Below are positions 1-54,666 of a stretch of DNA of 54,666 nt, piece after piece. Position 1 is the first letter of the stretch; each line of letters starts with the position of its first letter. The stretch lies in the IMG/VR virus record IMGVR_UViG_3300017963_000316, positions 1 to 54,666 of that record. One strand, written 5' to 3'. The DNA is from a virus. Below the pieces are notes generated by a model that was not told the origin of the DNA, made no database searches, and saw nothing but the letters and a program-made list of their open reading frames with translations. The position numbers and the translations under genes are program-made.

Positions 1-13
1 ATTTTTTCGGATA

Positions 14-211
14 TTGAAAATGTTATTGTGGGAAGGGTTAAAGCTTTCAGCAAATCAAAAGAGAGCATTCCGCAAACTACTCAACGAACCAGAGTGGTTG
101 ACTGCGGAGTGGCTTAATGAACGGAAGCAGACGCTCGATAGCTTGGTAAAGATGGGTCTTGCTACACAAAATGGAGACAAATACAAGATTAAGTATAGGA
201 TTATTGGTTAA
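14..211 (+). CDS. Small hypothetical protein, possibly 5'-truncated
   Basis: I do not recognise this 65-residue protein. It is mostly helical and charged, and its second half (NERKQTLDSLVKMGLA...) reads like the recognition part of a winged-helix DNA-binding protein; that is only an impression. The frame is open to the left edge of the window, so the true start may lie outside it; inside, TTG at 14 or ATG at 20 are possible. The stop is immediately followed by the ATG of the next gene, so the two are probably co-transcribed. Confidence 0.5.
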   Translation: MKMLLWEGLKLSANQKRAFRKLLNEPEWLTAEWLNERKQTLDSLVKMGLATQNGDKYKIKYRIIG

Positions 212-658
212 ATGACAGACTTGCTGAAGCTGAAGTTAGAAAAAACTGGTAATGTAGTTGGTAAAGGCTGGCATGAATACAAATCAGATATGCCAGAAAT
301 TGACCATGTATTAGTCAAGTCTAGTGGTAGCGATTATCCATTAGCATTAGATATAATGATAATGCACGAACCCTTCAACGAGAAGGCAACAGTCTGTACT
401 GCTCATATTACAGAAATGGGTGTAAACAAAATCAATATGATAAAAGTTATTAGGGAACACACAAGTTGGGGGTTAAAAGAAAGTAAGACTTTCGTAGAAA
501 CCTTACCTAAAAAGCTAACACCTGCGGATGGGGTATCACGTGAAATGCTAAAATCCCTAGTGTCTGCTGTGAACAATGCTGGTGGCAAAGCAGAAATGAT
601 TATAGGTCGGCATTGTGATAGTTGTGAATTGAGATTTCGCTGTTTTACAGAACGATGA
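212..658 (+). CDS. bL12 C-terminal-domain-like protein with C-terminal CxxC tag
   Basis: The 148-residue product carries a stretch at about residues 70-130 that aligns by eye with the C-terminal domain of ribosomal protein bL12: a helix with IKVIREHTSWGLKESKTFVE, where cellular L12 has IKxVRxxTGLGLKEAKxLV, followed by the (P)xxLKxGVS...AGGKAE part. In L12 this domain recruits translation GTPases to the ribosome. The L12 N-terminal dimerisation domain is absent. The C-terminus is a copy of the window-wide motif (CDSCELRFRCFTER). A role as a ribosome-stalk mimic is inferred. Its stop overlaps the next start (ATGA). Confidence 0.7.
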   Translation: MTDLLKLKLEKTGNVVGKGWHEYKSDMPEIDHVLVKSSGSDYPLALDIMIMHEPFNEKATVCTAHITEMGVNKINMIKVIREHTSWGLKESKTFVETLPKKLTPADGVSREMLKSLVSAVNNAGGKAEMIIGRHCDSCELRFRCFTER

Positions 659-927
659 AAAAACTCCTGTTCAATTGTGAGGGCAAGGAATACTATGCTA
701 ACGGACACGCTAATCATCGAATGAAAGTCAGAAAAATTACGTGTTCAGACATAGAAGCAGTGGTGGCACATCCTAGTAAGGTGGAAGAAAAAGGTTATGG
801 AACACTGTTTGAAGGTTTGCGGGATACAAGATTGTTACGAGTTTATTGTAGAGAAAAACCAACAGGATATGTTGAGATATTAACTACTCATTGGAGAGGA
901 AATGGAACTGGCAAAAGCAGAACATAG
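655..927 (+). CDS. DUF4258-like small protein
   Basis: A 90-residue protein with a HxxxRMxxRxIxxxDIExVxxHP pattern near residues 18-42, followed by beta strands (LLRVYCRE, YVEILTTHW). This resembles the DUF4258/BrnT-like fold, which is related to RelE-type toxins. There is no partner antitoxin next to it. The start overlaps the previous stop by 4 nt, and the end overlaps the next gene by 26 nt. Family assignment is by pattern only. Confidence 0.55.
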   Translation: MKKLLFNCEGKEYYANGHANHRMKVRKITCSDIEAVVAHPSKVEEKGYGTLFEGLRDTRLLRVYCREKPTGYVEILTTHWRGNGTGKSRT

Positions 928-1087
928 AAATGATTACACTTGGAAGGGGCTGACACTTGGTAAACTTCTTGCAATCCAAGCGGCTTTAACTGAAGCAGAG
1001 AAAGCGGGAACGCTTACGATTGTTGGGAACGATATTAAAATATTCCTAGACCATCAAGTGTTAGGTAAACAAGAACCTTTTGCATAA
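902..1087 (+). CDS. Small hypothetical protein
   Basis: A 61-residue protein, not recognised. Residues 15-45 look helical (TLGKLLAIQAALTEAEKAG). The ATG lies inside the previous gene, preceded by GGAGAGGA, a good ribosome binding site. It ends on the A of the next ATG (TAATG), so translational coupling is likely. Confidence 0.55.
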   Translation: MELAKAEHRNDYTWKGLTLGKLLAIQAALTEAEKAGTLTIVGNDIKIFLDHQVLGKQEPFA

Positions 1088-1392
1088 TGGGAACAAAGTT
1101 ACAAATTGGGCAAATTGTAAAAGCAAGGATGCGTTTGGTGGTCTCTCCTTACTTGTATAGTAAGAGTGAGGCGAATCATTTTGAGATACCAAAGGGAACG
1201 ATAGGAGAAGTTGTAGATATTAAATGGAAGTCACAGAAAGGCAACAGATTTTTGGTGGACTTCTTGGGTTGTGGTAAGGGTTTTACACAGTTCTCCTTGC
1301 TTGCTCCTTGCATCATCTCTGAGATGTGTGATAAATGCACCTTTAAGTTTAGGTGTTTTACTAATAAAGTGAAATGGGGGAGAGTGTCTTGA
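1087..1392 (+). CDS. Beta-barrel-like small protein with CxxC tag
   Basis: A 101-residue protein whose first 75 residues look like a small SH3/KOW-type barrel (IGQIVKARM..., IPKGTIGEVVDIKW, RFLVDFLG). Residues 80-93 are a copy of the shared micro-motif (CDKCTFKFRCFTNK), here followed by a short tail. The function is unknown; a nucleic-acid- or protein-binding adaptor is a guess from the fold impression. Confidence 0.6.
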   Translation: MGTKLQIGQIVKARMRLVVSPYLYSKSEANHFEIPKGTIGEVVDIKWKSQKGNRFLVDFLGCGKGFTQFSLLAPCIISEMCDKCTFKFRCFTNKVKWGRVS

Positions 1393-2750
1393 GCATTAAG
1401 GATAAACTACAAGAACGATTACAAGGTAAATTAAGTAATGTAACATTCGAAAAGAACGTGGCAAGGGAGAACATAGTAGATGCTGTACCTGATTTAAGAG
1501 TATCAAGACCCAAAACATCAATAGAGGTATTTGAGTCCTTTAAGAGTATTAACCTCTTACCAGTATCTCCACTGTTGACTATGAAAGTTGGTGATAATGG
1601 AGAACGGCAAATAATTGATGGACAAACTAGAAAGATTGGTTTTCCCGATGCACAAAGCTTTTCTGCTTTAGTTATACCAGAAATGGATGAGGAACTCCAA
1701 ATTTTCTTAAATTATATTTTGAACTCAAAACGTTCAAATCTATCTGATTATGAGCGATTAAAAGCTTGTGAGGCTTTATTTGAGAGATTTGGGTGGGAAG
1801 CTAAGGAAATTGCGGAGACATTAAAATTCTCGTTAAAAGATGTTGAAAGACATATTGACTTGATAAGCTTTCCCGATGAAGTAAAAGATATGTTAAGATG
1901 TGAAGAAATTAGCCAACGTAAAATTGAGGAAGCAATGGGTGATTTATATAAAAATAATCCCCATGTTGATGTATCAATAAAAGATGCAGTAGCGAAAACA
2001 ATGGCGAACAAAGTTCACACAGAAAATCTTGGGCGTGATAGTATGCACGCTAAACATACACATGAAACACTTGACACAAATCTTGGTGTGATGCACAATG
2101 ATTATACACCAGAGCAAATTGTAGAAAGCTCTTATTTGGATGGGGAACAATCTAACTTTATTTGTGAACACCCTTCTAAGGTAGATGCTGTAGAACAACT
2201 TTTTAACGAAAGAAGTCCGAAGAAATACATAGGATTGTGTGCCGAAGGTCCGATACTTTATGATGCTGAAGGCAATAAAGTTACACAGATGCTACTGAGG
2301 GCTTCAACTAAGATAGGTAAAGATAATGTTTTTGGTGTGGGTTACTTTGAAGGTGCAAAAATAGATGATGTAATCGCATATGACTTACCTCATTATCGTG
2401 GAAATATGTTCAAATGGTTGGATACGGCTATACCCGACCCCGATGTTGAATTTATTTTCATTGACTCTTTTGGTGGTATGGATTTCTGGTCTAAACCACT
2501 ATTAGAGTTGCTGGCAGAAAAATACCCGAATGCAGAAATTGTAATTCTTGTCCAGAGTCGTTTCCATAATCGCAGGGGAGATATAGATAAGCTAGAGGAA
2601 GATTGTATTAAGTTTTGGGGTCTTGAAGTTCCTGACACATTAGAGGCATTTATTTCAAAGGCTACAACAAAACTTGGTCGTAGCATGGAAATATTTTGGA
2701 CAGAGGAAAACGAAAGTGGACAACCTGTCAGCTTGGTAAGGATTAATTAA
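1374..2750 (+). CDS. ParB/sulfiredoxin-like nuclease or DNA-binding protein
   Basis: A 458-residue protein. Residues about 45-110 resemble the ParB/Srx N-terminal domain (a line such as INLLPVSPLLTMKVGDNGER, then IIDGQTRKIGF, where ParB has a GERRxxA box), followed by a ParB-type helical part (NLSDYERLKACEALFERFGW, EIAETLKFSLKDVERHIDLI, FPDEVKDM) that resembles the HTH of KorB/ParB. The second half, from about 250, is a separate alpha/beta domain I do not recognise. ParB-like proteins act in segregation, or as CTPases or nucleases in phages. The ATG start overlaps the upstream gene by 19 nt; TTG at 1389 is an alternative. Confidence 0.65.
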   Translation: MGESVLSIKDKLQERLQGKLSNVTFEKNVARENIVDAVPDLRVSRPKTSIEVFESFKSINLLPVSPLLTMKVGDNGERQIIDGQTRKIGFPDAQSFSALVIPEMDEELQIFLNYILNSKRSNLSDYERLKACEALFERFGWEAKEIAETLKFSLKDVERHIDLISFPDEVKDMLRCEEISQRKIEEAMGDLYKNNPHVDVSIKDAVAKTMANKVHTENLGRDSMHAKHTHETLDTNLGVMHNDYTPEQIVESSYLDGEQSNFICEHPSKVDAVEQLFNERSPKKYIGLCAEGPILYDAEGNKVTQMLLRASTKIGKDNVFGVGYFEGAKIDDVIAYDLPHYRGNMFKWLDTAIPDPDVEFIFIDSFGGMDFWSKPLLELLAEKYPNAEIVILVQSRFHNRRGDIDKLEEDCIKFWGLEVPDTLEAFISKATTKLGRSMEIFWTEENESGQPVSLVRIN

Positions 2751-2947
2751 TGTTCTGGATAGTATTTGGTACGGCAAGTTTCACAACTCTAATAGTCAGT
2801 TGGGCAATGATGCTATGGTGGGCAAAAAGCTCAGTGAAAGCAAGAGAAGCTATACGAAAAAATGGTTTTTGTCCTGAATGTGGAGCACCATTGCTATTTA
2901 AGCCAAAAAGGAAGAAGAAAGAAAAGATAGGGTTTCGCACAAGATGA
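2750..2947 (+). CDS. Small membrane protein with zinc-ribbon tail
   Basis: A 65-residue protein with one clear N-terminal transmembrane segment (residues 2-25, FWIVFGTASFTTLIVSW...) and a cytoplasmic half containing CPECG and a run of lysines and arginines. Only one CxxC pair is present, so a zinc site would need dimerisation or partner residues. The start overlaps the previous stop (TAATG). The function is unknown. Confidence 0.6.
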   Translation: MFWIVFGTASFTTLIVSWAMMLWWAKSSVKAREAIRKNGFCPECGAPLLFKPKRKKKEKIGFRTR

Positions 2948-3435
2948 TAGAAACAGTGGCATGGGTTCTTCCAAGACCAAGTAAGTCAAAATATATTGGT
3001 AGCTTTCCTCTACATTTCGAGAGGAAACTTCTAAACTTGCTTGGAATGAATGAGCATGATTACAAAATACTTCATCCTTTTGGGGGCAAAGCGGAGTTCG
3101 GTATTCGGTGTGACATAAATCCTGATGTTGAACCCGATTATATTTGTGATGCACACAACCTACCATTTAGTGATAATGAGTTTGATTTGGTAGTGCTTGA
3201 CCCACCTTATAGTGATGAACTGTCAGCAGGGCTATATGGGACTGGCAAATTAAAGTTTAAGACTTATACTGCGGAAGCGGTGAGAGTATGCAAACCAGGT
3301 GGCTACGTAGTAATGTACCATCGCTCCGCAACGCCAGGGATTGCTGGTACTAAGCTGGTTAAGCGAATACTAATAGAAACGAGGATATGGCATCAGGGAA
3401 GAATTGTCCATATTCATCAAAAGGGGATAGAATGA
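2944..3435 (+). CDS. DPPY-type SAM-dependent methyltransferase
   Basis: A 163-residue class I methyltransferase fold. HPFGGKAEFGIRCDIN stands where the SAM-binding loop and acidic residue are expected, and LVVLDPPYSD at about residue 83 is the catalytic DPPY motif of amino-methyltransferases acting on DNA adenine-N6 or cytosine-N4. A later strand (PGGYVVMYH) fits motif VI. At 163 residues it is short and has no obvious target-recognition domain. The second DPPY enzyme at 4656-5192 is similar in size. It probably modifies phage DNA, possibly as a pair with that enzyme. Confidence 0.75.
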   Translation: MIETVAWVLPRPSKSKYIGSFPLHFERKLLNLLGMNEHDYKILHPFGGKAEFGIRCDINPDVEPDYICDAHNLPFSDNEFDLVVLDPPYSDELSAGLYGTGKLKFKTYTAEAVRVCKPGGYVVMYHRSATPGIAGTKLVKRILIETRIWHQGRIVHIHQKGIE

Positions 3436-3578
3436 ACTCTTTACTATATCACTGTAACGATTGTGATGGTCGGGAATTTATAATTGATGATGAAGAAGCA
3501 TTAGTTCCCAAGACTTATCCACCCTACTGTCCTTATTGTGGCAAGAAGGATGGTGTGGAGTTTGTTGGAGAGCTATGA
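3432..3578 (+). CDS. Small zinc-ribbon protein
   Basis: A 48-residue protein with two knuckles, CNDCDG near the start and CPYCGKK near residue 37, enough for one zinc-ribbon. The ATG overlaps the methyltransferase stop (ATGA), which is why I prefer this start to longer options. The end overlaps the next gene by 4 nt. The function is unknown. Confidence 0.6.
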   Translation: MNSLLYHCNDCDGREFIIDDEEALVPKTYPPYCPYCGKKDGVEFVGEL

Positions 3579-3823
3579 AACCAGAGTGTAAATTAACTGA
3601 GCAGAATGGCAATGTCTTCAATCTCGCTGGAATAGTTATCAGGACTCTAAAAAGGGTTGAACGGAGCGAGGAAAGATGTAGTGATTGCCACCATAAGTTC
3701 AAATGCTACACAGAACGGAACAGGACTTGCTATTTAGTAGAGGAATTTCAAACTCGATTACAAGACTGCGGAAGTTATGATGAGGCTCTACAGCTAATGA
3801 TGGAATATGTGGAGGTTATCTAA
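3575..3823 (+). CDS. CxxC-tag protein
   Basis: An 82-residue protein of unknown fold, with the shared micro-motif in the middle (CSDCHHKFKCYTER, residues about 31-44). The start overlaps the previous stop by ATGA. The C-terminal 30 residues are predicted helical (FQTRLQDCGSYDEALQLMMEYVEV). It lies directly before another tag protein with no gap. Confidence 0.6.
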   Translation: MKPECKLTEQNGNVFNLAGIVIRTLKRVERSEERCSDCHHKFKCYTERNRTCYLVEEFQTRLQDCGSYDEALQLMMEYVEVI

Positions 3824-4384
3824 ATGCACATGGTAATTAAGGTTATCGTCTTTGCCGAAGATGAAGAAGAAGCACTGAGTGAAGCTCAATGTATCTTAGA
3901 TAGCTTATGTGGAGAAAGTGAACCGTTTGACTACTACAACACTTTTGATGATGTGTATGCTACGGAGCGATGGGGAGAATTACCAAAAGTTATTAGAGTG
4001 TGTGCTGATTTGGGGTCAGAGAAGTGCGAGGAATGTAAGGAACGCTTCCGTTGTTATACTACACAGATGAACGGAATGCTAGAAGAAGCCATGCAACAGA
4101 CAAAGCAGGAATTCTTTGAACATCTTGGTATGATAAAGAAATTTCTCACCACGCACGATGATGACCAACTCTTTGAAGATGGTGATTTTAAGTACCATTG
4201 TCATTCGGCTGGACAATATCAAGGTCCAAATGTCTGGCTTTATGACCAAGATGGTGAGGGTATTAGAGATAGTGAACACTTGAAAAATGTTCTCAGCAAA
4301 TGGGCTTGCAATAATGGTGGACAACCAATTCCTGAGTTAGCAAATAAAAATACATACGTTATTCCAGCAGATGTCCATTACTAG
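3824..4384 (+). CDS. CxxC-tag protein with two flanking domains
   Basis: A 186-residue protein. The first 60 residues (MVIKVIVFAEDEEEALSEA...) look like a small ferredoxin-like alpha/beta domain, the micro-motif follows (CEECKERFRCYTTQ, about residues 66-79), and the remaining 100 residues form an unrecognised domain. It shows that the motif can be internal, between domains. It is the last gene before the promoter at 4398. Confidence 0.6.
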   Translation: MHMVIKVIVFAEDEEEALSEAQCILDSLCGESEPFDYYNTFDDVYATERWGELPKVIRVCADLGSEKCEECKERFRCYTTQMNGMLEEAMQQTKQEFFEHLGMIKKFLTTHDDDQLFEDGDFKYHCHSAGQYQGPNVWLYDQDGEGIRDSEHLKNVLSKWACNNGGQPIPELANKNTYVIPADVHY

Positions 4385-4397
4385 CCATAAAAGGGGC

Positions 4398-4426
4398 TTG
4401 ACATCTACACTGGCGTATGGTATAAT
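4398..4426 (+). promoter_or_regulatory. Sigma70-like promoter of the shared phage type
   Basis: TTGACA at 4398-4403 and TATAAT at 4421-4426, spacer 17 bp, preceded by GGC and with GGCGTATGG just upstream of the -10. It is one of nine near-identical promoters in the window. Unlike most of the others, it is followed by about 225 nt of apparently non-coding leader rather than by a gene start. Confidence 0.85.
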
Positions 4427-4432
4427 GAAAGA

Positions 4433-4655
4433 AAGGGGTGAAATCCATGACCTGACGATGTATAAAATAGAATGTTTTATATTAGATTTTATGCTTTGGG
4501 GGAAAGTTCCTCAACGCTAGGTACAAATGGGTATTTATAAAAGTTGGATCAACGCCTTGAAGCAATGTGCTTCAATGCACCTTTATAATTTAGATTGTAA
4601 TAAAATTACTAAACTTGAGAAAAGGTGGAGCGTGAAAAGAAAGTTTCCTTATTAA
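4433..4655 (+). ncRNA. Candidate structured leader or small RNA
   Basis: The stretch between the promoter and the next gene has no convincing reading frame but contains nested pairing: TATAAA (4536-4541) with TTTATA (4582-4587) enclosing a GTTG/CAAC mini-hairpin and a perfect 7-bp hairpin TTGAAGC/GCTTCAA (4557-4575). It could be a stand-alone RNA or a cis-acting leader of the methyltransferase gene. I do not recognise an RNA family. Confidence 0.45.
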
Positions 4656-5192
4656 GTGATGAAAGTGCGGGGCTATGAATTGAGAATAGATAGAGTATGG
4701 GCAATGCCGAGCAGAAATACATTTACGATAAAACCGATTGCGGAGCTTCTTAAAGAAGAAGTAGGTGAAGGGTTATGGATTGACCCCTTTTGTGGTGAGA
4801 ATAGCCCCGCACACATCACGAACGACTTGAAACCAGAGATTAAAGCAGATTTCAATGTTGATGCCATTGACTTCCTCAAAATGTTTGATGATGAGAGTGT
4901 TGATGGCGTTCTATATGACCCACCATATAGTGTTAGACAAGTAGCAGAATGCTACAAACACGTGGGTTATGTAGTAACACAAGAAACTACAAGAGCGAAT
5001 TTCTGGTCTGATACAAAACGTGAGGTCGGGAGAATTACTAAAGTTGGGGGTAAAGTCATTTGTTGCGGATGGAACACAATGGGGATAGGAAAGACTCGTG
5101 GCTTTGAAATGCAAAGGATACTTCTAGTCCCTCATGGCGGACCTCACAACGATACGATTATAACGGTAGAGATAAAGGTAAGGAATGTTTGA
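4656..5192 (+). CDS. DPPY-type adenine-like DNA methyltransferase
   Basis: A 178-residue SAM-dependent enzyme: WIDPFCGENSPAHITNDL (SAM-site region), DAIDFLKMFDDESVDGVLYDPPYS with the catalytic DPPY at about residues 89-92, and VGGKVICCGW as a later strand. It resembles phage adenine-specific methylases lacking a separate recognition domain. GTG at 4656 or ATG at 4659 is the start. It follows the long leader RNA and overlaps the RuvB-like gene by 8 nt. Confidence 0.75.
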   Translation: MMKVRGYELRIDRVWAMPSRNTFTIKPIAELLKEEVGEGLWIDPFCGENSPAHITNDLKPEIKADFNVDAIDFLKMFDDESVDGVLYDPPYSVRQVAECYKHVGYVVTQETTRANFWSDTKREVGRITKVGGKVICCGWNTMGIGKTRGFEMQRILLVPHGGPHNDTIITVEIKVRNV

Positions 5193-6186
5193 GAAATTAT
5201 TTAAGAACTTGTTTAATAGATGTGCTGTTTGCGGTAAAGTGGGCAGTCCAGATGACGGAACACTAATCATAGCACATGGTGTTTATATGTGCAGAGAGTG
5301 TTTAGGAGCAGAAACAAGCCAACCAAAGACCAAAACTGGTAAGTCAAAGCATGGTTGGAATGAACTTGTTTCTCCTAGAGACTTTGAGAGCTTTATCGGA
5401 CAAGAACCTATAAAGTCAGAGTTGAACACTATATTAAGAGCGACTAAGAAACATGGAATTCCAGTTCAACACGTGCTCTTTAGTGGCAACTTTGGTTTAG
5501 GTAAAACAACGCTTGCTAACATTTTTGCAAGTATGGTTGGAAAATACAGCTACGTAACTGCTGTAAACATTCGGGATGAGCAGGATTTTCCCAAAACTCA
5601 GGTTGTTGTTGTAGATGAGGTACATACAATTCGGGATGAGGAATGGTTGCTGACAATTATGGACAAGGGTGAACAGACCATACTTGGAGCGACCACAACG
5701 GCTGGTACTTTGAGTGGACCTCTCCGTTCCAGATTTGTTTCTCTGGTCTTAGAACCTTATTCTGTTGAAGAATTGCAGAGAATGGTAGTTGGAGCGGCAA
5801 AGAATTTGAAGTACGATTGTCCTGATTATGTAAGTTACGAAGTAGCTCGTAGAGGAAAGACAGTAGCTCGTATAGCTCTATTTTTGTTCAAGAGAATATA
5901 CGACAGGATAATATTGAGCGATACTCCTGTCACCCCTGAACTACTAAATGAATGGTTTGAGGGGATGCAAATTGATGCTGATGGGTTAGACAATGCAGAT
6001 AGAGCATACATTGGTTGTCTTTCGGATAGACCGACTGGTATTCAGAATCTATCAGCAATGACTGGTATGGATAGAGTCACGATTGAGGAATCAGTAGAAC
6101 CCTATCTCCTAACTCATGGATTTGTTAAGAGAACACCAAGAGGCAGAATTTTAGGAGATAGAGAAGTTATAGGAGTGTGGAAATAA
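5185..6186 (+). CDS. RuvB-like AAA+ ATPase with N-terminal zinc finger
   Basis: A 333-residue protein. Residues 13-39 contain CAVCG...CREC, a ClpX-type zinc-finger arrangement. From about residue 62 it follows RuvB: FIGQEPIKSEL, Walker A GNFGLGKTT, Walker B VVVVDEVH, sensor 1 ILGATTTAG followed by PLRSRF (arginine-finger region), and the C-terminal winged helix ending VEPYLLTHGFVKRTPRGR. RuvB drives Holliday-junction branch migration. Cellular RuvB has no zinc finger, so this fusion is unusual. No RuvA or RuvC is visible; a resolvase-like protein is at 48570. Confidence 0.85.
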   Translation: MFEKLFKNLFNRCAVCGKVGSPDDGTLIIAHGVYMCRECLGAETSQPKTKTGKSKHGWNELVSPRDFESFIGQEPIKSELNTILRATKKHGIPVQHVLFSGNFGLGKTTLANIFASMVGKYSYVTAVNIRDEQDFPKTQVVVVDEVHTIRDEEWLLTIMDKGEQTILGATTTAGTLSGPLRSRFVSLVLEPYSVEELQRMVVGAAKNLKYDCPDYVSYEVARRGKTVARIALFLFKRIYDRIILSDTPVTPELLNEWFEGMQIDADGLDNADRAYIGCLSDRPTGIQNLSAMTGMDRVTIEESVEPYLLTHGFVKRTPRGRILGDREVIGVWK

Positions 6187-6383
6187 TGGGAGCAATATTA
6201 AATGTGTGTTGCATATACTTTGATAAAGAAAGTTATAACTGCAAATTCATGCCTAAGATATGGGGTATTTGGAGCAGGAAGTGTGTGCAAGTAGACAATC
6301 CATTTGAACCATGCCATCTACAGAAAGAATATCCTAACCCTATCACTAAAGAAATTTTACAAGCAAATGGAGTAATTCATTGA
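6186..6383 (+). CDS. Cysteine-rich small protein
   Basis: A 65-residue protein, not recognised, with six cysteines (pair CC near residue 7, then C17, C31, C41). The ATG shares its A with the previous stop (TAATG). The spacing of cysteines and the YFDKESYNCKFMP stretch suggest a metal- or cluster-binding mini-protein. Confidence 0.5.
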   Translation: MGAILNVCCIYFDKESYNCKFMPKIWGIWSRKCVQVDNPFEPCHLQKEYPNPITKEILQANGVIH

Positions 6384-6448
6384 CATTCTTTGTAGTGATG
6401 ATTATAGCACTACTGATAGCAATATTTATTGTATTGGGAAGGAAATGA
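6380..6448 (+). CDS. 22-residue transmembrane peptide
   Basis: A very short frame starting with TTG at 6380, overlapping the previous stop, and ending in the ATGA of the next gene. The product (MTFFVVMIIALLIAIFIVL plus GRK) is a single transmembrane helix with a basic end. The exact gapless overlaps on both sides are the main evidence that it is translated. The function is unknown. Confidence 0.45.
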   Translation: MTFFVVMIIALLIAIFIVLGRK

Positions 6449-6759
6449 CTCAGCCACAACATAAGATAGTCACTATAACATTGGAGGGCAATAGAGACTT
6501 CGATGGTTTTGACTGCCGAGGTCGGGTTAAAAGTCTCTGTGATGGTTGTAGGCTGAGATTTTTATGCCTATCAGAACGGGACAACATACAAATCTCAAGC
6601 GAGATTATCAAAGAACATAAAATAAAAGACCTGAAAAGTGTGGTGAATTATATGTTCGGTGAGGGCAGAATTCCTTACGAAATTAAAGAAAGTACACGCA
6701 CCACTCCATCAGGTGACACGGAAACTAGACTTATAATGAGGGCAAAAGATGGAAGATAA
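6445..6759 (+). CDS. CxxC-tag protein
   Basis: A 104-residue protein with the micro-motif at about residues 34-47 (CDGCRLRFLCLSER, a variant with L and S in the last positions). The rest is a short alpha/beta protein I do not recognise. It overlaps both neighbours by a few nucleotides within the same operon. Confidence 0.6.
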   Translation: MTQPQHKIVTITLEGNRDFDGFDCRGRVKSLCDGCRLRFLCLSERDNIQISSEIIKEHKIKDLKSVVNYMFGEGRIPYEIKESTRTTPSGDTETRLIMRAKDGR

Positions 6760-7207
6760 AGAGATTTTAGAACGCTGTCATAAGGGGGAATGTATCTGCG
6801 ATGGATGCGAGAGACGCTTCATATGTTGGACAACTAAGCGTGTTTTCAGTGACCCGACACACCAAGCACTGTATGAAGCATACATAGCAGAGGGGCTTCC
6901 ACACGAAGAAGCACTTAAAGAAGTGGAGGAAGTGCTACAACGTGCAATAATGGAAGCGGCAATAAGAGAAGCATCAAAGCACCCAAAGAAACCAGACTTT
7001 GACAAAGTGGATATTTGGGAAGATAAGTGGAAGAAAGACGAGTGGAGAGACGTACCCAAATTTCCAGATTACGGTAAGTGGATAAAGTGGCAGAATGACC
7101 CTAACAGGATATATGATATTATGAAACTTCCTGTGGATGATGCCAAGAAAGAAATTAAAGACCTAACAAAATATTTTAGGAGCATGATAAGTGGAAAAAG
7201 CACCTAA
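6749..7207 (+). CDS. CxxC-tag protein, N-terminal tag
   Basis: A 152-residue protein. The micro-motif is near the N-terminus (CDGCERRFICWTTKR, about residues 16-30) and is followed by a long, acidic, helical region and a tryptophan-rich C-terminal half (WEDKWKKDEW). No known family is recognised. It overlaps the uracil-DNA glycosylase gene by 17 nt. Confidence 0.6.
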   Translation: MEDKEILERCHKGECICDGCERRFICWTTKRVFSDPTHQALYEAYIAEGLPHEEALKEVEEVLQRAIMEAAIREASKHPKKPDFDKVDIWEDKWKKDEWRDVPKFPDYGKWIKWQNDPNRIYDIMKLPVDDAKKEIKDLTKYFRSMISGKST

Positions 7208-7925
7208 AGGAAAATGTGAGGAATGTCCACTAATCCAAGCAATATTAGTTCCATCAGAGCTACACGATAAATCTAAGGTGTTGTTCTTGGCAGAAGCACC
7301 AGGTTATCACGAAGCAAAAGAGGGTAGACCCCTAGTTGGTGTGGCAGGTCAAGACTTTAATCGCATTATGACGGATTGTGGAGCAAAACGAGAGGACGGA
7401 AATTACATCAATGCTGTCACTTGTAGACCTACAAAAGTTGTGGATGGCAAAACCTATAATCGTACACCAACTGATGTGGAGATACGGTGCTGTAATGATA
7501 GATTATACTATGAGGTAGAGGCACTATCGCCTGTGGTCATTGTCTGCATGGGGAAGATACCCTATGTTGCTTTGGGTGGTAATTCAAAAGTTGCAATGAA
7601 AGATATTGTAGGAACTAGGTTTATTTGGCGACAAAAATACAGTGTAATTGTAACTTATCATCCAGCGGCAATTGCACATTCTGGTGGTACTGGAACTGAG
7701 CGAGGCAAAGTAATAAGGGATGAAATTGAGAAAGCGGTGAAGGAAGCATTGAGCATTAAGCACGCAGACAAACAGATGCGATTGCTCGATGCACCCATTG
7801 TGTTTGACCCTAAGCTTCAACCAATATTGGTTGATATGGAAAAGCAGAAGATAAATTGTAATCTGTGGTGGAAAGACCCAAGTAAGTGCGATAAATGCAA
7901 GCAAAAATTTTATTGCTTTAGATAA
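7191..7925 (+). CDS. Family 4/5-type uracil-DNA glycosylase with C-terminal CxxC tag
   Basis: A 244-residue protein. Residues 1-185 match iron-sulfur uracil-DNA glycosylases: CEEC at 9-12 and two later cysteines (AVTCRPT and the CC near 100) as the 4Fe-4S ligands, LAEAPG...GRPLVGVAG as motif A, and TYHPAA as the C-terminal active-site motif. The enzyme removes uracil from DNA. A 50-residue extension ends in a truncated micro-motif (CDKCKQKFYCFR) right at the C-terminus. The start is GTG. A tag on a known enzyme is useful evidence that the motif is modular. Confidence 0.85.
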   Translation: MEKAPKGKCEECPLIQAILVPSELHDKSKVLFLAEAPGYHEAKEGRPLVGVAGQDFNRIMTDCGAKREDGNYINAVTCRPTKVVDGKTYNRTPTDVEIRCCNDRLYYEVEALSPVVIVCMGKIPYVALGGNSKVAMKDIVGTRFIWRQKYSVIVTYHPAAIAHSGGTGTERGKVIRDEIEKAVKEALSIKHADKQMRLLDAPIVFDPKLQPILVDMEKQKINCNLWWKDPSKCDKCKQKFYCFR

Positions 7926-7926
7926 A

Positions 7927-8250
7927 ATGGAACGAAAAACAATACTAATAAAAAATGATGTTTATGATGATAGACCTTTTTATATCAAAAAAGTAATCTG
8001 TCATAACCTAGAGCATCCAGAGCTTTGTGAGCAGTGCCGATTAAGGTTTAAGTGCTATAGTGTAAGGGCTAAGAATGAGAGTGTCTTAAATGCTAGTGAC
8101 ATTGAGGTTATGTTAAGTACAATATTGAACACAAATAAAGAGCACAAAAATTATCTGGAAGCACAGTTTATGATGGAAGAATATATGTTTGGGCATCAAT
8201 TGGATTTGACAGATGCGGCTATGGTGAAGGTATGGATGAGCAACAGGTAG
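7927..8250 (+). CDS. CxxC-tag protein
   Basis: A 107-residue protein with the micro-motif at residues about 36-49 (CEQCRLRFKCYSVR). The N-terminal 30 residues form a likely beta pair, and the C-terminal half is helical. No family is recognised. It starts 1 nt after the glycosylase stop and overlaps the next gene by 19 nt. Confidence 0.6.
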   Translation: MERKTILIKNDVYDDRPFYIKKVICHNLEHPELCEQCRLRFKCYSVRAKNESVLNASDIEVMLSTILNTNKEHKNYLEAQFMMEEYMFGHQLDLTDAAMVKVWMSNR

Positions 8251-8576
8251 AACCGAGAACAATAAAAGTTCTTGGTGATGGTGAAGAAAGAAATAGAGAA
8301 ATTGAGAGGTATCGTGACTTTATCTGCTTTGGCAGAAAGAATGTAGATGAAGTTTGTGGTAATTGTAAGCTACGCTTCGCTTGTTTTTCTACACGTGATG
8401 ATATAGAAATACCAGTAAGAGAGTTCCGCAAGAGAAGCATTAAAGATGTAACTGTTAAGATGGTTGCAAATAAATATTCTGCTTTAAGATACAAATTCAG
8501 GAAAGCAAAGAATTGGCAGGATAGAGATAGAGTACAAATAGACTTTGAAAAGGTGGTGAGGAAAGATGACGTGTGA
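8232..8576 (+). CDS. CxxC-tag protein
   Basis: A 114-residue basic protein with the micro-motif at about residues 38-52 (CGNCKLRFACFSTRD). The flanking sequence is not recognised. Its end overlaps the kinase gene by 11 nt, where GAGGAAAG supplies the kinase ribosome binding site. Confidence 0.6.
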   Translation: MDEQQVEPRTIKVLGDGEERNREIERYRDFICFGRKNVDEVCGNCKLRFACFSTRDDIEIPVREFRKRSIKDVTVKMVANKYSALRYKFRKAKNWQDRDRVQIDFEKVVRKDDV

Positions 8577-9276
8577 ATATACTCCGCCGAAAGTGTTTGA
8601 GTTTAGTCCAGAGGCAAACAAACAAGTTGTGTATCTAAGTGGACCTCATGGCGTTGGTAAGTCTACTTTAATAGAGGACTTGAAAAGCTTTGACAGGAAA
8701 AGAATCGTAGAGCAAATTGCTCATATGGAAGGACTTACTGACAATGTTAGCCGTCAGATTTGGCGAAACGCTCTACATTGCATTGAACATAGGGAGAATT
8801 TGAACTACGTAATGAACCAACCACCAAACTCAGTGGTCATTGGAGATAGGTGTTTCTTAGACGACATAGCTTATGTTGATGCCTGTACTGAGCTTGGGTG
8901 GATAACACCAGAGCACAGAAAGGGAATTTTTGAGAATGCCGAATTTCAATATCAAATGTCAGGAACTCCAAAACCAGAGAACTTTATTATCTTACTTCCT
9001 CCGATGGAGTGGAACATCGAGAGAATTGAAGAAAGATGGCAAGAAGGAATCCCTGCAAAATGGTGTGAGAAAAACTTCCATTACTTAGGTATTGTCCGAA
9101 AGCAATTTGAGCATCTTGGTTGGGCTTATAGCGATAAGGCTATAGTTGTTGAGGAAACTAGCCGAGAAGGTAGAGTTAAGAGAGTAAAAAATTGGTTAAA
9201 CGACCACAACTTAGAGGACTTTATCGTTGAGGGTAGAACCTATATTGAGGGTATAAGAAGTTCAGTCGGAAGTTAA
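8566..9276 (+). CDS. P-loop nucleotide kinase-like protein
   Basis: A 236-residue protein with a Walker A at about residues 26-34 (SGPHGVGKST) and VVIGDRCFLDDIAYVDAC, which fits the DRxxLDxxAY box of phage (deoxy)nucleoside/nucleotide kinases (AAA_28-like). A later IERIEERWQEG stretch would be the lid. The likely role is nucleotide salvage or 5' end phosphorylation; the substrate cannot be told. It is followed by a structured intergenic RNA. Confidence 0.7.
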   Translation: MTCEYTPPKVFEFSPEANKQVVYLSGPHGVGKSTLIEDLKSFDRKRIVEQIAHMEGLTDNVSRQIWRNALHCIEHRENLNYVMNQPPNSVVIGDRCFLDDIAYVDACTELGWITPEHRKGIFENAEFQYQMSGTPKPENFIILLPPMEWNIERIEERWQEGIPAKWCEKNFHYLGIVRKQFEHLGWAYSDKAIVVEETSREGRVKRVKNWLNDHNLEDFIVEGRTYIEGIRSSVGS

Positions 9277-9280
9277 ATAT

Positions 9281-9392
9281 GGCGGTGCGTAACAAATAAG
9301 TAAAGGGTGAAGATACCAGTAGATAGCAGAGGTAACGTTGCTGTGAAGTAGATGGGAAAATAGCCTCCCAGGTGTGATGTCTGGTCACTGCC
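9281..9392 (+). ncRNA. Candidate multi-branched structured RNA
   Basis: The 126-nt gap before the next gene folds on paper into a closed multi-branch structure. GGCGGTG (9281-9287) pairs with CACTGCC (9386-9392), ACCAG (9315-9319) pairs with CTGGT (9381-9385), and inside are AGCA/TGCT and GGGA/TCCC-type hairpins. No open frame or promoter is seen. It may be a cis-regulatory leader of the zinc-ribbon gene at 9403, or a processed RNA. Confidence 0.5.
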
Positions 9393-9402
9393 ACCAATAA
9401 AA

Positions 9403-9678
9403 ATGAGTAACGGTTATTATAAAATATGTCCTAAATGTTGGAGAAAGTATGGAAGGCACTTTACTTGGTGTCTAGATTGCACTCCTAGAGCCAAACTAGA
9501 CGAAAAGGGGAGGTTTCCATCTGACTCCTACAAAACACGATATGGCACAATCCGTTCGAGGGATAGGGTAAATCTACATTTCTGTTGTAGTAAGCAACTC
9601 CCTTTAGACAAGAGGTTGTCTATATGTGACAAATGTAGGACAAGATTTAAGTGTTTCACCGAGGCTGAAGATAATTAA
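9403..9678 (+). CDS. Zinc-ribbon protein with C-terminal CxxC tag
   Basis: A 91-residue basic protein with an N-terminal ribbon (CPKCWRKY...CLDC, residues 9-26) and the micro-motif at the C-terminus (CDKCRTRFKCFTEA). It is the first gene after the structured RNA. Its stop abuts the next ATG. Confidence 0.65.
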   Translation: MSNGYYKICPKCWRKYGRHFTWCLDCTPRAKLDEKGRFPSDSYKTRYGTIRSRDRVNLHFCCSKQLPLDKRLSICDKCRTRFKCFTEAEDN

Positions 9679-10073
9679 TGAAGTCATTATCTACAGGTAT
9701 TGTAAGAAAAGTCGAACCTATTGGTATGAATGACCCAAGACGAGTAAGACCAATGGATGGCGAACGAATTGTGTTTCATGTAGTCAGTCGGCATTCCACA
9801 TTTCATTATGACCAAGATTTCGGATGCAGACCAGTGATGAAAGAGCATTGCGACTCTTGCCCCTATAGGTTTGAATGTTTTACCATTAGAGAAAATCCTA
9901 ATGGAGATGGTAGTGAGCTTATTCAGATAGAGTTCAAAGGTGAGACTCTTGGAAGTTTTCCGAATTATTGGCGTACACCAGAACCTACAGCAAATGAACT
10001 TGAAGCTTATCTTTGGGGGAGGTCTAATGGACGGCTTCAAATGAGAACTTCAAGAGGTGGTGGATGGAGATAA
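9678..10073 (+). CDS. CxxC-tag protein
   Basis: A 131-residue protein with the micro-motif in the middle (CDSCPYRFECFTIREN, about 57-72). The N-terminus is beta-rich and basic, and the C-terminus ends in a basic RTSRGGGWR tail. Not recognised beyond the motif. Confidence 0.6.
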   Translation: MKSLSTGIVRKVEPIGMNDPRRVRPMDGERIVFHVVSRHSTFHYDQDFGCRPVMKEHCDSCPYRFECFTIRENPNGDGSELIQIEFKGETLGSFPNYWRTPEPTANELEAYLWGRSNGRLQMRTSRGGGWR

Positions 10074-10090
10074 ATTAAAGGAGGCTAAAA

Positions 10091-10684
10091 ATGGGAACAA
10101 GGCATCTAATTTGTGTGGTAAAGGATGGGGATTATAAGGTTGCTCAATATGGGCAATGGGATGGTTACCCTAGTGGACAAGGTGTGGATATATTAAACTT
10201 CTTGGCAAGCATGGATAGAAAACTCTTTGAGTCCAAAGTAGACTTACTCTCATGGATAACTGATGATGAGCTTCAAGAGCAATGGAGAGAGTGTGGAGCT
10301 AACGATAACTCAGGTTTTGTTACAATGGAAGTAGCCGATAAGCACAATCTACTCTATCCAGAGAATAGTCGGGACACAGGGGCAAAGTTACTTGGGATTA
10401 TACAGGATGCAGATAGACCTATTAAGCTAGTTAATCAAGTCAAGTTTGCTGGTGACTCTTTATTCTGTGAGTGGGCATATGTTATTGACCTTGATAAGAA
10501 TGTACTCGAAGTCTACGAAGGTTTCAACAAAGAGCCTCATCAGGGTGAAAGGTTCAGTGATTTTGAGAGAGACAAAGAAGATAGCGAATATTATCCTGTG
10601 AAGCTTGCACAGACATTTGACCTAAACAACCTGCCATCTGTGGAAGATTTCTTATCAATACTTGAGCCTAATGAAGAAGAATGA
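10091..10684 (+). CDS. Conserved phage/bacterial hypothetical (MGTRHL family)
   Basis: A 197-residue protein beginning MGTRHLICVVKDG and continuing YKVAQYGQWDGYPSGQG, an N-terminus I associate with a widely distributed hypothetical family found in phages and bacteria. No catalytic signature is known to me. It has an excellent ribosome binding site (AAAGGAGG, 8 nt before ATG). Its stop overlaps the following mini-gene. Confidence 0.7.
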   Translation: MGTRHLICVVKDGDYKVAQYGQWDGYPSGQGVDILNFLASMDRKLFESKVDLLSWITDDELQEQWRECGANDNSGFVTMEVADKHNLLYPENSRDTGAKLLGIIQDADRPIKLVNQVKFAGDSLFCEWAYVIDLDKNVLEVYEGFNKEPHQGERFSDFERDKEDSEYYPVKLAQTFDLNNLPSVEDFLSILEPNEEE

Positions 10685-10860
10685 TAAGAAAAGTACAAGC
10701 ACCGAACCGATGCCCTATATTCTGCAACAATAAGTGTAATACGTGTGTTAAACGTTACCTGTGTTACACTGTTGCTGAGGGTATTGTCTTAGATGTTACA
10801 ATACCTGAATGGTATAAGATTACCAATGCACTAGAGTTTAAGAAAATAGCCGAAGATTAG
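10681..10860 (+). CDS. 59-residue CxxC-tag protein
   Basis: A short gene starting with ATG in the ATGATAA overlap with the previous stop. The product has a cysteine-rich N-terminus (CPIFCNNKC) running into a variant micro-motif with tyrosine in place of phenylalanine (CNTCVKRYLCYT, residues 19-30). The motif copy itself supports that this frame is translated. The stop lies 2 nt before the -35 of the next promoter. Confidence 0.75.
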   Translation: MIRKVQAPNRCPIFCNNKCNTCVKRYLCYTVAEGIVLDVTIPEWYKITNALEFKKIAED

Positions 10861-10862
10861 GC

Positions 10863-10891
10863 TTGACATTGCTCATGGCATGTGTTATAAT
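10863..10891 (+). promoter_or_regulatory. Shared-type promoter, near-leaderless transcript
   Basis: TTGACA at 10863-10868, TATAAT at 10886-10891, 17 bp spacer containing TGGCATGTG. The next ATG is at 10901, nine nucleotides after the -10, so the RNA would begin at or within about 3 nt of the start codon. Confidence 0.85.
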
Positions 10892-10900
10892 AAGGACAGA

Positions 10901-11260
10901 ATGAAAGAAGATTTATACGTAGTAAGACTCTATGACGGTTTCGATAACGAATGGATTGATGTGTCCGAAGCTGTGTCTAAAGATGGGGCAGATAGGATAT
11001 GGAATGAGAAAACGAAGAACGGAACTGAAAAGACAAAATTTGATGATATAGACTATTATAGAATATTTCCAGCAGATACCGTAATGTTTTTTTTCACAGG
11101 AGGGAAGGGAGAAACGTGGCAAAGATTAAAGCTTTTAGGTCACCGAACTACAACTTCATTTTTAACATGGAAGATGGTTTCTTTGCAAGGTGGGGTAAAA
11201 CCCAAGAAGATGATCCCGAATATGCCCCATTTGGACCTGAAATTCTTGATATTGAAATAA
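10901..11260 (+). CDS. Small hypothetical protein with possible frameshift at a T8 run
   Basis: From ATG at 10901 the first 62 codons look like a normal small acidic protein. At 11087-11094 there is a run of eight T. The zero frame then continues 145 nt into the next gene with a poor-looking tail. A +1 shift at the run would stop at 11129, giving the short overlap usual here. A -1 shift would fuse it in frame to the radical SAM protein. It is therefore either a programmed shift, an assembly homopolymer error, or a real long overlap. Confidence 0.5.
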   Translation: MKEDLYVVRLYDGFDNEWIDVSEAVSKDGADRIWNEKTKNGTEKTKFDDIDYYRIFPADTVMFFFTGGKGETWQRLKLLGHRTTTSFLTWKMVSLQGGVKPKKMIPNMPHLDLKFLILK

Positions 11261-12147
11261 GCACTATTTGTTCACGTGGTTGCCCTTGGTGTTACAAATC
11301 AAATGGTTATTACCAGGGTAAAAATATGTCATTTGAGACTTTCAAAATAATGTTCGATAAATTTCCTAAACACCTCACTCAGATTGCGTTTGGAATAGGG
11401 GACATTGATGCTAACCCTGACCTGTGGAAAATCATGGATTATTGTAGGGAAAATAAGGTTATTCCAAATATTACAATCAATGGTGAACGGATGACTGATG
11501 ACCTCTATGACAGGTTAGCAAGAACCTGTGGAGCGATTGCGGTTAGTAAGTATGATAAAGACATCTGCTATAATGCAGTTAAGAGGCTATCAGATAGAGG
11601 TATGAAACAGGTAAATATACATGCTCTCCTTTCAAAAGAGACATATATGAATTGTTATAATACACTCCTTGACAAAGTAATTGACCCCCGTCTGACGGGA
11701 TTGAGTGCAGTCGTGTTTCTGTGGTTAAAACCAAAAGGTGAGAAGAATAGTTTTCATCAACTCGATTCGATGAAAAGATTCCAAGACTTAATTGATACTG
11801 CTATGCAGACTGGTGGCAAGTTTGGTTTTGATAGCTGTACTGCACCCACTTTCCTAAGAGCAGTTGAAGGAAATCCAAACTTTGAGACATACAAAACTAT
11901 GTCAGAACCTTGCGAGAGTACCCTATTCTCTTATTACATAAATGTAGATGGGGTAGGTTTTCCGTGTAGTTTTTCGGAAGGAACTCCCGAATACAGAGGA
12001 GTGGATGTGATTGGATGTGATGATTTCCTTCGAGACGTGTGGAACTCAGAGGAGAGTATAAAATTCCGCACTCGTGTAATGAGTAATAAAGACCACAACG
12101 GATGCAGAATGTGTCCAGTTTACAACTTAGGGTGGGGGAAGAAATAA
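11116..12147 (+). CDS. Radical SAM protein with SPASM-like C-terminus
   Basis: A 343-residue protein. CSRGCPWC at about residues 52-59 is the CxxxCxxC motif binding the SAM-cleaving 4Fe-4S cluster, followed by a TIM-barrel-like body. The C-terminal 90 residues carry further cysteines (PCESTLF, FPCSFSEG, and CRMCPVYNLGW at the end) in a SPASM/twitch-like layout for auxiliary clusters. Such enzymes modify peptides or proteins. The start is GTG with AGGAGGGAAGGG upstream. The substrate is unknown. It is the only radical SAM protein in the window and is surrounded by many repeated-motif proteins. Confidence 0.8.
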   Translation: MAKIKAFRSPNYNFIFNMEDGFFARWGKTQEDDPEYAPFGPEILDIEISTICSRGCPWCYKSNGYYQGKNMSFETFKIMFDKFPKHLTQIAFGIGDIDANPDLWKIMDYCRENKVIPNITINGERMTDDLYDRLARTCGAIAVSKYDKDICYNAVKRLSDRGMKQVNIHALLSKETYMNCYNTLLDKVIDPRLTGLSAVVFLWLKPKGEKNSFHQLDSMKRFQDLIDTAMQTGGKFGFDSCTAPTFLRAVEGNPNFETYKTMSEPCESTLFSYYINVDGVGFPCSFSEGTPEYRGVDVIGCDDFLRDVWNSEESIKFRTRVMSNKDHNGCRMCPVYNLGWGKK

Positions 12148-12259
12148 GGACATAAGTAGTTCCTATTAAACATTTCCGTTATTACTACTCGTCCTTTGCA
12201 AAATAACGGCAGAAGCAGTTCCTATTTTATTTACAGTTAGTGAAATTATACTGCTCGCC
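12146..12259 (+). promoter_or_regulatory. Tandem-hairpin cis-regulatory RNA motif, copy A
   Basis: Two similar hairpins lie in the leader of the 630-residue gene. Hairpin 1 pairs AAGGAC (12146-12151) with GTCCTT (12191-12196) and GTAGT (12156-12160) with ACTAC (12184-12188). Hairpin 2 pairs GGC (12208-12210) with GCC (12257-12259) and GCAGT (12215-12219) with ACTGC (12250-12254). Both have AxAA on the 5' side of the internal loop, TC on the 3' side and TTCCTATT after the inner stem. CCGTTATT (12176-12183) can also pair with AATAACGG (12202-12209), a possible pseudoknot or switch. A second copy is at 45195-45332. Confidence 0.65.
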
Positions 12260-12274
12260 GATTTGGAGAAAGAA

Positions 12275-14167
12275 ATGGAAGCAACAATTAAATTATTTAG
12301 AGCATTACCTATTGAGAATAAGGTGGTATCAAAGTCAGTTAGCAAACGACTAAAGGCACAACATGCTGATGTGATAAAAAAGACTATTAAACATGGTTTC
12401 ATCTTCACAGAAGATGTGTTTGCCAACTATTCTAACTATGATGAACTGATTGCACTGGTTACAAAAACAGTTGGTCTAACAGCAGAGCAGATGAATAGTT
12501 CTTTCCATAAGTCATGGAAGAAGGTGAAGGATGCCAGTATAGAACAGCTAGTCATAGAACAAATTATGCACTACTTTACCACATATGGTTTTGAAGCTCT
12601 TGGTATTGATAGCGACTTTGTTTATATTCCCGATGAAGCGTTAAATATCCCAAAGATAAAGTTAGACAAAATACAGCTTACCATAATTAAGGGATATACC
12701 AAAGATGAACTCAAGGAAAAGTTGCTTTCATTATTGGAGACTGGAATTGCTTTGGCTGAAGATACAATAGAAGCTGTCGTAGAGGTAGCAATGTATGTTG
12801 GTCTTAGCGATTTTGACAGAGTAAGGAATAAGGAAGTTAAAGCGGCATTATATGATTACTCAGGACTAATTCCAGAGAACCCAACCGAGTTCTTGAGGTA
12901 TGCCATTTTCAAAGCAACAAGCACAACATTGCTGATAAAGAGTCCTGCCGTGATTGCGTCAATCAAGGATAGCAACAATTTGAATGTTACCAAGTTATTT
13001 GATGATTACGAAAAGAAATATGGTCTGGTAAGACTAGCAGAGATATTCTACAGGTTCAAACCATTGTTCTTGGCGTTCAGGACTAATGCTAGGATGAAAG
13101 TCTTAGTAAACAAGATAAGAAGGCTTGCTGTTAAATATCATAAACCAATGCCAATTGATGTTCTTAATAATGTTACAAGCATTATTGCAACTAATGGTTT
13201 TATCAGCGAGGCACGTCTTAATGAGGAACTTGCTAGAGTAAATGTGTTCAGAAAGATACGTCTAGCATACGCTTTGAAGTTCAGGACAAAAGATGTAGAG
13301 TCAATTCTATACAGAATAAGAAACGGTAAGGGATATGCTACTGCATTCAGCTTTAACAAACAAGCTGAAGCTGAAGAAGCATTAAAAATCGTACTAGACT
13401 CAATTGCCAATGACATTAGCAAGAATGTAAAGGGTAAGAAGATATACATTCCAGACACTATAAATTATAGTCTACCCGCAACCGAGAAGCAATTCACTGG
13501 TAATCTACCTTCTGGAAGTTATGTAGCAATACCTGATGATATGATTGCTGGTATACATTGGAATAATGTAAAAGGTCACAGAATTGACCTTGACTTATCT
13601 TTAATCTCACTAGGTGGTAAGTTAGGGTGGGATGCGTATTATCGTGACGAGGGTAGAAGTACGTTATTCTCAGGAGACGTAACTGATGCTCGAAACGGTG
13701 CGTCAGAGCTTTTCTATGTAAAGAAACAAGAAAAACAAGCTTACATTATGAACGTAAATTACTTTAACTTCGATAAGAATGTACCAGTACCATTCAAGAT
13801 ACTCGTGGCAAAGGAAGCAGTTAGGGATTTCAAGAAGAACTATACTGTAAATCCTAACAATGTATTGGTAACAAGCAACACTGTAATTGATGAGAAGCAG
13901 AAAGTGTTGGGGTTATTGATAGCATCAAAGAAAGAGAACAGATTCTACTTTGCTGAGGTAAATATTGGAAAGTCAATAACATCACGTGAGACAGATTTCA
14001 CCAAGCATAGCAGACAATACCTAATAGATTACTATGAAAACACTATTGGACTGCGTGACGTTTTGGTTCAAGCTGGTGCAGAGCTTATCAGTGATAAGGC
14101 AAAAGCTGATATAGACTTATCTCCAGAAACTCTTGAAAAGGATACTATTTTAGGATTACTAAAATGA
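12275..14167 (+). CDS. Large protein of unknown function with weak TerD-like segment
   Basis: A 630-residue protein, helical for the first 370 residues. A stretch at about 420-510 (a line such as GHRIDLDLSLISLGGKLGWD, then LFSGDVTDARNGASELFYV) is weakly reminiscent of TerD/tellurium-resistance domains, which have DLD...GD...G patterns. I would not assign a function on this. The ATG at 12275 is chosen for the GGAG 6 nt upstream, placing it just after the tandem-hairpin RNA, which probably regulates it. Confidence 0.65.
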   Translation: MEATIKLFRALPIENKVVSKSVSKRLKAQHADVIKKTIKHGFIFTEDVFANYSNYDELIALVTKTVGLTAEQMNSSFHKSWKKVKDASIEQLVIEQIMHYFTTYGFEALGIDSDFVYIPDEALNIPKIKLDKIQLTIIKGYTKDELKEKLLSLLETGIALAEDTIEAVVEVAMYVGLSDFDRVRNKEVKAALYDYSGLIPENPTEFLRYAIFKATSTTLLIKSPAVIASIKDSNNLNVTKLFDDYEKKYGLVRLAEIFYRFKPLFLAFRTNARMKVLVNKIRRLAVKYHKPMPIDVLNNVTSIIATNGFISEARLNEELARVNVFRKIRLAYALKFRTKDVESILYRIRNGKGYATAFSFNKQAEAEEALKIVLDSIANDISKNVKGKKIYIPDTINYSLPATEKQFTGNLPSGSYVAIPDDMIAGIHWNNVKGHRIDLDLSLISLGGKLGWDAYYRDEGRSTLFSGDVTDARNGASELFYVKKQEKQAYIMNVNYFNFDKNVPVPFKILVAKEAVRDFKKNYTVNPNNVLVTSNTVIDEKQKVLGLLIASKKENRFYFAEVNIGKSITSRETDFTKHSRQYLIDYYENTIGLRDVLVQAGAELISDKAKADIDLSPETLEKDTILGLLK

Positions 14168-14337
14168 AAACAGCACTAGAATTTCCAACATATGTTGAGT
14201 GTCCAAGATGCGGCTCAAAGTATGACGAAACTGAGGTTGACATAACAAACATTGAGGAAAACATATTTGGGCAGGACACCGTGACCTTTGAGTGTCCAAG
14301 ATGTGGTGCAACTGTTCAATCTTTGAGGTACGGATGA
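14164..14337 (+). CDS. 57-residue double CPRCG zinc ribbon
   Basis: A short gene with two knuckles, CPRCGSK at residues 13-19 and CPRCGAT at 44-50, a complete four-cysteine zinc ribbon. The ATG overlaps the previous stop (ATGA) and the stop overlaps the next ATG (ATGA). It opens the SNSSSSSF array. Confidence 0.7.
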   Translation: MKTALEFPTYVECPRCGSKYDETEVDITNIEENIFGQDTVTFECPRCGATVQSLRYG

Positions 14338-14735
14338 AGATACGAAACGGCTTTGTAAGTAACAGTAGCAGTTCATCTTTCATGGTATCTTTACGTAAGT
14401 TATCAATAGAACAATTGTGCAAGATACTAAACCACCAAATTTGGGGTGAAAAGATGGGAATGGAGTATGCTAAATCAGATGCTTGGAACATAGAGATAAG
14501 GAACGGTGTGCTCTACGGTGATACATTCATGGATAACTTTGATATGGAAGCATTCATGGAAAAACTTGGTGTCACAGGTGTTGTATGGGGGCAGTTCGGT
14601 CATGGTGCAGAGTACAATGATGAGGAAGTAGAACCCTGTGACGAAATGTGTGACAACTGTCAGTTAAGGTTTGTATGCTATACTAATAGATGGAACGAAA
14701 AGGGAGACGAGGTAATAGACGATGAAGAAGTTTGA
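14334..14735 (+). CDS. SNSSSSSF-array protein 1, also carrying the CxxC tag
   Basis: A 133-residue protein starting MKIRNGFVSNSSSSSFMV, the N-terminal signature shared by nine genes in this stretch. Its C-terminus has the other window-wide motif (CDNCQLRFVCYTNR, about 105-118). It is the only protein in the window with both. The ATG at 14334 (ATGA overlap) is chosen because all array members begin at this methionine. Confidence 0.8.
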   Translation: MKIRNGFVSNSSSSSFMVSLRKLSIEQLCKILNHQIWGEKMGMEYAKSDAWNIEIRNGVLYGDTFMDNFDMEAFMEKLGVTGVVWGQFGHGAEYNDEEVEPCDEMCDNCQLRFVCYTNRWNEKGDEVIDDEEV

Positions 14736-15102
14736 AACCAGTTGTGATATGGGAAGCATCAAAATATTTAATGCTACAATGTCATGTTTCTTTGATAATG
14801 GTATTGGTGACGTACCAACGGTTGTCTACATTCAAGATGGCGAAGACCCAATACCTGCACTAAAGAAAGACCCAACAAGAGTAGAATTGTCACCATTTGC
14901 TCCACTTAGTGGCTCTGAGTTACATGCTAAAGGTAAAGCAGAATTCTTAGGTCATTTTACAGTAAAGAAGGAAGCTTATCTGGCTGATTATGATTGTTCA
15001 GACTACCCCCTGTACACGTTTGGTAAAGGTCGCTGGTTCGTTTATCGTTATGAAGATGCGGTTTTAATTATAGAGAAAGCAGATGAGGATTTGCACGCAT
15101 GA
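14722..15102 (+). CDS. Hypothetical protein
   Basis: A 126-residue acidic protein, beta-rich, not recognised. The middle (DGEDPIPALKKDPTRVELSPFAPL, then FLGHFTVKKEAYLADYDCSDYP) reads like a small globular fold. It overlaps the neighbour on each side by 4-14 nt within the array operon. Confidence 0.6.
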   Translation: MKKFETSCDMGSIKIFNATMSCFFDNGIGDVPTVVYIQDGEDPIPALKKDPTRVELSPFAPLSGSELHAKGKAEFLGHFTVKKEAYLADYDCSDYPLYTFGKGRWFVYRYEDAVLIIEKADEDLHA

Positions 15103-15254
15103 CTAAGATAAATATGAAAAGAAGTGAGGCTCTTGAATGGGTCAAACTTGGTATAGAAAGAGGAAACTATGAAGCCGCTCTTAGCATATTGAATGATTTG
15201 ATAGAACAAGAGAAGAAACACGAAGAAGAACAGGAGGAAAAGAGTGAAGATTAG
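15099..15254 (+). CDS. 51-residue helical protein
   Basis: A short gene (ATG at 15099, ATGA overlap with the previous stop) encoding a helical, TPR-like repeat fragment (EALEWVKLGIERGNYEAALSI) with an acidic, lysine-rich tail. The stop overlaps the next gene's GTG start region by 11 nt, and the AGGAGG inside it serves as that gene's ribosome binding site. Confidence 0.6.
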   Translation: MTKINMKRSEALEWVKLGIERGNYEAALSILNDLIEQEKKHEEEQEEKSED

Positions 15255-15492
15255 GTATGGTTTTGTAAGCAATAGTTCCAGTAGCTCCTTTGTTCTTGAC
15301 AAAGATGGTATGACAGAGGCAATGCTAAAAGAGTTTCGTGTGGCAGTGCATGAAGCTGAAAAAGAAGATGGAAGTGGTGATACCTACATCTTTGAAAGTG
15401 AACGTCATTTTCATGGCAATCTAAGTATGCACGATGAGAAAGTATCAAACTTTCTCCGCAAGTACAATCTTAAAGCTGATATTTGCATGTAA
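15244..15492 (+). CDS. SNSSSSSF-array protein 2
   Basis: An 82-residue protein starting MKIRYGFVSNSSSSSFVL. The rest is charged and unlike the other members. The start is GTG with CAGGAGG 7 nt upstream. The stop shares its last A with the next ATG. Confidence 0.75.
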   Translation: MKIRYGFVSNSSSSSFVLDKDGMTEAMLKEFRVAVHEAEKEDGSGDTYIFESERHFHGNLSMHDEKVSNFLRKYNLKADICM

Positions 15493-15752
15493 TGAAGATG
15501 ATTTTTCACTTTCCCATTCTTCACAATACTTGTGAGTCTTGCCGTTACAGATTTCAATGTATGACAATGAAAATTCACAAAGAGTATGAGTTTGGGATTG
15601 GTGGTAGTGGATACAAGAAGATGCAAGAAATCGTACCTTTCAGATTTGGATTAAGGTGTTTCTCAATTGAACCACACAATAGAATTACAAATCTGAAACT
15701 TGAGCTATGTAATGATAAGGAAAGTATGGTAGTCGAGGCACATTGGGATTAA
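15492..15752 (+). CDS. CxxC-tag protein inside the SNSSSSSF array
   Basis: An 86-residue protein with the micro-motif near its N-terminus (CESCRYRFQCMTMK, residues 14-27). It lacks the SNSSSSSF start. The ATG overlaps the previous TAA. The C-terminal half looks beta-rich. Confidence 0.65.
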   Translation: MKMIFHFPILHNTCESCRYRFQCMTMKIHKEYEFGIGGSGYKKMQEIVPFRFGLRCFSIEPHNRITNLKLELCNDKESMVVEAHWD

Positions 15753-15763
15753 ATGGAGGCAAA

Positions 15764-16123
15764 ATGAAAACGAGAAAAGGGTTCGTAAGCAATTCAAGCT
15801 CAACGAGTTTTATCGTAGGTGTCGAGGACAATACTGAGATAGAGCTACACATTAAAGTTGACCTTGCGAGATACGGTGACGTTATTGACAACAAGGAAGA
15901 ACTTGATGAGTATTTCCAAGACAGGTATTGGCAATATGATGAGGATGAGGAATACTGGAAAGAAGAATATGATAAGTGTATCGCCGTTCTTGAGGCGGGA
16001 AAGAAGCTAATTATAGGTGACTTCTCAGATGATGCGGGAGACGATTTATCAGGTTTCCTCTGCAATCATGGAATCCCCGAATCACCTGGCATTGAGATAA
16101 TCCACTCAGAAGAAGGATATTAA
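15764..16123 (+). CDS. SNSSSSSF-array protein 3
   Basis: A 119-residue acidic protein starting MKTRKGFVSNSSSTSFIV. It is followed by a highly acidic, tyrosine-rich helix (DEDEEYWKEEYDKC). The start at 15764 is set by GGAGG 4 nt upstream and by the family signature. Confidence 0.8.
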   Translation: MKTRKGFVSNSSSTSFIVGVEDNTEIELHIKVDLARYGDVIDNKEELDEYFQDRYWQYDEDEEYWKEEYDKCIAVLEAGKKLIIGDFSDDAGDDLSGFLCNHGIPESPGIEIIHSEEGY

Positions 16124-16375
16124 ATGAGAACAATCTCCGTTTGTGGCAAGCATAAGAATGACCACTATTGCGAGGAATGTAAACGGTTGTTAAGTATAAT
16201 CCAAGAACATAATCCTTGTAATAAGTGTAATGCCCACACAAACGATGAGGTTTGTGGTTGGCATAATTCTTGTCCTGACCGAAGCAAGTATGAAACTTGG
16301 CGAATCGAGAATGGATATGACCCTGCATATGACCCTGACGTAGCAAAGGAACTACATGAGGCAGGTCTTATATGA
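16124..16375 (+). CDS. Cysteine-rich zinc-binding-like protein
   Basis: An 83-residue protein with ten Cys/His candidates (CGKHKNDHYCEECKR, CNKCNAH, CGWHNSC), enough for two metal sites. It starts directly after the previous stop and overlaps the next array gene by 4 nt. I do not recognise a family. Confidence 0.6.
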   Translation: MRTISVCGKHKNDHYCEECKRLLSIIQEHNPCNKCNAHTNDEVCGWHNSCPDRSKYETWRIENGYDPAYDPDVAKELHEAGLI

Positions 16376-16932
16376 AAAGTAGAAGTGGGTTTGTAAGTAA
16401 TAGTTCTAGCACCAGCTTTGTCATTCTGGTTAAACCAGATAAGGCTCAGTCGGTAGAGTTTATTCTCAAACATCTAAAAGCATTTGGGGATAAACCAATT
16501 CTTACTGTGCCTGAACGTAAAAAGGAACTCAGAAAAGAGATAAGGGAAATTGATAAAGACCTTATCTACGTTGATGGTATATACGATAGAGTGAACAATA
16601 TGCCAGAGCAGTCTTTCTCTGACCATGACTACTTGGTACTTACAGCTTCGTACAATAGATTGCGTAAGGATGCTATAAGGTGTATAAGAGAGTACCCAAA
16701 TAGCTTTGATACTATGAGTAAAGAGGAATACCTAACTCGTATAGCTAGACTCAAGGAAGACTTACAGGAAGACCGAGCCGAAAACGAAAAGCAACTCAAA
16801 CTCCTTGAGGGCAATGAGAAGTGGAGTATTATTTCCTTTGAGGAAGATGCGAATTGGGGACACTTACGTCATATGGTTGATGAACTTGTAGACAGGGGTG
16901 ACGCAGTAGTTCTTATAAAGGAAACAACATGA
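16372..16932 (+). CDS. SNSSSSSF-array protein 4, coiled coil
   Basis: A 186-residue protein starting MKSRSGFVSNSSSTSFVIL. Residues about 40-65 and 120-150 are charged heptad-like helices (KKELRKEIREIDKDL; RIARLKEDLQEDRAENEKQL), so a coiled coil is likely. ATGA overlaps on both sides. Confidence 0.8.
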   Translation: MKSRSGFVSNSSSTSFVILVKPDKAQSVEFILKHLKAFGDKPILTVPERKKELRKEIREIDKDLIYVDGIYDRVNNMPEQSFSDHDYLVLTASYNRLRKDAIRCIREYPNSFDTMSKEEYLTRIARLKEDLQEDRAENEKQLKLLEGNEKWSIISFEEDANWGHLRHMVDELVDRGDAVVLIKETT

Positions 16933-17483
16933 AGATACGTGCTGGTTTTGTAAGTAATAGCTCTAGTTCTATGTTTGTAGTAGCATTCCCACATGAACCA
17001 AAGAGTGTTAAAGATGTGCGAGAAATGATGTTCAATGGTCATCAGTTCCTTGATAATCCATATGATGATGACAAAACAGAAACAAAGATAATTGCAAAGA
17101 CAGTGTGGGATGATATAAAACCACAAAAACGGTGGAAGCACGCAACAATGCTAAAGAGGGTCGCAGAAGCAGTAAGGGGTGGTTGGAACGAAGGGCAACC
17201 AAGCTATGACGATTTTAGGATAACACCGCAACATGTTACAGAGATAGAATATGATGGCAAAGTTATAATCACGGCTAGACCTAGTGAACAAACTGATTGG
17301 AAAGCTTACCAAGAAGCTTGTGATAAACATGCACAAAAATTAGTGGACACCCTATTGGAAAAGTATACAGGTAAGTGCATATATGTGTTTAGCTATGGTG
17401 ATAATGACGGTGATTATTTCTCTGTATTAGAACATGGGGGAATATTTAATAACCTGCCCCACAAACAAATAAGTTATCACTAG
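16929..17483 (+). CDS. SNSSSSSF-array protein 5
   Basis: A 184-residue protein starting MKIRAGFVSNSSSSMFVV (one S replaced by M). The C-terminal part (CIYVFSYGDNDGDYFSVLEHGG...) is a beta-rich domain. Not recognised beyond the signature. Confidence 0.8.
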   Translation: MKIRAGFVSNSSSSMFVVAFPHEPKSVKDVREMMFNGHQFLDNPYDDDKTETKIIAKTVWDDIKPQKRWKHATMLKRVAEAVRGGWNEGQPSYDDFRITPQHVTEIEYDGKVIITARPSEQTDWKAYQEACDKHAQKLVDTLLEKYTGKCIYVFSYGDNDGDYFSVLEHGGIFNNLPHKQISYH

Positions 17484-17490
17484 GAGAATA

Positions 17491-17676
17491 ATGTATCCAA
17501 GTCTAGCAGATGTTGAGAAAGCGAGTCGTTGGCAACTTGCGGAATGGTATAGATTTCTACCATCCCCAAGAAACGATGAACAGAACAAAATTCTTGATAA
17601 AATAGTTGAGAAGTTTAACGCTTCTGGTGGCATGACACCAGAAATAAGTAAAAGCATTGGATGGAGGAACAAATGA
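17491..17676 (+). CDS. Conserved small phage protein (YPSL...LPSP family)
   Basis: A 61-residue protein beginning MYPSLADVEKASRWQLAEW with YRFLPSPRNDEQN following. I recall this small family from phages, without a known function. It has a ribosome binding site TAGGAG 5 nt upstream. It sits between two array members and overlaps the next by 4 nt. Confidence 0.65.
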   Translation: MYPSLADVEKASRWQLAEWYRFLPSPRNDEQNKILDKIVEKFNASGGMTPEISKSIGWRNK

Positions 17677-18077
17677 AAATAAGAGTCGGTTTTGTCAGTA
17701 ACAGTAGTTCTAGTAGCTTCGTTATGATAGGGACAAAGGTATCTGATGTGGACAAAGTTGCACTAGCGGAGAAGCTTCTAGCCAAGTATCCTAACATTGA
17801 GCTTCCAGATTACGTAAACAAAGAGGAAGATGCTGAGGATTGGGCGTGGGAAGTCCTGTACGCATTACATGACAACTGTCCATTTGAATATTATGGTGAA
17901 GAAGGATTATTTGGTTACTCAATCTACTCTGGTAGTAGCGAGGACTACGGACTAGAGGAATTTTCACTGTCTATCGAGGAAATCCAGAAAGCAGTTGAAG
18001 ATACCAAAGCCATAATGGAAGAGCTAGGGATACCAGCTAACGAAATTAAACTAATAGGTGGACAAAGAGCCTGTTAA
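17673..18077 (+). CDS. SNSSSSSF-array protein 6
   Basis: A 134-residue acidic protein starting MKIRVGFVSNSSSSSFVM. It contains a helical first half (KVALAEKLLAKYPNIELP) and a C-terminal helix. The start at 17673 is chosen over an in-frame upstream ATG because GGAGG lies just upstream and the signature must begin there. Confidence 0.8.
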   Translation: MKIRVGFVSNSSSSSFVMIGTKVSDVDKVALAEKLLAKYPNIELPDYVNKEEDAEDWAWEVLYALHDNCPFEYYGEEGLFGYSIYSGSSEDYGLEEFSLSIEEIQKAVEDTKAIMEELGIPANEIKLIGGQRAC

Positions 18078-18086
18078 GGAGAGGAA

Positions 18087-18476
18087 ATGAAAGTAAGAAA
18101 AGGTTTTGTATCTAATTCCAGTTCTACGAGCTTCTTAATCGTGGGTATTTCTGCTTGGGATAATGAAGCACGTGAAGATGACCCAATCGTTGCTGAACTG
18201 GCGAGAGCAGATGGTTGTAATGAGATGGGTGGATACGGTTATTCAGAGGGTAAAACTCTACTTTTTATCGGTGGTGAAGGTGGTTATGATTGTGAGGACG
18301 AGGATGAACCATATCTACCTGACTACGCTGGTCTTGATGCCGAAGCAGACCTGAAAGCTGGTAAGACAGTTCAGGAAATTGCTGATGAGTTTATTGCCAA
18401 AGCAAAAGCACTCGGATTTGACATACCAAGAGAACGAGTAACTTTGCACTATGGCGAATGTAGTGATGGAGGATAG
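18087..18476 (+). CDS. SNSSSSSF-array protein 7
   Basis: A 129-residue protein starting MKVRKGFVSNSSSTSFLIV, very acidic and glycine-rich in the middle (GGEGGYDCEDEDEPYLPDY), then a helix. The ribosome binding site GGAGAGG is 5 nt upstream. Confidence 0.8.
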   Translation: MKVRKGFVSNSSSTSFLIVGISAWDNEAREDDPIVAELARADGCNEMGGYGYSEGKTLLFIGGEGGYDCEDEDEPYLPDYAGLDAEADLKAGKTVQEIADEFIAKAKALGFDIPRERVTLHYGECSDGG

Positions 18477-18477
18477 A

Positions 18478-18768
18478 ATGAAAGTAAGACTAGGATTTGT
18501 TAGCAATAGTAGTTCCTGTAGCTTCTGTATCTACGGCATTTGGGTTGACCATCCAGATGAAGAACTACGAGACAAAGCAGAGGAATTAAGACTATTCTGC
18601 CACCGTGACCAGTACGGTGATGGACTCTATATTGGTAGAGAGTGGTCAAGCATAGGGGATGAGGAAACTGGTAGAATGTTCAGGGAAGATACCGAGAAAA
18701 AGATAGAACAACTTCCAATAGAAGATAAACATTGTTCAACACATGAGGAAGGATGGTTTGACGGATGA
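18478..18768 (+). CDS. SNSSSSSF-array protein 8
   Basis: A 96-residue protein starting MKVRLGFVSNSSSCSFCIY, the only member with cysteines in the serine block. The remainder is acidic. It starts 1 nt after the previous stop with GGAGG upstream, and overlaps the next member by 4 nt. Confidence 0.8.
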   Translation: MKVRLGFVSNSSSCSFCIYGIWVDHPDEELRDKAEELRLFCHRDQYGDGLYIGREWSSIGDEETGRMFREDTEKKIEQLPIEDKHCSTHEEGWFDG

Positions 18769-19175
18769 AGATACGAAAAGGATTTATCAGCAACAGTAGC
18801 TCAACTTCTTTTATCTGTGATGCCTGTGGAGAAACTGTGTCTGGATGGGACGTAGGTTTGGAAGAAGCGGAAATGTATGAGTGTGAGAATGGTCATACTT
18901 TCTGTAAAGACCACGCCATTGATGGAGAAGAACTTGAGGAATACTTGAGCAACTTGGCAGAGAATGAGGAAGATGAGGATACTGAGGATTACTATGATGC
19001 AATCTACGCAATAAAGGCAAAGTATTGTCCATGTTGCACCTTTAATATGGTCAGTAATTATGACCTCATTGACTATCTCTTAAAGAAAGCAGGGATGGAC
19101 AAGGAAGCTGTCGCAAAAGAAATGCAAGGAACGTTTGCAAATTTCGGTGCATTTCGAGAATATTTGAAAGGATAG
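18765..19175 (+). CDS. SNSSSSSF-array protein 9 with zinc-ribbon segments
   Basis: A 136-residue protein starting MKIRKGFISNSSSTSFIC and running straight into CDACGE, then CENGHTFCKDH and, later, CPCC. It therefore joins the serine signature to a RING- or ribbon-like metal-binding domain. It is the last array member. Confidence 0.8.
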   Translation: MKIRKGFISNSSSTSFICDACGETVSGWDVGLEEAEMYECENGHTFCKDHAIDGEELEEYLSNLAENEEDEDTEDYYDAIYAIKAKYCPCCTFNMVSNYDLIDYLLKKAGMDKEAVAKEMQGTFANFGAFREYLKG

Positions 19176-19179
19176 AAAG

Positions 19180-19395
19180 ATGGCAGAAGACAAAAAGGTT
19201 GTTATTAATGGTGGACCTGGCATCGGATTAGCGGGAATACTTACAATCATATTTGTCATTATGAAGTGTTTGGGGCATCTATCTTGGTCATGGTTATGGG
19301 TGTTTGCTCCGCTATGGATTAGTGCTGGTATAGGTATCGCAATCCTGATTGTTGTCGGGTTAGTTATACTTGGGGTTTATCTAGCCAATAAATAG
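19180..19395 (+). CDS. Two-transmembrane-helix protein
   Basis: A 71-residue protein with two hydrophobic segments, residues about 14-30 and 38-68, joined by a short tryptophan-rich turn. It could be a holin-like or membrane-anchoring protein; there is no lysis gene close by to support holin. It ends just before the promoter at 19398. Confidence 0.6.
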   Translation: MAEDKKVVINGGPGIGLAGILTIIFVIMKCLGHLSWSWLWVFAPLWISAGIGIAILIVVGLVILGVYLANK

Positions 19396-19397
19396 GC

Positions 19398-19426
19398 TTG
19401 ACTTACCAAATGGCATATGGTATAAT
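19398..19426 (+). promoter_or_regulatory. Shared-type promoter, near-leaderless transcript
   Basis: TTGACT at 19398-19403, TATAAT at 19421-19426, 17 bp spacer ending TGGCATATGG. The ATG of the next gene is at 19435, nine nucleotides past the -10, so almost no 5' leader is expected. Confidence 0.85.
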
Positions 19427-19434
19427 GAGGTATC

Positions 19435-19647
19435 ATGGGTAAGTTAGAATTTAAGTGGAATGGGGAAGAACTTATTGTAAAGCAATGTGACAAGATGAAA
19501 ACTTCCCCACACGAATGCGAAACTTGCAACAGTCGGTTCGTGTGCTTTACTGTGCGTATCAAACCTGATGATACAAAGGTTTCGTCAAAAGATACTCCAC
19601 GACTAAGTGACATCATGAAAGCAGTTGAAAGAATTGGTGCAGATTAG
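19435..19647 (+). CDS. CxxC-tag protein, leaderless start
   Basis: A 70-residue protein with the micro-motif in the centre (CETCNSRFVCFTVR, residues 25-38). It is preceded directly by the shared-type promoter and has no Shine-Dalgarno sequence. The C-terminal half is a short helix. Confidence 0.7.
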   Translation: MGKLEFKWNGEELIVKQCDKMKTSPHECETCNSRFVCFTVRIKPDDTKVSSKDTPRLSDIMKAVERIGAD

Positions 19648-19657
19648 TAGTAACACA

Positions 19658-20005
19658 ATGTTTATGTTTGCAGAGCTTGATTACGAATGTGCAATAAAAG
19701 ATGAACAAAAGTGTGAAGTATGTGATGATAGGTTCAGATGTTGGACAAGTCGTGGTGTTAATCTACAGATATTACACTTCTCCATGACAAAAAACGTAAA
19801 CAGTATGAGAGACGAATTTGAACTTGAGTCAGAGTTACCTAATTGTTTTCGTGCTGGTAATATGGTAGGAAGTAAGATTAGGGTGCATGTAGAACAGAAC
19901 AATGTAATACAAGTATTAAATGGTATCGTTACTGCTCAGACCATAATGGCAGATAACGCTAACCAAATGAAAATAATATTGAAAGGTATGGGAGTAATTT
20001 TTTAG
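19658..20005 (+). CDS. CxxC-tag protein
   Basis: A 115-residue protein with the micro-motif near the N-terminus (CEVCDDRFRCWTSR) followed by an alpha/beta domain of unknown family. The start is uncertain: ATG at 19658 is used here, but GTG at 19637, overlapping the previous gene, is possible. Confidence 0.6.
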   Translation: MFMFAELDYECAIKDEQKCEVCDDRFRCWTSRGVNLQILHFSMTKNVNSMRDEFELESELPNCFRAGNMVGSKIRVHVEQNNVIQVLNGIVTAQTIMADNANQMKIILKGMGVIF

Positions 20006-20014
20006 GAGAACAAA

Positions 20015-20365
20015 ATGAAAGACAAGGCAATCTATTACGTGGATGGACAAACTACAGTTTGTTTGCTTCAAGAGGATGGTGATATTGTAGCAAGAGGAAT
20101 CTCTGTATGCTCAAGACTGGACGAGTTTGACAAAGTAGAGGGAAGAACTCGTGCTAGAAATCGTGCTCTCGAAGCTAGAGGACGGCAGAGAGATTGTGGT
20201 GAGATTTTACTAGATGTGCCAAGAAGCACATGGTTTGATGTGGTTCATCTGTCTCTTGCACGTGACCGTTTTGGTGAGTATAAGGGGTATTATTATCCTA
20301 CACTGACACCAACGGAGAGATTAGTTCTTGGATTAAAGAATGGAAATAATTCAAATTCTGCCTGA
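20015..20365 (+). CDS. Hypothetical basic protein
   Basis: A 116-residue protein with an N-terminal beta sheet (KAIYYVDGQTTVCLLQEDGDIVARG) and an arginine-rich helix (GRTRARNRALEARGRQR), giving it the look of a nucleic-acid-binding protein. The ribosome binding site TAGGAG is well placed. It overlaps the next gene by 26 nt. Confidence 0.6.
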   Translation: MKDKAIYYVDGQTTVCLLQEDGDIVARGISVCSRLDEFDKVEGRTRARNRALEARGRQRDCGEILLDVPRSTWFDVVHLSLARDRFGEYKGYYYPTLTPTERLVLGLKNGNNSNSA

Positions 20366-20621
20366 ACTTTACAGATATAAAGACTGTAAATGCTCTGAAT
20401 GTACCTTTCGTTTCGGTTGTTGGACTTCTCAGAGCACGTGTTGTCCTTTGAAAGCAGTTAGGGTGGTTGAGAAAACAATTGGAGACAACCATCTATTCAT
20501 GCGATGCAAGGGGGCGGAGATTTCCATAAACAATAACTTGGGTAAATTTGACAATTCGCTTCTTGCAAAGATTGGACAACTTCTATTAGAGGAATGGTAT
20601 GAGAGTCAGCAAAAAAGTTAA
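20340..20621 (+). CDS. CxxC-tag protein
   Basis: A 93-residue protein with the micro-motif at about residues 18-31 (CSECTFRFGCWTSQ), preceded by another cysteine (DCKC) that could act as a fourth ligand, and followed by CC at 34-35. The remainder is a small alpha/beta domain. Confidence 0.6.
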   Translation: MEIIQILPELYRYKDCKCSECTFRFGCWTSQSTCCPLKAVRVVEKTIGDNHLFMRCKGAEISINNNLGKFDNSLLAKIGQLLLEEWYESQQKS

Positions 20622-21060
20622 AAGGGCGATGGAGAAGGCTAAAAAGGAAGTCATAAAGAACGCCGAAAAACCGAAGAAGAAGAAAAAGAGGGTAATAAAA
20701 AAAGTTGATACTGCTACAGAAACAAGAAGTCCATCGGGCAAATGGATTAAGGATGAGTGGGGAAATCAGGGAGAAGTATTCTTTGATGGTTATAGATATT
20801 GGGGAGTATTCCTTGAACCAAGTAAAACACCAGGTGTAATGAATGCAGTATCAAGGTATTGGAGTCCTGAAAAATGGGAAGAACGAAAGAAACCACAGAA
20901 TGCCGCACCGAAATCAGAGACTTTGGAGACAGAGCAACAATTGTCCTCTATACCGAAGACAACCTCATCTACCAAACACTCAAGGACAAAGCCCAAAAAG
21001 AAGTCCCCTACGAAGTCTGGAAAAATGCTGACCCAAGGAAAGCAAGTAAAGTGGCAGTAG
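20599..21060 (+). CDS. Lysine-rich basic protein
   Basis: A 153-residue protein, strongly basic at the N-terminus (KKKKKRVIKKV) and low-complexity at the C-terminus (SSIPKTTSSTKHSRTKPKKKS), around a compact middle (GEVFFDGYRYWGVFLEPSKTPG). The last 187 nt overlap the next gene in another frame. The low-complexity tail may be a by-product of that overlap, or the two frames may be joined by a shift. Confidence 0.5.
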   Translation: MRVSKKVKRAMEKAKKEVIKNAEKPKKKKKRVIKKVDTATETRSPSGKWIKDEWGNQGEVFFDGYRYWGVFLEPSKTPGVMNAVSRYWSPEKWEERKKPQNAAPKSETLETEQQLSSIPKTTSSTKHSRTKPKKKSPTKSGKMLTQGKQVKWQ

Positions 21061-21179
21061 ACTTGTATTTCCCCAAGACCTCAATAAAAGCTGTAAAAGC
21101 GGTATTAGAACAGCTTCAAAAATCGGGTCAAAATGCCGTCAAATCGAAATCCTGCCAAAGAATGTTAAAGGCTATATAA
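20874..21179 (+). CDS. Hypothetical protein, long overlap with upstream gene
   Basis: A 101-residue protein whose core (FGDRATIVLYTEDNLIYQTL, then KASKVAVDLYFPKTSIKAV) looks like a genuine alpha/beta fold. It begins inside the preceding gene in another frame, a 187-nt overlap that is exceptional for this window. Confidence 0.55.
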   Translation: MGRTKETTECRTEIRDFGDRATIVLYTEDNLIYQTLKDKAQKEVPYEVWKNADPRKASKVAVDLYFPKTSIKAVKAVLEQLQKSGQNAVKSKSCQRMLKAI

Positions 21180-21185
21180 AGTATC

Positions 21186-21407
21186 ATGTTAGACCTTAAC
21201 CAAGAAATATGGAGCGAGGAACGACTTCTTGAACTACTGAAAGTAGACAAGAGTGTGTTGTCTCGTCTTATAAGAGATGATGGGTTTCCTGTCATACGAC
21301 TAGGAAATAGGCGTGCGTTCTTAGCTGAAAGTGTGCTCAAATGGATGAAAGAACGAGAGTCTATTGGTAAGTGGGAAGGTAGAGGCAGGAAAGCAAAAAA
21401 TGTTTAA
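21186..21407 (+). CDS. Excisionase-like helix-turn-helix protein
   Basis: A 73-residue protein with a MerR/excisionase-type winged HTH: WSEERLLELLKVDKSVLSRL, then DDGFPVIRLGNRRAF, then a final helix. Such proteins bind DNA as recombination directionality factors or small regulators. No integrase is present in the window, so a regulatory role is more likely. Confidence 0.75.
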   Translation: MLDLNQEIWSEERLLELLKVDKSVLSRLIRDDGFPVIRLGNRRAFLAESVLKWMKERESIGKWEGRGRKAKNV

Positions 21408-21549
21408 TTGGAACATATGGGTGTTAGAGGAAGAAGTTATCAAACGAACATCTAAAGAGTATCTAAGCACCTTAAAGGTTTTGTATCCATTTTATGACGA
21501 ATATATTGAGGAATTACAGAAGCACTTAATATTACCTGTGAAGGAGTAA
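21400..21549 (+). CDS. 49-residue helical protein
   Basis: A short protein, largely one or two helices (EEVIKRTSKEYLSTLKVLYPF). ATG at 21400 overlaps the preceding gene by 8 nt. Not recognised. Confidence 0.5.
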   Translation: MFNWNIWVLEEEVIKRTSKEYLSTLKVLYPFYDEYIEELQKHLILPVKE

Positions 21550-21553
21550 TAAG

Positions 21554-21727
21554 ATGCCAACTGGAAAAGAAATGTGTGAAACGATTGTTAAAGCGTTGAA
21601 ACTTGACAATCCCGATACACCAGTAACACCAGAAAGTATTTGGAATGCTTCGGAGACTGGTGAACTATCTCATGTATTCATCCTTTATGATTGGGCAAAG
21701 GAAAGGTTGGAGGAACAAAATGATTAA
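21554..21727 (+). CDS. 57-residue hypothetical protein
   Basis: A short gene, ATG at 21554, 7 nt after an AAGGAG ribosome binding site. The product (MPTGKEMCETIVKALKLDNP...) is helical with a proline-rich turn. Its stop overlaps the next gene by 8 nt, and the GGAGG inside its end serves the next start. Confidence 0.6.
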   Translation: MPTGKEMCETIVKALKLDNPDTPVTPESIWNASETGELSHVFILYDWAKERLEEQND

Positions 21728-21953
21728 AGTTTATGTCTACTTCGTTAACGGCAACGTTGATGTTTATGAAGTAGAAAATGAATGGAAAGCTCGTGAACAT
21801 GCGGAGAAGATATTCAACACTGGTTACAGGATGAGAGTGGGTAACCGCATGGAGTGGTTTGGTGCTCACTTCATAGATAAGATTTGTTGGGATGCTCCTA
21901 ACGAAGATTATTTGTCTGCAAAGTATGAAGGTGGCACTCAGAAAAAGAAATGA
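21720..21953 (+). CDS. 77-residue hypothetical protein
   Basis: A small alpha/beta protein (KVYVYFVNGNVDVYEVENEW...) of unknown function. The start at 21720 is chosen because GGAGG lies 5 nt upstream and it overlaps the preceding stop. ATGATG overlap with the next gene. Confidence 0.6.
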   Translation: MIKVYVYFVNGNVDVYEVENEWKAREHAEKIFNTGYRMRVGNRMEWFGAHFIDKICWDAPNEDYLSAKYEGGTQKKK

Positions 21954-22471
21954 TGAAACTACCAACGAAAGTCAGGGCATATGGTTGGTATTGTCCACAT
22001 TGCAAAGAGCACAAAAACATAGAACAGGTCAATGTGGTCAAGGTAACTAAAAACAGATACATGACTATGATATGTGCTGACTGCAACTTCGAGGTTGTGG
22101 ACTGCTTCCTAGTAAAGACCGCCAATAAATCTTGCGATGACTGTCCAGATAGGTTTAGGTGCTTTACTAGGTCTGATGCTGTTATAGAAAAGATGTTACT
22201 AAATGTAAAGACACACGAAATCTCAAGTGTTCCTAATGTAGTAGACCCTAGAAACATTGAGGGTGTCAGGTCTTACACAGGCATCTATAATTATAGGTTA
22301 GAAGATGATGATAACTTTTGTGCATATCCAGAAAGAGAAGATTGTAACCATAGCTGGATGCGTCAGAACTATGATGGAGAACCTTATAAAAGGTGTCATT
22401 ACATGAAGTACCACATTCAAGACAAAATATGGTATTGTTATTATGGAAAAAGTAAAAGGGGTGAAATATAA
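21950..22471 (+). CDS. Zinc-ribbon protein with internal CxxC tag
   Basis: A 173-residue protein: an N-terminal ribbon (CPHCKEH...CADCNF, residues 15-46), then the micro-motif (CDDCPDRFRCFTRS, about 62-75), then a C-terminal cysteine/histidine-rich part (CAYPEREDCNHSW, RCHYMKYH, CYYG) that may hold another metal or cluster. It ends on the A of the next ATG. Confidence 0.65.
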   Translation: MMKLPTKVRAYGWYCPHCKEHKNIEQVNVVKVTKNRYMTMICADCNFEVVDCFLVKTANKSCDDCPDRFRCFTRSDAVIEKMLLNVKTHEISSVPNVVDPRNIEGVRSYTGIYNYRLEDDDNFCAYPEREDCNHSWMRQNYDGEPYKRCHYMKYHIQDKIWYCYYGKSKRGEI

Positions 22472-22812
22472 TGGGTGACAGAGCAATGGCAGAAATAATT
22501 ACAGAAGATGGTAGCTTGTATGTCTACTCTCATTGGGGTGGATTTGAGCTTCCAGACAATGCGAAACAAGCAATTATGGCGGCACAGGACAGGTGGGATG
22601 ATGAGTCTTATGCTACTCGCATTATCGTAGACCAGTTGACAAAAGGTGGACGTGACCAAGAAACAGGTTATGGTCTGATGCTAAAACCTAATGCCGAGGA
22701 TGAGTATAATAATGATAACCCATCCGTTATTATTGACTTGGTACAAAAACGATTATCTGTTTTCAGGGATGGTGACGAGGAACATATAAACTTCCTAGAT
22801 ATTGAGGGGTAA
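22471..22812 (+). CDS. Conserved phage-type hypothetical (SHWGG protein)
   Basis: A 113-residue protein beginning MGDRAMAEIITEDGSLYVYS followed by HWGG, an arrangement I associate with a small hypothetical family in phages. The C-terminal half has acidic strands. No catalytic residues can be named. Confidence 0.6.
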   Translation: MGDRAMAEIITEDGSLYVYSHWGGFELPDNAKQAIMAAQDRWDDESYATRIIVDQLTKGGRDQETGYGLMLKPNAEDEYNNDNPSVIIDLVQKRLSVFRDGDEEHINFLDIEG

Positions 22813-22813
22813 G

Positions 22814-23032
22814 ATGAAATTAGAAAAATTTGATAGCACAAGTACCACAGGGAGAGTTCCTCTAGTACGTGGTGATAGCACCAATGGTGAAACATTTGTT
22901 GTTTCGGTTCTTTCCGATGGCACTGGAATTGTGATGGAATTCGAGGACGAAGAAGCCTATCTCTTAAAAATAGATGAACTAATCCTAGAACTGCTGAAAG
23001 GGAGAGAAAATGCAAAACGACTGGCAACTTAG
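22814..23032 (+). CDS. 72-residue hypothetical protein
   Basis: A small protein with a short beta sheet (ETFVVSVLSDGTGIVMEFEDE) and a C-terminal helix. ATG at 22814, 1 nt after the previous stop, with GAGGGGTAAG upstream. Overlaps the methyltransferase gene by 23 nt. Confidence 0.55.
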   Translation: MKLEKFDSTSTTGRVPLVRGDSTNGETFVVSVLSDGTGIVMEFEDEEAYLLKIDELILELLKGRENAKRLAT

Positions 23033-23654
23033 AGGATTTCCTTTAATGAAGGATATTATCCCCGAAGGTACGTCTGGTAACTATGCAATTGAACATTATG
23101 ATATTCCCGAAGATAAAGCACGACTCGCAATAACAATGGCTACATACAATCGTGATTATCTTGGTAGAGAAATATTTGCAGGTGAATTTTGCAAGTTGAC
23201 ATATAATGGTCATATAATAATGTCGGATTCTGGTGGAGAACGATACTCCAATACAGAGATTGTGAGAGAAGCACATGGCAATATGTTAATTGCTGGATTA
23301 GGACTCGGAATGGTTCTCTGTAGTATTCTTCCTAAACCAGAAGTAGAGAGTGTAACTGTAGTAGAAATATCACATGACGTTTGCAAACTTGTCCTTCCAC
23401 ATTTGACTAAGTATCTCGGTGACCACATAGTAAAGCTTAGAGTTGATGAAGATGATATTTACCAGTATACACCAGACCGTAAATACAACGTAATATACTT
23501 CGATATTTGGGGTGACTATTCTGGTGATGAATACGAGGAAACAAAGAAATTACACAGACGTTACCAGAAATATCTTGATAGGTCAGACCACCCCTATATG
23601 AATAGTTGGATGCGGTGGCACATGAAAGAACTCCATTTCGGCGACAGATATTAG
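23010..23654 (+). CDS. Spermidine-synthase-like class I methyltransferase
   Basis: A 214-residue protein. MLIAGLGLGMVLCSIL at about residues 92-107 is the nucleotide-binding motif I, VTVVEIS the acidic motif II, and YNVIYFDIWGDY motif IV. The order resembles spermidine synthases and related small-molecule methyltransferases. The substrate is unknown. It is the last gene before the promoter at 23657. Confidence 0.7.
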   Translation: MQNDWQLRGFPLMKDIIPEGTSGNYAIEHYDIPEDKARLAITMATYNRDYLGREIFAGEFCKLTYNGHIIMSDSGGERYSNTEIVREAHGNMLIAGLGLGMVLCSILPKPEVESVTVVEISHDVCKLVLPHLTKYLGDHIVKLRVDEDDIYQYTPDRKYNVIYFDIWGDYSGDEYEETKKLHRRYQKYLDRSDHPYMNSWMRWHMKELHFGDRY

Positions 23655-23656
23655 GC

Positions 23657-23685
23657 TTGACTTATTTCTTGGCATATGGTATAAT
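23657..23685 (+). promoter_or_regulatory. Shared-type promoter, near-leaderless transcript
   Basis: TTGACT at 23657-23662 and TATAAT at 23680-23685 with a 17 bp spacer ending TGGCATATGG. The TATAATG contains an in-frame ATG upstream of any possible RNA start, so the first usable start is GTG at 23696, eleven nucleotides past the -10. Confidence 0.85.
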
Positions 23686-23695
23686 GTATAAGACA

Positions 23696-24118
23696 GTGGA
23701 TAGTCCAGAGGAATTGAAAAAGGTCATTGAGTTCATTGACAAGATGAAAAAGTTCGTTGACCGTTATGGTGAGTGGTTACAGAACTATCCATCATTTATG
23801 AATCACCACGACCATTTAGATGTGTCTATGAACATGTTGTCAAAGACTGTCTGGTATATTGAACAACACGTGAACCAACACTTCCACTGTGATACATGCG
23901 GCAGAAGCTTCAAGTTTGTTGACATGAATAGGTATGTATTAAGATGTAGATGTGGTGGTGAATTGTGGTTGTGTACATACAGAGAACCATCAGATAGATG
24001 CGACACGTGTCCTGAGAGATTTAAGTGTCTTACAGACAGAGTTGATGAAAAATTGGTTAGTCATAATCTGCATGATTTGGAAGAAATGGATAATTATAAA
24101 GTAATAGCGGAGTATTAA
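23696..24118 (+). CDS. CxxC-tag protein with zinc ribbon, leaderless start
   Basis: A 140-residue protein: helical N-terminus, a ribbon (CDTCGRSFKF...CRCGG), then the micro-motif (CDTCPERFKCLTDR, about 100-113). I place the start at GTG 23696, because ATG 23684 is part of the -10 hexamer and would not be in the mRNA. The same GTG-after-promoter layout recurs at 46196. Confidence 0.65.
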   Translation: MDSPEELKKVIEFIDKMKKFVDRYGEWLQNYPSFMNHHDHLDVSMNMLSKTVWYIEQHVNQHFHCDTCGRSFKFVDMNRYVLRCRCGGELWLCTYREPSDRCDTCPERFKCLTDRVDEKLVSHNLHDLEEMDNYKVIAEY

Positions 24119-24373
24119 ATGAGTTTTTCAGAAGTAGATAAGAAATATGACAAAAAGAGCAAAGCATTTGAACTTTTGGACATTCTTGCAGAGGTTCAAA
24201 AGAATAAGTTTTCTACAGTAAGAGTTGCTAAGGTAAAATGTTGGGGGGCAGAGTTTATACAGCTACAGGTCTGGAAAGAAGAGAACGACAAGAAGTTTGC
24301 CGCAAAGGGTCAGAATATCATAATTAAACCAGAGGTCGCAAACCAAATAGGAAAGATTTTATTAGACGTATGA
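24119..24373 (+). CDS. 84-residue hypothetical protein
   Basis: A small basic alpha/beta protein (KFSTVRVAKVKCWGAEFIQL...IIIKPEVANQIGKIL). It follows the previous stop directly. Not recognised. Confidence 0.55.
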   Translation: MSFSEVDKKYDKKSKAFELLDILAEVQKNKFSTVRVAKVKCWGAEFIQLQVWKEENDKKFAAKGQNIIIKPEVANQIGKILLDV

Positions 24374-24672
24374 TTTGTTATAAGGCTGTTGATAATGATT
24401 TGTTGTCTCTAGGGTTAAAGCGGTGTACTCCTATTCAATATCGTATAGGAGAGTGGGTATACCCTAGAGAAGAACCACAAGAAGGACAATATACGCCAGG
24501 TGGTCTGTGGGTCGGTAAGCATACTGCGTTTATTCGGTGGTTAGATAAGTATTTGGCTGAGAAGTATGACCGACCCATGCTTGTTTATTCTTGTGAAATC
24601 GGAGAGGTTCTTTGGGAGTCAGTGAACAGAATAAAAACTGACAGGGTAAAATTGTTGGAGCTAGTGTGTTGA
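24370..24672 (+). CDS. 100-residue hypothetical protein
   Basis: A protein beginning MICYKAVDNDLLSLGLKR with a WVGKHTAFIRWLDKYL stretch in the middle. It resembles small phage proteins that have an ADP-ribosyltransferase-like look (YKAVD...L), but key residues cannot be named. ATGA overlap with the previous gene. Confidence 0.5.
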   Translation: MICYKAVDNDLLSLGLKRCTPIQYRIGEWVYPREEPQEGQYTPGGLWVGKHTAFIRWLDKYLAEKYDRPMLVYSCEIGEVLWESVNRIKTDRVKLLELVC

Positions 24673-25124
24673 GGTTACCTAAACTACAACTTGATATGAT
24701 TAAAGATGATACTCAGATAAAGCTATATGATGGTATTATCACTGGTAGAATACGAAGTAGTGAACCTACTATTCAGGAAATACCAAGAGGTAGTTTTCGT
24801 GACTACATGATAGATAAAACCTCCCCCGAATGGAAGTTTGAGCAATGTAGGATAAAAGAGAGAAACGTTGATTTTAGATATTGTGGTAAGTGTGACCAAA
24901 GATTCCAATGCTGGACTGCTGGTAAACCACAACCAAAACTTATTTTTGAAGATACTCATATAGGGTTGCAGAGGTTACAGCAAGCTGTATCTGCACAAAT
25001 GTTTACAATAGATGAAGCATCGGAAGCTTTTAAGAATTTAAGTGACGTATTAGTAAAGAGGTTAAATGAAACTTTGGAACAAAATATTCAAAGTCATTAT
25101 GAGGTATCCAGAGAATCATGGTGA
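24666..25124 (+). CDS. CxxC-tag protein
   Basis: A 152-residue protein with the micro-motif at about residues 75-88 (CGKCDQRFQCWTAG), preceded by another cysteine. The N-terminal half is beta-rich, the C-terminal half a helical pair. The start is GTG 24666 or TTG 24669. The end overlaps the next gene by 59 nt. Confidence 0.6.
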   Translation: MLRLPKLQLDMIKDDTQIKLYDGIITGRIRSSEPTIQEIPRGSFRDYMIDKTSPEWKFEQCRIKERNVDFRYCGKCDQRFQCWTAGKPQPKLIFEDTHIGLQRLQQAVSAQMFTIDEASEAFKNLSDVLVKRLNETLEQNIQSHYEVSRESW

Positions 25125-25512
25125 GTTGCTCAAGGATGGTGAAGAACCCCAAAAACCTGACTCTTTGGTATGTCCGAATTGTGGCAGTAATCAATGGTAC
25201 GAAGGTCCGAGTGGTGGAATGTCAACAAACATAAAATGTGCTAATCCTGACTGTGGACTATGGTTCAATAGCACGCCATTTGGTTTAGATTTTATTGGCA
25301 TAAAAGAGAATGTAGGAGAAGAAAAATTTATACGGTGGTATTGTCCAGAGTGTGATGATATTCGAGACTTTGCACTGGAATATGGGACTTACCCACATTG
25401 TCCATTTTGCAAGACACCACTTAAAGTATGCTGGTCACATAACATACCGCAAAAAATCTGTGACGCATGTCCTGAAAGGTTTAAGTGTTATACAACAAGA
25501 GGTAATTTTTAA
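25066..25512 (+). CDS. Multi-zinc-ribbon protein with C-terminal CxxC tag
   Basis: A 148-residue protein with two ribbons (CPNCG...CANPDC and CPECDD...CPFCKT) and the micro-motif at the extreme C-terminus (CDACPERFKCYTTR). ATG 25066 has AAAGAGG upstream and is preferred to ATG 25099. A nucleic-acid-binding role is plausible but unproven. Confidence 0.65.
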   Translation: MKLWNKIFKVIMRYPENHGELLKDGEEPQKPDSLVCPNCGSNQWYEGPSGGMSTNIKCANPDCGLWFNSTPFGLDFIGIKENVGEEKFIRWYCPECDDIRDFALEYGTYPHCPFCKTPLKVCWSHNIPQKICDACPERFKCYTTRGNF

Positions 25513-26141
25513 TGTTTGGTAAGAAAAAGAAAGAACCTGTTAAAGAACCTGTTGTTGTCACATCCGAACTTACACCTAATGAGTGTGACAGGGGTATTGA
25601 ATGTGATAAATGTCCAGAAAGATTTAGATGTTGGACTGAGAGGACAACAAAGTACCAACCAGAAATATTAAAGTTGAAAGAGGAACTTACTCTAATAGAG
25701 GAAGAACTAACTATAGATAACCTAAAACCCCGAATTAACGCTCTCAATGATAGGAAAACTGCTATATATGATAGGTTGGATAGGTTGGATAAGATCAACA
25801 CCATCGTTGGAACTCTAGGTAGTATGGAACAAGTAGACCCACCTGGAGGTTGGCATGCTGGAATGATTTCAAGTTGCTCAACTAGCGGTATAGTAGACAA
25901 AAAAGTAGGTCATGCACCTGATAGCTACCGTTTCATAGCAAGAGTACCAAAAAATGTTATTGACATACACAATAACTTAATCCAGAATTTTAGCGAAGGT
26001 AACATAGTAGTATGGTGTAATACTAAAGAAGTGTATAAAAAATGGAATGCTAAAAATTTTGAGGCTAAATTATTCCTTTTGTATAATAATCATTGGTATC
26101 ATTTAGTCAGTTGGAATGGTGAAAAAGATGAACCACTATGA
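25512..26141 (+). CDS. CxxC-tag protein with coiled coil
   Basis: A 209-residue protein. After a lysine-rich start the micro-motif appears early (CDKCPERFRCWTER, about 31-44). It is followed by a coiled coil (PEILKLKEELTLIEEELT, then RINALNDRKTAIYDRLDRLD) and a C-terminal beta-rich domain. The ATG shares its A with the previous stop. Confidence 0.65.
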   Translation: MFGKKKKEPVKEPVVVTSELTPNECDRGIECDKCPERFRCWTERTTKYQPEILKLKEELTLIEEELTIDNLKPRINALNDRKTAIYDRLDRLDKINTIVGTLGSMEQVDPPGGWHAGMISSCSTSGIVDKKVGHAPDSYRFIARVPKNVIDIHNNLIQNFSEGNIVVWCNTKEVYKKWNAKNFEAKLFLLYNNHWYHLVSWNGEKDEPL

Positions 26142-27441
26142 TGTGGCAATAGTCGGAGCTGGACCTGCTGGTATGGCAGTAGCCAAAACTCTCGACCCAA
26201 GATTAAAGTTTATCTTGGTAGATAAAGGTTTGGGAATAAAAGAACGCACCTCAATCACCTCTGGTTTCGGAGGTGCAGGATTGTTCTCAGATGGTAAGCT
26301 TATAATGTCAGATGTGGTTGGTGGGAATATAAAGAACTACACTACCAAACCATATTATTATCTAGAACAAGCGGCTTATATGTTCGGTGTCACAGGAGCA
26401 CCGTATACCAAGGTGTACTTGGATGATAAGAAACAGAAACTTGCTGACGAAGCGTCAAAGGTTGGATTAGAACTCATAGCTACTAACACCATCCATCTTG
26501 GAACGGATGGTTGCAAAACAGTAACAGAGAGAATCTATGAGGAACTAAAACCAGTATGTGAAATTTTGGTGGATAATCCAGTGTCCAACATACTGTATCC
26601 AACAGAGGATGAGGAATTTTATCTTGAGGCAAAGAAATTCCCTATCTACTGTAAATATTTGGTATTAGCTCCAGGTCGTGAAGGAGCTAAATGGCTAAGC
26701 GAAGTCTTAACAAATATGAACGTAAAGGTGAGTGGTAACAAAGTAGACTTAGGTTTGCGAATGGAAGTTCCAAATGCGGTTGCAAAGGAATTAGTGGAGT
26801 TTGCTCACGACTTCAAAGCACATTATCATACTAAAGCATTTGATGACTTGGTTAGAACTTTCTGCACCTGTCCTAGCGGGCAAGTGGTCAGAGAGCAGTT
26901 CGATGACCTGACGACATGCAATGGACACAGTTTTTCACAAGGTAGAACAGACTATACTAACTTTGCTATACTTGTTAGCATCCCGTTTGGTGACCCTATC
27001 AATCCAAATGAATATGGTAGGTCAATCGTTTCTTTGGCTAACAACATTGCAAAGGGTGGAGTGGTTGTTCAGAGATTGGGCGACTTGTTGGTTGGTAGAC
27101 GGTCAACAGCGAGTAGGATAGCAAAAAGTGTAGTAAAACCAACACTAGACGCATTTCCTGGCGACTTGTCTTTGGTGCTACCATATAGATATTTAAGTGA
27201 TATTGTTGAAATGATTGAAAAACTGGACAACATAGCACCTGGGATGATGGCAGGTGGTAATTTACTTTATGGTGTAGAAGCCAAATTCTACTCCAATGTG
27301 ATAGAGTTAAAGAATATGGAGACATCTGTCCCCAATTTATTCTGTGCAGGTGATGGAAGTGGAGTTTCCAGAGGGATAGTCCAAGCAGTTGCAAGTGGCA
27401 TCATTGCTGGTGATGCTATAAACAAAAAGGCTGGTGCTTAA
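26116..27441 (+). CDS. FAD-dependent oxidoreductase
   Basis: A 441-residue flavoprotein. YDVAIVGAGPAGMAVA at residues 8-23 is the dinucleotide-binding GxGxxG, GFGGAGLFSDGKL follows, and PNLFCAGDGSG...GIVQAVASG near the end is the second FAD-contact motif. The pattern matches the uncharacterised NAD(P)/FAD-dependent dehydrogenase group related to COG2509. The redox substrate is unknown; such an enzyme is unusual in a phage. The start is ATG 26116 or 26128. Confidence 0.8.
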   Translation: MVKKMNHYDVAIVGAGPAGMAVAKTLDPRLKFILVDKGLGIKERTSITSGFGGAGLFSDGKLIMSDVVGGNIKNYTTKPYYYLEQAAYMFGVTGAPYTKVYLDDKKQKLADEASKVGLELIATNTIHLGTDGCKTVTERIYEELKPVCEILVDNPVSNILYPTEDEEFYLEAKKFPIYCKYLVLAPGREGAKWLSEVLTNMNVKVSGNKVDLGLRMEVPNAVAKELVEFAHDFKAHYHTKAFDDLVRTFCTCPSGQVVREQFDDLTTCNGHSFSQGRTDYTNFAILVSIPFGDPINPNEYGRSIVSLANNIAKGGVVVQRLGDLLVGRRSTASRIAKSVVKPTLDAFPGDLSLVLPYRYLSDIVEMIEKLDNIAPGMMAGGNLLYGVEAKFYSNVIELKNMETSVPNLFCAGDGSGVSRGIVQAVASGIIAGDAINKKAGA

Positions 27442-27968
27442 TGGTTAAGAAGAAGCCAACAGATAACAATATAAATACGAAAAAAATTGAGGATATGCTT
27501 AAAGCATTGGAAGCGGCAGGCATTCCTTGGCAACAAACTACAGTACCAAACAAGCAAAAGAATCCTCCAGTTTTTATTCCTACGGTGTGGACAGTTCCGC
27601 CCAAACAACCTGGATTCCCATATTCACCAGTTAGTGAGGATTGGGAAAAGCGGATGGAAGACCAGCAAACAGTGGCATTTATGCAGGAGTGTCGTGAACG
27701 TACTGCTGACATGAAGGATGATGAGAAGTGTGCAAGATGTAAACTTCGGTTCAGATGCTATACAGAAATCAAGGTTGAGAAGAAACGTAAGACTAAGACT
27801 AGGAAACCAAGAAAGTTAGGTACTCAACCAGTAAAAAGAATAAACACGGTGCTTTATAGTCAATCAATCACTCCACCAATCATGGATGGAAATACTGACT
27901 TTGACTGGATGAAGGTAATAAAAGATGTTGCGGAAAATACCAGACCCGATACTGAGAAAGAAGTCTAA
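27441..27968 (+). CDS. CxxC-tag protein
   Basis: A 175-residue protein, proline-rich in the first half, with the micro-motif at about residues 97-110 (CARCKLRFRCYTEI) and a strongly basic segment directly after it (KVEKKRKTKTRKPRKLG). The end overlaps the deformylase gene by 44 nt. Confidence 0.65.
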   Translation: MVKKKPTDNNINTKKIEDMLKALEAAGIPWQQTTVPNKQKNPPVFIPTVWTVPPKQPGFPYSPVSEDWEKRMEDQQTVAFMQECRERTADMKDDEKCARCKLRFRCYTEIKVEKKRKTKTRKPRKLGTQPVKRINTVLYSQSITPPIMDGNTDFDWMKVIKDVAENTRPDTEKEV

Positions 27969-28395
27969 ACCAGTTAATACTAGCCTTGACTTAACTCATC
28001 TATTTGAGGAAATGTCACGTATCAGACAGGAGAACAACGGAGCAGGAATAGCCGCCCCACAACTTGGTGAGCTACTTCGTATAATCAACTTTGTGTATAA
28101 AGGTAGAGAAGTCACGGTAGTAAATCCTGTTATCAAACATAAAAAGGGTGCTGTGTTAATTGACGAGGGGTGTTTAAGCATTCCTGATTTTATCTACCAA
28201 GTAAAAAGACCAACATCTCTTACGTTGTTTGGTGAAGATACGCATGGTGAACCTGTGAAGTTTAAGTGCGATATTAACCATGCTTACATTGTGGAACATG
28301 AGGTAGACCACTTGAACGGAATACTGATTGATGTGAAGGGAAAGCTTGTTGGTACAAAAGAAGAAAGGAAGGTGGATAAATTAGCATGGAGTTAG
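27925..28395 (+). CDS. def: Peptide deformylase
   Basis: A 156-residue protein with all three deformylase motifs: GAGIAAPQLG (motif 1), EGCLSIP (motif 2, cysteine ligand) and HEVDHLNG (motif 3, HExxH-type with two histidine ligands). The enzyme removes the formyl group from nascent proteins at the ribosome exit. Phage deformylases are known; this one is near full bacterial length. It fits the translation-related genes in the window. Confidence 0.92.
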   Translation: MLRKIPDPILRKKSKPVNTSLDLTHLFEEMSRIRQENNGAGIAAPQLGELLRIINFVYKGREVTVVNPVIKHKKGAVLIDEGCLSIPDFIYQVKRPTSLTLFGEDTHGEPVKFKCDINHAYIVEHEVDHLNGILIDVKGKLVGTKEERKVDKLAWS

Positions 28396-28814
28396 CAATT
28401 TGTCATGATTGTGGAGCAAAAGAGGGTGAGTATCATAAATTAGGTTGTGATATGGAAAGGTGTCCATTTTGTGGGCATCAATTGATAAGTTGTGAGTGCT
28501 GTTACGAATTACTGGGGATTGATGTGTCAGTAGGAACTTGGGCATACGAGAATGGACTGACTGAGGAACAAGAAGAGAAGTTTTTTGAGTTGTGTGAACA
28601 GAAGGGCAGAATTCCTTGGGTTCAAATTCCAGTTCTATGTGCTCTATGCGGGGAAGTCTTTCCAGACATGTTTATTGTACCAGACGAAGAATGGCAGAAA
28701 TTTGTAATACCAGAACTACAATATGAAGTTCTATGTCGTCATTGCTACGACAGACAAAAAGAGTTATTTCCTAATGGATGGCGAAACGCACAATCCCATC
28801 CAAGAGGTAGGTAA
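28386..28814 (+). CDS. Zinc-ribbon protein (CHDCGAKEGEYH family)
   Basis: A 142-residue protein with CHDCGA, CPFCG, CECC near the N-terminus and CALCGE...CRHCYD near the C-terminus: at least two zinc sites. The start MELAICHDCGAKEGEYH is one I have seen in hypothetical bacterial and phage proteins. Function unknown. Overlaps the deformylase end by 10 nt. Confidence 0.65.
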   Translation: MELAICHDCGAKEGEYHKLGCDMERCPFCGHQLISCECCYELLGIDVSVGTWAYENGLTEEQEEKFFELCEQKGRIPWVQIPVLCALCGEVFPDMFIVPDEEWQKFVIPELQYEVLCRHCYDRQKELFPNGWRNAQSHPRGR

Positions 28815-29147
28815 GTGAACAAATATGAATTTACAGGAAGTCTACCGATATGCACTAAAGCTGGTATACCTGTAGCAGATAGTTTTACTCGCATTGTACA
28901 CGGTGGACGTGGTGCATATGTTGAATTTGATGATGTAAAGAATGTGTTTATACCAGATAAGGAACAGTGGAGGTTGAGGTCAGACAGAGCATTCTATGTT
29001 GAACATAGGACTTTTGATGGTGTAAAAGTATACCACCAGAAAAAACCTGTAGATTATGCTGATTATAAAGTAGGGAAGTGGTACATTTCACCACTATATT
29101 TAGATGATTTTGAGGTAGTAGGAAAATATGATAATAATGAACCCTAA
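28815..29147 (+). CDS. 110-residue hypothetical protein
   Basis: A beta-rich protein (IVHGGRGAYVEFDDVKN, KWYISPLYLDDFEVVG), GTG start directly after the previous stop. No family is recognised. Confidence 0.6.
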   Translation: MNKYEFTGSLPICTKAGIPVADSFTRIVHGGRGAYVEFDDVKNVFIPDKEQWRLRSDRAFYVEHRTFDGVKVYHQKKPVDYADYKVGKWYISPLYLDDFEVVGKYDNNEP

Positions 29148-29601
29148 TTTCTTCGATTGGGAAGAATTGAAAATGCGTGGTAAGGTCATTGCAGAATCAG
29201 GATATTTTGACCCTCCACATCCAGAACACCTATCTTATTTTAGAGAAGGTAAGAAACTCGGTGACATTCTTGTTATTATCCTGAACACCGATGAGCAGTT
29301 ACTACTAAAACGTAAAGGTACTGCACTGGAAGGTATAATAAGGTATCCATTTGAGGATAGAGCAATCATTGTGAACGAGTTCAAACCTGTTGACATTGTT
29401 GTTCGCTCAATAGATAAGGATGCTAGTATAGCAAAGACACTGAGGTTAATTAAACCTCACGTATTCGCAAAAGGTGGAGATAGGACAATTGATACTCTAC
29501 CAAAAGCAGAGATAGATACAGCTAAAGAAGTAGGTTATGAGATAATTTGTAATGTGGGAAATCCCAAAGAACATTCTAGCTCATGGTACAAGTGGGAATA
29601 A
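29128..29601 (+). CDS. Cytidylyltransferase-like nucleotidyltransferase
   Basis: A 157-residue protein with the HxGH-type signature GYFDPPHPEHLSYF near residue 22. The usual second histidine motif is HPEH here. KGGDRTIDTLPKAEI lies near the position of the ISSSxI/RT motif. It resembles glycerol-3-phosphate cytidylyltransferase and the HldE C-terminal domain, which transfer CMP or AMP to a phosphorylated polyol or sugar. A surface- or sugar-modification role is inferred. Confidence 0.75.
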   Translation: MIIMNPNFFDWEELKMRGKVIAESGYFDPPHPEHLSYFREGKKLGDILVIILNTDEQLLLKRKGTALEGIIRYPFEDRAIIVNEFKPVDIVVRSIDKDASIAKTLRLIKPHVFAKGGDRTIDTLPKAEIDTAKEVGYEIICNVGNPKEHSSSWYKWE

Positions 29602-29602
29602 G

Positions 29603-30970
29603 ATGGACAAGCTACTAAACAAGATTGCAAAGAAGTTCAACAAGCAAGGCTACGAACTTTATGAAGTTGGTGGTCATGTTCGTGATGCCATTCTCGAAAG
29701 AGAATCTCACGATATTGACCTGGCAACTAACGCACGTCCAGATAAGATAAAGGAACTGCTGGACGAATTTGGTGCTATTTACACTATGGGTGCGGAGTTT
29801 GGTACTATTGGTCTTAATGTAGATGGTCAAACTATCGAGGTAACCACCTTTAGAAAGGAAGTTTACCCTGTTGAATCTCGTAAGCCATCTGTTATCTTTG
29901 GTGACAACCTAGAAGAAGACCTATCAAGACGAGATTTTACCATCAATGCAATAGCACGAAACCCACTGACTGGTGAGATATTTGACCCGTTTAAGGGTAT
30001 AGAAGACATGAAGAAGAAGTTGATAAGAGTTGTAGGTGGAGACGAAAGATTTGACGAAGACCCACTAAGAATGCTTCGTGCAATCCGTTTTGCCTGTGAA
30101 CTTGGTTTCTCACTTGACATAAGAATAGAGCATCCAGAAAGACTGGAAATCATTTCTAAGGAAAGAATTCGTGAAGAACTAAACAAGATTCTTCTATCAA
30201 GACGTGCCTCATATGGTTTCAGAAAGTTGTGTCAAACTGGTCTAATATACTATGTTGCACCAGAGTTCATGGATTTGAAGAACATAGTACAAGGTAAGAA
30301 TCACATAAAGGATGCTTTCGAGCATTCACTACTGGTTCTACACAAGGGTACTAAGGTTGATGCTGGTGACAGAAACCTAATATTTCGTCTTGCCTGCATC
30401 TTCCATGACATCGGTAAGCCAGAAACTAAGATAGAAGATGATGACGGTGTTCACTTCTACTCACATCACAATGTGGGTGCAAGAAAGGCAAGAAAGATAC
30501 TACGCAGACTTCGTTATGATAACGAAACTGTTAATGCCGTTTGCCACCTAATCAAGTACCACATGACTCCAATTGTTCTACAAAGAGAAATTCAAAACGG
30601 CAGAATAAAGAAGAGAATCATCATGCGACTGGTAAGAAAGGTCGGTGAAGATAACATTTACCTACTGTTGGATTTGGTGAAGTGTGACATTCGTTCTTCA
30701 AAGAACCCACGTTACAAGTTCGTTACTATACTAATGAGACTGGTAAATGAGTGCATGAAGGAACAACCAGATACTCTAACTTCACCTATTGATGGTAAGG
30801 AAATCATGGCAGAGTTTGAACTTGAACCAGGTAAGTTTGTGGGTGAGATTAAGAGACATTTGACTAACCTTGTTATTGATGGTAAGCTAGATAAGGATGA
30901 CAGGGAAGGTGCATTTGCAGAAGCGAGGGATTACATATATGAGCGAAGAAAAGGAATTGGAGCAGTTTAA
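29603..30970 (+). CDS. cca: CCA-adding enzyme (tRNA nucleotidyltransferase) with HD domain
   Basis: A 455-residue protein. Y(E)VGGHVRDAIL and HDIDLATNA (GG and DxD catalytic motifs of class II nucleotidyltransferases) are at residues 20-47, SRRDFTINAIA and DPLRMLRAIRFA are the following head/neck motifs, and an HD domain (HSLLVLHK..., FHDIGKP) follows. It adds or repairs the CCA end of tRNAs. Several tRNAs in this window lack an encoded CCA, which gives it a clear job. Confidence 0.92.
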   Translation: MDKLLNKIAKKFNKQGYELYEVGGHVRDAILERESHDIDLATNARPDKIKELLDEFGAIYTMGAEFGTIGLNVDGQTIEVTTFRKEVYPVESRKPSVIFGDNLEEDLSRRDFTINAIARNPLTGEIFDPFKGIEDMKKKLIRVVGGDERFDEDPLRMLRAIRFACELGFSLDIRIEHPERLEIISKERIREELNKILLSRRASYGFRKLCQTGLIYYVAPEFMDLKNIVQGKNHIKDAFEHSLLVLHKGTKVDAGDRNLIFRLACIFHDIGKPETKIEDDDGVHFYSHHNVGARKARKILRRLRYDNETVNAVCHLIKYHMTPIVLQREIQNGRIKKRIIMRLVRKVGEDNIYLLLDLVKCDIRSSKNPRYKFVTILMRLVNECMKEQPDTLTSPIDGKEIMAEFELEPGKFVGEIKRHLTNLVIDGKLDKDDREGAFAEARDYIYERRKGIGAV

Positions 30971-31172
30971 GCAGGAATTCACTCAGGGTTACATTGATGC
31001 CTACCTTGACAGACTGCTTGACCTACGTAATAAAATAAAAGCCGCCACCAGTTTTGGTGAAGTCCAAACGCTGATGGAAAGAGAACAAGAATTCTTGCAC
31101 ACCGAATTTGGTGTACCAAGGAGAGAAGATGCCACAGAGAAGAAAGAAGAACCCAATCCCACAGAGAAATAA
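30939..31172 (+). CDS. 77-residue helical protein
   Basis: An acidic helical protein (EEKELEQFKQEFTQGYIDAY, DRLLDLRNKIKAATSF...). It starts inside the CCA-enzyme gene (32-nt overlap) and overlaps the next gene by 44 nt. Not recognised. Confidence 0.5.
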   Translation: MSEEKELEQFKQEFTQGYIDAYLDRLLDLRNKIKAATSFGEVQTLMEREQEFLHTEFGVPRREDATEKKEEPNPTEK

Positions 31173-31350
31173 GGTACAACCCCTCTCAAAACCACCGACC
31201 CCCCAAATACCAGAACAACCTGTGGTATCACCAGAGGAAGAAGAAGCTATATTAGCAAAAGCTAAAGGTGGGGTTAAGGGTAAGAAAGAGAAAAAAGATG
31301 AAGATACGAAAGCTGATATGCCCAAAGTGTGGGAATACAAAAGAATTTAG
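31129..31350 (+). CDS. 73-residue basic, proline-rich protein
   Basis: A disordered-looking protein with PQRRKKNPIPQRNK at the start and a lysine/glutamate-rich end. It overlaps both neighbours. Coding status rests on open frame and position only. Confidence 0.4.
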   Translation: MPQRRKKNPIPQRNKVQPLSKPPTPQIPEQPVVSPEEEEAILAKAKGGVKGKKEKKDEDTKADMPKVWEYKRI

Positions 31351-31630
31351 AGTTGATGTTCAGCTTCAGTACGTTTCGACATCTTTGACATTTAATGAGG
31401 ATAATGAGGCAGAACTAGACACAGATTTCCCTAATGACGTGGACATCATGTGTCCAGTTTGTGGTGTTTGTGATACAGAGTTAGACTTGTCTATCACTGA
31501 ACCTCATGTCCTCTGTCCTTCGTGCCTACACTATGTAGATGGGGATGTGACAGATGTATGTCCACATAGAGAAAGGAACTATCCCAAGTGCTTTATGTGG
31601 GCAGAGGAAGAAGCAGAGTTGGATTTATGA
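31298..31630 (+). CDS. Zinc-ribbon protein
   Basis: A 110-residue protein: CPKCGNTKEF at residues 7-16, a beta pair, CPVCGVCD and CPSCLHYV...CPHRERNYPKC. It could hold two zinc sites. ATGA overlap with the tag protein that follows. Confidence 0.6.
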   Translation: MKIRKLICPKCGNTKEFRVDVQLQYVSTSLTFNEDNEAELDTDFPNDVDIMCPVCGVCDTELDLSITEPHVLCPSCLHYVDGDVTDVCPHRERNYPKCFMWAEEEAELDL

Positions 31631-31971
31631 AATGTGAGGAATGTGAATATAGATTCTTGTGTTATACATTGGCAAATACGGAGAGACCACAAAGAGTTAC
31701 AGTAAACTGGAAAATTACAGCAAGCTGTGGTAAATGTCAACATAGTAAATTTGGTACATCAACACAAGGAAGCAGGGTAATACAAAATCCTGCGGGATAT
31801 TGTGAAAAGATGAATGCAATAGTACATAAAGAAAGTGCCATTTGTAACGAAGAAAACTATATGCCACGCAAAATTGCTAACATAGACAAGGTTTACAAAG
31901 AAATAAGAGAGGTACTCGGTACGAAGAATAGAAGGACTAAACTTCCTAAATACTGTGTAATAGAGGAGTAA
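31627..31971 (+). CDS. CxxC-tag protein with the tag at the extreme N-terminus
   Basis: A 114-residue protein that begins MKCEECEYRFLCYTLA, so the micro-motif is the first thing made. It is followed by a second cysteine cluster (CGKCQHSKF...GYCEKMNA...AICNEENY). It shows the motif is not simply a C-terminal tail. Confidence 0.65.
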   Translation: MKCEECEYRFLCYTLANTERPQRVTVNWKITASCGKCQHSKFGTSTQGSRVIQNPAGYCEKMNAIVHKESAICNEENYMPRKIANIDKVYKEIREVLGTKNRRTKLPKYCVIEE

Positions 31972-31978
31972 GGAGATT

Positions 31979-32053
31979 TTGTTTTGGATATTTGTTATAA
32001 TTATTTTTATAATGGCACTAATTTACGAATTATCGAGGAGCAGAAATGTTTAA
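31979..32053 (+). CDS. 24-residue transmembrane peptide
   Basis: TTG at 31979 follows a close AAGGAG. The product is MFWIFVIIIFIMALIYELSR plus SRNV, a single membrane helix. The end overlaps the next gene by 8 nt. Similar in size and style to the peptide at 6380. Its translation is uncertain. Confidence 0.35.
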   Translation: MFWIFVIIIFIMALIYELSRSRNV

Positions 32054-32588
32054 ATTAGAACCAGCAGATTTAATACTATGCGTAAATGACAGGACTGATT
32101 GGTTTAGCTCATTTAAGCGGTGGGGTTCTGGAAGATATGAGCACATATCAATGTACTTAGGTATGTTCCATGACATCCCAATGTTATATGAGAGCGATGG
32201 TCGTGGTGTAGTAATTCAAAATGTTGCACACCAGACGGGTAGACCAGTTGTTATCATGCGTCCTAAGTTAACGAAGGCACAAAAGAATAAGGTCATTAAG
32301 ACAGCATTCAACATTGCAAGTGATGACAAGTCTTATTATGACTATTTCGGAATCGTCAAGTCCGCAATTCCTAGAATACTTAAAGAGAAATTCTCGTTTT
32401 TACCAATACCTTCTCAGTATGTCAGAGATGCGATGATGATTTGTTCAGAAGCTACAGCAGAACCATTTTGGAGAAATGAGATTATGGTTCTCCCACAAGA
32501 TGTTATACCACTCCCTACAGATTACTTTACAAACCCAATCTTGGAGTATGCCTATGAGGGTAAACTGCTCGAAGATATTAGTGGCTAA
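32046..32588 (+). CDS. Permuted NlpC/P60 (YiiX-like) cysteine peptidase
   Basis: A 180-residue protein: LEPADLILCVND at the start, YEHISMYLG with the catalytic-type histidine near residue 39, and MMICSEATAE with the catalytic-type cysteine near 134. This order (His before Cys) is that of permuted papain-like NlpC/P60 enzymes such as YiiX/YebB, which cleave peptide or lipid-linked bonds in the envelope. It is the last plus-strand gene, before the terminator. Confidence 0.7.
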   Translation: MFKLEPADLILCVNDRTDWFSSFKRWGSGRYEHISMYLGMFHDIPMLYESDGRGVVIQNVAHQTGRPVVIMRPKLTKAQKNKVIKTAFNIASDDKSYYDYFGIVKSAIPRILKEKFSFLPIPSQYVRDAMMICSEATAEPFWRNEIMVLPQDVIPLPTDYFTNPILEYAYEGKLLEDISG

Positions 32589-32664
32589 ATAGCCGTTCGA
32601 CTCGGTTAGAATGCTCAGAATATGATTTTGAGCTTTCAATGTCTAATTTTAGGCATAAAAAAAG

Positions 32665-32692
32665 AAGCTCAGGGAATATTACTCCTGAGCTT
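32665..32692. terminator. Hairpin terminator between convergent blocks
   Basis: AAGCTCAGG (32665-32673) and CCTGAGCTT (32684-32692) form a 9-bp stem. On the minus strand it is followed by a run of seven T, a classic intrinsic terminator for the tRNA block. On the plus strand the tail is weaker (ACTTTCT). It separates the two transcription blocks. Confidence 0.8.
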
Positions 32693-32755
32693 ACTTTCTG
32701 CCCGTAGCTATCGGGACTTCATCGGCAACTTTCAAAAATTTTTTTCAACATTTTT

Positions 32756-32833
32756 TGGTTGCGGAGGTAGGACTCGAACCTACAACCTGCTGATTCAAAG
32801 TCAGCCGTCCAAACCAATTTAGACTACTCCGCA
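32756..32833 (-). tRNA. tRNA-Gln (TTG)
   Basis: Full cloverleaf with acceptor TGCGGAG/CTCCGCA, anticodon loop CTTTGAA, and encoded CCA. Last RNA gene of the minus block, 5 nt from the 3' end of RNase P RNA. Confidence 0.93.
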
Positions 32834-32837
32834 ATAG

Positions 32838-33193
32838 TAAGCAGACCCGTAAGCCGAATTCTGTTTTATGTGAACATTTGTCTTGACTCAATGTTACCAT
32901 TGAATTCCTTGCCACCCACCCAAGACTATAGAGTGTAGCCCTCAGTCTTTGCTTGGTGTTGCACCAGATGGAGATTGCCCGTTTCACTCTCGTTAGAGTC
33001 AGGTGTTTGGGGAGCAGGTTGAAGATTCCCTTACTCTCCCTACCTAGACTACGCTTATCTTCCGAAGCCCTTTTCTAACAAGACTCGTCTCTGTTGCTCT
33101 AATCGTCAGATTACTCTGCCAGGGTGTTACCCTGCATCCTGCTCGTTGGTGTTCGGACTTTCCTCTCCGTAGAGCGTTCACTCAGTCTGCTTA
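32838..33193 (-). ncRNA. rnpB: RNase P RNA, type A
   Basis: On the minus strand the RNA starts TAAGCAGAC and ends GTCTGCTTA (helix P1). It contains the conserved GAGGAAAGTCCG (CR-I/P4 5' side), AGAGCAACAGAGA, GAGTGAAACGGGC and, near the 3' end, ACAGAATTCGGCTTAC (CR-V/P4 3' side). The order and the length (356 nt) fit bacterial type A RNase P RNA. RNase P removes 5' leaders from tRNA precursors. No protein subunit gene is visible here, so it presumably uses the host's. It is surrounded by 34 tRNA-type genes. Confidence 0.93.
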
Positions 33194-33330
33194 TGTTTTT
33201 TAGCATCTAACCTGCAAGCTCTCCTACAAACAGTTAAGCATATAGGAATACAAATACACAAGTCAATTGCTACATGTATTAGAATTTCAATTAATGAAAT
33301 AGTAATCCCGAAAATTATAAATTCAATCAT
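33178..33330 (-). CDS. 50-residue membrane protein ending inside RNase P RNA
   Basis: ATG at 33330 lies 8 nt after the CCA of tRNA-Ser. The product starts MIEFIIFGITISLIEILIHV and continues as a long hydrophobic, cysteine-containing segment with a basic tail. The stop lies 16 nt inside the RNase P RNA gene, the same overlap style as the tRNA-flanking genes. Not in the usual size range for gene callers, but the frame fills the gap exactly. Confidence 0.55.
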   Translation of the reverse strand: MIEFIIFGITISLIEILIHVAIDLCICIPICLTVCRRACRLDAKKHKQTE

Positions 33331-33337
33331 TTTCTTT

Positions 33338-33425
33338 TGGCGGAGGGTGCAGGATTCGAACCTGCGGGGCTGTTATACCCTTCTGTTTTCAAGACAGCTA
33401 CAATAAACCGCTCTGCCAACCCTCC
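33338..33425 (-). tRNA. tRNA-Ser (TGA)
   Basis: Acceptor GGAGGGT/ACCCTCC, anticodon loop CTTGAAA, long variable arm typical of serine tRNAs, discriminator G, encoded CCA. Confidence 0.92.
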
Positions 33426-33426
33426 A

Positions 33427-33591
33427 TTATTTAATTTTAAGAAGCTCTAAACTGGCTTCTTCAATTAATTTCGTGCGATATGGAGATTCTAGTTTAGTTA
33501 TATATGGGTCATCAATTTGTACCACTTTTAATAGTAGCTTACTCAGAATCTCTCGTATCTGTTTCAGCTTTTGTTCTTTCTTCCCTGCCAT
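33427..33591 (-). CDS. 54-residue helical protein
   Basis: ATG at 33591 with AGAGGA upstream, inside the cupin gene's 3' end. The product is basic and helical (EQKLKQIREILSKLL). The stop is 2 nt before the tRNA-Ser gene. Confidence 0.5.
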   Translation of the reverse strand: MAGKKEQKLKQIREILSKLLLKVVQIDDPYITKLESPYRTKLIEEASLELLKIK

Positions 33592-33907
33592 AGTCATCCT
33601 CTAGTCTGACAACATCTTCAACTTCTGGTGTGGAGACTTCAATTATCCCCATATCACTGTCAGTTGCTTCTATACGATGTTTGGTGTAAGGTGGGATATG
33701 TTGAACATCACCTTCATTGAAAGGAATAACAGTTTTGTTAAGTACAATAATACCTTGACCACGAATCACTAACAGTGTTTCTTCCTTAACCTTATGGTAT
33801 TGATAACTTAATCTACTACCCTTCTCGACAAAAATATACTTACCAACGTACTTATCTGTTTGAGCAAACCAAATCTCATAACCCCAAGGTTTCCTAACTT
33901 TCTGCAT
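33539..33907 (-). CDS. Cupin, phosphomannose-isomerase type II-like
   Basis: A 122-residue protein: KPWGYEIWFAQTDKYVGKYI, then LSYQYHK...E and GDVQHIPPYTKHRIEA. The HxH...E and later H pattern of the cupin metal site is recognisable, with the WG(Y/H) start typical of mannose-6-phosphate isomerase/GDP-mannose pyrophosphorylase cupins. It may act on sugar phosphates together with the nucleotidyltransferase at 29128. The stop overlaps the small gene at 33427. Confidence 0.8.
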   Translation of the reverse strand: MQKVRKPWGYEIWFAQTDKYVGKYIFVEKGSRLSYQYHKVKEETLLVIRGQGIIVLNKTVIPFNEGDVQHIPPYTKHRIEATDSDMGIIEVSTPEVEDVVRLEDDYGREERTKAETDTRDSE

Positions 33908-34132
33908 CTAACCTATTTCCTCTCCTAGCCTAATACGAAGTGGAATTACACCATATATCAAAATTGCATATTCAGGTAGTTGGTTCTTAATGTCTACAAA
34001 TGATGCAATTACATAATAATCATCGTTATCAAAGCAATGAATATACTCTTTAGAATTCAACCAATCAGATAACTTCTGACGTTCTAAAGCAGTTAAGCAA
34101 GTTTTAGCAACTAAATATGTACTTATGTCCAT
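33908..34132 (-). CDS. 74-residue hypothetical protein
   Basis: Its ATG begins right after tRNA-Thr (TGT), sharing the final CA of the tRNA 3' end (CATG). The product is helical then beta-rich (YYVIASFVDIKNQLPEYAIL). Not recognised. Confidence 0.6.
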   Translation of the reverse strand: MDISTYLVAKTCLTALERQKLSDWLNSKEYIHCFDNDDYYVIASFVDIKNQLPEYAILIYGVIPLRIRLGEEIG

Positions 34133-34133
34133 G

Positions 34134-34207
34134 AGCCGCCGAGAGGAATCGAACCCCCATCCTACCGCTTACAAGGCGATTGCTCAACCAGTACGAGCTA
34201 CGGCGGC
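34134..34207 (-). tRNA. tRNA-Thr (TGT)
   Basis: Acceptor GCCGCCG/CGGCGGC, anticodon loop CTTGTAA. No full CCA encoded (TCATG follows), so it needs the CCA-adding enzyme. The upstream HNH gene's stop lies 24 nt inside the tRNA. Confidence 0.92.
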
Positions 34208-34579
34208 ATATCTTTCACGTCTCCATGCTCTACCATTTCCTTTGTTCTTACTCTTATATGTCGGGGTTTGTGAGTCACAGTTAGAGCATATTAAACGTAA
34301 GTTTCCAAGTAACCAATTGTCAGCGTTACCGTCTATATGGTCAAGAATAAGCACTATGGGTTCATTTAGCCACTCAGATAACCCACAAATCTCACATCTA
34401 TGACCTCTGGTTTCTATCAAGTACCATTTTTCTCTGCCTGATATTAACCTGTTAGACCTTTCAATCTCTTGTCTACGTAGACTACGTTGGTAATCCATCT
34501 GACATCTAAGACTACAATACTTTAAATTATGGTGCTCCGCACCACAATGTATACATTTCTTTTTACGATACCTGCTCAT
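34184..34579 (-). CDS. HNH endonuclease
   Basis: A 131-residue protein: a zinc-binding N-terminus (CIHCGAEH...CSLRC), then the HNH core CEICG...LILDHIDGNADNWLLGNL, then RLICSNCDSQT. This is the layout of phage HNH homing-type nucleases, which cut DNA. It sits exactly between two tRNA-Thr genes: the ATG follows the end of tRNA-Thr (CGT) and the stop is inside tRNA-Thr (TGT). A mobile origin is possible. Confidence 0.88.
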   Translation of the reverse strand: MSRYRKKKCIHCGAEHHNLKYCSLRCQMDYQRSLRRQEIERSNRLISGREKWYLIETRGHRCEICGLSEWLNEPIVLILDHIDGNADNWLLGNLRLICSNCDSQTPTYKSKNKGNGRAWRRERYAAVARTG

Positions 34580-34580
34580 G

Positions 34581-34651
34581 AGCCACTGGTAAGACTTGAA
34601 CTTACTTCCGTTGTTTACGAAACAACTGCACTACCTATATGCTACAGTGGC
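34581..34651 (-). tRNA. tRNA-Thr (CGT)
   Basis: Acceptor GCCACTG/CAGTGGC, anticodon loop TTCGTAA. CCA is not fully encoded; TCATG follows and supplies the HNH start codon. The upstream small gene's stop overlaps the first base. Confidence 0.9.
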
Positions 34652-34812
34652 TAATCAAAATATTCTTGCCTTCCACAAATCCTGTGCATGTGTTTAACTT
34701 GCTGTCTAACCCAACGTCTAATCTTCATGTATCTATGATGAGAAGCTTTATAATGTTTTCGCACTTCTTTGTTTTTTAGAGCTTCTTTTTTAAACTCACG
34801 GAAGTCTGTCAT
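34651..34812 (-). CDS. 53-residue basic protein
   Basis: ATG at 34812 inside the upstream gene's end. The product is very basic, with histidines (KEVRKHYKASHHRYMKIRRW), and could bind nucleic acid. The TAG stop shares its last G with the first base of tRNA-Thr (CGT). Confidence 0.5.
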   Translation of the reverse strand: MTDFREFKKEALKNKEVRKHYKASHHRYMKIRRWVRQQVKHMHRICGRQEYFD

Positions 34813-35053
34813 CTTCAGTTATACAACCACTTTCCCAAGTTCCATCAGGATGAATAAGGATAAAAATATCTTCATCACCCAACGTAATTTGTATACCACC
34901 TTCAGATGTTGGAGCGATGAATAGACCTTCAGTGAAGAATTTTGCCATCATTGTTGCTTTCTTGGTAATTGGTAATCCACCATAGCTGTCCCAATCATGC
35001 TCTAGTTCTAGAAAACTATCTATCTTCTTTGCTAGTTCTTTTCTCCAAGGCAT
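34796..35053 (-). CDS. 85-residue hypothetical protein
   Basis: The product has a pattern I have seen in small bacterial proteins (LEHDWDSYGGLPITKKATMM) followed by a short beta sheet (GGIQITLGDEDIFILIHPDG). Function unknown. Confidence 0.6.
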   Translation of the reverse strand: MPWRKELAKKIDSFLELEHDWDSYGGLPITKKATMMAKFFTEGLFIAPTSEGGIQITLGDEDIFILIHPDGTWESGCITEDDRLP

Positions 35054-35153
35054 TTCTATAAACCATCCCTATGTTTTTGCCATGCTTTGGTATTCTACTC
35101 TTTCGAGATTCCAGTTTTCGTTCTCTATTAGTTTGTTCGTATTCACCATCCAT
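35016..35153 (-). CDS. 45-residue basic protein, uncertain
   Basis: A frame from ATG 35153, overlapping the upstream tag gene's stop, to 35016, inside the next gene. The product is basic and arginine-rich. It fills an otherwise empty 90-nt gap; there is no good ribosome binding site. Confidence 0.3.
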   Translation of the reverse strand: MDGEYEQTNRERKLESRKSRIPKHGKNIGMVYRNALEKRTSKEDR

Positions 35154-35367
35154 TTGTAAAACACCTAAAACGCCAATGACACTTCTCACAATCTTTAACG
35201 TCTATTTCTGGTGGTAATCTACCTACGTGCCGAACAATGTTGATACAACTTTTGGTAGGAGTACCACAAGTAGGACAATAATGCCTAGTCGCCGCACCGT
35301 GTCCTACAACTCTAGTCTCACTGCCATTTGCGTACACTTTTTGACACTCAAAGCAGTAATATTTCAT
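35143..35367 (-). CDS. Zinc-ribbon protein with C-terminal CxxC tag
   Basis: A 74-residue protein: CFECQK...CPTCGTPTKSC ribbon, then the micro-motif at the C-terminus (CEKCHWRFRCFT). Its ATG shares its A with the CCA end of the upstream tRNA. Confidence 0.7.
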   Translation of the reverse strand: MKYYCFECQKVYANGSETRVVGHGAATRHYCPTCGTPTKSCINIVRHVGRLPPEIDVKDCEKCHWRFRCFTNGW

Positions 35368-35442
35368 GGTCAGGGTGGCTGGATTCGAACCAGCGACCTC
35401 CTGAGTCCAGGTCAGGTAGTCTGTCCACTGACGTACACCCTG
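35367..35442 (-). tRNA. tRNA, apparent anticodon TGG (Pro?) with unusual C33
   Basis: Acceptor CAGGGTG/CACCCTG, good T arm, encoded CCA. The anticodon loop reads CCTGGAC, which puts C at position 33 where U is nearly universal. TGG would be proline, but identity is uncertain. The A of CCA is the A of the next gene's ATG. Confidence 0.7.
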
Positions 35443-35549
35443 ATAGGGGAAGCAAATGGCTTGGTATCACTTCCCACTTATTCTTTATACGTTTGGTTGA
35501 AACTCGTAGTTTCAATACTCAACACCAGTTCCAAGCAACTAAGTGTATG

Positions 35550-35624
35550 TCGGAATGAAAGGATTTGAACCTTCGACCCCATGCTCCCAAAGCATGTGCT
35601 CTAGCCTGACTGAGCTACACTCCG
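35550..35624 (-). tRNA. tRNA-Pro (TGG)
   Basis: Acceptor CGGAGTG/CATTCCG, anticodon stem-loop CATGC-TTTGGGA-GCATG, discriminator A, no encoded CCA. The phosphoesterase stop codon (TAG) is at positions 8-10 of this tRNA. Confidence 0.9.
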
Positions 35625-36220
35625 ATGTCAATTACAACAGGTTTATTTACATTTTGGTAGTATTCATTAAGGACAGAAGCATTAACAAATGTTGTCTTAC
35701 CAATTCTTTTCTGCCCCGCTCCTTCGTGAATATGTCCGAAAACATGCACTTTAGGTTCAATCATGCTTGACCGCTCAAGTAAAGACTTTGAACCAAGATG
35801 ACTGCCACTTATACTGTAATCAAGGATTCCTTTTGGTGGACTATGCGTGATAAGAACATCAACCTTATCTGGAATACATTTCCAAATATCTGCTAGTCTT
35901 TCTTCAGACCTCATAAATGCCCAACCACCAAACCTTGATGTGTAAGGAGATGCCCAAAATATAAGACCATCAATTATAACAGCTTCGCTTATTAACATCG
36001 TAGCATTTATTATGATGTTCCTGTCACTCTCAAGGTAGAAATCGTGATTACCTGGTGTGAATAAAATATGTCTAAATTTTAAAGTACCAAGCCACGCATC
36101 AAATCTTTCAACTTCTTCTCTAGTCCCGTTGGACGTGGCATCACCTGCATGGATTAAAATATCACCATCGGGAAGTTCAGGAGTACGATTATGCGTGTCT
36201 GCTATTAAAACAATCCTCAT
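35615..36220 (-). CDS. Calcineurin-like metallophosphoesterase
   Basis: A 201-residue protein with the family's metal motifs: LIADTHN (DxH), HAGDATSNG (GDxxx), TPGNHDFY (GNHD), LITHSPP and VFGHIHEGAG (GHxH). It hydrolyses a phosphoester; the substrate is unknown. Its ATG is 8 nt after tRNA-Ala CCA and its stop lies inside tRNA-Pro. Confidence 0.88.
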   Translation of the reverse strand: MRIVLIADTHNRTPELPDGDILIHAGDATSNGTREEVERFDAWLGTLKFRHILFTPGNHDFYLESDRNIIINATMLISEAVIIDGLIFWASPYTSRFGGWAFMRSEERLADIWKCIPDKVDVLITHSPPKGILDYSISGSHLGSKSLLERSSMIEPKVHVFGHIHEGAGQKRIGKTTFVNASVLNEYYQNVNKPVVIDIGV

Positions 36221-36227
36221 ATTATTT

Positions 36228-36301
36228 TGGTGGAGGTTACGAGACTCGAACTCGTCTTTTCTCATTGCAAGTGAGAGGTTCTCCCACTGAACTAAACCCC
36301 C
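36228..36301 (-). tRNA. tRNA-Ala (TGC)
   Basis: Acceptor GGGGGTT/AACCTCC with a G-T pair, anticodon loop CTTGCAA, encoded CCA. Confidence 0.93.
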
Positions 36302-36334
36302 ATTCTATACGAATTAGCTATTGAGCTTCACCCG

Positions 36335-36634
36335 TTATCCAACCTCGTCTACATATTTTCTGTTGTGGGTAATTCTTGCTTGTGTCATACTTGGTATTCT
36401 TTTTTCATCACCAGCCCTGTGTGTCCAACACCAAAATCTATTCTGGCAATCTTTACACTGTTCTTTAACCTTGACCCTTCCATTCAGCAAAGCCCACCAA
36501 CAAGTGGTGAGTTTAGTTCCACATACAGGACAACTAAGATTAAAGTCTGGTAATAACAACACGTCACAAACAGTACAGTATAATCGTTTTGGTTGTATTA
36601 GCTTTTCCATTCCTATATGCCAACAAGTTGTCAT
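36335..36634 (-). CDS. Zinc-ribbon protein with CxxC tag
   Basis: A 99-residue protein: CTVCDV...CPVCGTKLTTC ribbon, then the micro-motif with tryptophans (CKDCQNRFWCWTHR, about 61-74) and a short basic tail. The ATG shares its A with the CCA of tRNA-Tyr. Confidence 0.7.
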   Translation of the reverse strand: MTTCWHIGMEKLIQPKRLYCTVCDVLLLPDFNLSCPVCGTKLTTCWWALLNGRVKVKEQCKDCQNRFWCWTHRAGDEKRIPSMTQARITHNRKYVDEVG

Positions 36635-36720
36635 GGTGGGTTAGATAGGATTTGAACCTACTTAGTCCGAAGACGCCAGTTTTACAGACTGGTGCGACTC
36701 CCCATCTTCGCCGCTAACCC
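36634..36720 (-). tRNA. tRNA-Tyr (GTA)
   Basis: Acceptor GGGTTAG/CTAACCC, anticodon loop CTGTAAA, long variable arm as in bacterial tyrosine tRNA, encoded CCA overlapping the next ATG. Confidence 0.93.
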
Positions 36721-36769
36721 ATAAATAGGTAACGTTCCTGTAGGCATTTCTACCCACAGGATACATTCC

Positions 36770-36845
36770 TGGTGCCGACTAGAGGAGTCGAACCTCTTAC
36801 ACCTGGTGCTTCACGCCAGTGCTCTACCACATGAGCTTAGTCGGC
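36770..36845 (-). tRNA. tRNA-Phe (GAA)
   Basis: Acceptor GCCGACT/AGTCGGC, anticodon loop GTGAAGC, encoded CCA. The closing pair of the anticodon stem is a mismatch. Confidence 0.9.
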
Positions 36846-36847
36846 AT

Positions 36848-37005
36848 AAATCTGAGCGTTGGGCAGACTGTCTACCTTCCACAGAGCCTAGATTACTAGC
36901 ATGGAGGCTAAACTCCTAATCCAATAACTCTGGTTAGATTTTCCCCGACCTGCCACATCCTGCGGGCTAGTTAGACAATACCTGCTTACTAACTCAGATG
37001 TCCCG
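36848..37005 (-). ncRNA. Candidate structured RNA between a gene and tRNA-Phe
   Basis: A 160-nt non-coding stretch whose ends pair (ATCTGAG with CTCAGAT). Inside are GTTAG/CTAAC, GGAG/CTCC and CTAG-TAAT-CTAG hairpins. No frame longer than 16 codons is seen. It is co-oriented with the tRNAs and would be released by RNase P at tRNA-Phe. Family not recognised; the size is near that of 6S RNA but I do not see its features. Confidence 0.5.
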
Positions 37006-37007
37006 AT

Positions 37008-37382
37008 TTAGGAAAATTTCTTCAGGAGTTTCTCCAAACGTGCTACTTCACCATTGGTTGTTCCAGCATTAGCTTTTGAAACGTTGATAGCTTGCTCGTT
37101 CTTCCTCTTGGTAGCTTCCCTCTCAGCTTTCAAGCGTGCGATACCCTGCTTCGTTTCCTCATCATTGCGAGCATCCTCGGTCTTGATTTTAGCGATTTGT
37201 CTCTCAGATGCAATAACATCTTTGTTGAGAGCCGCTATAGCCTCTTGACCTTCGGGTACTACGGTAAGAGGTAAATCCACAATCGCACACACACCCTTGA
37301 TTGTCCGTACATCGGACTTTTTGAAGCCTACCTCAGCTTCATAGCGTTCGAGTTCCCTTAACCCAAATTTCTCAGCAGTCAT
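37008..37382 (-). CDS. Coiled-coil protein
   Basis: A 124-residue protein; residues 50-124 form a long charged helix (KDVIASERQIAKIKTEDARN, IARLKEAE-like, ARLEKLLKKF). It has a good ribosome binding site (GGAAAGGAA) and its own promoter at 37425. Function unknown. Confidence 0.7.
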   Translation of the reverse strand: MTAEKFGLRELERYEAEVGFKKSDVRTIKGVCAIVDLPLTVVPEGQEAIAALNKDVIASERQIAKIKTEDARNDEETKQGIARLKAEREATKRKNEQAINVSKANAGTTNGEVARLEKLLKKFS

Positions 37383-37424
37383 TTCCGTTCCTTTCCTTTA
37401 TTTAGAATTTTTCATTCTACCTAT

Positions 37425-37453
37425 ATTATACCATATGCCAAGTGAGATGTCAA
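37425..37453 (-). promoter_or_regulatory. Shared-type promoter
   Basis: Minus strand TTGACA (37453-37448), 17 bp spacer ending TGGCATATGG, TATAAT (37430-37425). Transcription would start about 36 nt before the coiled-coil gene and continue into the structured RNA and tRNA-Phe. Confidence 0.85.
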
Positions 37454-37470
37454 GCCCTTTCTACGGCTTG

Positions 37471-37553
37471 TGTCGGTGGAGAGATTTGAACTCTCATGCC
37501 CTTTTGAGCACTGGATTTTAAGTCCAGCGTGTATGCCATTCCACCACACCGAC
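37471..37553 (-). tRNA. tRNA-Leu (TAA)
   Basis: Acceptor GTCGGTG/C(A)CCGAC, anticodon loop CTTAAAA, long variable arm. No encoded CCA (ACAAG follows). The upstream gene's TAG stop shares its last G with the first base. Confidence 0.92.
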
Positions 37554-37879
37554 TAATCTAACCACCCTTTTAACCATCTTAGTTTTCGGTGATTCCAACA
37601 TATTTCTTCACACTGTGAATCTGCGTTTAAGTGCTGTCTAACCTCCTGCATCGGTAGATAACCCCAATGTCTTCTAGGATTACCGCACATATAACAAGAA
37701 CATGGAACTTTTGTTTTACGGTAGATTCCTAATGTTCTTTCTAGCTCATCTTTTGTCCACCAAGAACGATAACGCCTACCTGATTGATTCTTATTTCGTG
37801 GGGAAAACCCCTCATACCTTTTAAAGACCTTTTCGGCTTTACGCCGAGCAACAGCCAATCTAGTTCCAAGCATACACAT
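37553..37879 (-). CDS. Conserved hypothetical (CSCYMCGNPRRH family)
   Basis: A 108-residue basic protein with VPCSCYMCGNPRRHWGYLPM near residue 58, a small cysteine motif that I recall from a widespread hypothetical bacterial/phage family. ATG 37879 or 37873. The stop touches tRNA-Leu. Confidence 0.7.
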   Translation of the reverse strand: MCMLGTRLAVARRKAEKVFKRYEGFSPRNKNQSGRRYRSWWTKDELERTLGIYRKTKVPCSCYMCGNPRRHWGYLPMQEVRQHLNADSQCEEICWNHRKLRWLKGWLD

Positions 37880-37882
37880 CTC

Positions 37883-38020
37883 CTAGTTATCATGTAATCG
37901 CATCCTTGCCTCTAGTTCTCTTGGAGACTCCACATCAATATCATAGACCCAATCTATGCCATATAGATAAAGCACTGAATGTTCTATGACCCAAGTAGAA
38001 TATTCTGTTTGCTCAATCAT
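37883..38020 (-). CDS. 45-residue hypothetical protein
   Basis: The ATG at 38020 shares its A with the CCA end of tRNA-Trp. The product (MIEQTEYSTWVIEHSVLYLY...) is acidic. Short but placed exactly like its neighbours. Confidence 0.55.
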   Translation of the reverse strand: MIEQTEYSTWVIEHSVLYLYGIDWVYDIDVESPRELEARMRLHDN

Positions 38021-38097
38021 GGCAGGAGCAGTAGGATTCGAACCCACATTTCCTCGTTTTGGAGACGAGTGTTTTAATCCTGTTAAACTATACTCCC
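38020..38097 (-). tRNA. tRNA-Trp (CCA)
   Basis: Acceptor GGGAGTA/TGCTCCT, anticodon stem-loop CTCGT-CTCCAAA-ACGAG, discriminator G, encoded CCA that overlaps the next ATG. The HAD gene's TAG stop is at positions 8-10. Confidence 0.92.
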
Positions 38098-38804
38098 AAT
38101 AAACAATCAACCAGTTCATCTGCTGTCATGTAATATTTTGCTTCTAGCGTATTTTTGTTAGTAGAGATACCAAATCCAGCCGCTGAAATCATTTCTTTGT
38201 CGTTTATCTTGTCACCTATTGCTACAACATCATTTCTGTCTATATCTAGGTACATAGCAATAGCTTTTACACCTACACCTTTGGATATGGACTTCTTTTG
38301 AATGTCAAACGCTTCGCCGTTCCACATAACTTTTAAGTCACCATCAGTGTCATACTTACGGACAATCTCATAAACTTCTGGAATTTCTCTATCAGCATGT
38401 GCTGTCAAGATGAACTGTTTAGGTTCAAAACCTTTAATGTCTAGTTTAGATATTCCCCTTCGTATGTCATATATTTTATCAAAATACGCATCATCATAAG
38501 TAATGTGCTGAATTACCCTGCCGTCCACAAGGGACAAGTTCCCATTTTCAGCCTGTAATATTACTCCACCACCTAGAACCTTTGAATACATTCCTTGAAG
38601 GTAAATAAGACTTCTTCCAGAGGATACACAAATTCGTATCTTTTTCTTTAATCTATTAACCTTCTCTGCAAAGGAATCAGTTATAAGATTAGTTTTTACT
38701 ACAACCTTATGATAGTCTTCTTCGGTTGTCTCTAGGATTTCTGTACCTACTGGAACGGACACACCATCCGAATCAAGAATCAACAATTTAATATTACTGA
38801 ACAA
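38088..38804 (-). CDS. HAD-superfamily (IIB/Cof-like) phosphatase
   Basis: A 238-residue protein: LLILDSDGV (DxDG nucleophile motif, with serine between the aspartates), ICVSSGRS (motif II), SKGVGVKAI (lysine motif) and VVAIGDKINDKEM (motif IV). This pattern fits sugar-phosphatases of the Cof/mannosyl-phosphoglycerate type. The start is TTG 38804 with AAGGAG upstream. The stop is inside tRNA-Trp. Confidence 0.85.
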   Translation of the reverse strand: MFSNIKLLILDSDGVSVPVGTEILETTEEDYHKVVVKTNLITDSFAEKVNRLKKKIRICVSSGRSLIYLQGMYSKVLGGGVILQAENGNLSLVDGRVIQHITYDDAYFDKIYDIRRGISKLDIKGFEPKQFILTAHADREIPEVYEIVRKYDTDGDLKVMWNGEAFDIQKKSISKGVGVKAIAMYLDIDRNDVVAIGDKINDKEMISAAGFGISTNKNTLEAKYYMTADELVDCLLGV

Positions 38805-38826
38805 TCATAACTCCTTGTTTTTTAGT

Positions 38827-38914
38827 TGGTGTCCGAAGCAGGATTTGAACCTGCACCCCTGTTACGGGAATAGGGTTTGAGCCTATCGTGTCTACCGTGT
38901 TCCACCATTCGGAC
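38827..38914 (-). tRNA. tRNA-Leu (CAA)
   Basis: Acceptor GTCCGAA/TTCGGAC, anticodon loop CTCAAAC, long variable arm, encoded CCA. Confidence 0.92.
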
Positions 38915-39085
38915 TTACATCTCAAAATTTTCGAAGTCTTTAACTCTGAAGCTGAAGAAATCACCTTTCTTTACTTCTTGGTCATCTTCTATTCTAGTCC
39001 ACCCTGAACTATGAAAATTAACCACCCAAAATAAATCCACAAACTCTGGTTTTAATATCTTTTGTTTTAGTTCTAGTGCTGTCAA
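38915..39085 (-). CDS. 56-residue hypothetical protein
   Basis: TTG start at 39085 with GGAGAAG upstream. The product (MTALELKQKILKPEFVDLFW...) is a compact alpha/beta mini-protein. Its TAA stop ends exactly at the base before tRNA-Leu (CAA). Confidence 0.6.
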   Translation of the reverse strand: MTALELKQKILKPEFVDLFWVVNFHSSGWTRIEDDQEVKKGDFFSFRVKDFENFEM

Positions 39086-39086
39086 A

Positions 39087-39458
39087 TTACTTCTCCATTA
39101 AACAATCGCCATCTGTGTTATAAAGGTCATTTACAAATTCACAATCATCAACTCCACATCGTTCACAAGTAATGTAGTGATGACATATAGGACATTCCTC
39201 ACCACGTGGTCGTGCTACTAATACCATATTACTTGGGTCTGCTCTGTAGCATACTGGACATAGAAAGTCATGGTTACCTATAATACGCTTCAGTCTGGCA
39301 TGTACCATCAATAGGTCTAGTTGTGGAAATCCTCTTAAAGTTAAAGTATCACCCACTTTCTTGTTCGTATAACAGATGTATCGGATTGGACAATCATCAC
39401 ATTGTTCATTACATCTGTATCGGTAGATGATGTCACCTTGGTCTACCACTATATCCAT
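39087..39458 (-). CDS. CxxC-tag and zinc-ribbon protein, leaderless start
   Basis: A 123-residue protein: the micro-motif near the N-terminus with tyrosine replacing phenylalanine (CDDCPIRYICYTNK, about 20-33), then CPVCYRA and CPICHHYITCERCGVDDC. The ATG is 7 nt after the -10 of the promoter at 39465, so the mRNA has essentially no leader. Confidence 0.7.
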   Translation of the reverse strand: MDIVVDQGDIIYRYRCNEQCDDCPIRYICYTNKKVGDTLTLRGFPQLDLLMVHARLKRIIGNHDFLCPVCYRADPSNMVLVARPRGEECPICHHYITCERCGVDDCEFVNDLYNTDGDCLMEK

Positions 39459-39464
39459 ACTACT

Positions 39465-39493
39465 ATAATAGCACAAGCCTCATTAAAAGTCAA
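39465..39493 (-). promoter_or_regulatory. Shared-type promoter, variant
   Basis: Minus strand TTGACT (39493-39488), 17 bp spacer, TATTAT (39470-39465). The -10 is weaker than the others and the TGGCATATGG element is reduced to TTGTGC. The next ATG is at 39458. Confidence 0.7.
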
Positions 39494-39624
39494 GCCTCGG
39501 ATAACCTTCGCCACATACAATATGTAGGTGCTAATATTGGCATTGCTGGTTTATCACAATACTTTTTTCCATCGAGTTCTTTCTTGAATGGACAGTCTTC
39601 TTTGTTATGGCAGGGTATTAACAT
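39490..39624 (-). CDS. 44-residue cysteine-containing protein
   Basis: ATG at 39624 overlaps the previous stop (ATGTTAA). The product (MLIPCHNKEDCPFKKELDGK...YCDKPAMP...YCMW) has four cysteines and could form a small metal-binding knot. The TGA stop lies in the promoter's -35. Confidence 0.5.
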   Translation of the reverse strand: MLIPCHNKEDCPFKKELDGKKYCDKPAMPILAPTYCMWRRLSEA

Positions 39625-39836
39625 CCAAATCTCCCGCAGTCATAAACTACAATTGTTTCCCCATCCGATTCATAGAAGCAATTGGAACAGTGTGTTCCAC
39701 CGCAAGCGTTACAGTGCCAAGAATAATCCGCAAATTCAAAAGTTGCTATCTCATCTTGTTCGTAATGTATCTTACCTGATTTAGCACAGAGGATACGCTT
39801 ACCCTTTTGCACTTTATAACCATAGACGTTATTCAT
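39618..39836 (-). CDS. 72-residue zinc-binding-like protein
   Basis: A protein with HCNACGGTHCSNCF in the second half, a four-cysteine site. The ATG shares its A with the CCA of tRNA-Gly. Function unknown. Confidence 0.65.
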   Translation of the reverse strand: MNNVYGYKVQKGKRILCAKSGKIHYEQDEIATFEFADYSWHCNACGGTHCSNCFYESDGETIVVYDCGRFGC

Positions 39837-39911
39837 GGAGCGAGTGGCGGGAATCGAACCCGCTACCTTCTGGATGGCAACCAGACGTTCAACCTCGTGA
39901 ACTTCACCCGC
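39836..39911 (-). tRNA. tRNA-Gly (GCC)
   Basis: Acceptor GCGGGTG/CACTCGC with a G-T pair, anticodon loop TTGCCAT, discriminator T, encoded CCA overlapping the next ATG. The PanD gene's TGA stop lies in its first 8 bases. Confidence 0.92.
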
Positions 39912-40230
39912 ATTTTACTTTTCGTGGGGATGAAAATGTACCATAAGCGGGACTACCATTAACTACAGCATAACTTAGGACTATTAGTTCATCACCAATT
40001 TCCACAAGAAGTGATGCCGCACCATTGACACAAACCTCTTTCTCGTCACCTTTTATTGCATAGGTCACAAATCGCTTACCGTTGGTAACGTTAAGAACAT
40101 GAACCTGCTCATATTCCAAAATATCTGCTTCGTGCATCCATTTGGGGTCAAGTGTTATGCTACCATCACACCTAGAGTCTGCATCAGTAACTTGTAAACC
40201 GTATAGTTTACTTTTAAGCATTACTCGCAT
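39904..40230 (-). CDS. panD: Aspartate 1-decarboxylase
   Basis: A 108-residue protein that aligns along its length with PanD: MLKSKLYGLQVTDAD at the start (catalytic lysine region), the self-cleavage site DGSITLD (Gly-Ser; the serine becomes the pyruvoyl group), ILEYEQVHVLNVTNGKRFVT, YAI and VNGAAS. PanD makes beta-alanine from aspartate for pantothenate/CoA synthesis. It is an unexpected phage gene; no other pantothenate gene is here. The stop is inside tRNA-Gly. Confidence 0.9.
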   Translation of the reverse strand: MRVMLKSKLYGLQVTDADSRCDGSITLDPKWMHEADILEYEQVHVLNVTNGKRFVTYAIKGDEKEVCVNGAASLLVEIGDELIVLSYAVVNGSPAYGTFSSPRKVKCG

Positions 40231-40421
40231 AAATCTCTCCTTGTTTCATATAGTTTTTTGATTGCAGAACTAACCTCAGCTTTAGTACCAAGTATAGTTC
40301 CAGTTGTGTAGCAATAAAATCTGTGTCTACAGTTATCACATTTGCTGTGGCAACCATCGCATATAAGGATTGTGGCGGTATTACCAAAAGCTGAATCGTG
40401 CATCACTATAGGTCTATCCAT
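40221..40421 (-). CDS. CxxC-tag protein
   Basis: A 66-residue protein with the micro-motif in the middle (CDNCRHRFYCYTTG, about 30-43), preceded by CDGCHSK, so up to five cysteines lie close together. The ATG begins 1 nt after the CCA of tRNA-His. The end overlaps PanD's start. Confidence 0.7.
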   Translation of the reverse strand: MDRPIVMHDSAFGNTATILICDGCHSKCDNCRHRFYCYTTGTILGTKAEVSSAIKKLYETRRDLCE

Positions 40422-40422
40422 A

Positions 40423-40497
40423 TGGGGTGACTGACGGGATTCGAACCCGTGTTACCTGGGTCACAACCAAGCATCCTTCCATTGAATGACAGCCACC
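40423..40497 (-). tRNA. tRNA-His (GTG)
   Basis: Acceptor GTGGCTG/CAGTCAC with an extra encoded G at -1 opposite C73, as histidine tRNA requires. Anticodon loop TTGTGAC. CCA encoded. Confidence 0.92.
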
Positions 40498-40500
40498 ATA

Positions 40501-40779
40501 TTAAACTAAAGGTTTTACATTTTCAGTACCTAAAATCTTCATACCTATTAACTTATGTCTTTTACTTCCTTTAACATAAATCTTACTGCCTGTAACACCT
40601 GCTAAAAATCTTGAGGGGCTTTTATAAGTCTTTATTTTTGACCAATCAACCTCTACGATTTCTATTCGTGACGCTGTGAAACACTTAAATCGTATTGCAC
40701 ACACATCACAACCACTACCATCACAAACAAACATATCGTTACCAGACGGTTTATTTATTAGCTTAATGAACCTGTTCAC
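40501..40779 (-). CDS. CxxC-tag protein
   Basis: A 92-residue basic protein with the micro-motif at about residues 25-38 (CDVCAIRFKCFTAS). The C-terminal half is a small alpha/beta region. The stop is 3 nt from tRNA-His. Confidence 0.65.
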   Translation of the reverse strand: MNRFIKLINKPSGNDMFVCDGSGCDVCAIRFKCFTASRIEIVEVDWSKIKTYKSPSRFLAGVTGSKIYVKGSKRHKLIGMKILGTENVKPLV

Positions 40780-40978
40780 GTCTTGATAACTCCTTAGCTA
40801 AATCAATGCCACTCCAAGAATGTACCACTATAGATGTCCAACATCTAAACCTGAGCCAGCAAGTATCACAATCCCTCGGTGTTTTGTCACAAATAATCTT
40901 GTCAGGTAGGATTCTAGGAGTAGAACGGTATATTTCTACGTCTCTTTTGTTCCTTTCTAACTTTTCTGAACTAATCAT
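40763..40978 (-). CDS. CxxC-tag protein
   Basis: A 71-residue protein with the micro-motif in the middle (CDTCWLRFRCWTS, about 37-49), preceded by ICDKTPRDC. The ATG is 2 nt after the CCA of tRNA-Gln (CTG). The end overlaps the next tag gene by 17 nt, so two tag genes are joined. Confidence 0.65.
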   Translation of the reverse strand: MISSEKLERNKRDVEIYRSTPRILPDKIICDKTPRDCDTCWLRFRCWTSIVVHSWSGIDLAKELSRREQVH

Positions 40979-40980
40979 TT

Positions 40981-41054
40981 TGGCTCTCCTGTCAGGGTTC
41001 GAACCTGAGTCCGTTGGTTCAGAGCCAACTGTGCTACCACTACACTACAGGAGA
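40981..41054 (-). tRNA. tRNA-Gln (CTG)
   Basis: Acceptor TCTCCTG/CAGGAGA, anticodon loop CTCTGAA, discriminator G, encoded CCA. Confidence 0.92.
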
Positions 41055-41324
41055 TTACTTATATAAATGTTTATAATATTTCCAATTCCTATTCCATCCC
41101 AAGTCGTGGCAAGTCTTTGGTGATAAGAAACCTAGTTCTTCTGCCCTGTATCTAGCTGACTTGTAATGCCCGAAGATGTATCTGATACCTCTTTTATCAC
41201 CAAGTAGACCAGAATCAAAACTACTTTTCCACTGGTTATTAACACCAAATCTTTTAGTATTCAACAATAAGTGTACTATGAGCTTCCAGTTTTTACAGAT
41301 AAAGATAATCCCGTGTATGTTCAT
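41055..41324 (-). CDS. 89-residue basic hypothetical protein
   Basis: A basic protein with a tryptophan- and tyrosine-rich C-terminus (HDLGWNRNWKYYKHLYK). Its TAA stop ends at the base directly before tRNA-Gln. Overlaps the phosphoesterase end by 4 nt. Confidence 0.6.
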   Translation of the reverse strand: MNIHGIIFICKNWKLIVHLLLNTKRFGVNNQWKSSFDSGLLGDKRGIRYIFGHYKSARYRAEELGFLSPKTCHDLGWNRNWKYYKHLYK

Positions 41325-41821
41325 AATAAACCAAGCAACTTGTCTAGCGAAAGCGGGTAGTAATCAAGCATCTCAGCACTTACGTTAATCGTTCTTCTTT
41401 CCTTGTTGACTAGAGGGTATAGTTCTGGATAATTGTTATGATGATGCCCATGAATCATCCAACCATCCCACTTGGGTTTATCATAGTCAGGAGAATGTAT
41501 TAATAAGAACCTTACTCCACCCAACTCTACTATGTGCCATCTGTGAACTGGTGTGATTCCTCTAATACTTTCTTTCCTGTCATGATTACCCTTGATAAGA
41601 ACTTTCTTACCATTTAGTTTTTGCCACCACCAACTACCATCCCTACTTCCTCTGCCATACGCAATGTCACCCAAGTAATAAACCGTATCTTCTACGGTCA
41701 CCGTCTCGTTCCAACGTTTAACAAGAGTCTCATTCATTTCCTCAACAGAACTGAACGGTCTATTGCAATACTTGATGATGTTTGTATGGTCTAGGTGTAA
41801 ATCACCAATTAAGTATATCAT
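41321..41821 (-). CDS. Calcineurin-like metallophosphoesterase (YfcE/COG4186-like)
   Basis: A 166-residue protein: LIGDLHLDHTN (DxH with extra His), YYLGDIAYG (GD), IKGNHDRK (GNHD), LLIHSPDY and MIHGHHHNN (GHHH). It resembles small prokaryotic and phage phosphoesterases of the COG4186 type. The ATG at 41821 shares its A with the CCA of the upstream Met tRNA. Confidence 0.88.
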   Translation of the reverse strand: MIYLIGDLHLDHTNIIKYCNRPFSSVEEMNETLVKRWNETVTVEDTVYYLGDIAYGRGSRDGSWWWQKLNGKKVLIKGNHDRKESIRGITPVHRWHIVELGGVRFLLIHSPDYDKPKWDGWMIHGHHHNNYPELYPLVNKERRTINVSAEMLDYYPLSLDKLLGLL

Positions 41822-41895
41822 GGTTGCGGGGGTGAGAATCGAACTCACGTAGACCTGCTTATGAGACAAGTCGGGTAACCAACAACCTCCCCACT
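41821..41895 (-). tRNA. tRNA-Met (CAT), initiator-like acceptor end
   Basis: Acceptor AGTGGGG/CCCCGCA leaves positions 1 and 72 unpaired (A-A), the hallmark of bacterial initiator tRNA, and the 3' end CCCCGCAACCA is like that of E. coli tRNA-fMet. Anticodon loop CTCATAA. The anticodon stem, however, lacks the three G-C pairs of typical initiators. CCA overlaps the next ATG. Confidence 0.75.
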
Positions 41896-41897
41896 GT

Positions 41898-42047
41898 TTA
41901 ATGATTCTTGAAGAAACAATCTTCTTCACACGGCGTACCATCAGGTAGTGTCCAAGGTGGAACTCTACTCCCACATCCTCTGCACTTGTCAGGTACGTTT
42001 CCAATATGGTCAAGGATAAAATCTAATATTTTATCTACTATTTTCAT
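41898..42047 (-). CDS. 49-residue cysteine-containing protein
   Basis: The ATG at 42047 shares its A with the CCA of tRNA-Glu. The product has a helical start (MKIVDKILDFILDHIG) and CRGCGSR...CEEDCF. The stop is 2 nt from the Met tRNA. Confidence 0.6.
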   Translation of the reverse strand: MKIVDKILDFILDHIGNVPDKCRGCGSRVPPWTLPDGTPCEEDCFFKNH

Positions 42048-42120
42048 GGTAGCGATAGAGGGAATCGAACCCTCGTTGCTAGGTTGAAAGCCTAGTTGCC
42101 TGCCATTAGCAGATACCGCC
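42047..42120 (-). tRNA. tRNA-Glu (TTC)
   Basis: Acceptor GGCGGTA/TATCGCT, anticodon loop CTTTCAA, encoded CCA overlapping the next ATG. The upstream gene's TAA lies 15 nt inside. Confidence 0.92.
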
Positions 42121-42261
42121 AATATAGATTGCTCTGTAGTCTCCGCACCGCAAAATTACGTTGTCTTCCTTCCACCTATCATTCAATAATATTATAAGAA
42201 GGTCACCAATTATTATACGATTGTTATTTACCATTGACTTAGGAGCACTACGCTTTTTCAT
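42106..42261 (-). CDS. 51-residue basic protein
   Basis: ATG at 42261, 2 nt after the CCA of tRNA-Asn. The product (MKKRSAPKSMVNNNRIIIGD...) is basic then hydrophobic. The stop falls inside tRNA-Glu, the same layout as its neighbours. Confidence 0.55.
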   Translation of the reverse strand: MKKRSAPKSMVNNNRIIIGDLLIILLNDRWKEDNVILRCGDYRAIYIGGIC

Positions 42262-42263
42262 TT

Positions 42264-42339
42264 TGGCTCTGGTGGTTGGACTCGAACCAACATATTTACG
42301 GTTAACAGCCGTTCCTATTACCGATTATAGTACACCAGA
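42264..42339 (-). tRNA. tRNA-Asn (GTT)
   Basis: Acceptor TCTGGTG/CACCAGA, anticodon loop CTGTTAA, discriminator G, encoded CCA. The upstream gene's stop lies 15 nt inside. Confidence 0.92.
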
Positions 42340-42633
42340 ATCGAAACCGAAATCATCTGGATAAGCAGAATAAATTGCGTCTGCCTCACCATTTACCACA
42401 TCCACAATAACTGTTCTTTCAAAAACTCTCGTACTAGCACATACAAACTTGAAGTCACAGTGACGGCATTTAGGTTTGAAACCAAAATTATCACTTTTAC
42501 CCATCCTGCAAAGCTTAGTACGGTGATTGAGTGAATGACAAGCGGATGGGTCTTTTACTTTCCCCTTAACAAATCTAAAGATAGTGATTGTTTTACATTC
42601 ACGACAAATACCCAAATAAACCCTTTTGTTCAT
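42325..42633 (-). CDS. CxxC-tag protein
   Basis: A 102-residue protein: CRECKT near the start and a variant micro-motif at about 57-70 (CRHCDFKFVCASTR, with alanine after the last cysteine). The ATG shares its A with the CCA of tRNA-Cys. The stop is inside tRNA-Asn. Confidence 0.7.
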   Translation of the reverse strand: MNKRVYLGICRECKTITIFRFVKGKVKDPSACHSLNHRTKLCRMGKSDNFGFKPKCRHCDFKFVCASTRVFERTVIVDVVNGEADAIYSAYPDDFGFDSGVL

Positions 42634-42708
42634 GGAGGCACTGGTCGGAATCGAACCGACTTAAAATCGCTTTGCAGGCGACCGCCTTATCCAATTAGCT
42701 ACAGTGCC
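42633..42708 (-). tRNA. tRNA-Cys (GCA)
   Basis: Acceptor GGCACTG/CAGTGCC, anticodon loop CTGCAAA, discriminator T, encoded CCA overlapping the next ATG. Confidence 0.93.
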
Positions 42709-42969
42709 TTATAATCTTGTTACCAGATTAAACGCTCTGATATAGAATTCCTCATCTGGTATTTCCCAATAATTTTTATACCTCAAATCAGCTAACATCT
42801 CGGACGGTAATTCTCGTAGTTTCTCATCTATATCTATACACCACAAATCAAGTCCTTCACTCGTAGTATAACAAGTAAATCTAAAAGGACACCCATCACA
42901 TCTTGTATGACAAGGGAACTTTACTACTAATTCTTGTTCAGCATTTTTAATAGTAACTATCTTTTTCAT
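42709..42969 (-). CDS. CxxC-tag protein
   Basis: An 86-residue protein with the micro-motif near residue 22 (CDGCPFRFTCYTTS). The TAA stop ends exactly at the base before tRNA-Cys. ATGA overlap with the upstream membrane protein. Confidence 0.7.
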   Translation of the reverse strand: MKKIVTIKNAEQELVVKFPCHTRCDGCPFRFTCYTTSEGLDLWCIDIDEKLRELPSEMLADLRYKNYWEIPDEEFYIRAFNLVTRL

Positions 42970-43106
42970 GCACTGCCAGTCCCACGAGGTCCATTACCAC
43001 CTTTAGATGCTAACCAAAGTAGGAAAGCAATAAACAACATAACCCAAACAAATGCCCAAAACATTGTCATAGCTATAAATTCTAACATGAAGTCTTTACC
43101 TCTCAT
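42966..43106 (-). CDS. 46-residue single-pass membrane protein
   Basis: ATG at 43106 with GAGG upstream. The product has one transmembrane helix (MTMFWAFVWVMLFIAFLLW) and a short glycine-rich tail. Its TGA overlaps the next ATG. Confidence 0.6.
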   Translation of the reverse strand: MRGKDFMLEFIAMTMFWAFVWVMLFIAFLLWLASKGGNGPRGTGSA

Positions 43107-43130
43107 AGTAAGACCTCACCGTTCCTCACT

Positions 43131-43206
43131 TGGCGGTCTATACGGGTTTCGATCCCGTCCCTCATCCTTGACAGGGATGTATGCTCACCATTAACACCTA
43201 TAGACC
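43131..43206 (-). tRNA. tRNA-Asp (GTC)
   Basis: Acceptor GGTCTAT/ATAGACC, anticodon loop CTGTCAA, discriminator G, encoded CCA. The upstream gene's TAG stop lies inside at positions 7-9. Confidence 0.92.
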
Positions 43207-43593
43207 TCTACCTGTTCCTGTAACGTATAGAATATTTGGGAACTTTACCCATGAACGTTCTATACCAATTCTCTCGTCATCTTCCTCTACTATTGCTCCT
43301 AGCTTAAACCCATCACCGAAATTCTCTCTATAACTTCTGCTCCAATAACCAGTATCAGCTACTTGCTTGTAGAGTCCCAATCTTAAACATTTGGGTAGGT
43401 GGAACTCTGCTTTGAATCTCTCATAACTTCTATATTGGTCATGTACTTCTTCAGTTTCCACCTTGACAGGATTAACGTGAATCCTATCATCAGTAAAGCA
43501 CTCAAACCTATGGAGACAAGTATTACAATACTCAGAATCCCAAGTCCAAGTTCTTTTCATCGTTCTGTCATCTGTTGCTGTATATAAATACAT
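43198..43593 (-). CDS. CxxC-tag protein
   Basis: A 131-residue protein with the micro-motif near the N-terminus (CNTCLHRFECFTDD, about 22-35). The rest is a globular domain with aromatic residues (YSRSYRENFGDGFK) that I do not recognise. The stop is inside tRNA-Asp. Confidence 0.7.
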   Translation of the reverse strand: MYLYTATDDRTMKRTWTWDSEYCNTCLHRFECFTDDRIHVNPVKVETEEVHDQYRSYERFKAEFHLPKCLRLGLYKQVADTGYWSRSYRENFGDGFKLGAIVEEDDERIGIERSWVKFPNILYVTGTGRGL

Positions 43594-43603
43594 AATCTTT
43601 CAT

Positions 43604-43690
43604 TGGTGCGGGTGATAGGAGTCGAACCTACACGCATGTTACTGCACTACGTTCTAAGCGTAGGGTGTCTACCAGTTTCACCACACCCGC
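43604..43690 (-). tRNA. tRNA-Leu (TAG)
   Basis: Acceptor GCGGGTG/CACCCGC, anticodon loop CTTAGAA, long variable arm, encoded CCA. Confidence 0.93.
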
Positions 43691-43768
43691 ATGATGGGGA
43701 AGTACCAGTATTGCATGACGTTCATCAATTGCCTTTGTGTACCTTTTCATCGGCTGTACTCCACCCCG

Positions 43769-43848
43769 ACTCGCTGGCGGGACTTGAACCCGCATTTACA
43801 GATCCACTTACGGTTAACAGTTTAGGAAACTGCCCCGACTACAGCGAG
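43769..43848 (-). tRNA. tRNA-like gene, abnormal D/anticodon region
   Basis: A perfect acceptor (CTCGCTG/CAGCGAG) and T arm (GCGGG-TTCAAGT-CCCGC) enclose 48 nt that do not fold into normal D and anticodon arms. The best hairpin is GCAGT-TTCCTAA-ACTGT, which would give anticodon CCT (Arg) but leaves almost no D arm and a 23-nt variable region. No encoded CCA. It may be degenerate or specialised. Confidence 0.55.
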
Positions 43849-43870
43849 ATAAAAGTAAGATTGGCTTACC

Positions 43871-43946
43871 TGGCACCCCTGCCGAGATTTGAACTCGGAC
43901 TATTGGTTTAGAAGACCAATGTGTTCTCCAGTTACACTACAGGGGC
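43871..43946 (-). tRNA. tRNA-Arg (TCT)
   Basis: Acceptor GCCCCTG/CAGGGGT, anticodon loop CTTCTAA, discriminator G, encoded CCA. The upstream gene's TAA lies 15 nt inside. Confidence 0.92.
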
Positions 43947-44363
43947 AAATATTTTCCATTCGTTTTTATATTTTTCGTATTTACCACAATTATCATTAGC
44001 ACGTTTATCAAGTTCTCTATGTGGATACAATGATACGTATATTGTGCTAATAGCTTCTATAGGAATAAAATACCACACATCCTCTGGTATTATATAACAA
44101 CCAATAATATCAACATCATCTTTTGTGTATTTTACTTTTGTCTTACTCCCTTTACCAATTATTAGTCTGTAAGTTTTATTGTCACTATTCTTCAATTTTT
44201 GCTGGTATGACACACTTTTAATTTGCAATCTATTGAAAGTTCTATTACTTTCTATAATATAATCATATCCTACAGTATTAAAAGGAGTGGCTACAACAAG
44301 ACCACGAAGCATCGCTTCATATAAAAACTTAGCTTGTGCCGTTTCTCCTTGTTTTAATGACAT
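43932..44363 (-). CDS. Group I intron-like/PDDEXK-type endonuclease-like protein, unconfirmed
   Basis: A 143-residue protein. The opening (GETAQAKFLYEAMLRGLVVATPFNTVGYDYIIE) and NRLQIKSVSYQQK fit the PD-(D/E)XK pattern of phage and archaeal endonucleases: G(x)..A....GY D ... (L)QIKS. These residues suggest a nuclease; I am only moderately sure. The start follows AGGAG placed right behind the CCA of tRNA-Arg (ACG). The stop is inside tRNA-Arg (TCT). Confidence 0.6.
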   Translation of the reverse strand: MSLKQGETAQAKFLYEAMLRGLVVATPFNTVGYDYIIESNRTFNRLQIKSVSYQQKLKNSDNKTYRLIIGKGSKTKVKYTKDDVDIIGCYIIPEDVWYFIPIEAISTIYVSLYPHRELDKRANDNCGKYEKYKNEWKIFAPVV

Positions 44364-44374
44364 TTCATTCTCCT

Positions 44375-44452
44375 TGGACCCCCTGGCGAGACTCGAACTC
44401 GCAACAACCTTGGTTCGTAGCCAAGTGCTCTATTCCATTGAGCTACAGGGGG
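44375..44452 (-). tRNA. tRNA-Arg (ACG)
   Basis: Acceptor CCCCCTG/CAGGGGG, anticodon loop CTACGAA, encoded CCA. It lies 1 nt from the 3' end of the next tRNA, so the two are tandem. Confidence 0.92.
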
Positions 44453-44453
44453 A

Positions 44454-44549
44454 TGGTAGGAACGGAAGGACTCGAACCTTCAACCTTGGGGAAATCAGCC
44501 CCTAATACCGCTTATAAGACGGTTGCACTGCCAATTGTGCTACGTTCCC
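44454..44549 (-). tRNA. tRNA with anticodon TAT (Ile) and long variable arm
   Basis: Acceptor GGGAACG/CGTTCCT, anticodon stem-loop ACCGT-CTTATAA-GCGGT, encoded CCA. It has a 20-plus nt variable arm with GGGG/CCCC, normal for Leu, Ser and Tyr but not for Ile. The charging identity is therefore uncertain. The upstream gene's TAG stop is at positions 8-10. Confidence 0.8.
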
Positions 44550-44791
44550 ATCCTCCAATTATTGAAACATTCTCGTATCTTTCTAGGAGACCCCATTTTC
44601 CTAAGCTCATAGTAAAGACATGGGTCTGCAATTGTCACGTACCATTTAAGCGTATAACATTTAAATCTTAACTTACATTCGTTACACTTAACAACACCGT
44701 TACCATTACAAGAAAACGAAACAAAGTCATTATTCTTGTAGGAAAATGGATGTTCAGGAACATCATCGTAAATACGAATTTCTTTCTGCAT
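44540..44791 (-). CDS. CxxC-tag protein
   Basis: An 83-residue protein with the micro-motif in the middle (CNECKLRFKCYTLK, about 36-49). The ATG at 44791 shares its A with the CCA of tRNA-Glu (CTC). The stop is inside the next tRNA. Confidence 0.7.
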   Translation of the reverse strand: MQKEIRIYDDVPEHPFSYKNNDFVSFSCNGNGVVKCNECKLRFKCYTLKWYVTIADPCLYYELRKMGSPRKIRECFNNWRMGT

Positions 44792-44869
44792 GGTAGGGCT
44801 ATGGGGGTTCGAACCCCAGTTCACACTTCGAGAGAGTGTTGTCCTTATTGTCCACTAGACGATAGCCCC
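44791..44869 (-). tRNA. tRNA-Glu (CTC)
   Basis: Acceptor GGGGCTA/TAGCCCT, anticodon stem-loop ACACT-CTCTCGA-AGTGT, encoded CCA overlapping the next ATG. The variable and D regions are slightly long. Confidence 0.88.
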
Positions 44870-44894
44870 ATAGTCAGGGAGACGATAACTTATT

Positions 44895-45161
44895 TTAGTT
44901 AAGTCTCTCTATTGTTTTTCCTTCATCATTAAGAAGGTAAGTTGTACGATTTGTTAATACCAGAAATTCCTGACCATCCCTTTTTAGAGCACGAATCAAA
45001 AGTGCTACACCATCTTCAGCATCAAACCAGCGTGCATCCACTTCATAATCCTTGACACTAGCCTCATCTACGAAATCATAATGGACACGAGTTAATCCAT
45101 CATAAAAAATCCAACCATTTAATTTGGCTTTACCTTTCTCGCTTTTTATCTTTACTATCAT
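44895..45161 (-). CDS. 88-residue hypothetical protein under the tandem-hairpin RNA
   Basis: An alpha/beta protein (MIVKIKSEKGKAKLNGWIFY...GVALLIRALKRDGQEFLVL) that I do not recognise. It has a strong ribosome binding site (GGGAGGA). Its leader is copy B of the tandem-hairpin motif, so it is probably regulated like the 630-residue gene at 12275. Confidence 0.65.
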   Translation of the reverse strand: MIVKIKSEKGKAKLNGWIFYDGLTRVHYDFVDEASVKDYEVDARWFDAEDGVALLIRALKRDGQEFLVLTNRTTYLLNDEGKTIERLN

Positions 45162-45194
45162 ATTATCCTCCCTATCTATCTCCCTGACTAACGT

Positions 45195-45332
45195 GGCGGG
45201 TAGTATTTAAACTCAAATGTCTTTTTTAAGAGGAACTACCTATGCCATCTAAACCGACTATACAAGGACGAGTAGTAAATTCGTACCGCCTTTCGGCGGT
45301 TCTGTCCATAAATAGGAACTACTTATGTCCTT
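45195..45332 (-). promoter_or_regulatory. Tandem-hairpin cis-regulatory RNA motif, copy B
   Basis: On the minus strand it begins AAGGACATAAGTAGTTCCTATT, identical to copy A over 22 nt apart from the flanks, and repeats the two-hairpin plan: AAGGAC/GTCCTT with GTAGT/ACTAC inside, then GGC/GCC with GGTAGT/ACTACC, and TTCCT after each inner stem. The first loop carries an extra ACCGCC-GAAA-GGCGGT hairpin. It starts immediately after the CCA of tRNA-Lys (CTT), so RNase processing would release it as an mRNA leader. Confidence 0.65.
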
Positions 45333-45408
45333 TGGTGCTTGCGAAGGGACTCGAACCCTTATTGTCTGGTTTAAGAGACCAGTGCTGTGCCAATTTAGCT
45401 ACGCAAGC
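45333..45408 (-). tRNA. tRNA-Lys (CTT)
   Basis: Acceptor GCTTGCG/CGCAAGC, anticodon loop CTCTTAA, encoded CCA followed directly by the tandem-hairpin RNA. Confidence 0.92.
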
Positions 45409-45412
45409 TTTG

Positions 45413-45517
45413 GTGAGGGAGCAGGAATTGAACCTACATCTTTACTCTAAAACGAGAGCAAGGGAAAACCGACATTCAACTTTAAAACCTATTGTTCTAC
45501 CTTTGAACTATCCCCCA
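45413..45517 (-). tRNA. tRNA-like gene, abnormal and long
   Basis: Acceptor TGGGGGA/TCCCTCA, a good D arm (GTTC-GAAC) and T arm (GTAGG-CCTGC), but 105 nt long. The anticodon region (around AATAGGTTTTAAAGTTGAATG) lacks a proper 5-bp stem with a 7-nt loop. An extra hairpin (CTCT-CGTTTT-AGAG) follows. It could contain an insertion, be degenerate, or have a special function. Confidence 0.5.
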
Positions 45518-45519
45518 CG

Positions 45520-45591
45520 TGGATGTGATGGGACTCGAACCCACACCGTTCGGTTTAAAAGACCGCTACTCTTCCATCGAGCTACACATCC
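45520..45591 (-). tRNA. tRNA-Lys (TTT)
   Basis: Acceptor GGATGTG/CACATCC, anticodon loop CTTTTAA, no encoded CCA. Its 3' end is 2 nt from the abnormal tRNA-like gene. Confidence 0.9.
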
Positions 45592-45810
45592 TTATTGTAA
45601 CATCCCTTGATTCCTAGTAAAAGTTACCGCATCTAATAGAGCTTCATTAGGAAACTCAGAATCATCTACTGACCAATTATAACCATGTTCCCAAAACCAG
45701 TCTACAGGATTAAATCCTTCCCAAGTTAAGTATAACCACAACTCTAACTTGAGACTCCACTTCTCTGAGTCATATTCAGGAAAAGTTAAATACTTACTAA
45801 AATCCTTCAT
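45592..45810 (-). CDS. 72-residue hypothetical protein
   Basis: An acidic, tryptophan-rich protein (WLYLTWEGFNPVDWFWEHGYNW). The TAA stop ends at the base before tRNA-Lys (TTT). ATGA-type overlap with the next gene. Confidence 0.6.
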   Translation of the reverse strand: MKDFSKYLTFPEYDSEKWSLKLELWLYLTWEGFNPVDWFWEHGYNWSVDDSEFPNEALLDAVTFTRNQGMLQ

Positions 45811-46196
45811 ACCTTACATTTCTCATAAAGTGGACAAGATTTACCAATACATTCCTCTCCTGTCCCACTTTTGATACACATTTGAAACCCCGCATATTCG
45901 AACTTTGATATTCCAACCAAAATAGCTGGTATTTCATCTACTCTAGTAGTAGCACAAGTGAACCTAAAGTTACACTCTTTACACTTGCGAGCGAAACCAG
46001 GTGGTTTTTGATATTTAGTGATTATACAAACACCACATGGACTTCCGCACTCATCACATTCTTCTATGCTTCCCCATTGCTGACTTTCTATAACATCATC
46101 TGTAACTTTATAGACTTGCACATTTCTACAGTTAGTACAACAACTCAATATGTAGTGCTTATACTTTGACTTCCTATTAACATAGTCGTTACTCAC
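45807..46196 (-). CDS. Zinc-binding CxxC-tag protein, leaderless start
   Basis: A 129-residue protein: CCTNCRN and CDECGSPCGVC sites, then a variant micro-motif (CKECNFRFTCATTR), then CIKSG...CIGKSCPLYEKC at the C-terminus. The start is GTG 46196, 11 nt past the -10; the in-frame ATG at 46208 overlaps the -10 itself. The same arrangement occurs at 23696. Confidence 0.65.
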   Translation of the reverse strand: MSNDYVNRKSKYKHYILSCCTNCRNVQVYKVTDDVIESQQWGSIEECDECGSPCGVCIITKYQKPPGFARKCKECNFRFTCATTRVDEIPAILVGISKFEYAGFQMCIKSGTGEECIGKSCPLYEKCKV

Positions 46197-46206
46197 TGTC
46201 CTTAAC

Positions 46207-46235
46207 ATTATAGCATATGCCTTCCCGTATGTCAA
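46207..46235 (-). promoter_or_regulatory. Shared-type promoter, near-leaderless transcript
   Basis: Minus strand TTGACA (46235-46230), 17 bp spacer, TATAAT (46212-46207), with GGCATATGC before the -10. It begins 10 nt after the CCA of tRNA-Ser (GCT). Confidence 0.85.
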
Positions 46236-46245
46236 GCCTTTTTTG

Positions 46246-46333
46246 TGGCGGAGAGGGAGAGATTCGAACTCTCGGTGGTATTACCCACACTACTTTAGCA
46301 AAGTAGCACAATAAGCCACTCTGACACCTCTCC
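46246..46333 (-). tRNA. tRNA-Ser (GCT)
   Basis: Acceptor GGAGAGG/CCTCTCC, anticodon loop TTGCTAA, long variable arm, discriminator G, encoded CCA. Confidence 0.93.
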
Positions 46334-46490
46334 ATAGACTTACTCTCCTTACGGAGTCCCACCAATCTGCATAGCACCTAGACTTTCGTCATTCGTGTCG
46401 CATCCAGCTTTCGCTCGGTGTATGTGTATGCGAGTTTTACTCTCCCCACAGAGAACCAAAGCCCCTCAGTCTATTCCTACCCATCGCAAG
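46334..46490 (-). ncRNA. Candidate structured RNA with GNRA hairpins
   Basis: A 157-nt non-coding gap between tRNA-Thr (GGT) and tRNA-Ser (GCT). On the minus strand TCGCAT pairs with ATGCGA around an AGC-GAAA-GCT hairpin, then comes GAC-GAAA-GTC, then CTCC-GTAAG-GGAG near the 3' end. Multiple GNRA tetraloops suggest a compact RNA. No frame above 16 codons. Confidence 0.5.
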
Positions 46491-46494
46491 GTTG

Positions 46495-46568
46495 AGCTTG
46501 GGGACGGATTCGAGCCGACATCTCCTTTCTTACCAAGAAAGAGCTTTACCGTGTTAAGCTACCCAAGC
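46495..46568 (-). tRNA. tRNA-Thr (GGT)
   Basis: Acceptor GCTTGGG/CCCAAGC, anticodon loop TTGGTAA, one mismatch in the T stem, no encoded CCA (TCAA follows). Confidence 0.85.
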
Positions 46569-46653
46569 CTATCCCACTACTATAGAGTGGGACACTATCA
46601 TCATTCGCCAGAGCTACTTTAATGTAGATGGCTAGATTGTTGCATTCAAACAA
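46546..46653 (-). CDS. Possible 35-residue protein ending in tRNA-Thr
   Basis: TTG at 46653, 2 nt after the CCA of tRNA-Val, opens a frame (MFECNNLAIYIKVALANDD...) that ends 22 nt inside tRNA-Thr. The placement copies the pattern of the other inter-tRNA genes, but the first bases also form an AGATTGTT/AACAATCT hairpin, so this could be only a spacer. Confidence 0.25.
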   Translation of the reverse strand: MFECNNLAIYIKVALANDDSVPLYSSGIGLGSLTR

Positions 46654-46655
46654 TC

Positions 46656-46731
46656 TGGTAGAGGCGACAGGAGTTGAACCTGCTGAACACAGTTTGTAGG
46701 ACTGTTGCTTTACCCTTTTAGCTACGCCTCT
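46656..46731 (-). tRNA. tRNA-Val (TAC)
   Basis: Acceptor AGAGGCG/CGCCTCT, anticodon loop CCTACAA, encoded CCA. Confidence 0.93.
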
Positions 46732-46781
46732 ATTTATTCCAATCTAATACTATTGTTAACAAATACTTATAAACCCACTGT

Positions 46782-46935
46782 CTAAAGCGGACTCGTCTCC
46801 CTATTTTTCTCAAGTGGTGAAAGATTTTCTTGGGTTTCAAACTTGAACCCCAAAAGGGAGTTACAGTTTCTAGGGATACACTAAAATAAATTCGCAACAA
46901 GGTTCTCCAAAATAAACAGAATCACCGAACCTCAC
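46782..46935 (-). CDS. Possible 50-residue protein with +1 frameshift
   Basis: GTG at 46935 opens MRFGDSVYFGEPCCEFILVYP and stops at CCC-TAG. Skipping one base there joins a second open stretch (RNCNSLLGFKFETQENLSPL...) ending at 46782, together a plausible 50-residue protein. CCC-TAG is a shift-prone context. It may equally be a decayed gene. A GGGTT-CAAGTTTG-AACCC hairpin lies inside. Confidence 0.3.
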
Positions 46936-46962
46936 CTTAAATTAAAAAATCCCTAACCTGTT

Positions 46963-47036
46963 TGGTAGGGATGAGAAGAATCGAACTTCTGTTAGCAGTA
47001 TATCAGACTGCCGTTCTGCCTTTGAACTACATCCCC
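46963..47036 (-). tRNA. tRNA-Ile (GAT)
   Basis: Acceptor GGGGATG/CATCCCT, anticodon loop CTGATAT, encoded CCA. First tRNA after the promoter at 47165. Confidence 0.93.
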
Positions 47037-47039
47037 ATT

Positions 47040-47117
47040 TTAACCCCAACTTGTGCAGACTATGGCACAATCAGGTTGTTCCGAATTAAATAAATTATAT
47101 TTATGTCGCTTAATCAT
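47040..47117 (-). CDS. Possible 25-residue peptide
   Basis: ATG at 47117 to TAA at 47040, 4 nt before tRNA-Ile. The product is MIKRHKYNLFNSEQPDC followed by AIVCTSWG. It is the first frame after the promoter at 47165 and has the same close-to-tRNA stop, but it is very short. Confidence 0.3.
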   Translation of the reverse strand: MIKRHKYNLFNSEQPDCAIVCTSWG

Positions 47118-47164
47118 CTATCTGCACCCACATTTATTAGAGAGATTCTTAACTCTCTACTATT

Positions 47165-47193
47165 ATTATACCATACAAATAGCGAGTTGTCAA
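47165..47193 (-). promoter_or_regulatory. Shared-type promoter of the tRNA block
   Basis: Minus strand TTGACA (47193-47188), 17 bp spacer ending TTGTATGG, TATAAT (47170-47165). It is the furthest upstream promoter I see for the tRNA block. A short AGAGAG...CTCTCT hairpin lies just downstream. Confidence 0.85.
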
Positions 47194-47239
47194 GCCTTTT
47201 TGATGGCTTTTTTAAAGAAATTTTAAAAATTATTTAAAA

Positions 47240-47407
47240 TTAATCTTTCTTTTCTCTCTTAGTCACAATAGGTCTCTTGGTTGTCTCTTCCTGAGTTACA
47301 TCATAGTCGGGTTCGTTTGGAACAACTTTAACCTTGTACCTATCATCAGGGTTTCTTTTGCGTGGTGCAAATTCTCTATTTATATCTTTTCCAGTCTGGT
47401 CTTTCAT
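47240..47407 (-). CDS. 55-residue charged protein
   Basis: ATG at 47407, just after the upstream TAG, with TTAGGTG upstream. The product (MKDQTGKDINREFAPRKRNP...) is highly charged and probably disordered. It lies directly before the tRNA-block promoter. Confidence 0.6.
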   Translation of the reverse strand: MKDQTGKDINREFAPRKRNPDDRYKVKVVPNEPDYDVTQEETTKRPIVTKREKKD

Positions 47408-47408
47408 G

Positions 47409-47609
47409 CTATTCACCTAAAAAGTATGTCGTAAGGTCTTTCTTAGTATCAGGGTCTTTTATTTGAATAGTCTCAAATGGTCTTTGCTCATCCAAGAATG
47501 CCATAACACCATGTTCTGTGTTAACCACCATCTTGAATGCTTTTTTCATTCTACTAACTGAACCATCAGGATAGAATTTAACAGCATAAACTCCACTAAT
47601 TTCAAACAT
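47409..47609 (-). CDS. 66-residue hypothetical protein
   Basis: A small beta-rich protein (ISGVYAVKFYPDGSVSRMKK, HGVMAFLDEQRPF). It has AGGAGAGGAAG upstream of its ATG. Function unknown. Confidence 0.6.
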   Translation of the reverse strand: MFEISGVYAVKFYPDGSVSRMKKAFKMVVNTEHGVMAFLDEQRPFETIQIKDPDTKKDLTTYFLGE

Positions 47610-47618
47610 CTTCCTCTC

Positions 47619-47900
47619 CTAATAAACATCTCCATTCTCTTGTATTTTAGTATCTTCATATGGAGAAACTTTTCTGCGATAGAATTCTCTACCTACACAA
47701 TCTATTACTCCCATTGCTCTATTGAACATATAATAACCACCCATGCCATATAGAGCATTTAGGATTCTAGTTATCGTATAGTTAACTTCTCCATCCAAAG
47801 CACCCTCAGCGTGGCACTCTTTGATTCGTTGGAGCTTTTGTAGCAGAGAATCTATCTCTACGTCCACGAACTCTCGGAACTCTTGGTTTACGTAGGGCAT
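47619..47900 (-). CDS. Conserved phage protein (MPYVNQE family)
   Basis: A 93-residue protein beginning MPYVNQEFREFVD and containing GEVNYTITRILNALYG and MFNRAMGVIDCVGREFYRR. I recall this small family (DUF6899-like) from many phages; function unknown. The start lies inside the 3' end of the bS21 gene (95-nt overlap). Confidence 0.75.
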   Translation of the reverse strand: MPYVNQEFREFVDVEIDSLLQKLQRIKECHAEGALDGEVNYTITRILNALYGMGGYYMFNRAMGVIDCVGREFYRRKVSPYEDTKIQENGDVY

Positions 47901-48120
47901 CCTTCCTCTCCTTTCTCAACCTACGAAGCTTTGCTTCTCTTTGCTTTCTACGTCTCTTTGTAGATGGTTTTTCATAGAACTCATGCTTCTTCAAGTCTCT
48001 CAGGACTCCTGAAGCTTGAACAAGACGATGAAACCTAGCAAGCATAGAGCTTATTGCTCCTACCTTGTCTCCCCTGCGGTATAGGTCTTCTTCTAATTTA
48101 TTTATTTTAACTTGAACCAT
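47806..48120 (-). CDS. rpsU: Ribosomal protein bS21-like
   Basis: A 104-residue protein. Residues about 1-70 match bS21: VKINKLEEDLYRRGDKVGAI, then LRDLKKHEFYEKPSTKRRRK and a basic tail. bS21 sits near the anti-Shine-Dalgarno sequence on the 30S subunit and affects mRNA selection; phage copies are known in other large phages. The C-terminal extension (about 30 basic residues) overlaps the next gene. The start shares its A with the previous stop (TAATG). Confidence 0.88.
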   Translation of the reverse strand: MVQVKINKLEEDLYRRGDKVGAISSMLARFHRLVQASGVLRDLKKHEFYEKPSTKRRRKQREAKLRRLRKERKDALRKPRVPRVRGRRDRFSATKAPTNQRVPR

Positions 48121-48566
48121 TAACCATTCCATTCCACAATAACAAATCTGTCATCCAGATATGTACTACAGATGGGTTTTACCTCAGTTTCCCAATCACG
48201 TCTACCATTATCACAGCCAGGTCTTACCATATAAAACTTGCCATGCTTACGTGGTGGAATATCTGCCCAAGCAACAAGCTGTTGCAGAGACTTTGCGATA
48301 AGATTAAGGTCTGCTTTATCTTTCCAATGATGTTTAACAGGTAGGGTAATTATTTTCAAATCATCAAAAATATTAACCTTATTCCCACCAACATTTAGTG
48401 CATTACCAAGTTTGTACGGTAAATCGGGGAATTTGTCAGCCGCTTGTTTAGCTACACCACGACCCATGACGCAAGCTCCGTCTTTCCTAACGTCCCCATT
48501 AGTAGTAATAACTACCCATCTACCAACTTCGTGCTGTTCCCAAATATTTCCAAATATTTCTTGCAT
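48120..48566 (-). CDS. Macro-domain (ADP-ribose-binding) protein
   Basis: A 148-residue protein: VVITTNGDVRKDGACVMGRGVAKQAADKFP has the NxxxxxxGxGxA loop of macro domains, and MVRPGCDNGRRDWETEV fits the second ligand loop (PGxGxGxxxW-like). Such proteins bind or hydrolyse ADP-ribose derivatives and could undo host or phage ADP-ribosylation. Confidence 0.85.
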   Translation of the reverse strand: MQEIFGNIWEQHEVGRWVVITTNGDVRKDGACVMGRGVAKQAADKFPDLPYKLGNALNVGGNKVNIFDDLKIITLPVKHHWKDKADLNLIAKSLQQLVAWADIPPRKHGKFYMVRPGCDNGRRDWETEVKPICSTYLDDRFVIVEWNG

Positions 48567-48569
48567 TTT

Positions 48570-48989
48570 CTACTCCAATGTTAAAGTCTCCCACTCAACT
48601 TTCCCCTCTTTAATCAACTTCTTCAATTTGTTTTGAAGTGGGGTTGTTGAACTTGAACCTTTTTTGACTTCGACTAAAACTATTTTTTCTGGTTTACCAG
48701 TAGACATACCTTCGAACACAACATAATCTATTGGTGAACCTAAGAACCTAGCCTCACTAGGAGTATGTGTCCACTCAGGAAAGTGTGGGACTAATTGTTC
48801 AAACACTTGTCCTTCAATCACTGAACGACTCCTCTTAACTGCATCTATTCGTTGCTCTCTTATATCAATTTGATGTTGTTTCTCGGCTATCCTTGATTTT
48901 GCCACTTCACGAACATACATGACTGCAAAATAAGCCACCAATCCGAATGCCAAACAGAGAGCTATTATCGTACCTACTGTTCCAAACAT
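48570..48989 (-). CDS. Membrane-anchored Holliday-junction-resolvase-like endonuclease
   Basis: A 139-residue protein with an N-terminal transmembrane helix (TIIALCLAFGLVAYFAVMYV), a charged linker and a nuclease-like domain: SRSVIEGQVFEQLVPHFP, FLGSPIDYVVFEG (PIDY acidic), IVLVEVKKGSSSTTPLQ (ExK). This matches the Endonuc_Holl/Hjr-related family (PD-(D/E)XK). Partner for the RuvB-like ATPase is possible. Confidence 0.8.
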   Translation of the reverse strand: MFGTVGTIIALCLAFGLVAYFAVMYVREVAKSRIAEKQHQIDIREQRIDAVKRSRSVIEGQVFEQLVPHFPEWTHTPSEARFLGSPIDYVVFEGMSTGKPEKIVLVEVKKGSSSTTPLQNKLKKLIKEGKVEWETLTLE

Positions 48990-48991
48990 AA

Positions 48992-49177
48992 TTATCCTCT
49001 GTAAACTAACGCTGGTTTATCTGTACTTTTCAATACAGCACAGAAGCTTTTCCAGTTTAGTTCAACCTCGTCTCTTTCAGTATAACATACAAATCTGAGA
49101 CCACACCCATCACAATGTGTAGCATCGCAATCGTATAGGTCTTCATCTTCATATTTATTCTCTACCTTTAATCGCAT
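48992..49177 (-). CDS. 61-residue CxxC-tag protein
   Basis: A small protein with the micro-motif in the middle (CDGCGLRFVCYTER, about 21-34), preceded by DLYDCDATHC. The remainder is a short strand-helix. Overlaps the next gene by 10 nt. Confidence 0.7.
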   Translation of the reverse strand: MRLKVENKYEDEDLYDCDATHCDGCGLRFVCYTERDEVELNWKSFCAVLKSTDKPALVYRG

Positions 49178-49992
49178 ATGACCTCCAAAAGTTTAGCTCC
49201 AGCATGGGTCATAGCATACCCATCTTTACTCTTCCAAACATTATAACCAACCTTCTCAACTGGTTCATCTGTAAACCAAGGGTCTCCCGAAGATACATAG
49301 GTTCTTATAGGTTTACCGATTTGGGTCATCCGAAAAATATCAAGTTCCTCATTATCCCTTACTTGTTTGTGATTAGTCATAGATAAGTTCGTAAAATCAA
49401 GTTCATCATCATCAAAAAAGTAAATTTTGATTATGTCGAAATCACCCTGATTTGGAATGGTCTGAACAAACTGTTGCCTAGTCTTTAGGTCAACGTCACA
49501 ATTATTTATTTTTATAGTAATCTTACCCCAAGGAGATTCAGCCACGAAATCGGCGAAGTCACTTTTAACCAAATTGAACCTATTCACACATGCAATAATA
49601 TCTTCGCTATTGTGAAATTGGTACTGAATCGGAAGCTTTGACTCTGTTACATGGTCTGTCCATACCATGCTACGCATAATGTCCGATTCTGGTTCTGGAA
49701 ATTGGAATTGGTTCAATAAATTAACTGTAAATATATTAACCTTATCAATCCACTCTTCGCCAATATTGGGTAACTTTTTAAATCTAAAACCAGGATGTGA
49801 AGCGAACTCAAAATGCTCCCAATCATACCAATATTCCTTCGGTTTGCCCCATTGAAATAATCCAAATCCCGACTCGTCTATCTTGGTGATGTATCCATGA
49901 GTGTAATCCTCACGAAATCCCACCACAATCTGCTCACCTTTATGAAATAATGTGTTGAACCGTTTATAGTTAGACTGTGATAGCTTGTTCAT
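49168..49992 (-). CDS. 274-residue hypothetical protein
   Basis: An alpha/beta, aromatic-rich protein with no recognised motif. The C-terminal 60 residues (SGDPWFTDEPVEKVGYNVWK...AMTHAGAKLLEVIC) look like a separate small domain. The start overlaps the Mom-like gene by 23 nt. Confidence 0.6.
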   Translation of the reverse strand: MNKLSQSNYKRFNTLFHKGEQIVVGFREDYTHGYITKIDESGFGLFQWGKPKEYWYDWEHFEFASHPGFRFKKLPNIGEEWIDKVNIFTVNLLNQFQFPEPESDIMRSMVWTDHVTESKLPIQYQFHNSEDIIACVNRFNLVKSDFADFVAESPWGKITIKINNCDVDLKTRQQFVQTIPNQGDFDIIKIYFFDDDELDFTNLSMTNHKQVRDNEELDIFRMTQIGKPIRTYVSSGDPWFTDEPVEKVGYNVWKSKDGYAMTHAGAKLLEVICD

Positions 49993-50758
49993 TTACTCCT
50001 CTCCTATGCCGATTAACATTATTGGAATTAACATTAACCACATCCAATGCAAATTGTGGAATCTCAGGTAGGACTATATACTTATTTTTCGCTACTTGTT
50101 CTTTCCAAATTAGCGAGTCATCTTTAGGATAGTCTTTATTCCACCCTCTTGCTTCTACTTCCTTCCTGACCTTCTTGTTAAGAGGATAAACGTAACGATA
50201 CATTTTACCTCTTATTCTCCTTATTCCTTTCTTTTTCATGAACTCAGGAGTTAGCCAGAATACCATATCCTTACCCACAAATTCGGCGTTTTCTTTACAT
50301 AGTTGTCTTGTGGTTCTAGGATGAATCTTTTCTCCATCCGCTCCGATATAGACATCAGTCCAGAAGAATCCACCATAGTAGAAGTTACTAGCTTGATAAA
50401 CATACCCTATCTTACCAACAATACCATCCGCTAATGTATAAAGTAACTTCTTATCGGTGTTCTCTTTCATCCACTTAATCAAGAGGGAAATGTACTGACT
50501 TTCTGTATTGCGTGGCATTTTATCATGAACACATAATTTGCCAAGTTCATAATAGTCTTGAGTTGTATACCCAGGGAACAGTTTATTTATAGTAGCTAAC
50601 GGTTGAGTTCCCCATCCTAAAGTAACAACCCCAACAAACTCATCATCGTTAAATAACCCTAAATAATGCTTGGTTAATCTTGGCATTACTTTTGAATAGT
50701 GGTGAGCCTGAGTAAAGTCAATACATTCGACACTATCATATTCTCTTATACTAAACAC
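49970..50758 (-). CDS. Mom-like DNA-modification acyltransferase
   Basis: A 262-residue protein: AHHYSKVMPRLTKHYLGLFN, DDEFVGVVTLGWG, YYELGKLCVHDKMPRNTESQ, and LLYTLADGIVGKIGYVYQAS followed by NFYYGGF. This order (HYS, GVV, ELxKL, N.ES, GxVYQASN(F/W)YY) is that of the Mom/GNAT-like family known in phage Mu, which modifies adenine in phage DNA to block restriction. With the DPPY methyltransferases, this phage probably modifies its DNA. Confidence 0.8.
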   Translation of the reverse strand: MFSIREYDSVECIDFTQAHHYSKVMPRLTKHYLGLFNDDEFVGVVTLGWGTQPLATINKLFPGYTTQDYYELGKLCVHDKMPRNTESQYISLLIKWMKENTDKKLLYTLADGIVGKIGYVYQASNFYYGGFFWTDVYIGADGEKIHPRTTRQLCKENAEFVGKDMVFWLTPEFMKKKGIRRIRGKMYRYVYPLNKKVRKEVEARGWNKDYPKDDSLIWKEQVAKNKYIVLPEIPQFALDVVNVNSNNVNRHRRGVNEQAITV

Positions 50759-51029
50759 TATCCAAATATTCCTTTATAATGTCCCCATGACAAGTTTGTG
50801 GTTTACAGAAGCAACCTAATCTCTTACCCTTCAAACGGGAAACCATGAGTTTAAACATGGGGTCTTCAAGTCTGCCTTTGAAGTAACTTCTATATTTCTC
50901 TATCACTTCTTCCCTTGTACCATCCTCACCTATCTTGAACGGGTTGCCAAAAGGAGAACCACGACCAATATAGATATAGTTCTTCTCTTTACATTTGTAG
51001 ATATTAACTATTTCCGTTCCGTTGCACAT
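50751..51029 (-). CDS. DUF4326 protein
   Basis: A 92-residue protein: YIGRGSPFGNPFKIGEDGTR followed by YRSYFKGRL and RLKGKRLGCFCKPQTCHGD. This is the DUF4326 signature, a small domain common in phages; function unknown. Overlaps neighbours by 8-22 nt. Confidence 0.85.
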   Translation of the reverse strand: MCNGTEIVNIYKCKEKNYIYIGRGSPFGNPFKIGEDGTREEVIEKYRSYFKGRLEDPMFKLMVSRLKGKRLGCFCKPQTCHGDIIKEYLDSV

Positions 51030-51214
51030 ATAAACCTTTTCTTACACTCCTTACAGAAGTCATAAAAACCACATCTGTGAGGTTCACCAATCACTTCTCC
51101 ACGTCCACAAACTGTATACCTGATGAACTGTTTCTCAGTATCACCAAAAGTAGTAACTTCAACTTCTTCTTTAATACAATTATAACACACTTCGAACTGA
51201 TTGTCAAGCCCCAT
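51008..51214 (-). CDS. CxxC-tag protein with a promoter at its 5' end
   Basis: A 68-residue protein ending in the micro-motif (CKECKKRFICATERK, alanine after the last cysteine). The ATG at 51214 directly follows the previous stop. The shared-type promoter lies inside the first 12 codons, so the transcript from that promoter would lack this ATG and could begin translation only at a non-standard codon or further down. The start is unresolved. Confidence 0.6.
   Translation of the reverse strand: MGLDNQFEVCYNCIKEEVEVTTFGDTEKQFIRYTVCGRGEVIGEPHRCGFYDFCKECKKRFICATERK
51179..51207 (-). promoter_or_regulatory. Shared-type promoter inside a coding region
   Basis: Minus strand TTGACA (51207-51202), 17 bp spacer, TATAAT (51184-51179), preceded by GGGGC. 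The spacer lacks the TGGCATATGG element. It would drive 51008 and the DUF4326, Mom-like and following genes. Confidence 0.75.
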
Positions 51215-52165
51215 TTAGACTAAACCATCTTTAATCCTCTGAATTCGTGGTAAACACCAACGTTCCTTCCAATGAGCAGACAACTCCTCAAATGTTTCGT
51301 GAGCATATGGTATCAACTCATCTGTTTCTCCCCTGAGAAATTCCCTAGAGTTCTCTGATAATGGGATAAAATAGACTCCTCTTTGGTTCTCAGTTTGCTG
51401 GATGTCCCAATATTTTGTAAGCTTCTGGAATCCCTTAACAACTCCATACGCCTCTCTAACTGAACCGTCCTCATTATAATAGATTTCAGAATGCTTTCCC
51501 TTATCCCGCTTATAATCCTCACGCATTTTGTCTTTAACTTCAAGAGGAACTAAAGCAATACTATGCCCCTTAGTTAACCCCAAATATTCATAACCCTTTA
51601 ACCTATTATATACAGATGACTTACCAAATAAGCTCGTACAAGTCATTGCGGCTAATTTGTGTCCATATTTCTGTTCAAAATAATCCTGAATCTCTCTACT
51701 CTCGACTGAGAGAGCACATAACTTACCTGTCAAATATTGAGACATGGGTGGAGTGCTAACACAAAGGTGAACATTCATCAGATACTTCATCCTATCCCAT
51801 TTATCTTTAGTAGTCCATCCAATATGCTTATCCCTAATCGGAATGGTCAAATCAGACATTAGAACTACCATACCTATGATATAGTCCGTTGTCTTATCTC
51901 TTACCAAAAAATGGACTCTCCTACCAACCGCACCAGAAAAAGCGAAACTGCTCACCGTCATCCTGCCATAAAATAGTAAATCTAACAGTTCTTTTTTACC
52001 GTCTGCCATCTGGATATAAGGTTGGATGTCCTCTATTTTTGGTTCATTAGCTTGAATTTCATCCCACTTTGGTTTTATTTTGCTTAACCTATCTGCATAT
52101 TTTACTAGATAAGGTTGCTGTGCTTCAATTAACTTAGCTCGTAGCTCTTCTTTCGTAAATGTCAA
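51215..52165 (-). CDS. DUF4338/DruA-like protein
   Basis: A 316-residue protein. The middle (DYIIGMVVLMSDLTIPIRDKHIGW, HLCVSTPPMSQYLTGKLCAL, REIQDYFEQKYGH, SSVYNRLKGYEYLGLTKGHS) follows the DUF4338 pattern of the DruA protein of the Druantia defence system and related phage proteins: a DxxIGW, an (L)aS/TGK-type helix and the late GY.YLG.T.G motif. Function unknown. Confidence 0.7.
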   Translation of the reverse strand: MTFTKEELRAKLIEAQQPYLVKYADRLSKIKPKWDEIQANEPKIEDIQPYIQMADGKKELLDLLFYGRMTVSSFAFSGAVGRRVHFLVRDKTTDYIIGMVVLMSDLTIPIRDKHIGWTTKDKWDRMKYLMNVHLCVSTPPMSQYLTGKLCALSVESREIQDYFEQKYGHKLAAMTCTSLFGKSSVYNRLKGYEYLGLTKGHSIALVPLEVKDKMREDYKRDKGKHSEIYYNEDGSVREAYGVVKGFQKLTKYWDIQQTENQRGVYFIPLSENSREFLRGETDELIPYAHETFEELSAHWKERWCLPRIQRIKDGLV

Positions 52166-52425
52166 GACATCCTCTCCTGCTCTTCCTGTGGTAAATCAGC
52201 CTTTAGTCCAACCTTGATATTAGGTTTTCTTTTTCTACCCGTTATCCCTCTGGACTCCGTTGTGTGAAAACCTGGACCTTTATAAATAGGAGTAAAGGTA
52301 CTAAATAGTTTGCGTAAAGCGTCTTTACCACACGCAGGACAAGTTACACAAGGTTCATCATAAAACCCCTGTCTGACTTCAATTTTGTGTTCACACTCAT
52401 CACATTTATACTCATAAATCGGCAT
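52162..52425 (-). CDS. FmdB-family zinc ribbon
   Basis: An 87-residue protein beginning MPIYEYKCDECEHKIEVRQG, then CVTCPACGKDALRKLF and FTPIYKGPGFHTTESRG. This is the FmdB regulatory-type zinc ribbon, usually of unknown role. The start at 52425 overlaps the upstream gene's stop; longer frames are not convincing. Confidence 0.85.
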   Translation of the reverse strand: MPIYEYKCDECEHKIEVRQGFYDEPCVTCPACGKDALRKLFSTFTPIYKGPGFHTTESRGITGRKRKPNIKVGLKADLPQEEQERMS

Positions 52426-52808
52426 TATTTCTGCATATCCTTCGGTTTTCTTCGTTGTGTATAACATTTGAATCGGTAAGGACATGTCTCACAAGTTTCA
52501 TGTTTACCGCACTCAAAGATAATATCGTATTCTCCCTTAACCTTCAGCCACTCTTTACATCCCATCATATGTTCTATGAGGCACTCATAACAAAAGTATT
52601 TATGACAACCCCAACACTCACGTATTGTAGTTATCTTATGGCAACCCGCACACTTAACTGTAGTAGCACCAAAGATGTCACCTAAATCACCAGGTCTTCT
52701 GAATCTATCCCTGGCAACTAAGCCTTTTCTTGCTGAATCAGGAGAAAGAAAGTGTCTTTCAAATGTATCATAGTCAAAGATTGGTGGGTCACCTGTTGCC
52801 ATTACCAC
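52425..52808 (-). CDS. RING/B-box-like protein with C-terminal CxxC tag
   Basis: A 127-residue protein: CAGCHKITTIRECWGCHKYFC...CLIEHMMGC is a cysteine/histidine-rich zinc domain (B-box-like), and the C-terminus has the micro-motif (CETCPYRFKCYTQR). Joined to FmdB by a 1-nt overlap. Confidence 0.7.
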   Translation of the reverse strand: MVMATGDPPIFDYDTFERHFLSPDSARKGLVARDRFRRPGDLGDIFGATTVKCAGCHKITTIRECWGCHKYFCYECLIEHMMGCKEWLKVKGEYDIIFECGKHETCETCPYRFKCYTQRRKPKDMQK

Positions 52809-53212
52809 TCCTTCTTTGCTTTAGGAAACCACTTCTCAAAGTCTTTCTGAGCCTTAGCCATCTCTTCATTCCACTTTTTCATGCTTGGGTGGTCATCACT
52901 AATCACTGTAATCTCGTTTAACCAGTTATCGTTATAAGTCCATTTACCCCAAAACCACCAATGTAATTTCCAGTAGACATCTTCTGTAATCCAAGCTCTT
53001 AGTTTATCCCAAACAATCTTGCGTAGTGGTACAAAGAAAGCCGCATCACGTTCGGTAGCATCGCTTGTCCACGCAAAGTGGGGGCAATGTTTAGTCCTAC
53101 CGTTGCCTAGGCAGAACGGAGAAGGTACGTTTCTCCCACAAGGGTTATTACCATTCTCATCTTCCTTTCCAAAGCAATGACCTTCAACAACTACATAAGT
53201 CCAATGTTTCAT
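52802..53212 (-). CDS. 136-residue hypothetical protein
   Basis: A tryptophan-rich protein (VYWKLHWWFWGKWTYNDNW) with CFGKED...CGRN...FCLGNGRTKHCPH in the first half, possibly metal-binding. Not recognised. Confidence 0.6.
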   Translation of the reverse strand: MKHWTYVVVEGHCFGKEDENGNNPCGRNVPSPFCLGNGRTKHCPHFAWTSDATERDAAFFVPLRKIVWDKLRAWITEDVYWKLHWWFWGKWTYNDNWLNEITVISDDHPSMKKWNEEMAKAQKDFEKWFPKAKKEW

Positions 53213-53538
53213 CGTCTACTCCTAAAATAATATGGGTCATCCATTCCTGCTAGTCCTTGAAACTGACCGATTAAATCATCATAAGAACCTACCTCACACC
53301 CCCATTTGTCGAAACAGGGGATGTTGGGGAAATCTTCAGGGTAGTAAGCTAATCTAGTATTCTCTCGTATCTCAGAAATTACACCATTCTTAACACGAAC
53401 AAAACCATTTTCACGGAGAAGAACAATGTACTCTGGTAAACCAAAATCGGGAACTGCATCACCAATTTTCTTAGTGACCATTTCACAGTTCCAAAGCTTT
53501 ACCTGACTGCCTTTCGGTAGCATATCATAAACACCCAT
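53209..53538 (-). CDS. 109-residue hypothetical protein
   Basis: A beta-rich protein (KGSQVKLWNCEM, PEYIVLLRENGFVRVKNGVI) ending in a short arginine tail. ATGA-type overlap with the previous gene. Function unknown. Confidence 0.6.
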   Translation of the reverse strand: MGVYDMLPKGSQVKLWNCEMVTKKIGDAVPDFGLPEYIVLLRENGFVRVKNGVISEIRENTRLAYYPEDFPNIPCFDKWGCEVGSYDDLIGQFQGLAGMDDPYYFRSRR

Positions 53539-53548
53539 CTTTACCTCA

Positions 53549-53890
53549 CTATTTCAAAGTAAGTAGACTTTTACCAAGTTCTTTTCGCATTGAGTTGACT
53601 TCATCAAGAAGTTCTTGCAGTAGTATTTCCCCACGTAGAAGTTGTTCTTCTGGTGGTACTGCAAGCAAGATTCCATCATTTATTGCCCAATTTTGATACT
53701 CTTCCCAAAGAGCTTTATATGCCGCTTCATAAGTAGCAGTTTCAAGAGCAGTTACACCAATGGTATTCTTCTTCTCATAGTAAGGGTCACTTAAAGCTTT
53801 ACTAGCTTCGTAATATTCTTTGTCTTTTACTTCTTTTGCCGCAACTTGTTCCTCAGTTAAAGATTGATTAACTTCATACAATATTTCCAT
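53549..53890 (-). CDS. 113-residue helical protein
   Basis: A helical acidic protein (EEQVAAKEVKDKEYYEASKA, ATYEAAYKALWEEYQNW). It has GGAGGT 6 nt before the ATG, 14 nt after tRNA-Met CCA. Function unknown. Confidence 0.6.
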   Translation of the reverse strand: MEILYEVNQSLTEEQVAAKEVKDKEYYEASKALSDPYYEKKNTIGVTALETATYEAAYKALWEEYQNWAINDGILLAVPPEEQLLRGEILLQELLDEVNSMRKELGKSLLTLK

Positions 53891-53903
53891 TTTACCTCCA
53901 TTT

Positions 53904-53980
53904 TGGTAGCGGGAATGGGATTCGAACCCATGTTCTTCTCCTTATGAGGAAGATGACTTAGACCGCTTGTCCATCCCGCC
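53904..53980 (-). tRNA. tRNA-Met or tRNA-Ile2 (CAT)
   Basis: Acceptor GGCGGGA/TCCCGCT (G-T at 1-72), anticodon stem-loop TCTTC-CTCATAA-GGAGA, encoded CCA. CAT could be elongator Met, or Ile if the wobble C is modified to lysidine. It lies 7 kb from the main array. The upstream gene's TAA stop lies 23 nt inside. Confidence 0.85.
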
Positions 53981-54188
53981 CTAAAGTTCTGTGCTTCCCA
54001 CATTTGCATCTTTGGTGTTTCCATCCCCGACTATCAATTACAATCGTATGATAACGATGGTGGTGTTTTTTAGGAGTTACCATCCACCAATAAGAACACT
54101 CTGCCATCGGAATTTGGCACTTATCACAGTTACCTGGCTCTGGACAGATGTTGTCTGGTTCATATTGCTCACAAGGTTTCTTTACCAT
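53958..54188 (-). CDS. Cysteine/histidine-rich small protein
   Basis: A 76-residue protein: CPEPGNCDKCQIPMAECSYW, then KKHHHRYH and RCKCGKHR. It has CxxC motifs but is not a copy of the shared micro-motif. ATG 54188 is preferred to a TTG further upstream. The stop is inside the Met tRNA. Confidence 0.55.
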   Translation of the reverse strand: MVKKPCEQYEPDNICPEPGNCDKCQIPMAECSYWWMVTPKKHHHRYHTIVIDSRGWKHQRCKCGKHRTLGRDGQAV

Positions 54189-54444
54189 TGGACACCAAAA
54201 TAACAAAAAATCGGTTGTCCTTCTCGTACCTTGCCTTTACGGTAGCAACATCTTTGGTCTCTTCTATAACCCTATGTAAGAGATTACTCCCAATCTCAGG
54301 GTGTGTAAATTCCCTACCACGAAAGAAAATCTGAATCTTGACCTCATTTCGAGGTAAAAGTCTTCTTACTGCACGAAGTTTAGTTTGGAAGTCATGTTCA
54401 GCTATTTTGGGTCTTATTTGAATCTCTTTGACCTTTTTTGCCAC
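54169..54444 (-). CDS. Translation initiation factor IF-3 C-terminal-domain protein
   Basis: A 91-residue protein that matches the IF3 C-terminal domain: VKEIQIRPKIAEHDFQTKLR, (V)KIQIFFRGREFTHPEIGSNL, LLHRVIEETKDVA. The IF3 N-terminal domain and linker are absent. The C-domain alone can bind 30S and prevent 50S joining and can control start-codon selection. This suggests takeover or tuning of initiation, in line with bS21 and leaderless mRNAs here. Confidence 0.9.
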   Translation of the reverse strand: MAKKVKEIQIRPKIAEHDFQTKLRAVRRLLPRNEVKIQIFFRGREFTHPEIGSNLLHRVIEETKDVATVKARYEKDNRFFVILVSNGKETL

Positions 54445-54666
54445 CTAAATTCTTTACCATCCTATCATATAAGACACAAGTTAGTGCCTCTTGAGAATAC
54501 AGAGCAACATCTTCATGCAGATACTCAATAGTCACTAGCTTATCTTTTTCTGTAAGTGTAGGTAGTGCTGTTCCTACTGCATCTGCACCAAAGCAATATA
54601 GCACGTCTCCTTGCGGATGTTTAAAATCATGCAAGAATTCATACTTAACATTCCCTGGAATTACTC
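54398..54666 (-). CDS. SpoU/TrmH-like RNA methyltransferase fragment (5' end outside window)
   Basis: The frame is open to the right edge, so only the C-terminal part of about 89 residues is seen. HPQGDVLYCFGADAVGTALP resembles the SAM-knot start of SpoU/TrmH (HPxxxxxxFGxExxG), and LTCVLYDRMVKN the last helix. Such enzymes 2'-O-methylate tRNA or rRNA. Assignment is tentative and partial. A lysine-rich tail overlaps the IF3 gene by 47 nt. Confidence 0.5.
   Translation of the reverse strand, partial: VIPGNVKYEFLHDFKHPQGDVLYCFGADAVGTALPTLTEKDKLVTIEYLHEDVALYSQEALTCVLYDRMVKNLGGKKGQRDSNKTQNS

Follow-up and report, generated by a model that had tools for sequence, protein, structure and literature searches.

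Small protein genes interlocked with tRNA genes beside an RNase P RNA in a virus: a possible phage counterpart of tRNA punctuation

How can one transcript supply both tRNAs and proteins when a gene begins at the 3' end of one tRNA and stops inside the next? This question is raised by a 54,666-nt DNA fragment from a virus (IMG/VR record IMGVR_UViG_3300017963_000316), the whole of which is called the window here. The interlock in this fragment is real. Most of the tRNAs lie in a single cluster, and a tRNA-Gln at 32759 and a tRNA-Met at 53904 bring the number of tRNA or tRNA-like genes to 34, which cover all 20 amino acids.

33338-47036, minus strand: 32 tRNA or tRNA-like genes in one cluster, with the small genes between them

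Ten protein genes start 2-3 nt past the discriminator base of a tRNA, so that genes and tRNAs adjoin and the tRNAs delimit the genes. These genes are given below with one near-interlocked neighbor. All are on the minus strand, and each starts at its higher coordinate.

33908-34132, minus strand: 74 aa; CATG, 2 nt past the discriminator of tRNA-Thr(TGT), whose CCA is not encoded; coding z 4.2
34184-34579, minus strand: HNH endonuclease-like, 131 aa; CATG behind tRNA-Thr(CGT), stop at position 22 of tRNA-Thr(TGT)
35143-35367, minus strand: Cys-motif protein, 74 aa; CCATG of tRNA-Pro
36335-36634, minus strand: Cys-motif protein, 99 aa; CCATG of tRNA-Tyr
37883-38020, minus strand: 45 aa; CCATG of tRNA-Trp; coding z 3.3, the weakest
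39618-39836, minus strand: Cys-rich, 72 aa; CCATG of tRNA-Gly
41321-41821, minus strand: phosphoesterase, 166 aa; CCATG of tRNA-Met, PHROG 547 match from residue 1
41898-42047, minus strand: 49 aa; CCATG of tRNA-Glu(TTC), ends immediately ahead of tRNA-Met
42325-42633, minus strand: Cys-motif protein, 102 aa; CCATG of tRNA-Cys, stop in tRNA-Asn
44540-44791, minus strand: Cys-motif protein, 83 aa; CCATG of tRNA-Glu(CTC), TAG at positions 8-10 of tRNA-Ile
42106-42261, minus strand: near-interlocked, 51 aa; ATG shortly past the CCA of tRNA-Asn, stop in tRNA-Glu(TTC)

A preliminary description had noted eight CCATG junctions at which the A of an encoded CCA is also the A of a start codon, and all eight coordinates were correct when the minus strand was checked. 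For 34132 and 34579 it had proposed the same sharing with CATG. These two starts do lie at a tRNA boundary, but no A is shared, as the preceding tRNA-Thr genes carry no encoded CCA and the ATG falls 2 nt past the discriminator base. Since tRNAs of this kind precede two of the ten starts, it is the boundary that matters and not the CCA. The arrangement is far from the viral norm. CCATG followed by an open reading frame of at least 40 codons occurs behind 8 of 25 CCA-encoding tRNAs in the window, compared to 2 of 447 such tRNA genes from other viral contigs that were sampled blind to the bases that follow (Fisher p = 8e-10). Downstream starts fall at +3 to +6 in 11 of 21 cases, whereas nearly all of those in the sample are at least 9 nt past the discriminator. 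The pile-up of starts at +2/+3 thus has almost no counterpart among other viral tRNAs.

Stop codons interlock with tRNAs as well. At least a dozen genes had been described as stopping inside the following tRNA, and each of the 12 listed does so.

34184, 34651, 35615, 37553, 38088 and 39904, minus strand: checked junctions, stop in or across a tRNA
42106, 42325, 43198, 43932, 44540 and 53958, minus strand: checked junctions, stop in or across a tRNA

Two of these stops (34651 and 37553) straddle the 5' boundary of the tRNA as TA|G. The TAG at tRNA positions 8-10, said to be used often, does occur, but in only 3 of the 12 genes; the remaining in-tRNA stops are at positions -2, 6, 7, 13, 21 or 22. 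In four more genes (38915, 41055, 42709 and 45592) the stop ends on the base just ahead of a tRNA, as had been reported, which brings to 16 the stops that lie in, cross or immediately precede one. Open reading frames of at least 50 codons stop in a tRNA in 12 of 31 cases here and in 50 of 574 in the viral sample (Fisher p = 1.4e-5). For seven of the ten interlocked starts, the stop codon of the upstream gene is inside, or no more than 4 nt from, the same tRNA.

Chance open frames beside tRNAs could mimic such a pattern, and some of the frames are short (45 and 49 aa) and lack a family match. However, all ten look coding. Each has coding-type codon usage (z 3.3-5.7) and is the best of its six frames, four of the ten proteins have a Cys motif in common, and a phosphoesterase and an HNH endonuclease are among them. 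The departure from the base rate is also extreme (p = 2e-13). The view that these frames are not genes is strongly disfavored and has very little chance of being right.

The ten starts are unusual in their initiation signals. The 20 nt upstream of each pair with the anti-Shine-Dalgarno sequence at a median of +0.2 kcal/mol, which is weaker than random (-2.1), whereas other genes of the window have ordinary Shine-Dalgarno sites (-5.6 to -5.9 kcal/mol). None of the ten frames offers a later start supported by such a site. In sequence, the boundary starts would fit leaderless messages, lacking a Shine-Dalgarno site, and their initiation region is predicted to be a folded tRNA.

The cluster is adjoined by an RNA that could process its transcripts, and candidate transcription signals are few.

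32834-33193, minus strand: class A (bacterial) RNase P RNA that covers the whole model, with an intact P4 core and the U69 bulge
32759-32833, minus strand: tRNA-Gln(TTG), 65.8 bits, starting on the base that follows the RNase P RNA match
33178-33330, minus strand: 50-aa open reading frame behind tRNA-Ser, stop codon within the RNase P RNA at its 5' end
32650-32700, minus strand: stem with a T run, likely terminator of the tRNA/RNase P unit (-18 kcal/mol, z -4.2)
37425-37453, minus strand: perfect promoter-like site within the cluster, ahead of its RNase P portion
46207-46235, minus strand: perfect promoter-like site within the cluster
47165-47193, minus strand: perfect promoter-like site (TTGACA-17-TATAAT), upstream of the whole cluster
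29552-30970, plus strand: 472-aa CCA-adding tRNA nucleotidyltransferase with head, RNA-binding and HD domains (PF01743, PF12627, PF01966)

As predicted from its sequence and P4 pairing, the RNA at 32834-33193 is a class A RNase P RNA. It matches model positions 1-367 of RF00010 with 188.2 bits (gathering score 100) and contains ACAGAGA. Its P4 helix forms 8 of 8 pairs, and compensating changes are seen across 14 viral RNase P RNAs, of which 13 retain all eight pairs and one retains seven. Rfam listed no other ribozyme in the window. Judged by its profile scores, the protein encoded at 29552-30970 is a class II CCA-adding enzyme, closer to CCA enzymes (TIGR02692, 341 bits, under the 439-bit cut-off) than to poly(A) polymerase (pcnB, 154 bits). 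Searches of the window found neither an RNase Z gene (PF12706) nor a gene for the RNase P protein RnpA (PF00825); the latter also gave no match in 13 other viral records, possibly fragments, while controls were positive. Host enzymes must therefore be assumed for both functions. The preliminary description had included neither the RNase P RNA, the abutting tRNA-Gln(TTG) and two more tRNA-like genes, nor the CCA-adding enzyme and the stop at 33178-33330 inside the RNase P RNA.

Separate promoters for the individual genes, which had been put forward as the alternative to an interlocked transcript, were not seen; the three perfect sites precede multi-gene stretches. Promoters inside tRNAs that might give separate leaderless transcripts were also considered, and none is positioned for an interlocked ATG. 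U at tRNA position -1 was set aside as a special signal. It is present in 21 of the 34 tRNAs, but it is ordinary because 60% of other viral tRNAs carry it.

These elements suggest a scheme in which tRNA excision and translation alternate. The few promoters would yield long transcripts, and ribosomes trailing the polymerase would read an upstream gene through to its stop within the next tRNA. Once they have left, the tRNA could fold and be cut at its first base by RNase P, composed of the phage RNA and perhaps a host protein subunit, after which the upstream mRNA would be of no further use. Cleavage past the discriminator base would then fall to an RNase Z-type 3' endonuclease of the host. The downstream mRNA would begin C(C)AUG and be translated as a near-leaderless message, while the phage CCA-adding enzyme would restore the CCA end of the tRNA. 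The RNase P RNA might form its 3' terminus by cleaving the tRNA-Gln fused behind it. We assign a probability of about 45% to this whole scheme, a phage version of tRNA punctuation whose mechanism is deduced from the sequence. Counted in its favor are the base-rate excess, the coding frames, the missing Shine-Dalgarno sites, the RNase P RNA joint, the CCA-adding enzyme, the starts behind CCA-less tRNAs, the lack of separate promoters and the junctions of a 70-aa gene family (see below). Against it, the 12 genes with in-tRNA stops would become stopless upon cleavage, RNase Z and the RNase P protein would have to come from the host, CCA-encoding tRNAs are often poor RNase Z substrates for a discriminator cut in bacteria, and exonuclease trimming would destroy the downstream start. 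With the interlock beside a phage copy of the RNase P ribozyme, tRNA cutting probably determines which of the interlocked proteins are produced, in a manner resembling mitochondria.

The preliminary description had concluded that excising a tRNA removes the stop codon of one mRNA and the start codon of the next, so that a primary transcript serves as tRNA or as mRNA but not both, save by staged processing. Both statements hold for the stops. A cut at base 1 would remove the stop wholly or partly in all 12 genes, so that translation of these mRNAs could end at a stop codon only while they are uncut. Neither statement follows for the starts, which need not be lost, because a cut past the discriminator leaves C(C)AUG and the CCA enzyme could rebuild the tRNA end. 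Cutting may even make these starts usable, because the 3' half of a tRNA offers no Shine-Dalgarno site. Staged processing, which the same description had allowed for, is most likely.

Strictly exclusive use of each transcript copy, as uncut mRNA or as cut tRNA with no leaderless mRNA, is less likely, and the interlock would then adjust at little cost how much tRNA is made relative to protein. The 12 stop-side overlaps fit this reading directly. Some RNase Z enzymes cut after CCA, and a 3' cut at that point would lose the start codon. What it explains poorly is initiation on uncut RNA, where all ten starts have a folded tRNA and no Shine-Dalgarno site. In another reading, a ribosome stopping in a tRNA would slide 50-77 nt to the AUG at its 3' end, coupling the genes on either side of the tRNA, and the seven starts with an upstream stop in or near the same tRNA speak for such re-initiation. 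We judge it quite improbable, as the distance is long without a Shine-Dalgarno site, three of the ten starts have no such upstream stop and the tRNA would be kept unfolded.

The interlock might also reflect compaction only. Small genes would be swapped by recombination at tRNA genes, and fitting starts and stops would be kept as space-saving, with weak and dispensable expression. Phage tRNAs are generally packed tightly, zero-gap arrays included, the same small gene can stand behind different tRNAs, and single CCATG genes occur in many phages (43 of 118 loci in a pattern scan that selects for CCATG). Compaction leaves unexplained, however, both the pile-up of starts at +2/+3, of which other viral tRNAs have almost none, and the loss of Shine-Dalgarno sites that other genes of the genome keep. 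It appears improbable as a full account.

Parts of the arrangement recur elsewhere. RNase P RNAs are found within tRNA arrays of 13 other viral contigs; in eight of the 13 the RNA abuts a tRNA as it does here, and six of the 13 follow the 3' end of a tRNA by 0-2 nt. In an unrelated 70-aa phage gene family, 17 of the 21 homologues with a tRNA no more than 150 nt upstream start 0-4 nt past that tRNA, and these loci were not selected for their junctions. The tRNAs concerned are Arg, Val, Asn or Leu, with or without CCA. Interlocks of several genes were also sought. Loci with two CCATG starts (at least 40 codons) proved to be mostly frames crossing neighboring tRNAs, with the exception of L142, which has two plausible genes, and a second CCATG scan gave no locus with two clean frames. 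A conserved CCATG family beginning MKEHM was set aside, its codon 5 being an alternative ATG. By blastn, the RNase P RNA of the window has no match in INPHARED, and the matches of another viral RNase P RNA resemble host DNA or unannotated gut contigs. Protein searches of IMG/VR and INPHARED returned one- or two-gene homologues only and no sister genomes for the ten junctions, and a search for the CCA enzyme in bacterial genomes gave no host prediction. Virus status rests on IMG/VR and on phage-type families. No terminase (PF03237) was found in the 54.7-kb fragment; among the records bearing RNase P RNA, G014 has a match over the cut-off and G005 one below it.

It is rather doubtful, though conceivable, that some large phages own a tRNA-punctuation system in which an RNase P ribozyme, freed by cutting its 3'-fused tRNA, releases tRNAs and creates leaderless mRNAs with border starts. 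If so, tRNA cutting would be a switch that turns border-start genes on and their upstream neighbors off. To our knowledge, tRNA punctuation of messages is thought of as a feature of organelles. A phage array whose tRNA borders are gene borders, with its own RNase P RNA, would imply that such an organization can evolve anew in bacteria, and would allow experiments on how tRNA processing governs the choice of proteins made. Bacterial hosts generally already possess an RNase P ribozyme, and its RNA in 13 other viral tRNA arrays raises the question of why a virus carries its own copy. Candidate reasons are escape from host tRNA-directed defenses, precursor load and control of small genes.

The closest precedent is the punctuation model proposed for RNA processing in animal mitochondria (Ojala, Montoya and Attardi 1981, cited in PMC3797045). 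There, too, tRNAs border protein genes with few or no nucleotides between, and start codons lie at the tRNA 3' border in leaderless messages, which the sequence of the window would also fit; the mRNAs would be freed when RNase P and a 3' nuclease cut out the tRNAs, with CCA added later. In contrast, the window belongs to a bacterial virus, most of its tRNAs encode CCA, and ordinary Shine-Dalgarno sites serve the genes that lie outside the array. Its stops lie deep in tRNAs and are not completed by polyadenylation. A-tailing after cleavage could restore UAA in only three of the 12 genes (34651, 37553 and 39904), which rules out such completion as a general rule.

In yeast mitochondria, RPM1 encodes RNase P RNA in a unit with tRNA-fMet and tRNA-Pro (PMC3797045). 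Both there and here the RNA forms part of a tRNA transcript and is followed by a tRNA, and the enzyme therefore has a substrate in its own precursor. Unlike RPM1, the RNA described here is a nearly complete bacterial class A RNA that directly abuts the tRNA, and is virus-borne, with further RNase P RNAs in 13 other viral contigs. Theta ribozymes, which are small, self-cleaving and HDV-like, lie at 3' trailers of gut-phage tRNAs and are likewise phage-encoded ribozymes proposed to act in phage tRNA maturation (PMC10879173); RNase P differs from them in acting on 5' ends.

Large tRNA sets and a tRNA end-processing enzyme are shared with large phages that carry many tRNAs and CCA-adding enzymes (PMC7162821) and with megaphages that have 74 tRNAs and a tmRNA (PMC8172020). 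The term RNase P is absent from the former paper, the latter reports tRNAs and a tmRNA as the only RNAs detected, and no description of interlocked starts was found in the portions consulted of either. No report of a phage RNase P RNA or of a tRNA/mRNA interlock in phages was found in the literature searched, bioRxiv aside, and such an absence does not prove novelty. Synechococcus phage S-CRM01 also alternates tRNAs with genes. However, ARAGORN finds 34 tRNAs in the stretch fetched, with CCA in only two and no CCATG start, and its gaps between tRNAs and genes are mostly ordinary. The tRNA region of this phage carries a 31%-identical homologue of a 634-aa protein of the window.

The record is classed as viral and linear and comprises 54,666 bases. 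ARAGORN finds 31 tRNAs in the window, all on the minus strand. Rfam contributes another three tRNA-like genes, for a total of 34 with all 20 amino acids represented, as well as an RNase P RNA of class A. One tRNA-like gene has an odd architecture:

45413-45517, minus strand: tRNA-like gene (43 bits), with an unusually long stretch separating a possible anticodon arm from the T arm; the tRNA-Lys genes on either side are 2 and 4 nt away

Tabulation of each junction on the minus strand confirmed all coordinates of the preliminary description. Ten small genes have their ATG at a tRNA border, eight of them as CCATG, where the A of the encoded CCA is also the A of the start codon. The two CATG starts do lie at a tRNA, but the encoded CCA attributed to them is missing from both upstream tRNA-Thr genes. 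Because two of the ten starts follow CCA-less tRNAs, the data argue that the shared element is the tRNA border and not the CCA. Twelve genes stop inside the following tRNA, as had been proposed, with two of these stops straddling the boundary as TA/G. The TAG at tRNA positions 8-10, described as often used, serves three of the twelve genes.

The ten frames resemble genuine genes. Their codon usage is like that of this genome's other genes (z 3.3 to 5.7), and each is the best of its six frames. One encodes a phosphoesterase whose match to phage family PHROG 547 begins at residue 1, another encodes an HNH endonuclease, and four carry a Cys motif. This motif, C-x2-C-x2-[RK]-F-x-C-[YFW], occurs at 37 sites on both coding strands of the window (for example, 614 and 8026, plus; 35190 and 44686, minus). 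Most of its occurrences are in separate proteins of small or medium size, N-terminal in some and C-terminal in others, and Pfam gave no convincing family match among the proteins tested.

Boundary starts are far more frequent here than in other viral loci. The comparison pattern required a CCA-encoding tRNA and placed no condition on the bases that follow. In a sample that gives a rough rate, being the first approximately 120 matches listed of a scan with a single T-arm sequence, 447 CCA-encoding tRNAs from 115 loci were followed by TG in 15 cases, 2 of them opening a frame of 40 or more codons. In the window, TG follows 8 of 25 such tRNAs, and all eight open frames of this length (binomial 1.6e-13, Fisher 8e-10). 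Despite the rough base rate, the start-side frequencies differ by almost two orders of magnitude. Nearly all starts in the sample lie at least 9 nt past the discriminator (the tRNA base before CCA), which leaves space for a ribosome binding site, whereas 11 of 21 in the window lie at +3 to +6. Stops of frames of at least 50 codons fall inside 12 of 31 tRNAs in the window versus 50 of 574 in the sample.

Median Shine-Dalgarno energies of the window's other genes are -5.6 and -5.9 kcal/mol, and 51% and 59% of these genes score -5 kcal/mol or better. The median for the ten boundary starts is +0.2 kcal/mol, worse than random sequence (-2.1), and only the start at 34132 reaches -5.0 kcal/mol. In none of the ten do the first 25 codons offer an alternative start with a good site. 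Without such sites, initiation on the uncut transcript is unlikely, so any start signal would have to be either a 5' end created by cutting or re-initiation by ribosomes that have reached the upstream stop.

Real-looking CCATG genes occur one at a time in many phages. For one family of 70-aa proteins, 80 homologues were gathered irrespective of their junctions. A tRNA lies within 150 nt upstream in 21 of these, and in 17 of the 21 the gene starts 0-4 nt behind it, after four kinds of tRNA and with CCATG in seven. Homologues that have no tRNA often carry a normal Shine-Dalgarno site. Three members picked for their joint retain it although about 28% of positions differ between their coding sequences and up to 36% between their tRNAs. 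This family, which comes from other phages and includes some near-duplicate entries, offers the strongest comparative support for maintenance of the border position. Its proteins (loci L483-L517) are Zn-ribbon-like, with the sequence MKHIIHVHQQKIKK..., and in many viral contigs an Arg, Val, Asn or Leu tRNA ends 0-4 nt ahead of the gene. At two tRNA-Asn joints (L511 and L512), the acceptor stem contains GGGAG in its 3' strand, spaced from the ATG as a Shine-Dalgarno site would be; this binding site would be free only with the tRNA unfolded. Four phage contigs related to one another (L375, L415, L468 and L475) have a gene resembling glutamine amidotransferase (216-222 aa) that opens at the CCATG of tRNA-Gly(TCC); no homologue of it is present in INPHARED.

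The window also encodes processing machinery. The RNase P RNA, a full-length match of 188 bits, lies directly downstream of the array in the same direction. The P4 helix is intact, U69 bulge included, and changes in P4 relative to other viral copies are compensating. Its last base adjoins the first base of tRNA-Gln, behind which a strong stem and a T run form a likely terminator, and cutting of tRNA-Gln would also form the 3' end of the ribozyme. A CCA-adding enzyme is encoded, and at least six tRNAs need it because their CCA is not. Neither RNase P protein nor RNase Z was found in the window. Perfect promoter-like sites are present at 47193, 46235 and 37453.

Of the loci that one strict pattern scan of IMG/VR for RNase P RNA yielded, 13 (L128 and L129, near-identical, are both counted) belong to viral records rich in tRNAs, 7 to 203 kb long, and match RF00010, seven above its gathering score. 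Two of these records have a terminase match, over the family cut-off in G014 and below it in G005. In eight of the 13 loci a tRNA directly adjoins the 3' end of the ribozyme, 29-37 nt from conserved region V, approximately the normal 3' tail length, and in six the ribozyme's 5' end lies 0-2 nt after a tRNA. In several of these arrays tRNAs are 0 or 1 base apart. Several of the ribozymes (among loci L126-L138) are strongly shortened with the P4 core kept, regions I to V spanning 144-208 nt versus 301 in the window.

The best fit to the observed anatomy, base rates, absent Shine-Dalgarno sites and presence of ribozyme and enzyme is tRNA punctuation with staged use. A few promoters would produce long transcripts that cross many tRNAs and genes and end at the terminator. 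Ribosomes would read an upstream gene to its stop inside a tRNA before that tRNA folds. RNase P would cut at tRNA base 1, leaving the upstream message without its stop, and a host enzyme may cut past the discriminator base to give a new message starting C(C)AUG. The presence of the CCA-adding enzyme suggests that CCA is then restored to the tRNA. One feature of mitochondrial tRNA punctuation is found in the window's sequence and the sequence would be compatible with a second, but stop completion by A-tailing fails. With this partial agreement, the system is classed as a separate variant that would operate in the manner of tRNA punctuation, outside the mitochondrial model itself. In the published literature searched, which included few subscription journals, neither phage RNase P RNA nor tRNA/gene interlocks of this kind were described.

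Other genes of the window
12263-14167, plus strand: 634-aa protein, no family assigned, sharing 31-32% identity with proteins of cyanophages S-CRM01 (where the homologue lies mid tRNA region) and S-CBWM1
14292-19175, plus strand: successive genes starting MK[IV]RxGF[VI]SNSSS, a second repeated N-terminal motif (SNSSS seen 10 times)
27925-28395, plus strand: peptide deformylase (PF01327, E 9e-30), an enzyme whose target is the formyl group on newly made proteins
49970-50758, minus strand: Mom-like DNA modification protein (PHROG 1384, E 7e-41)
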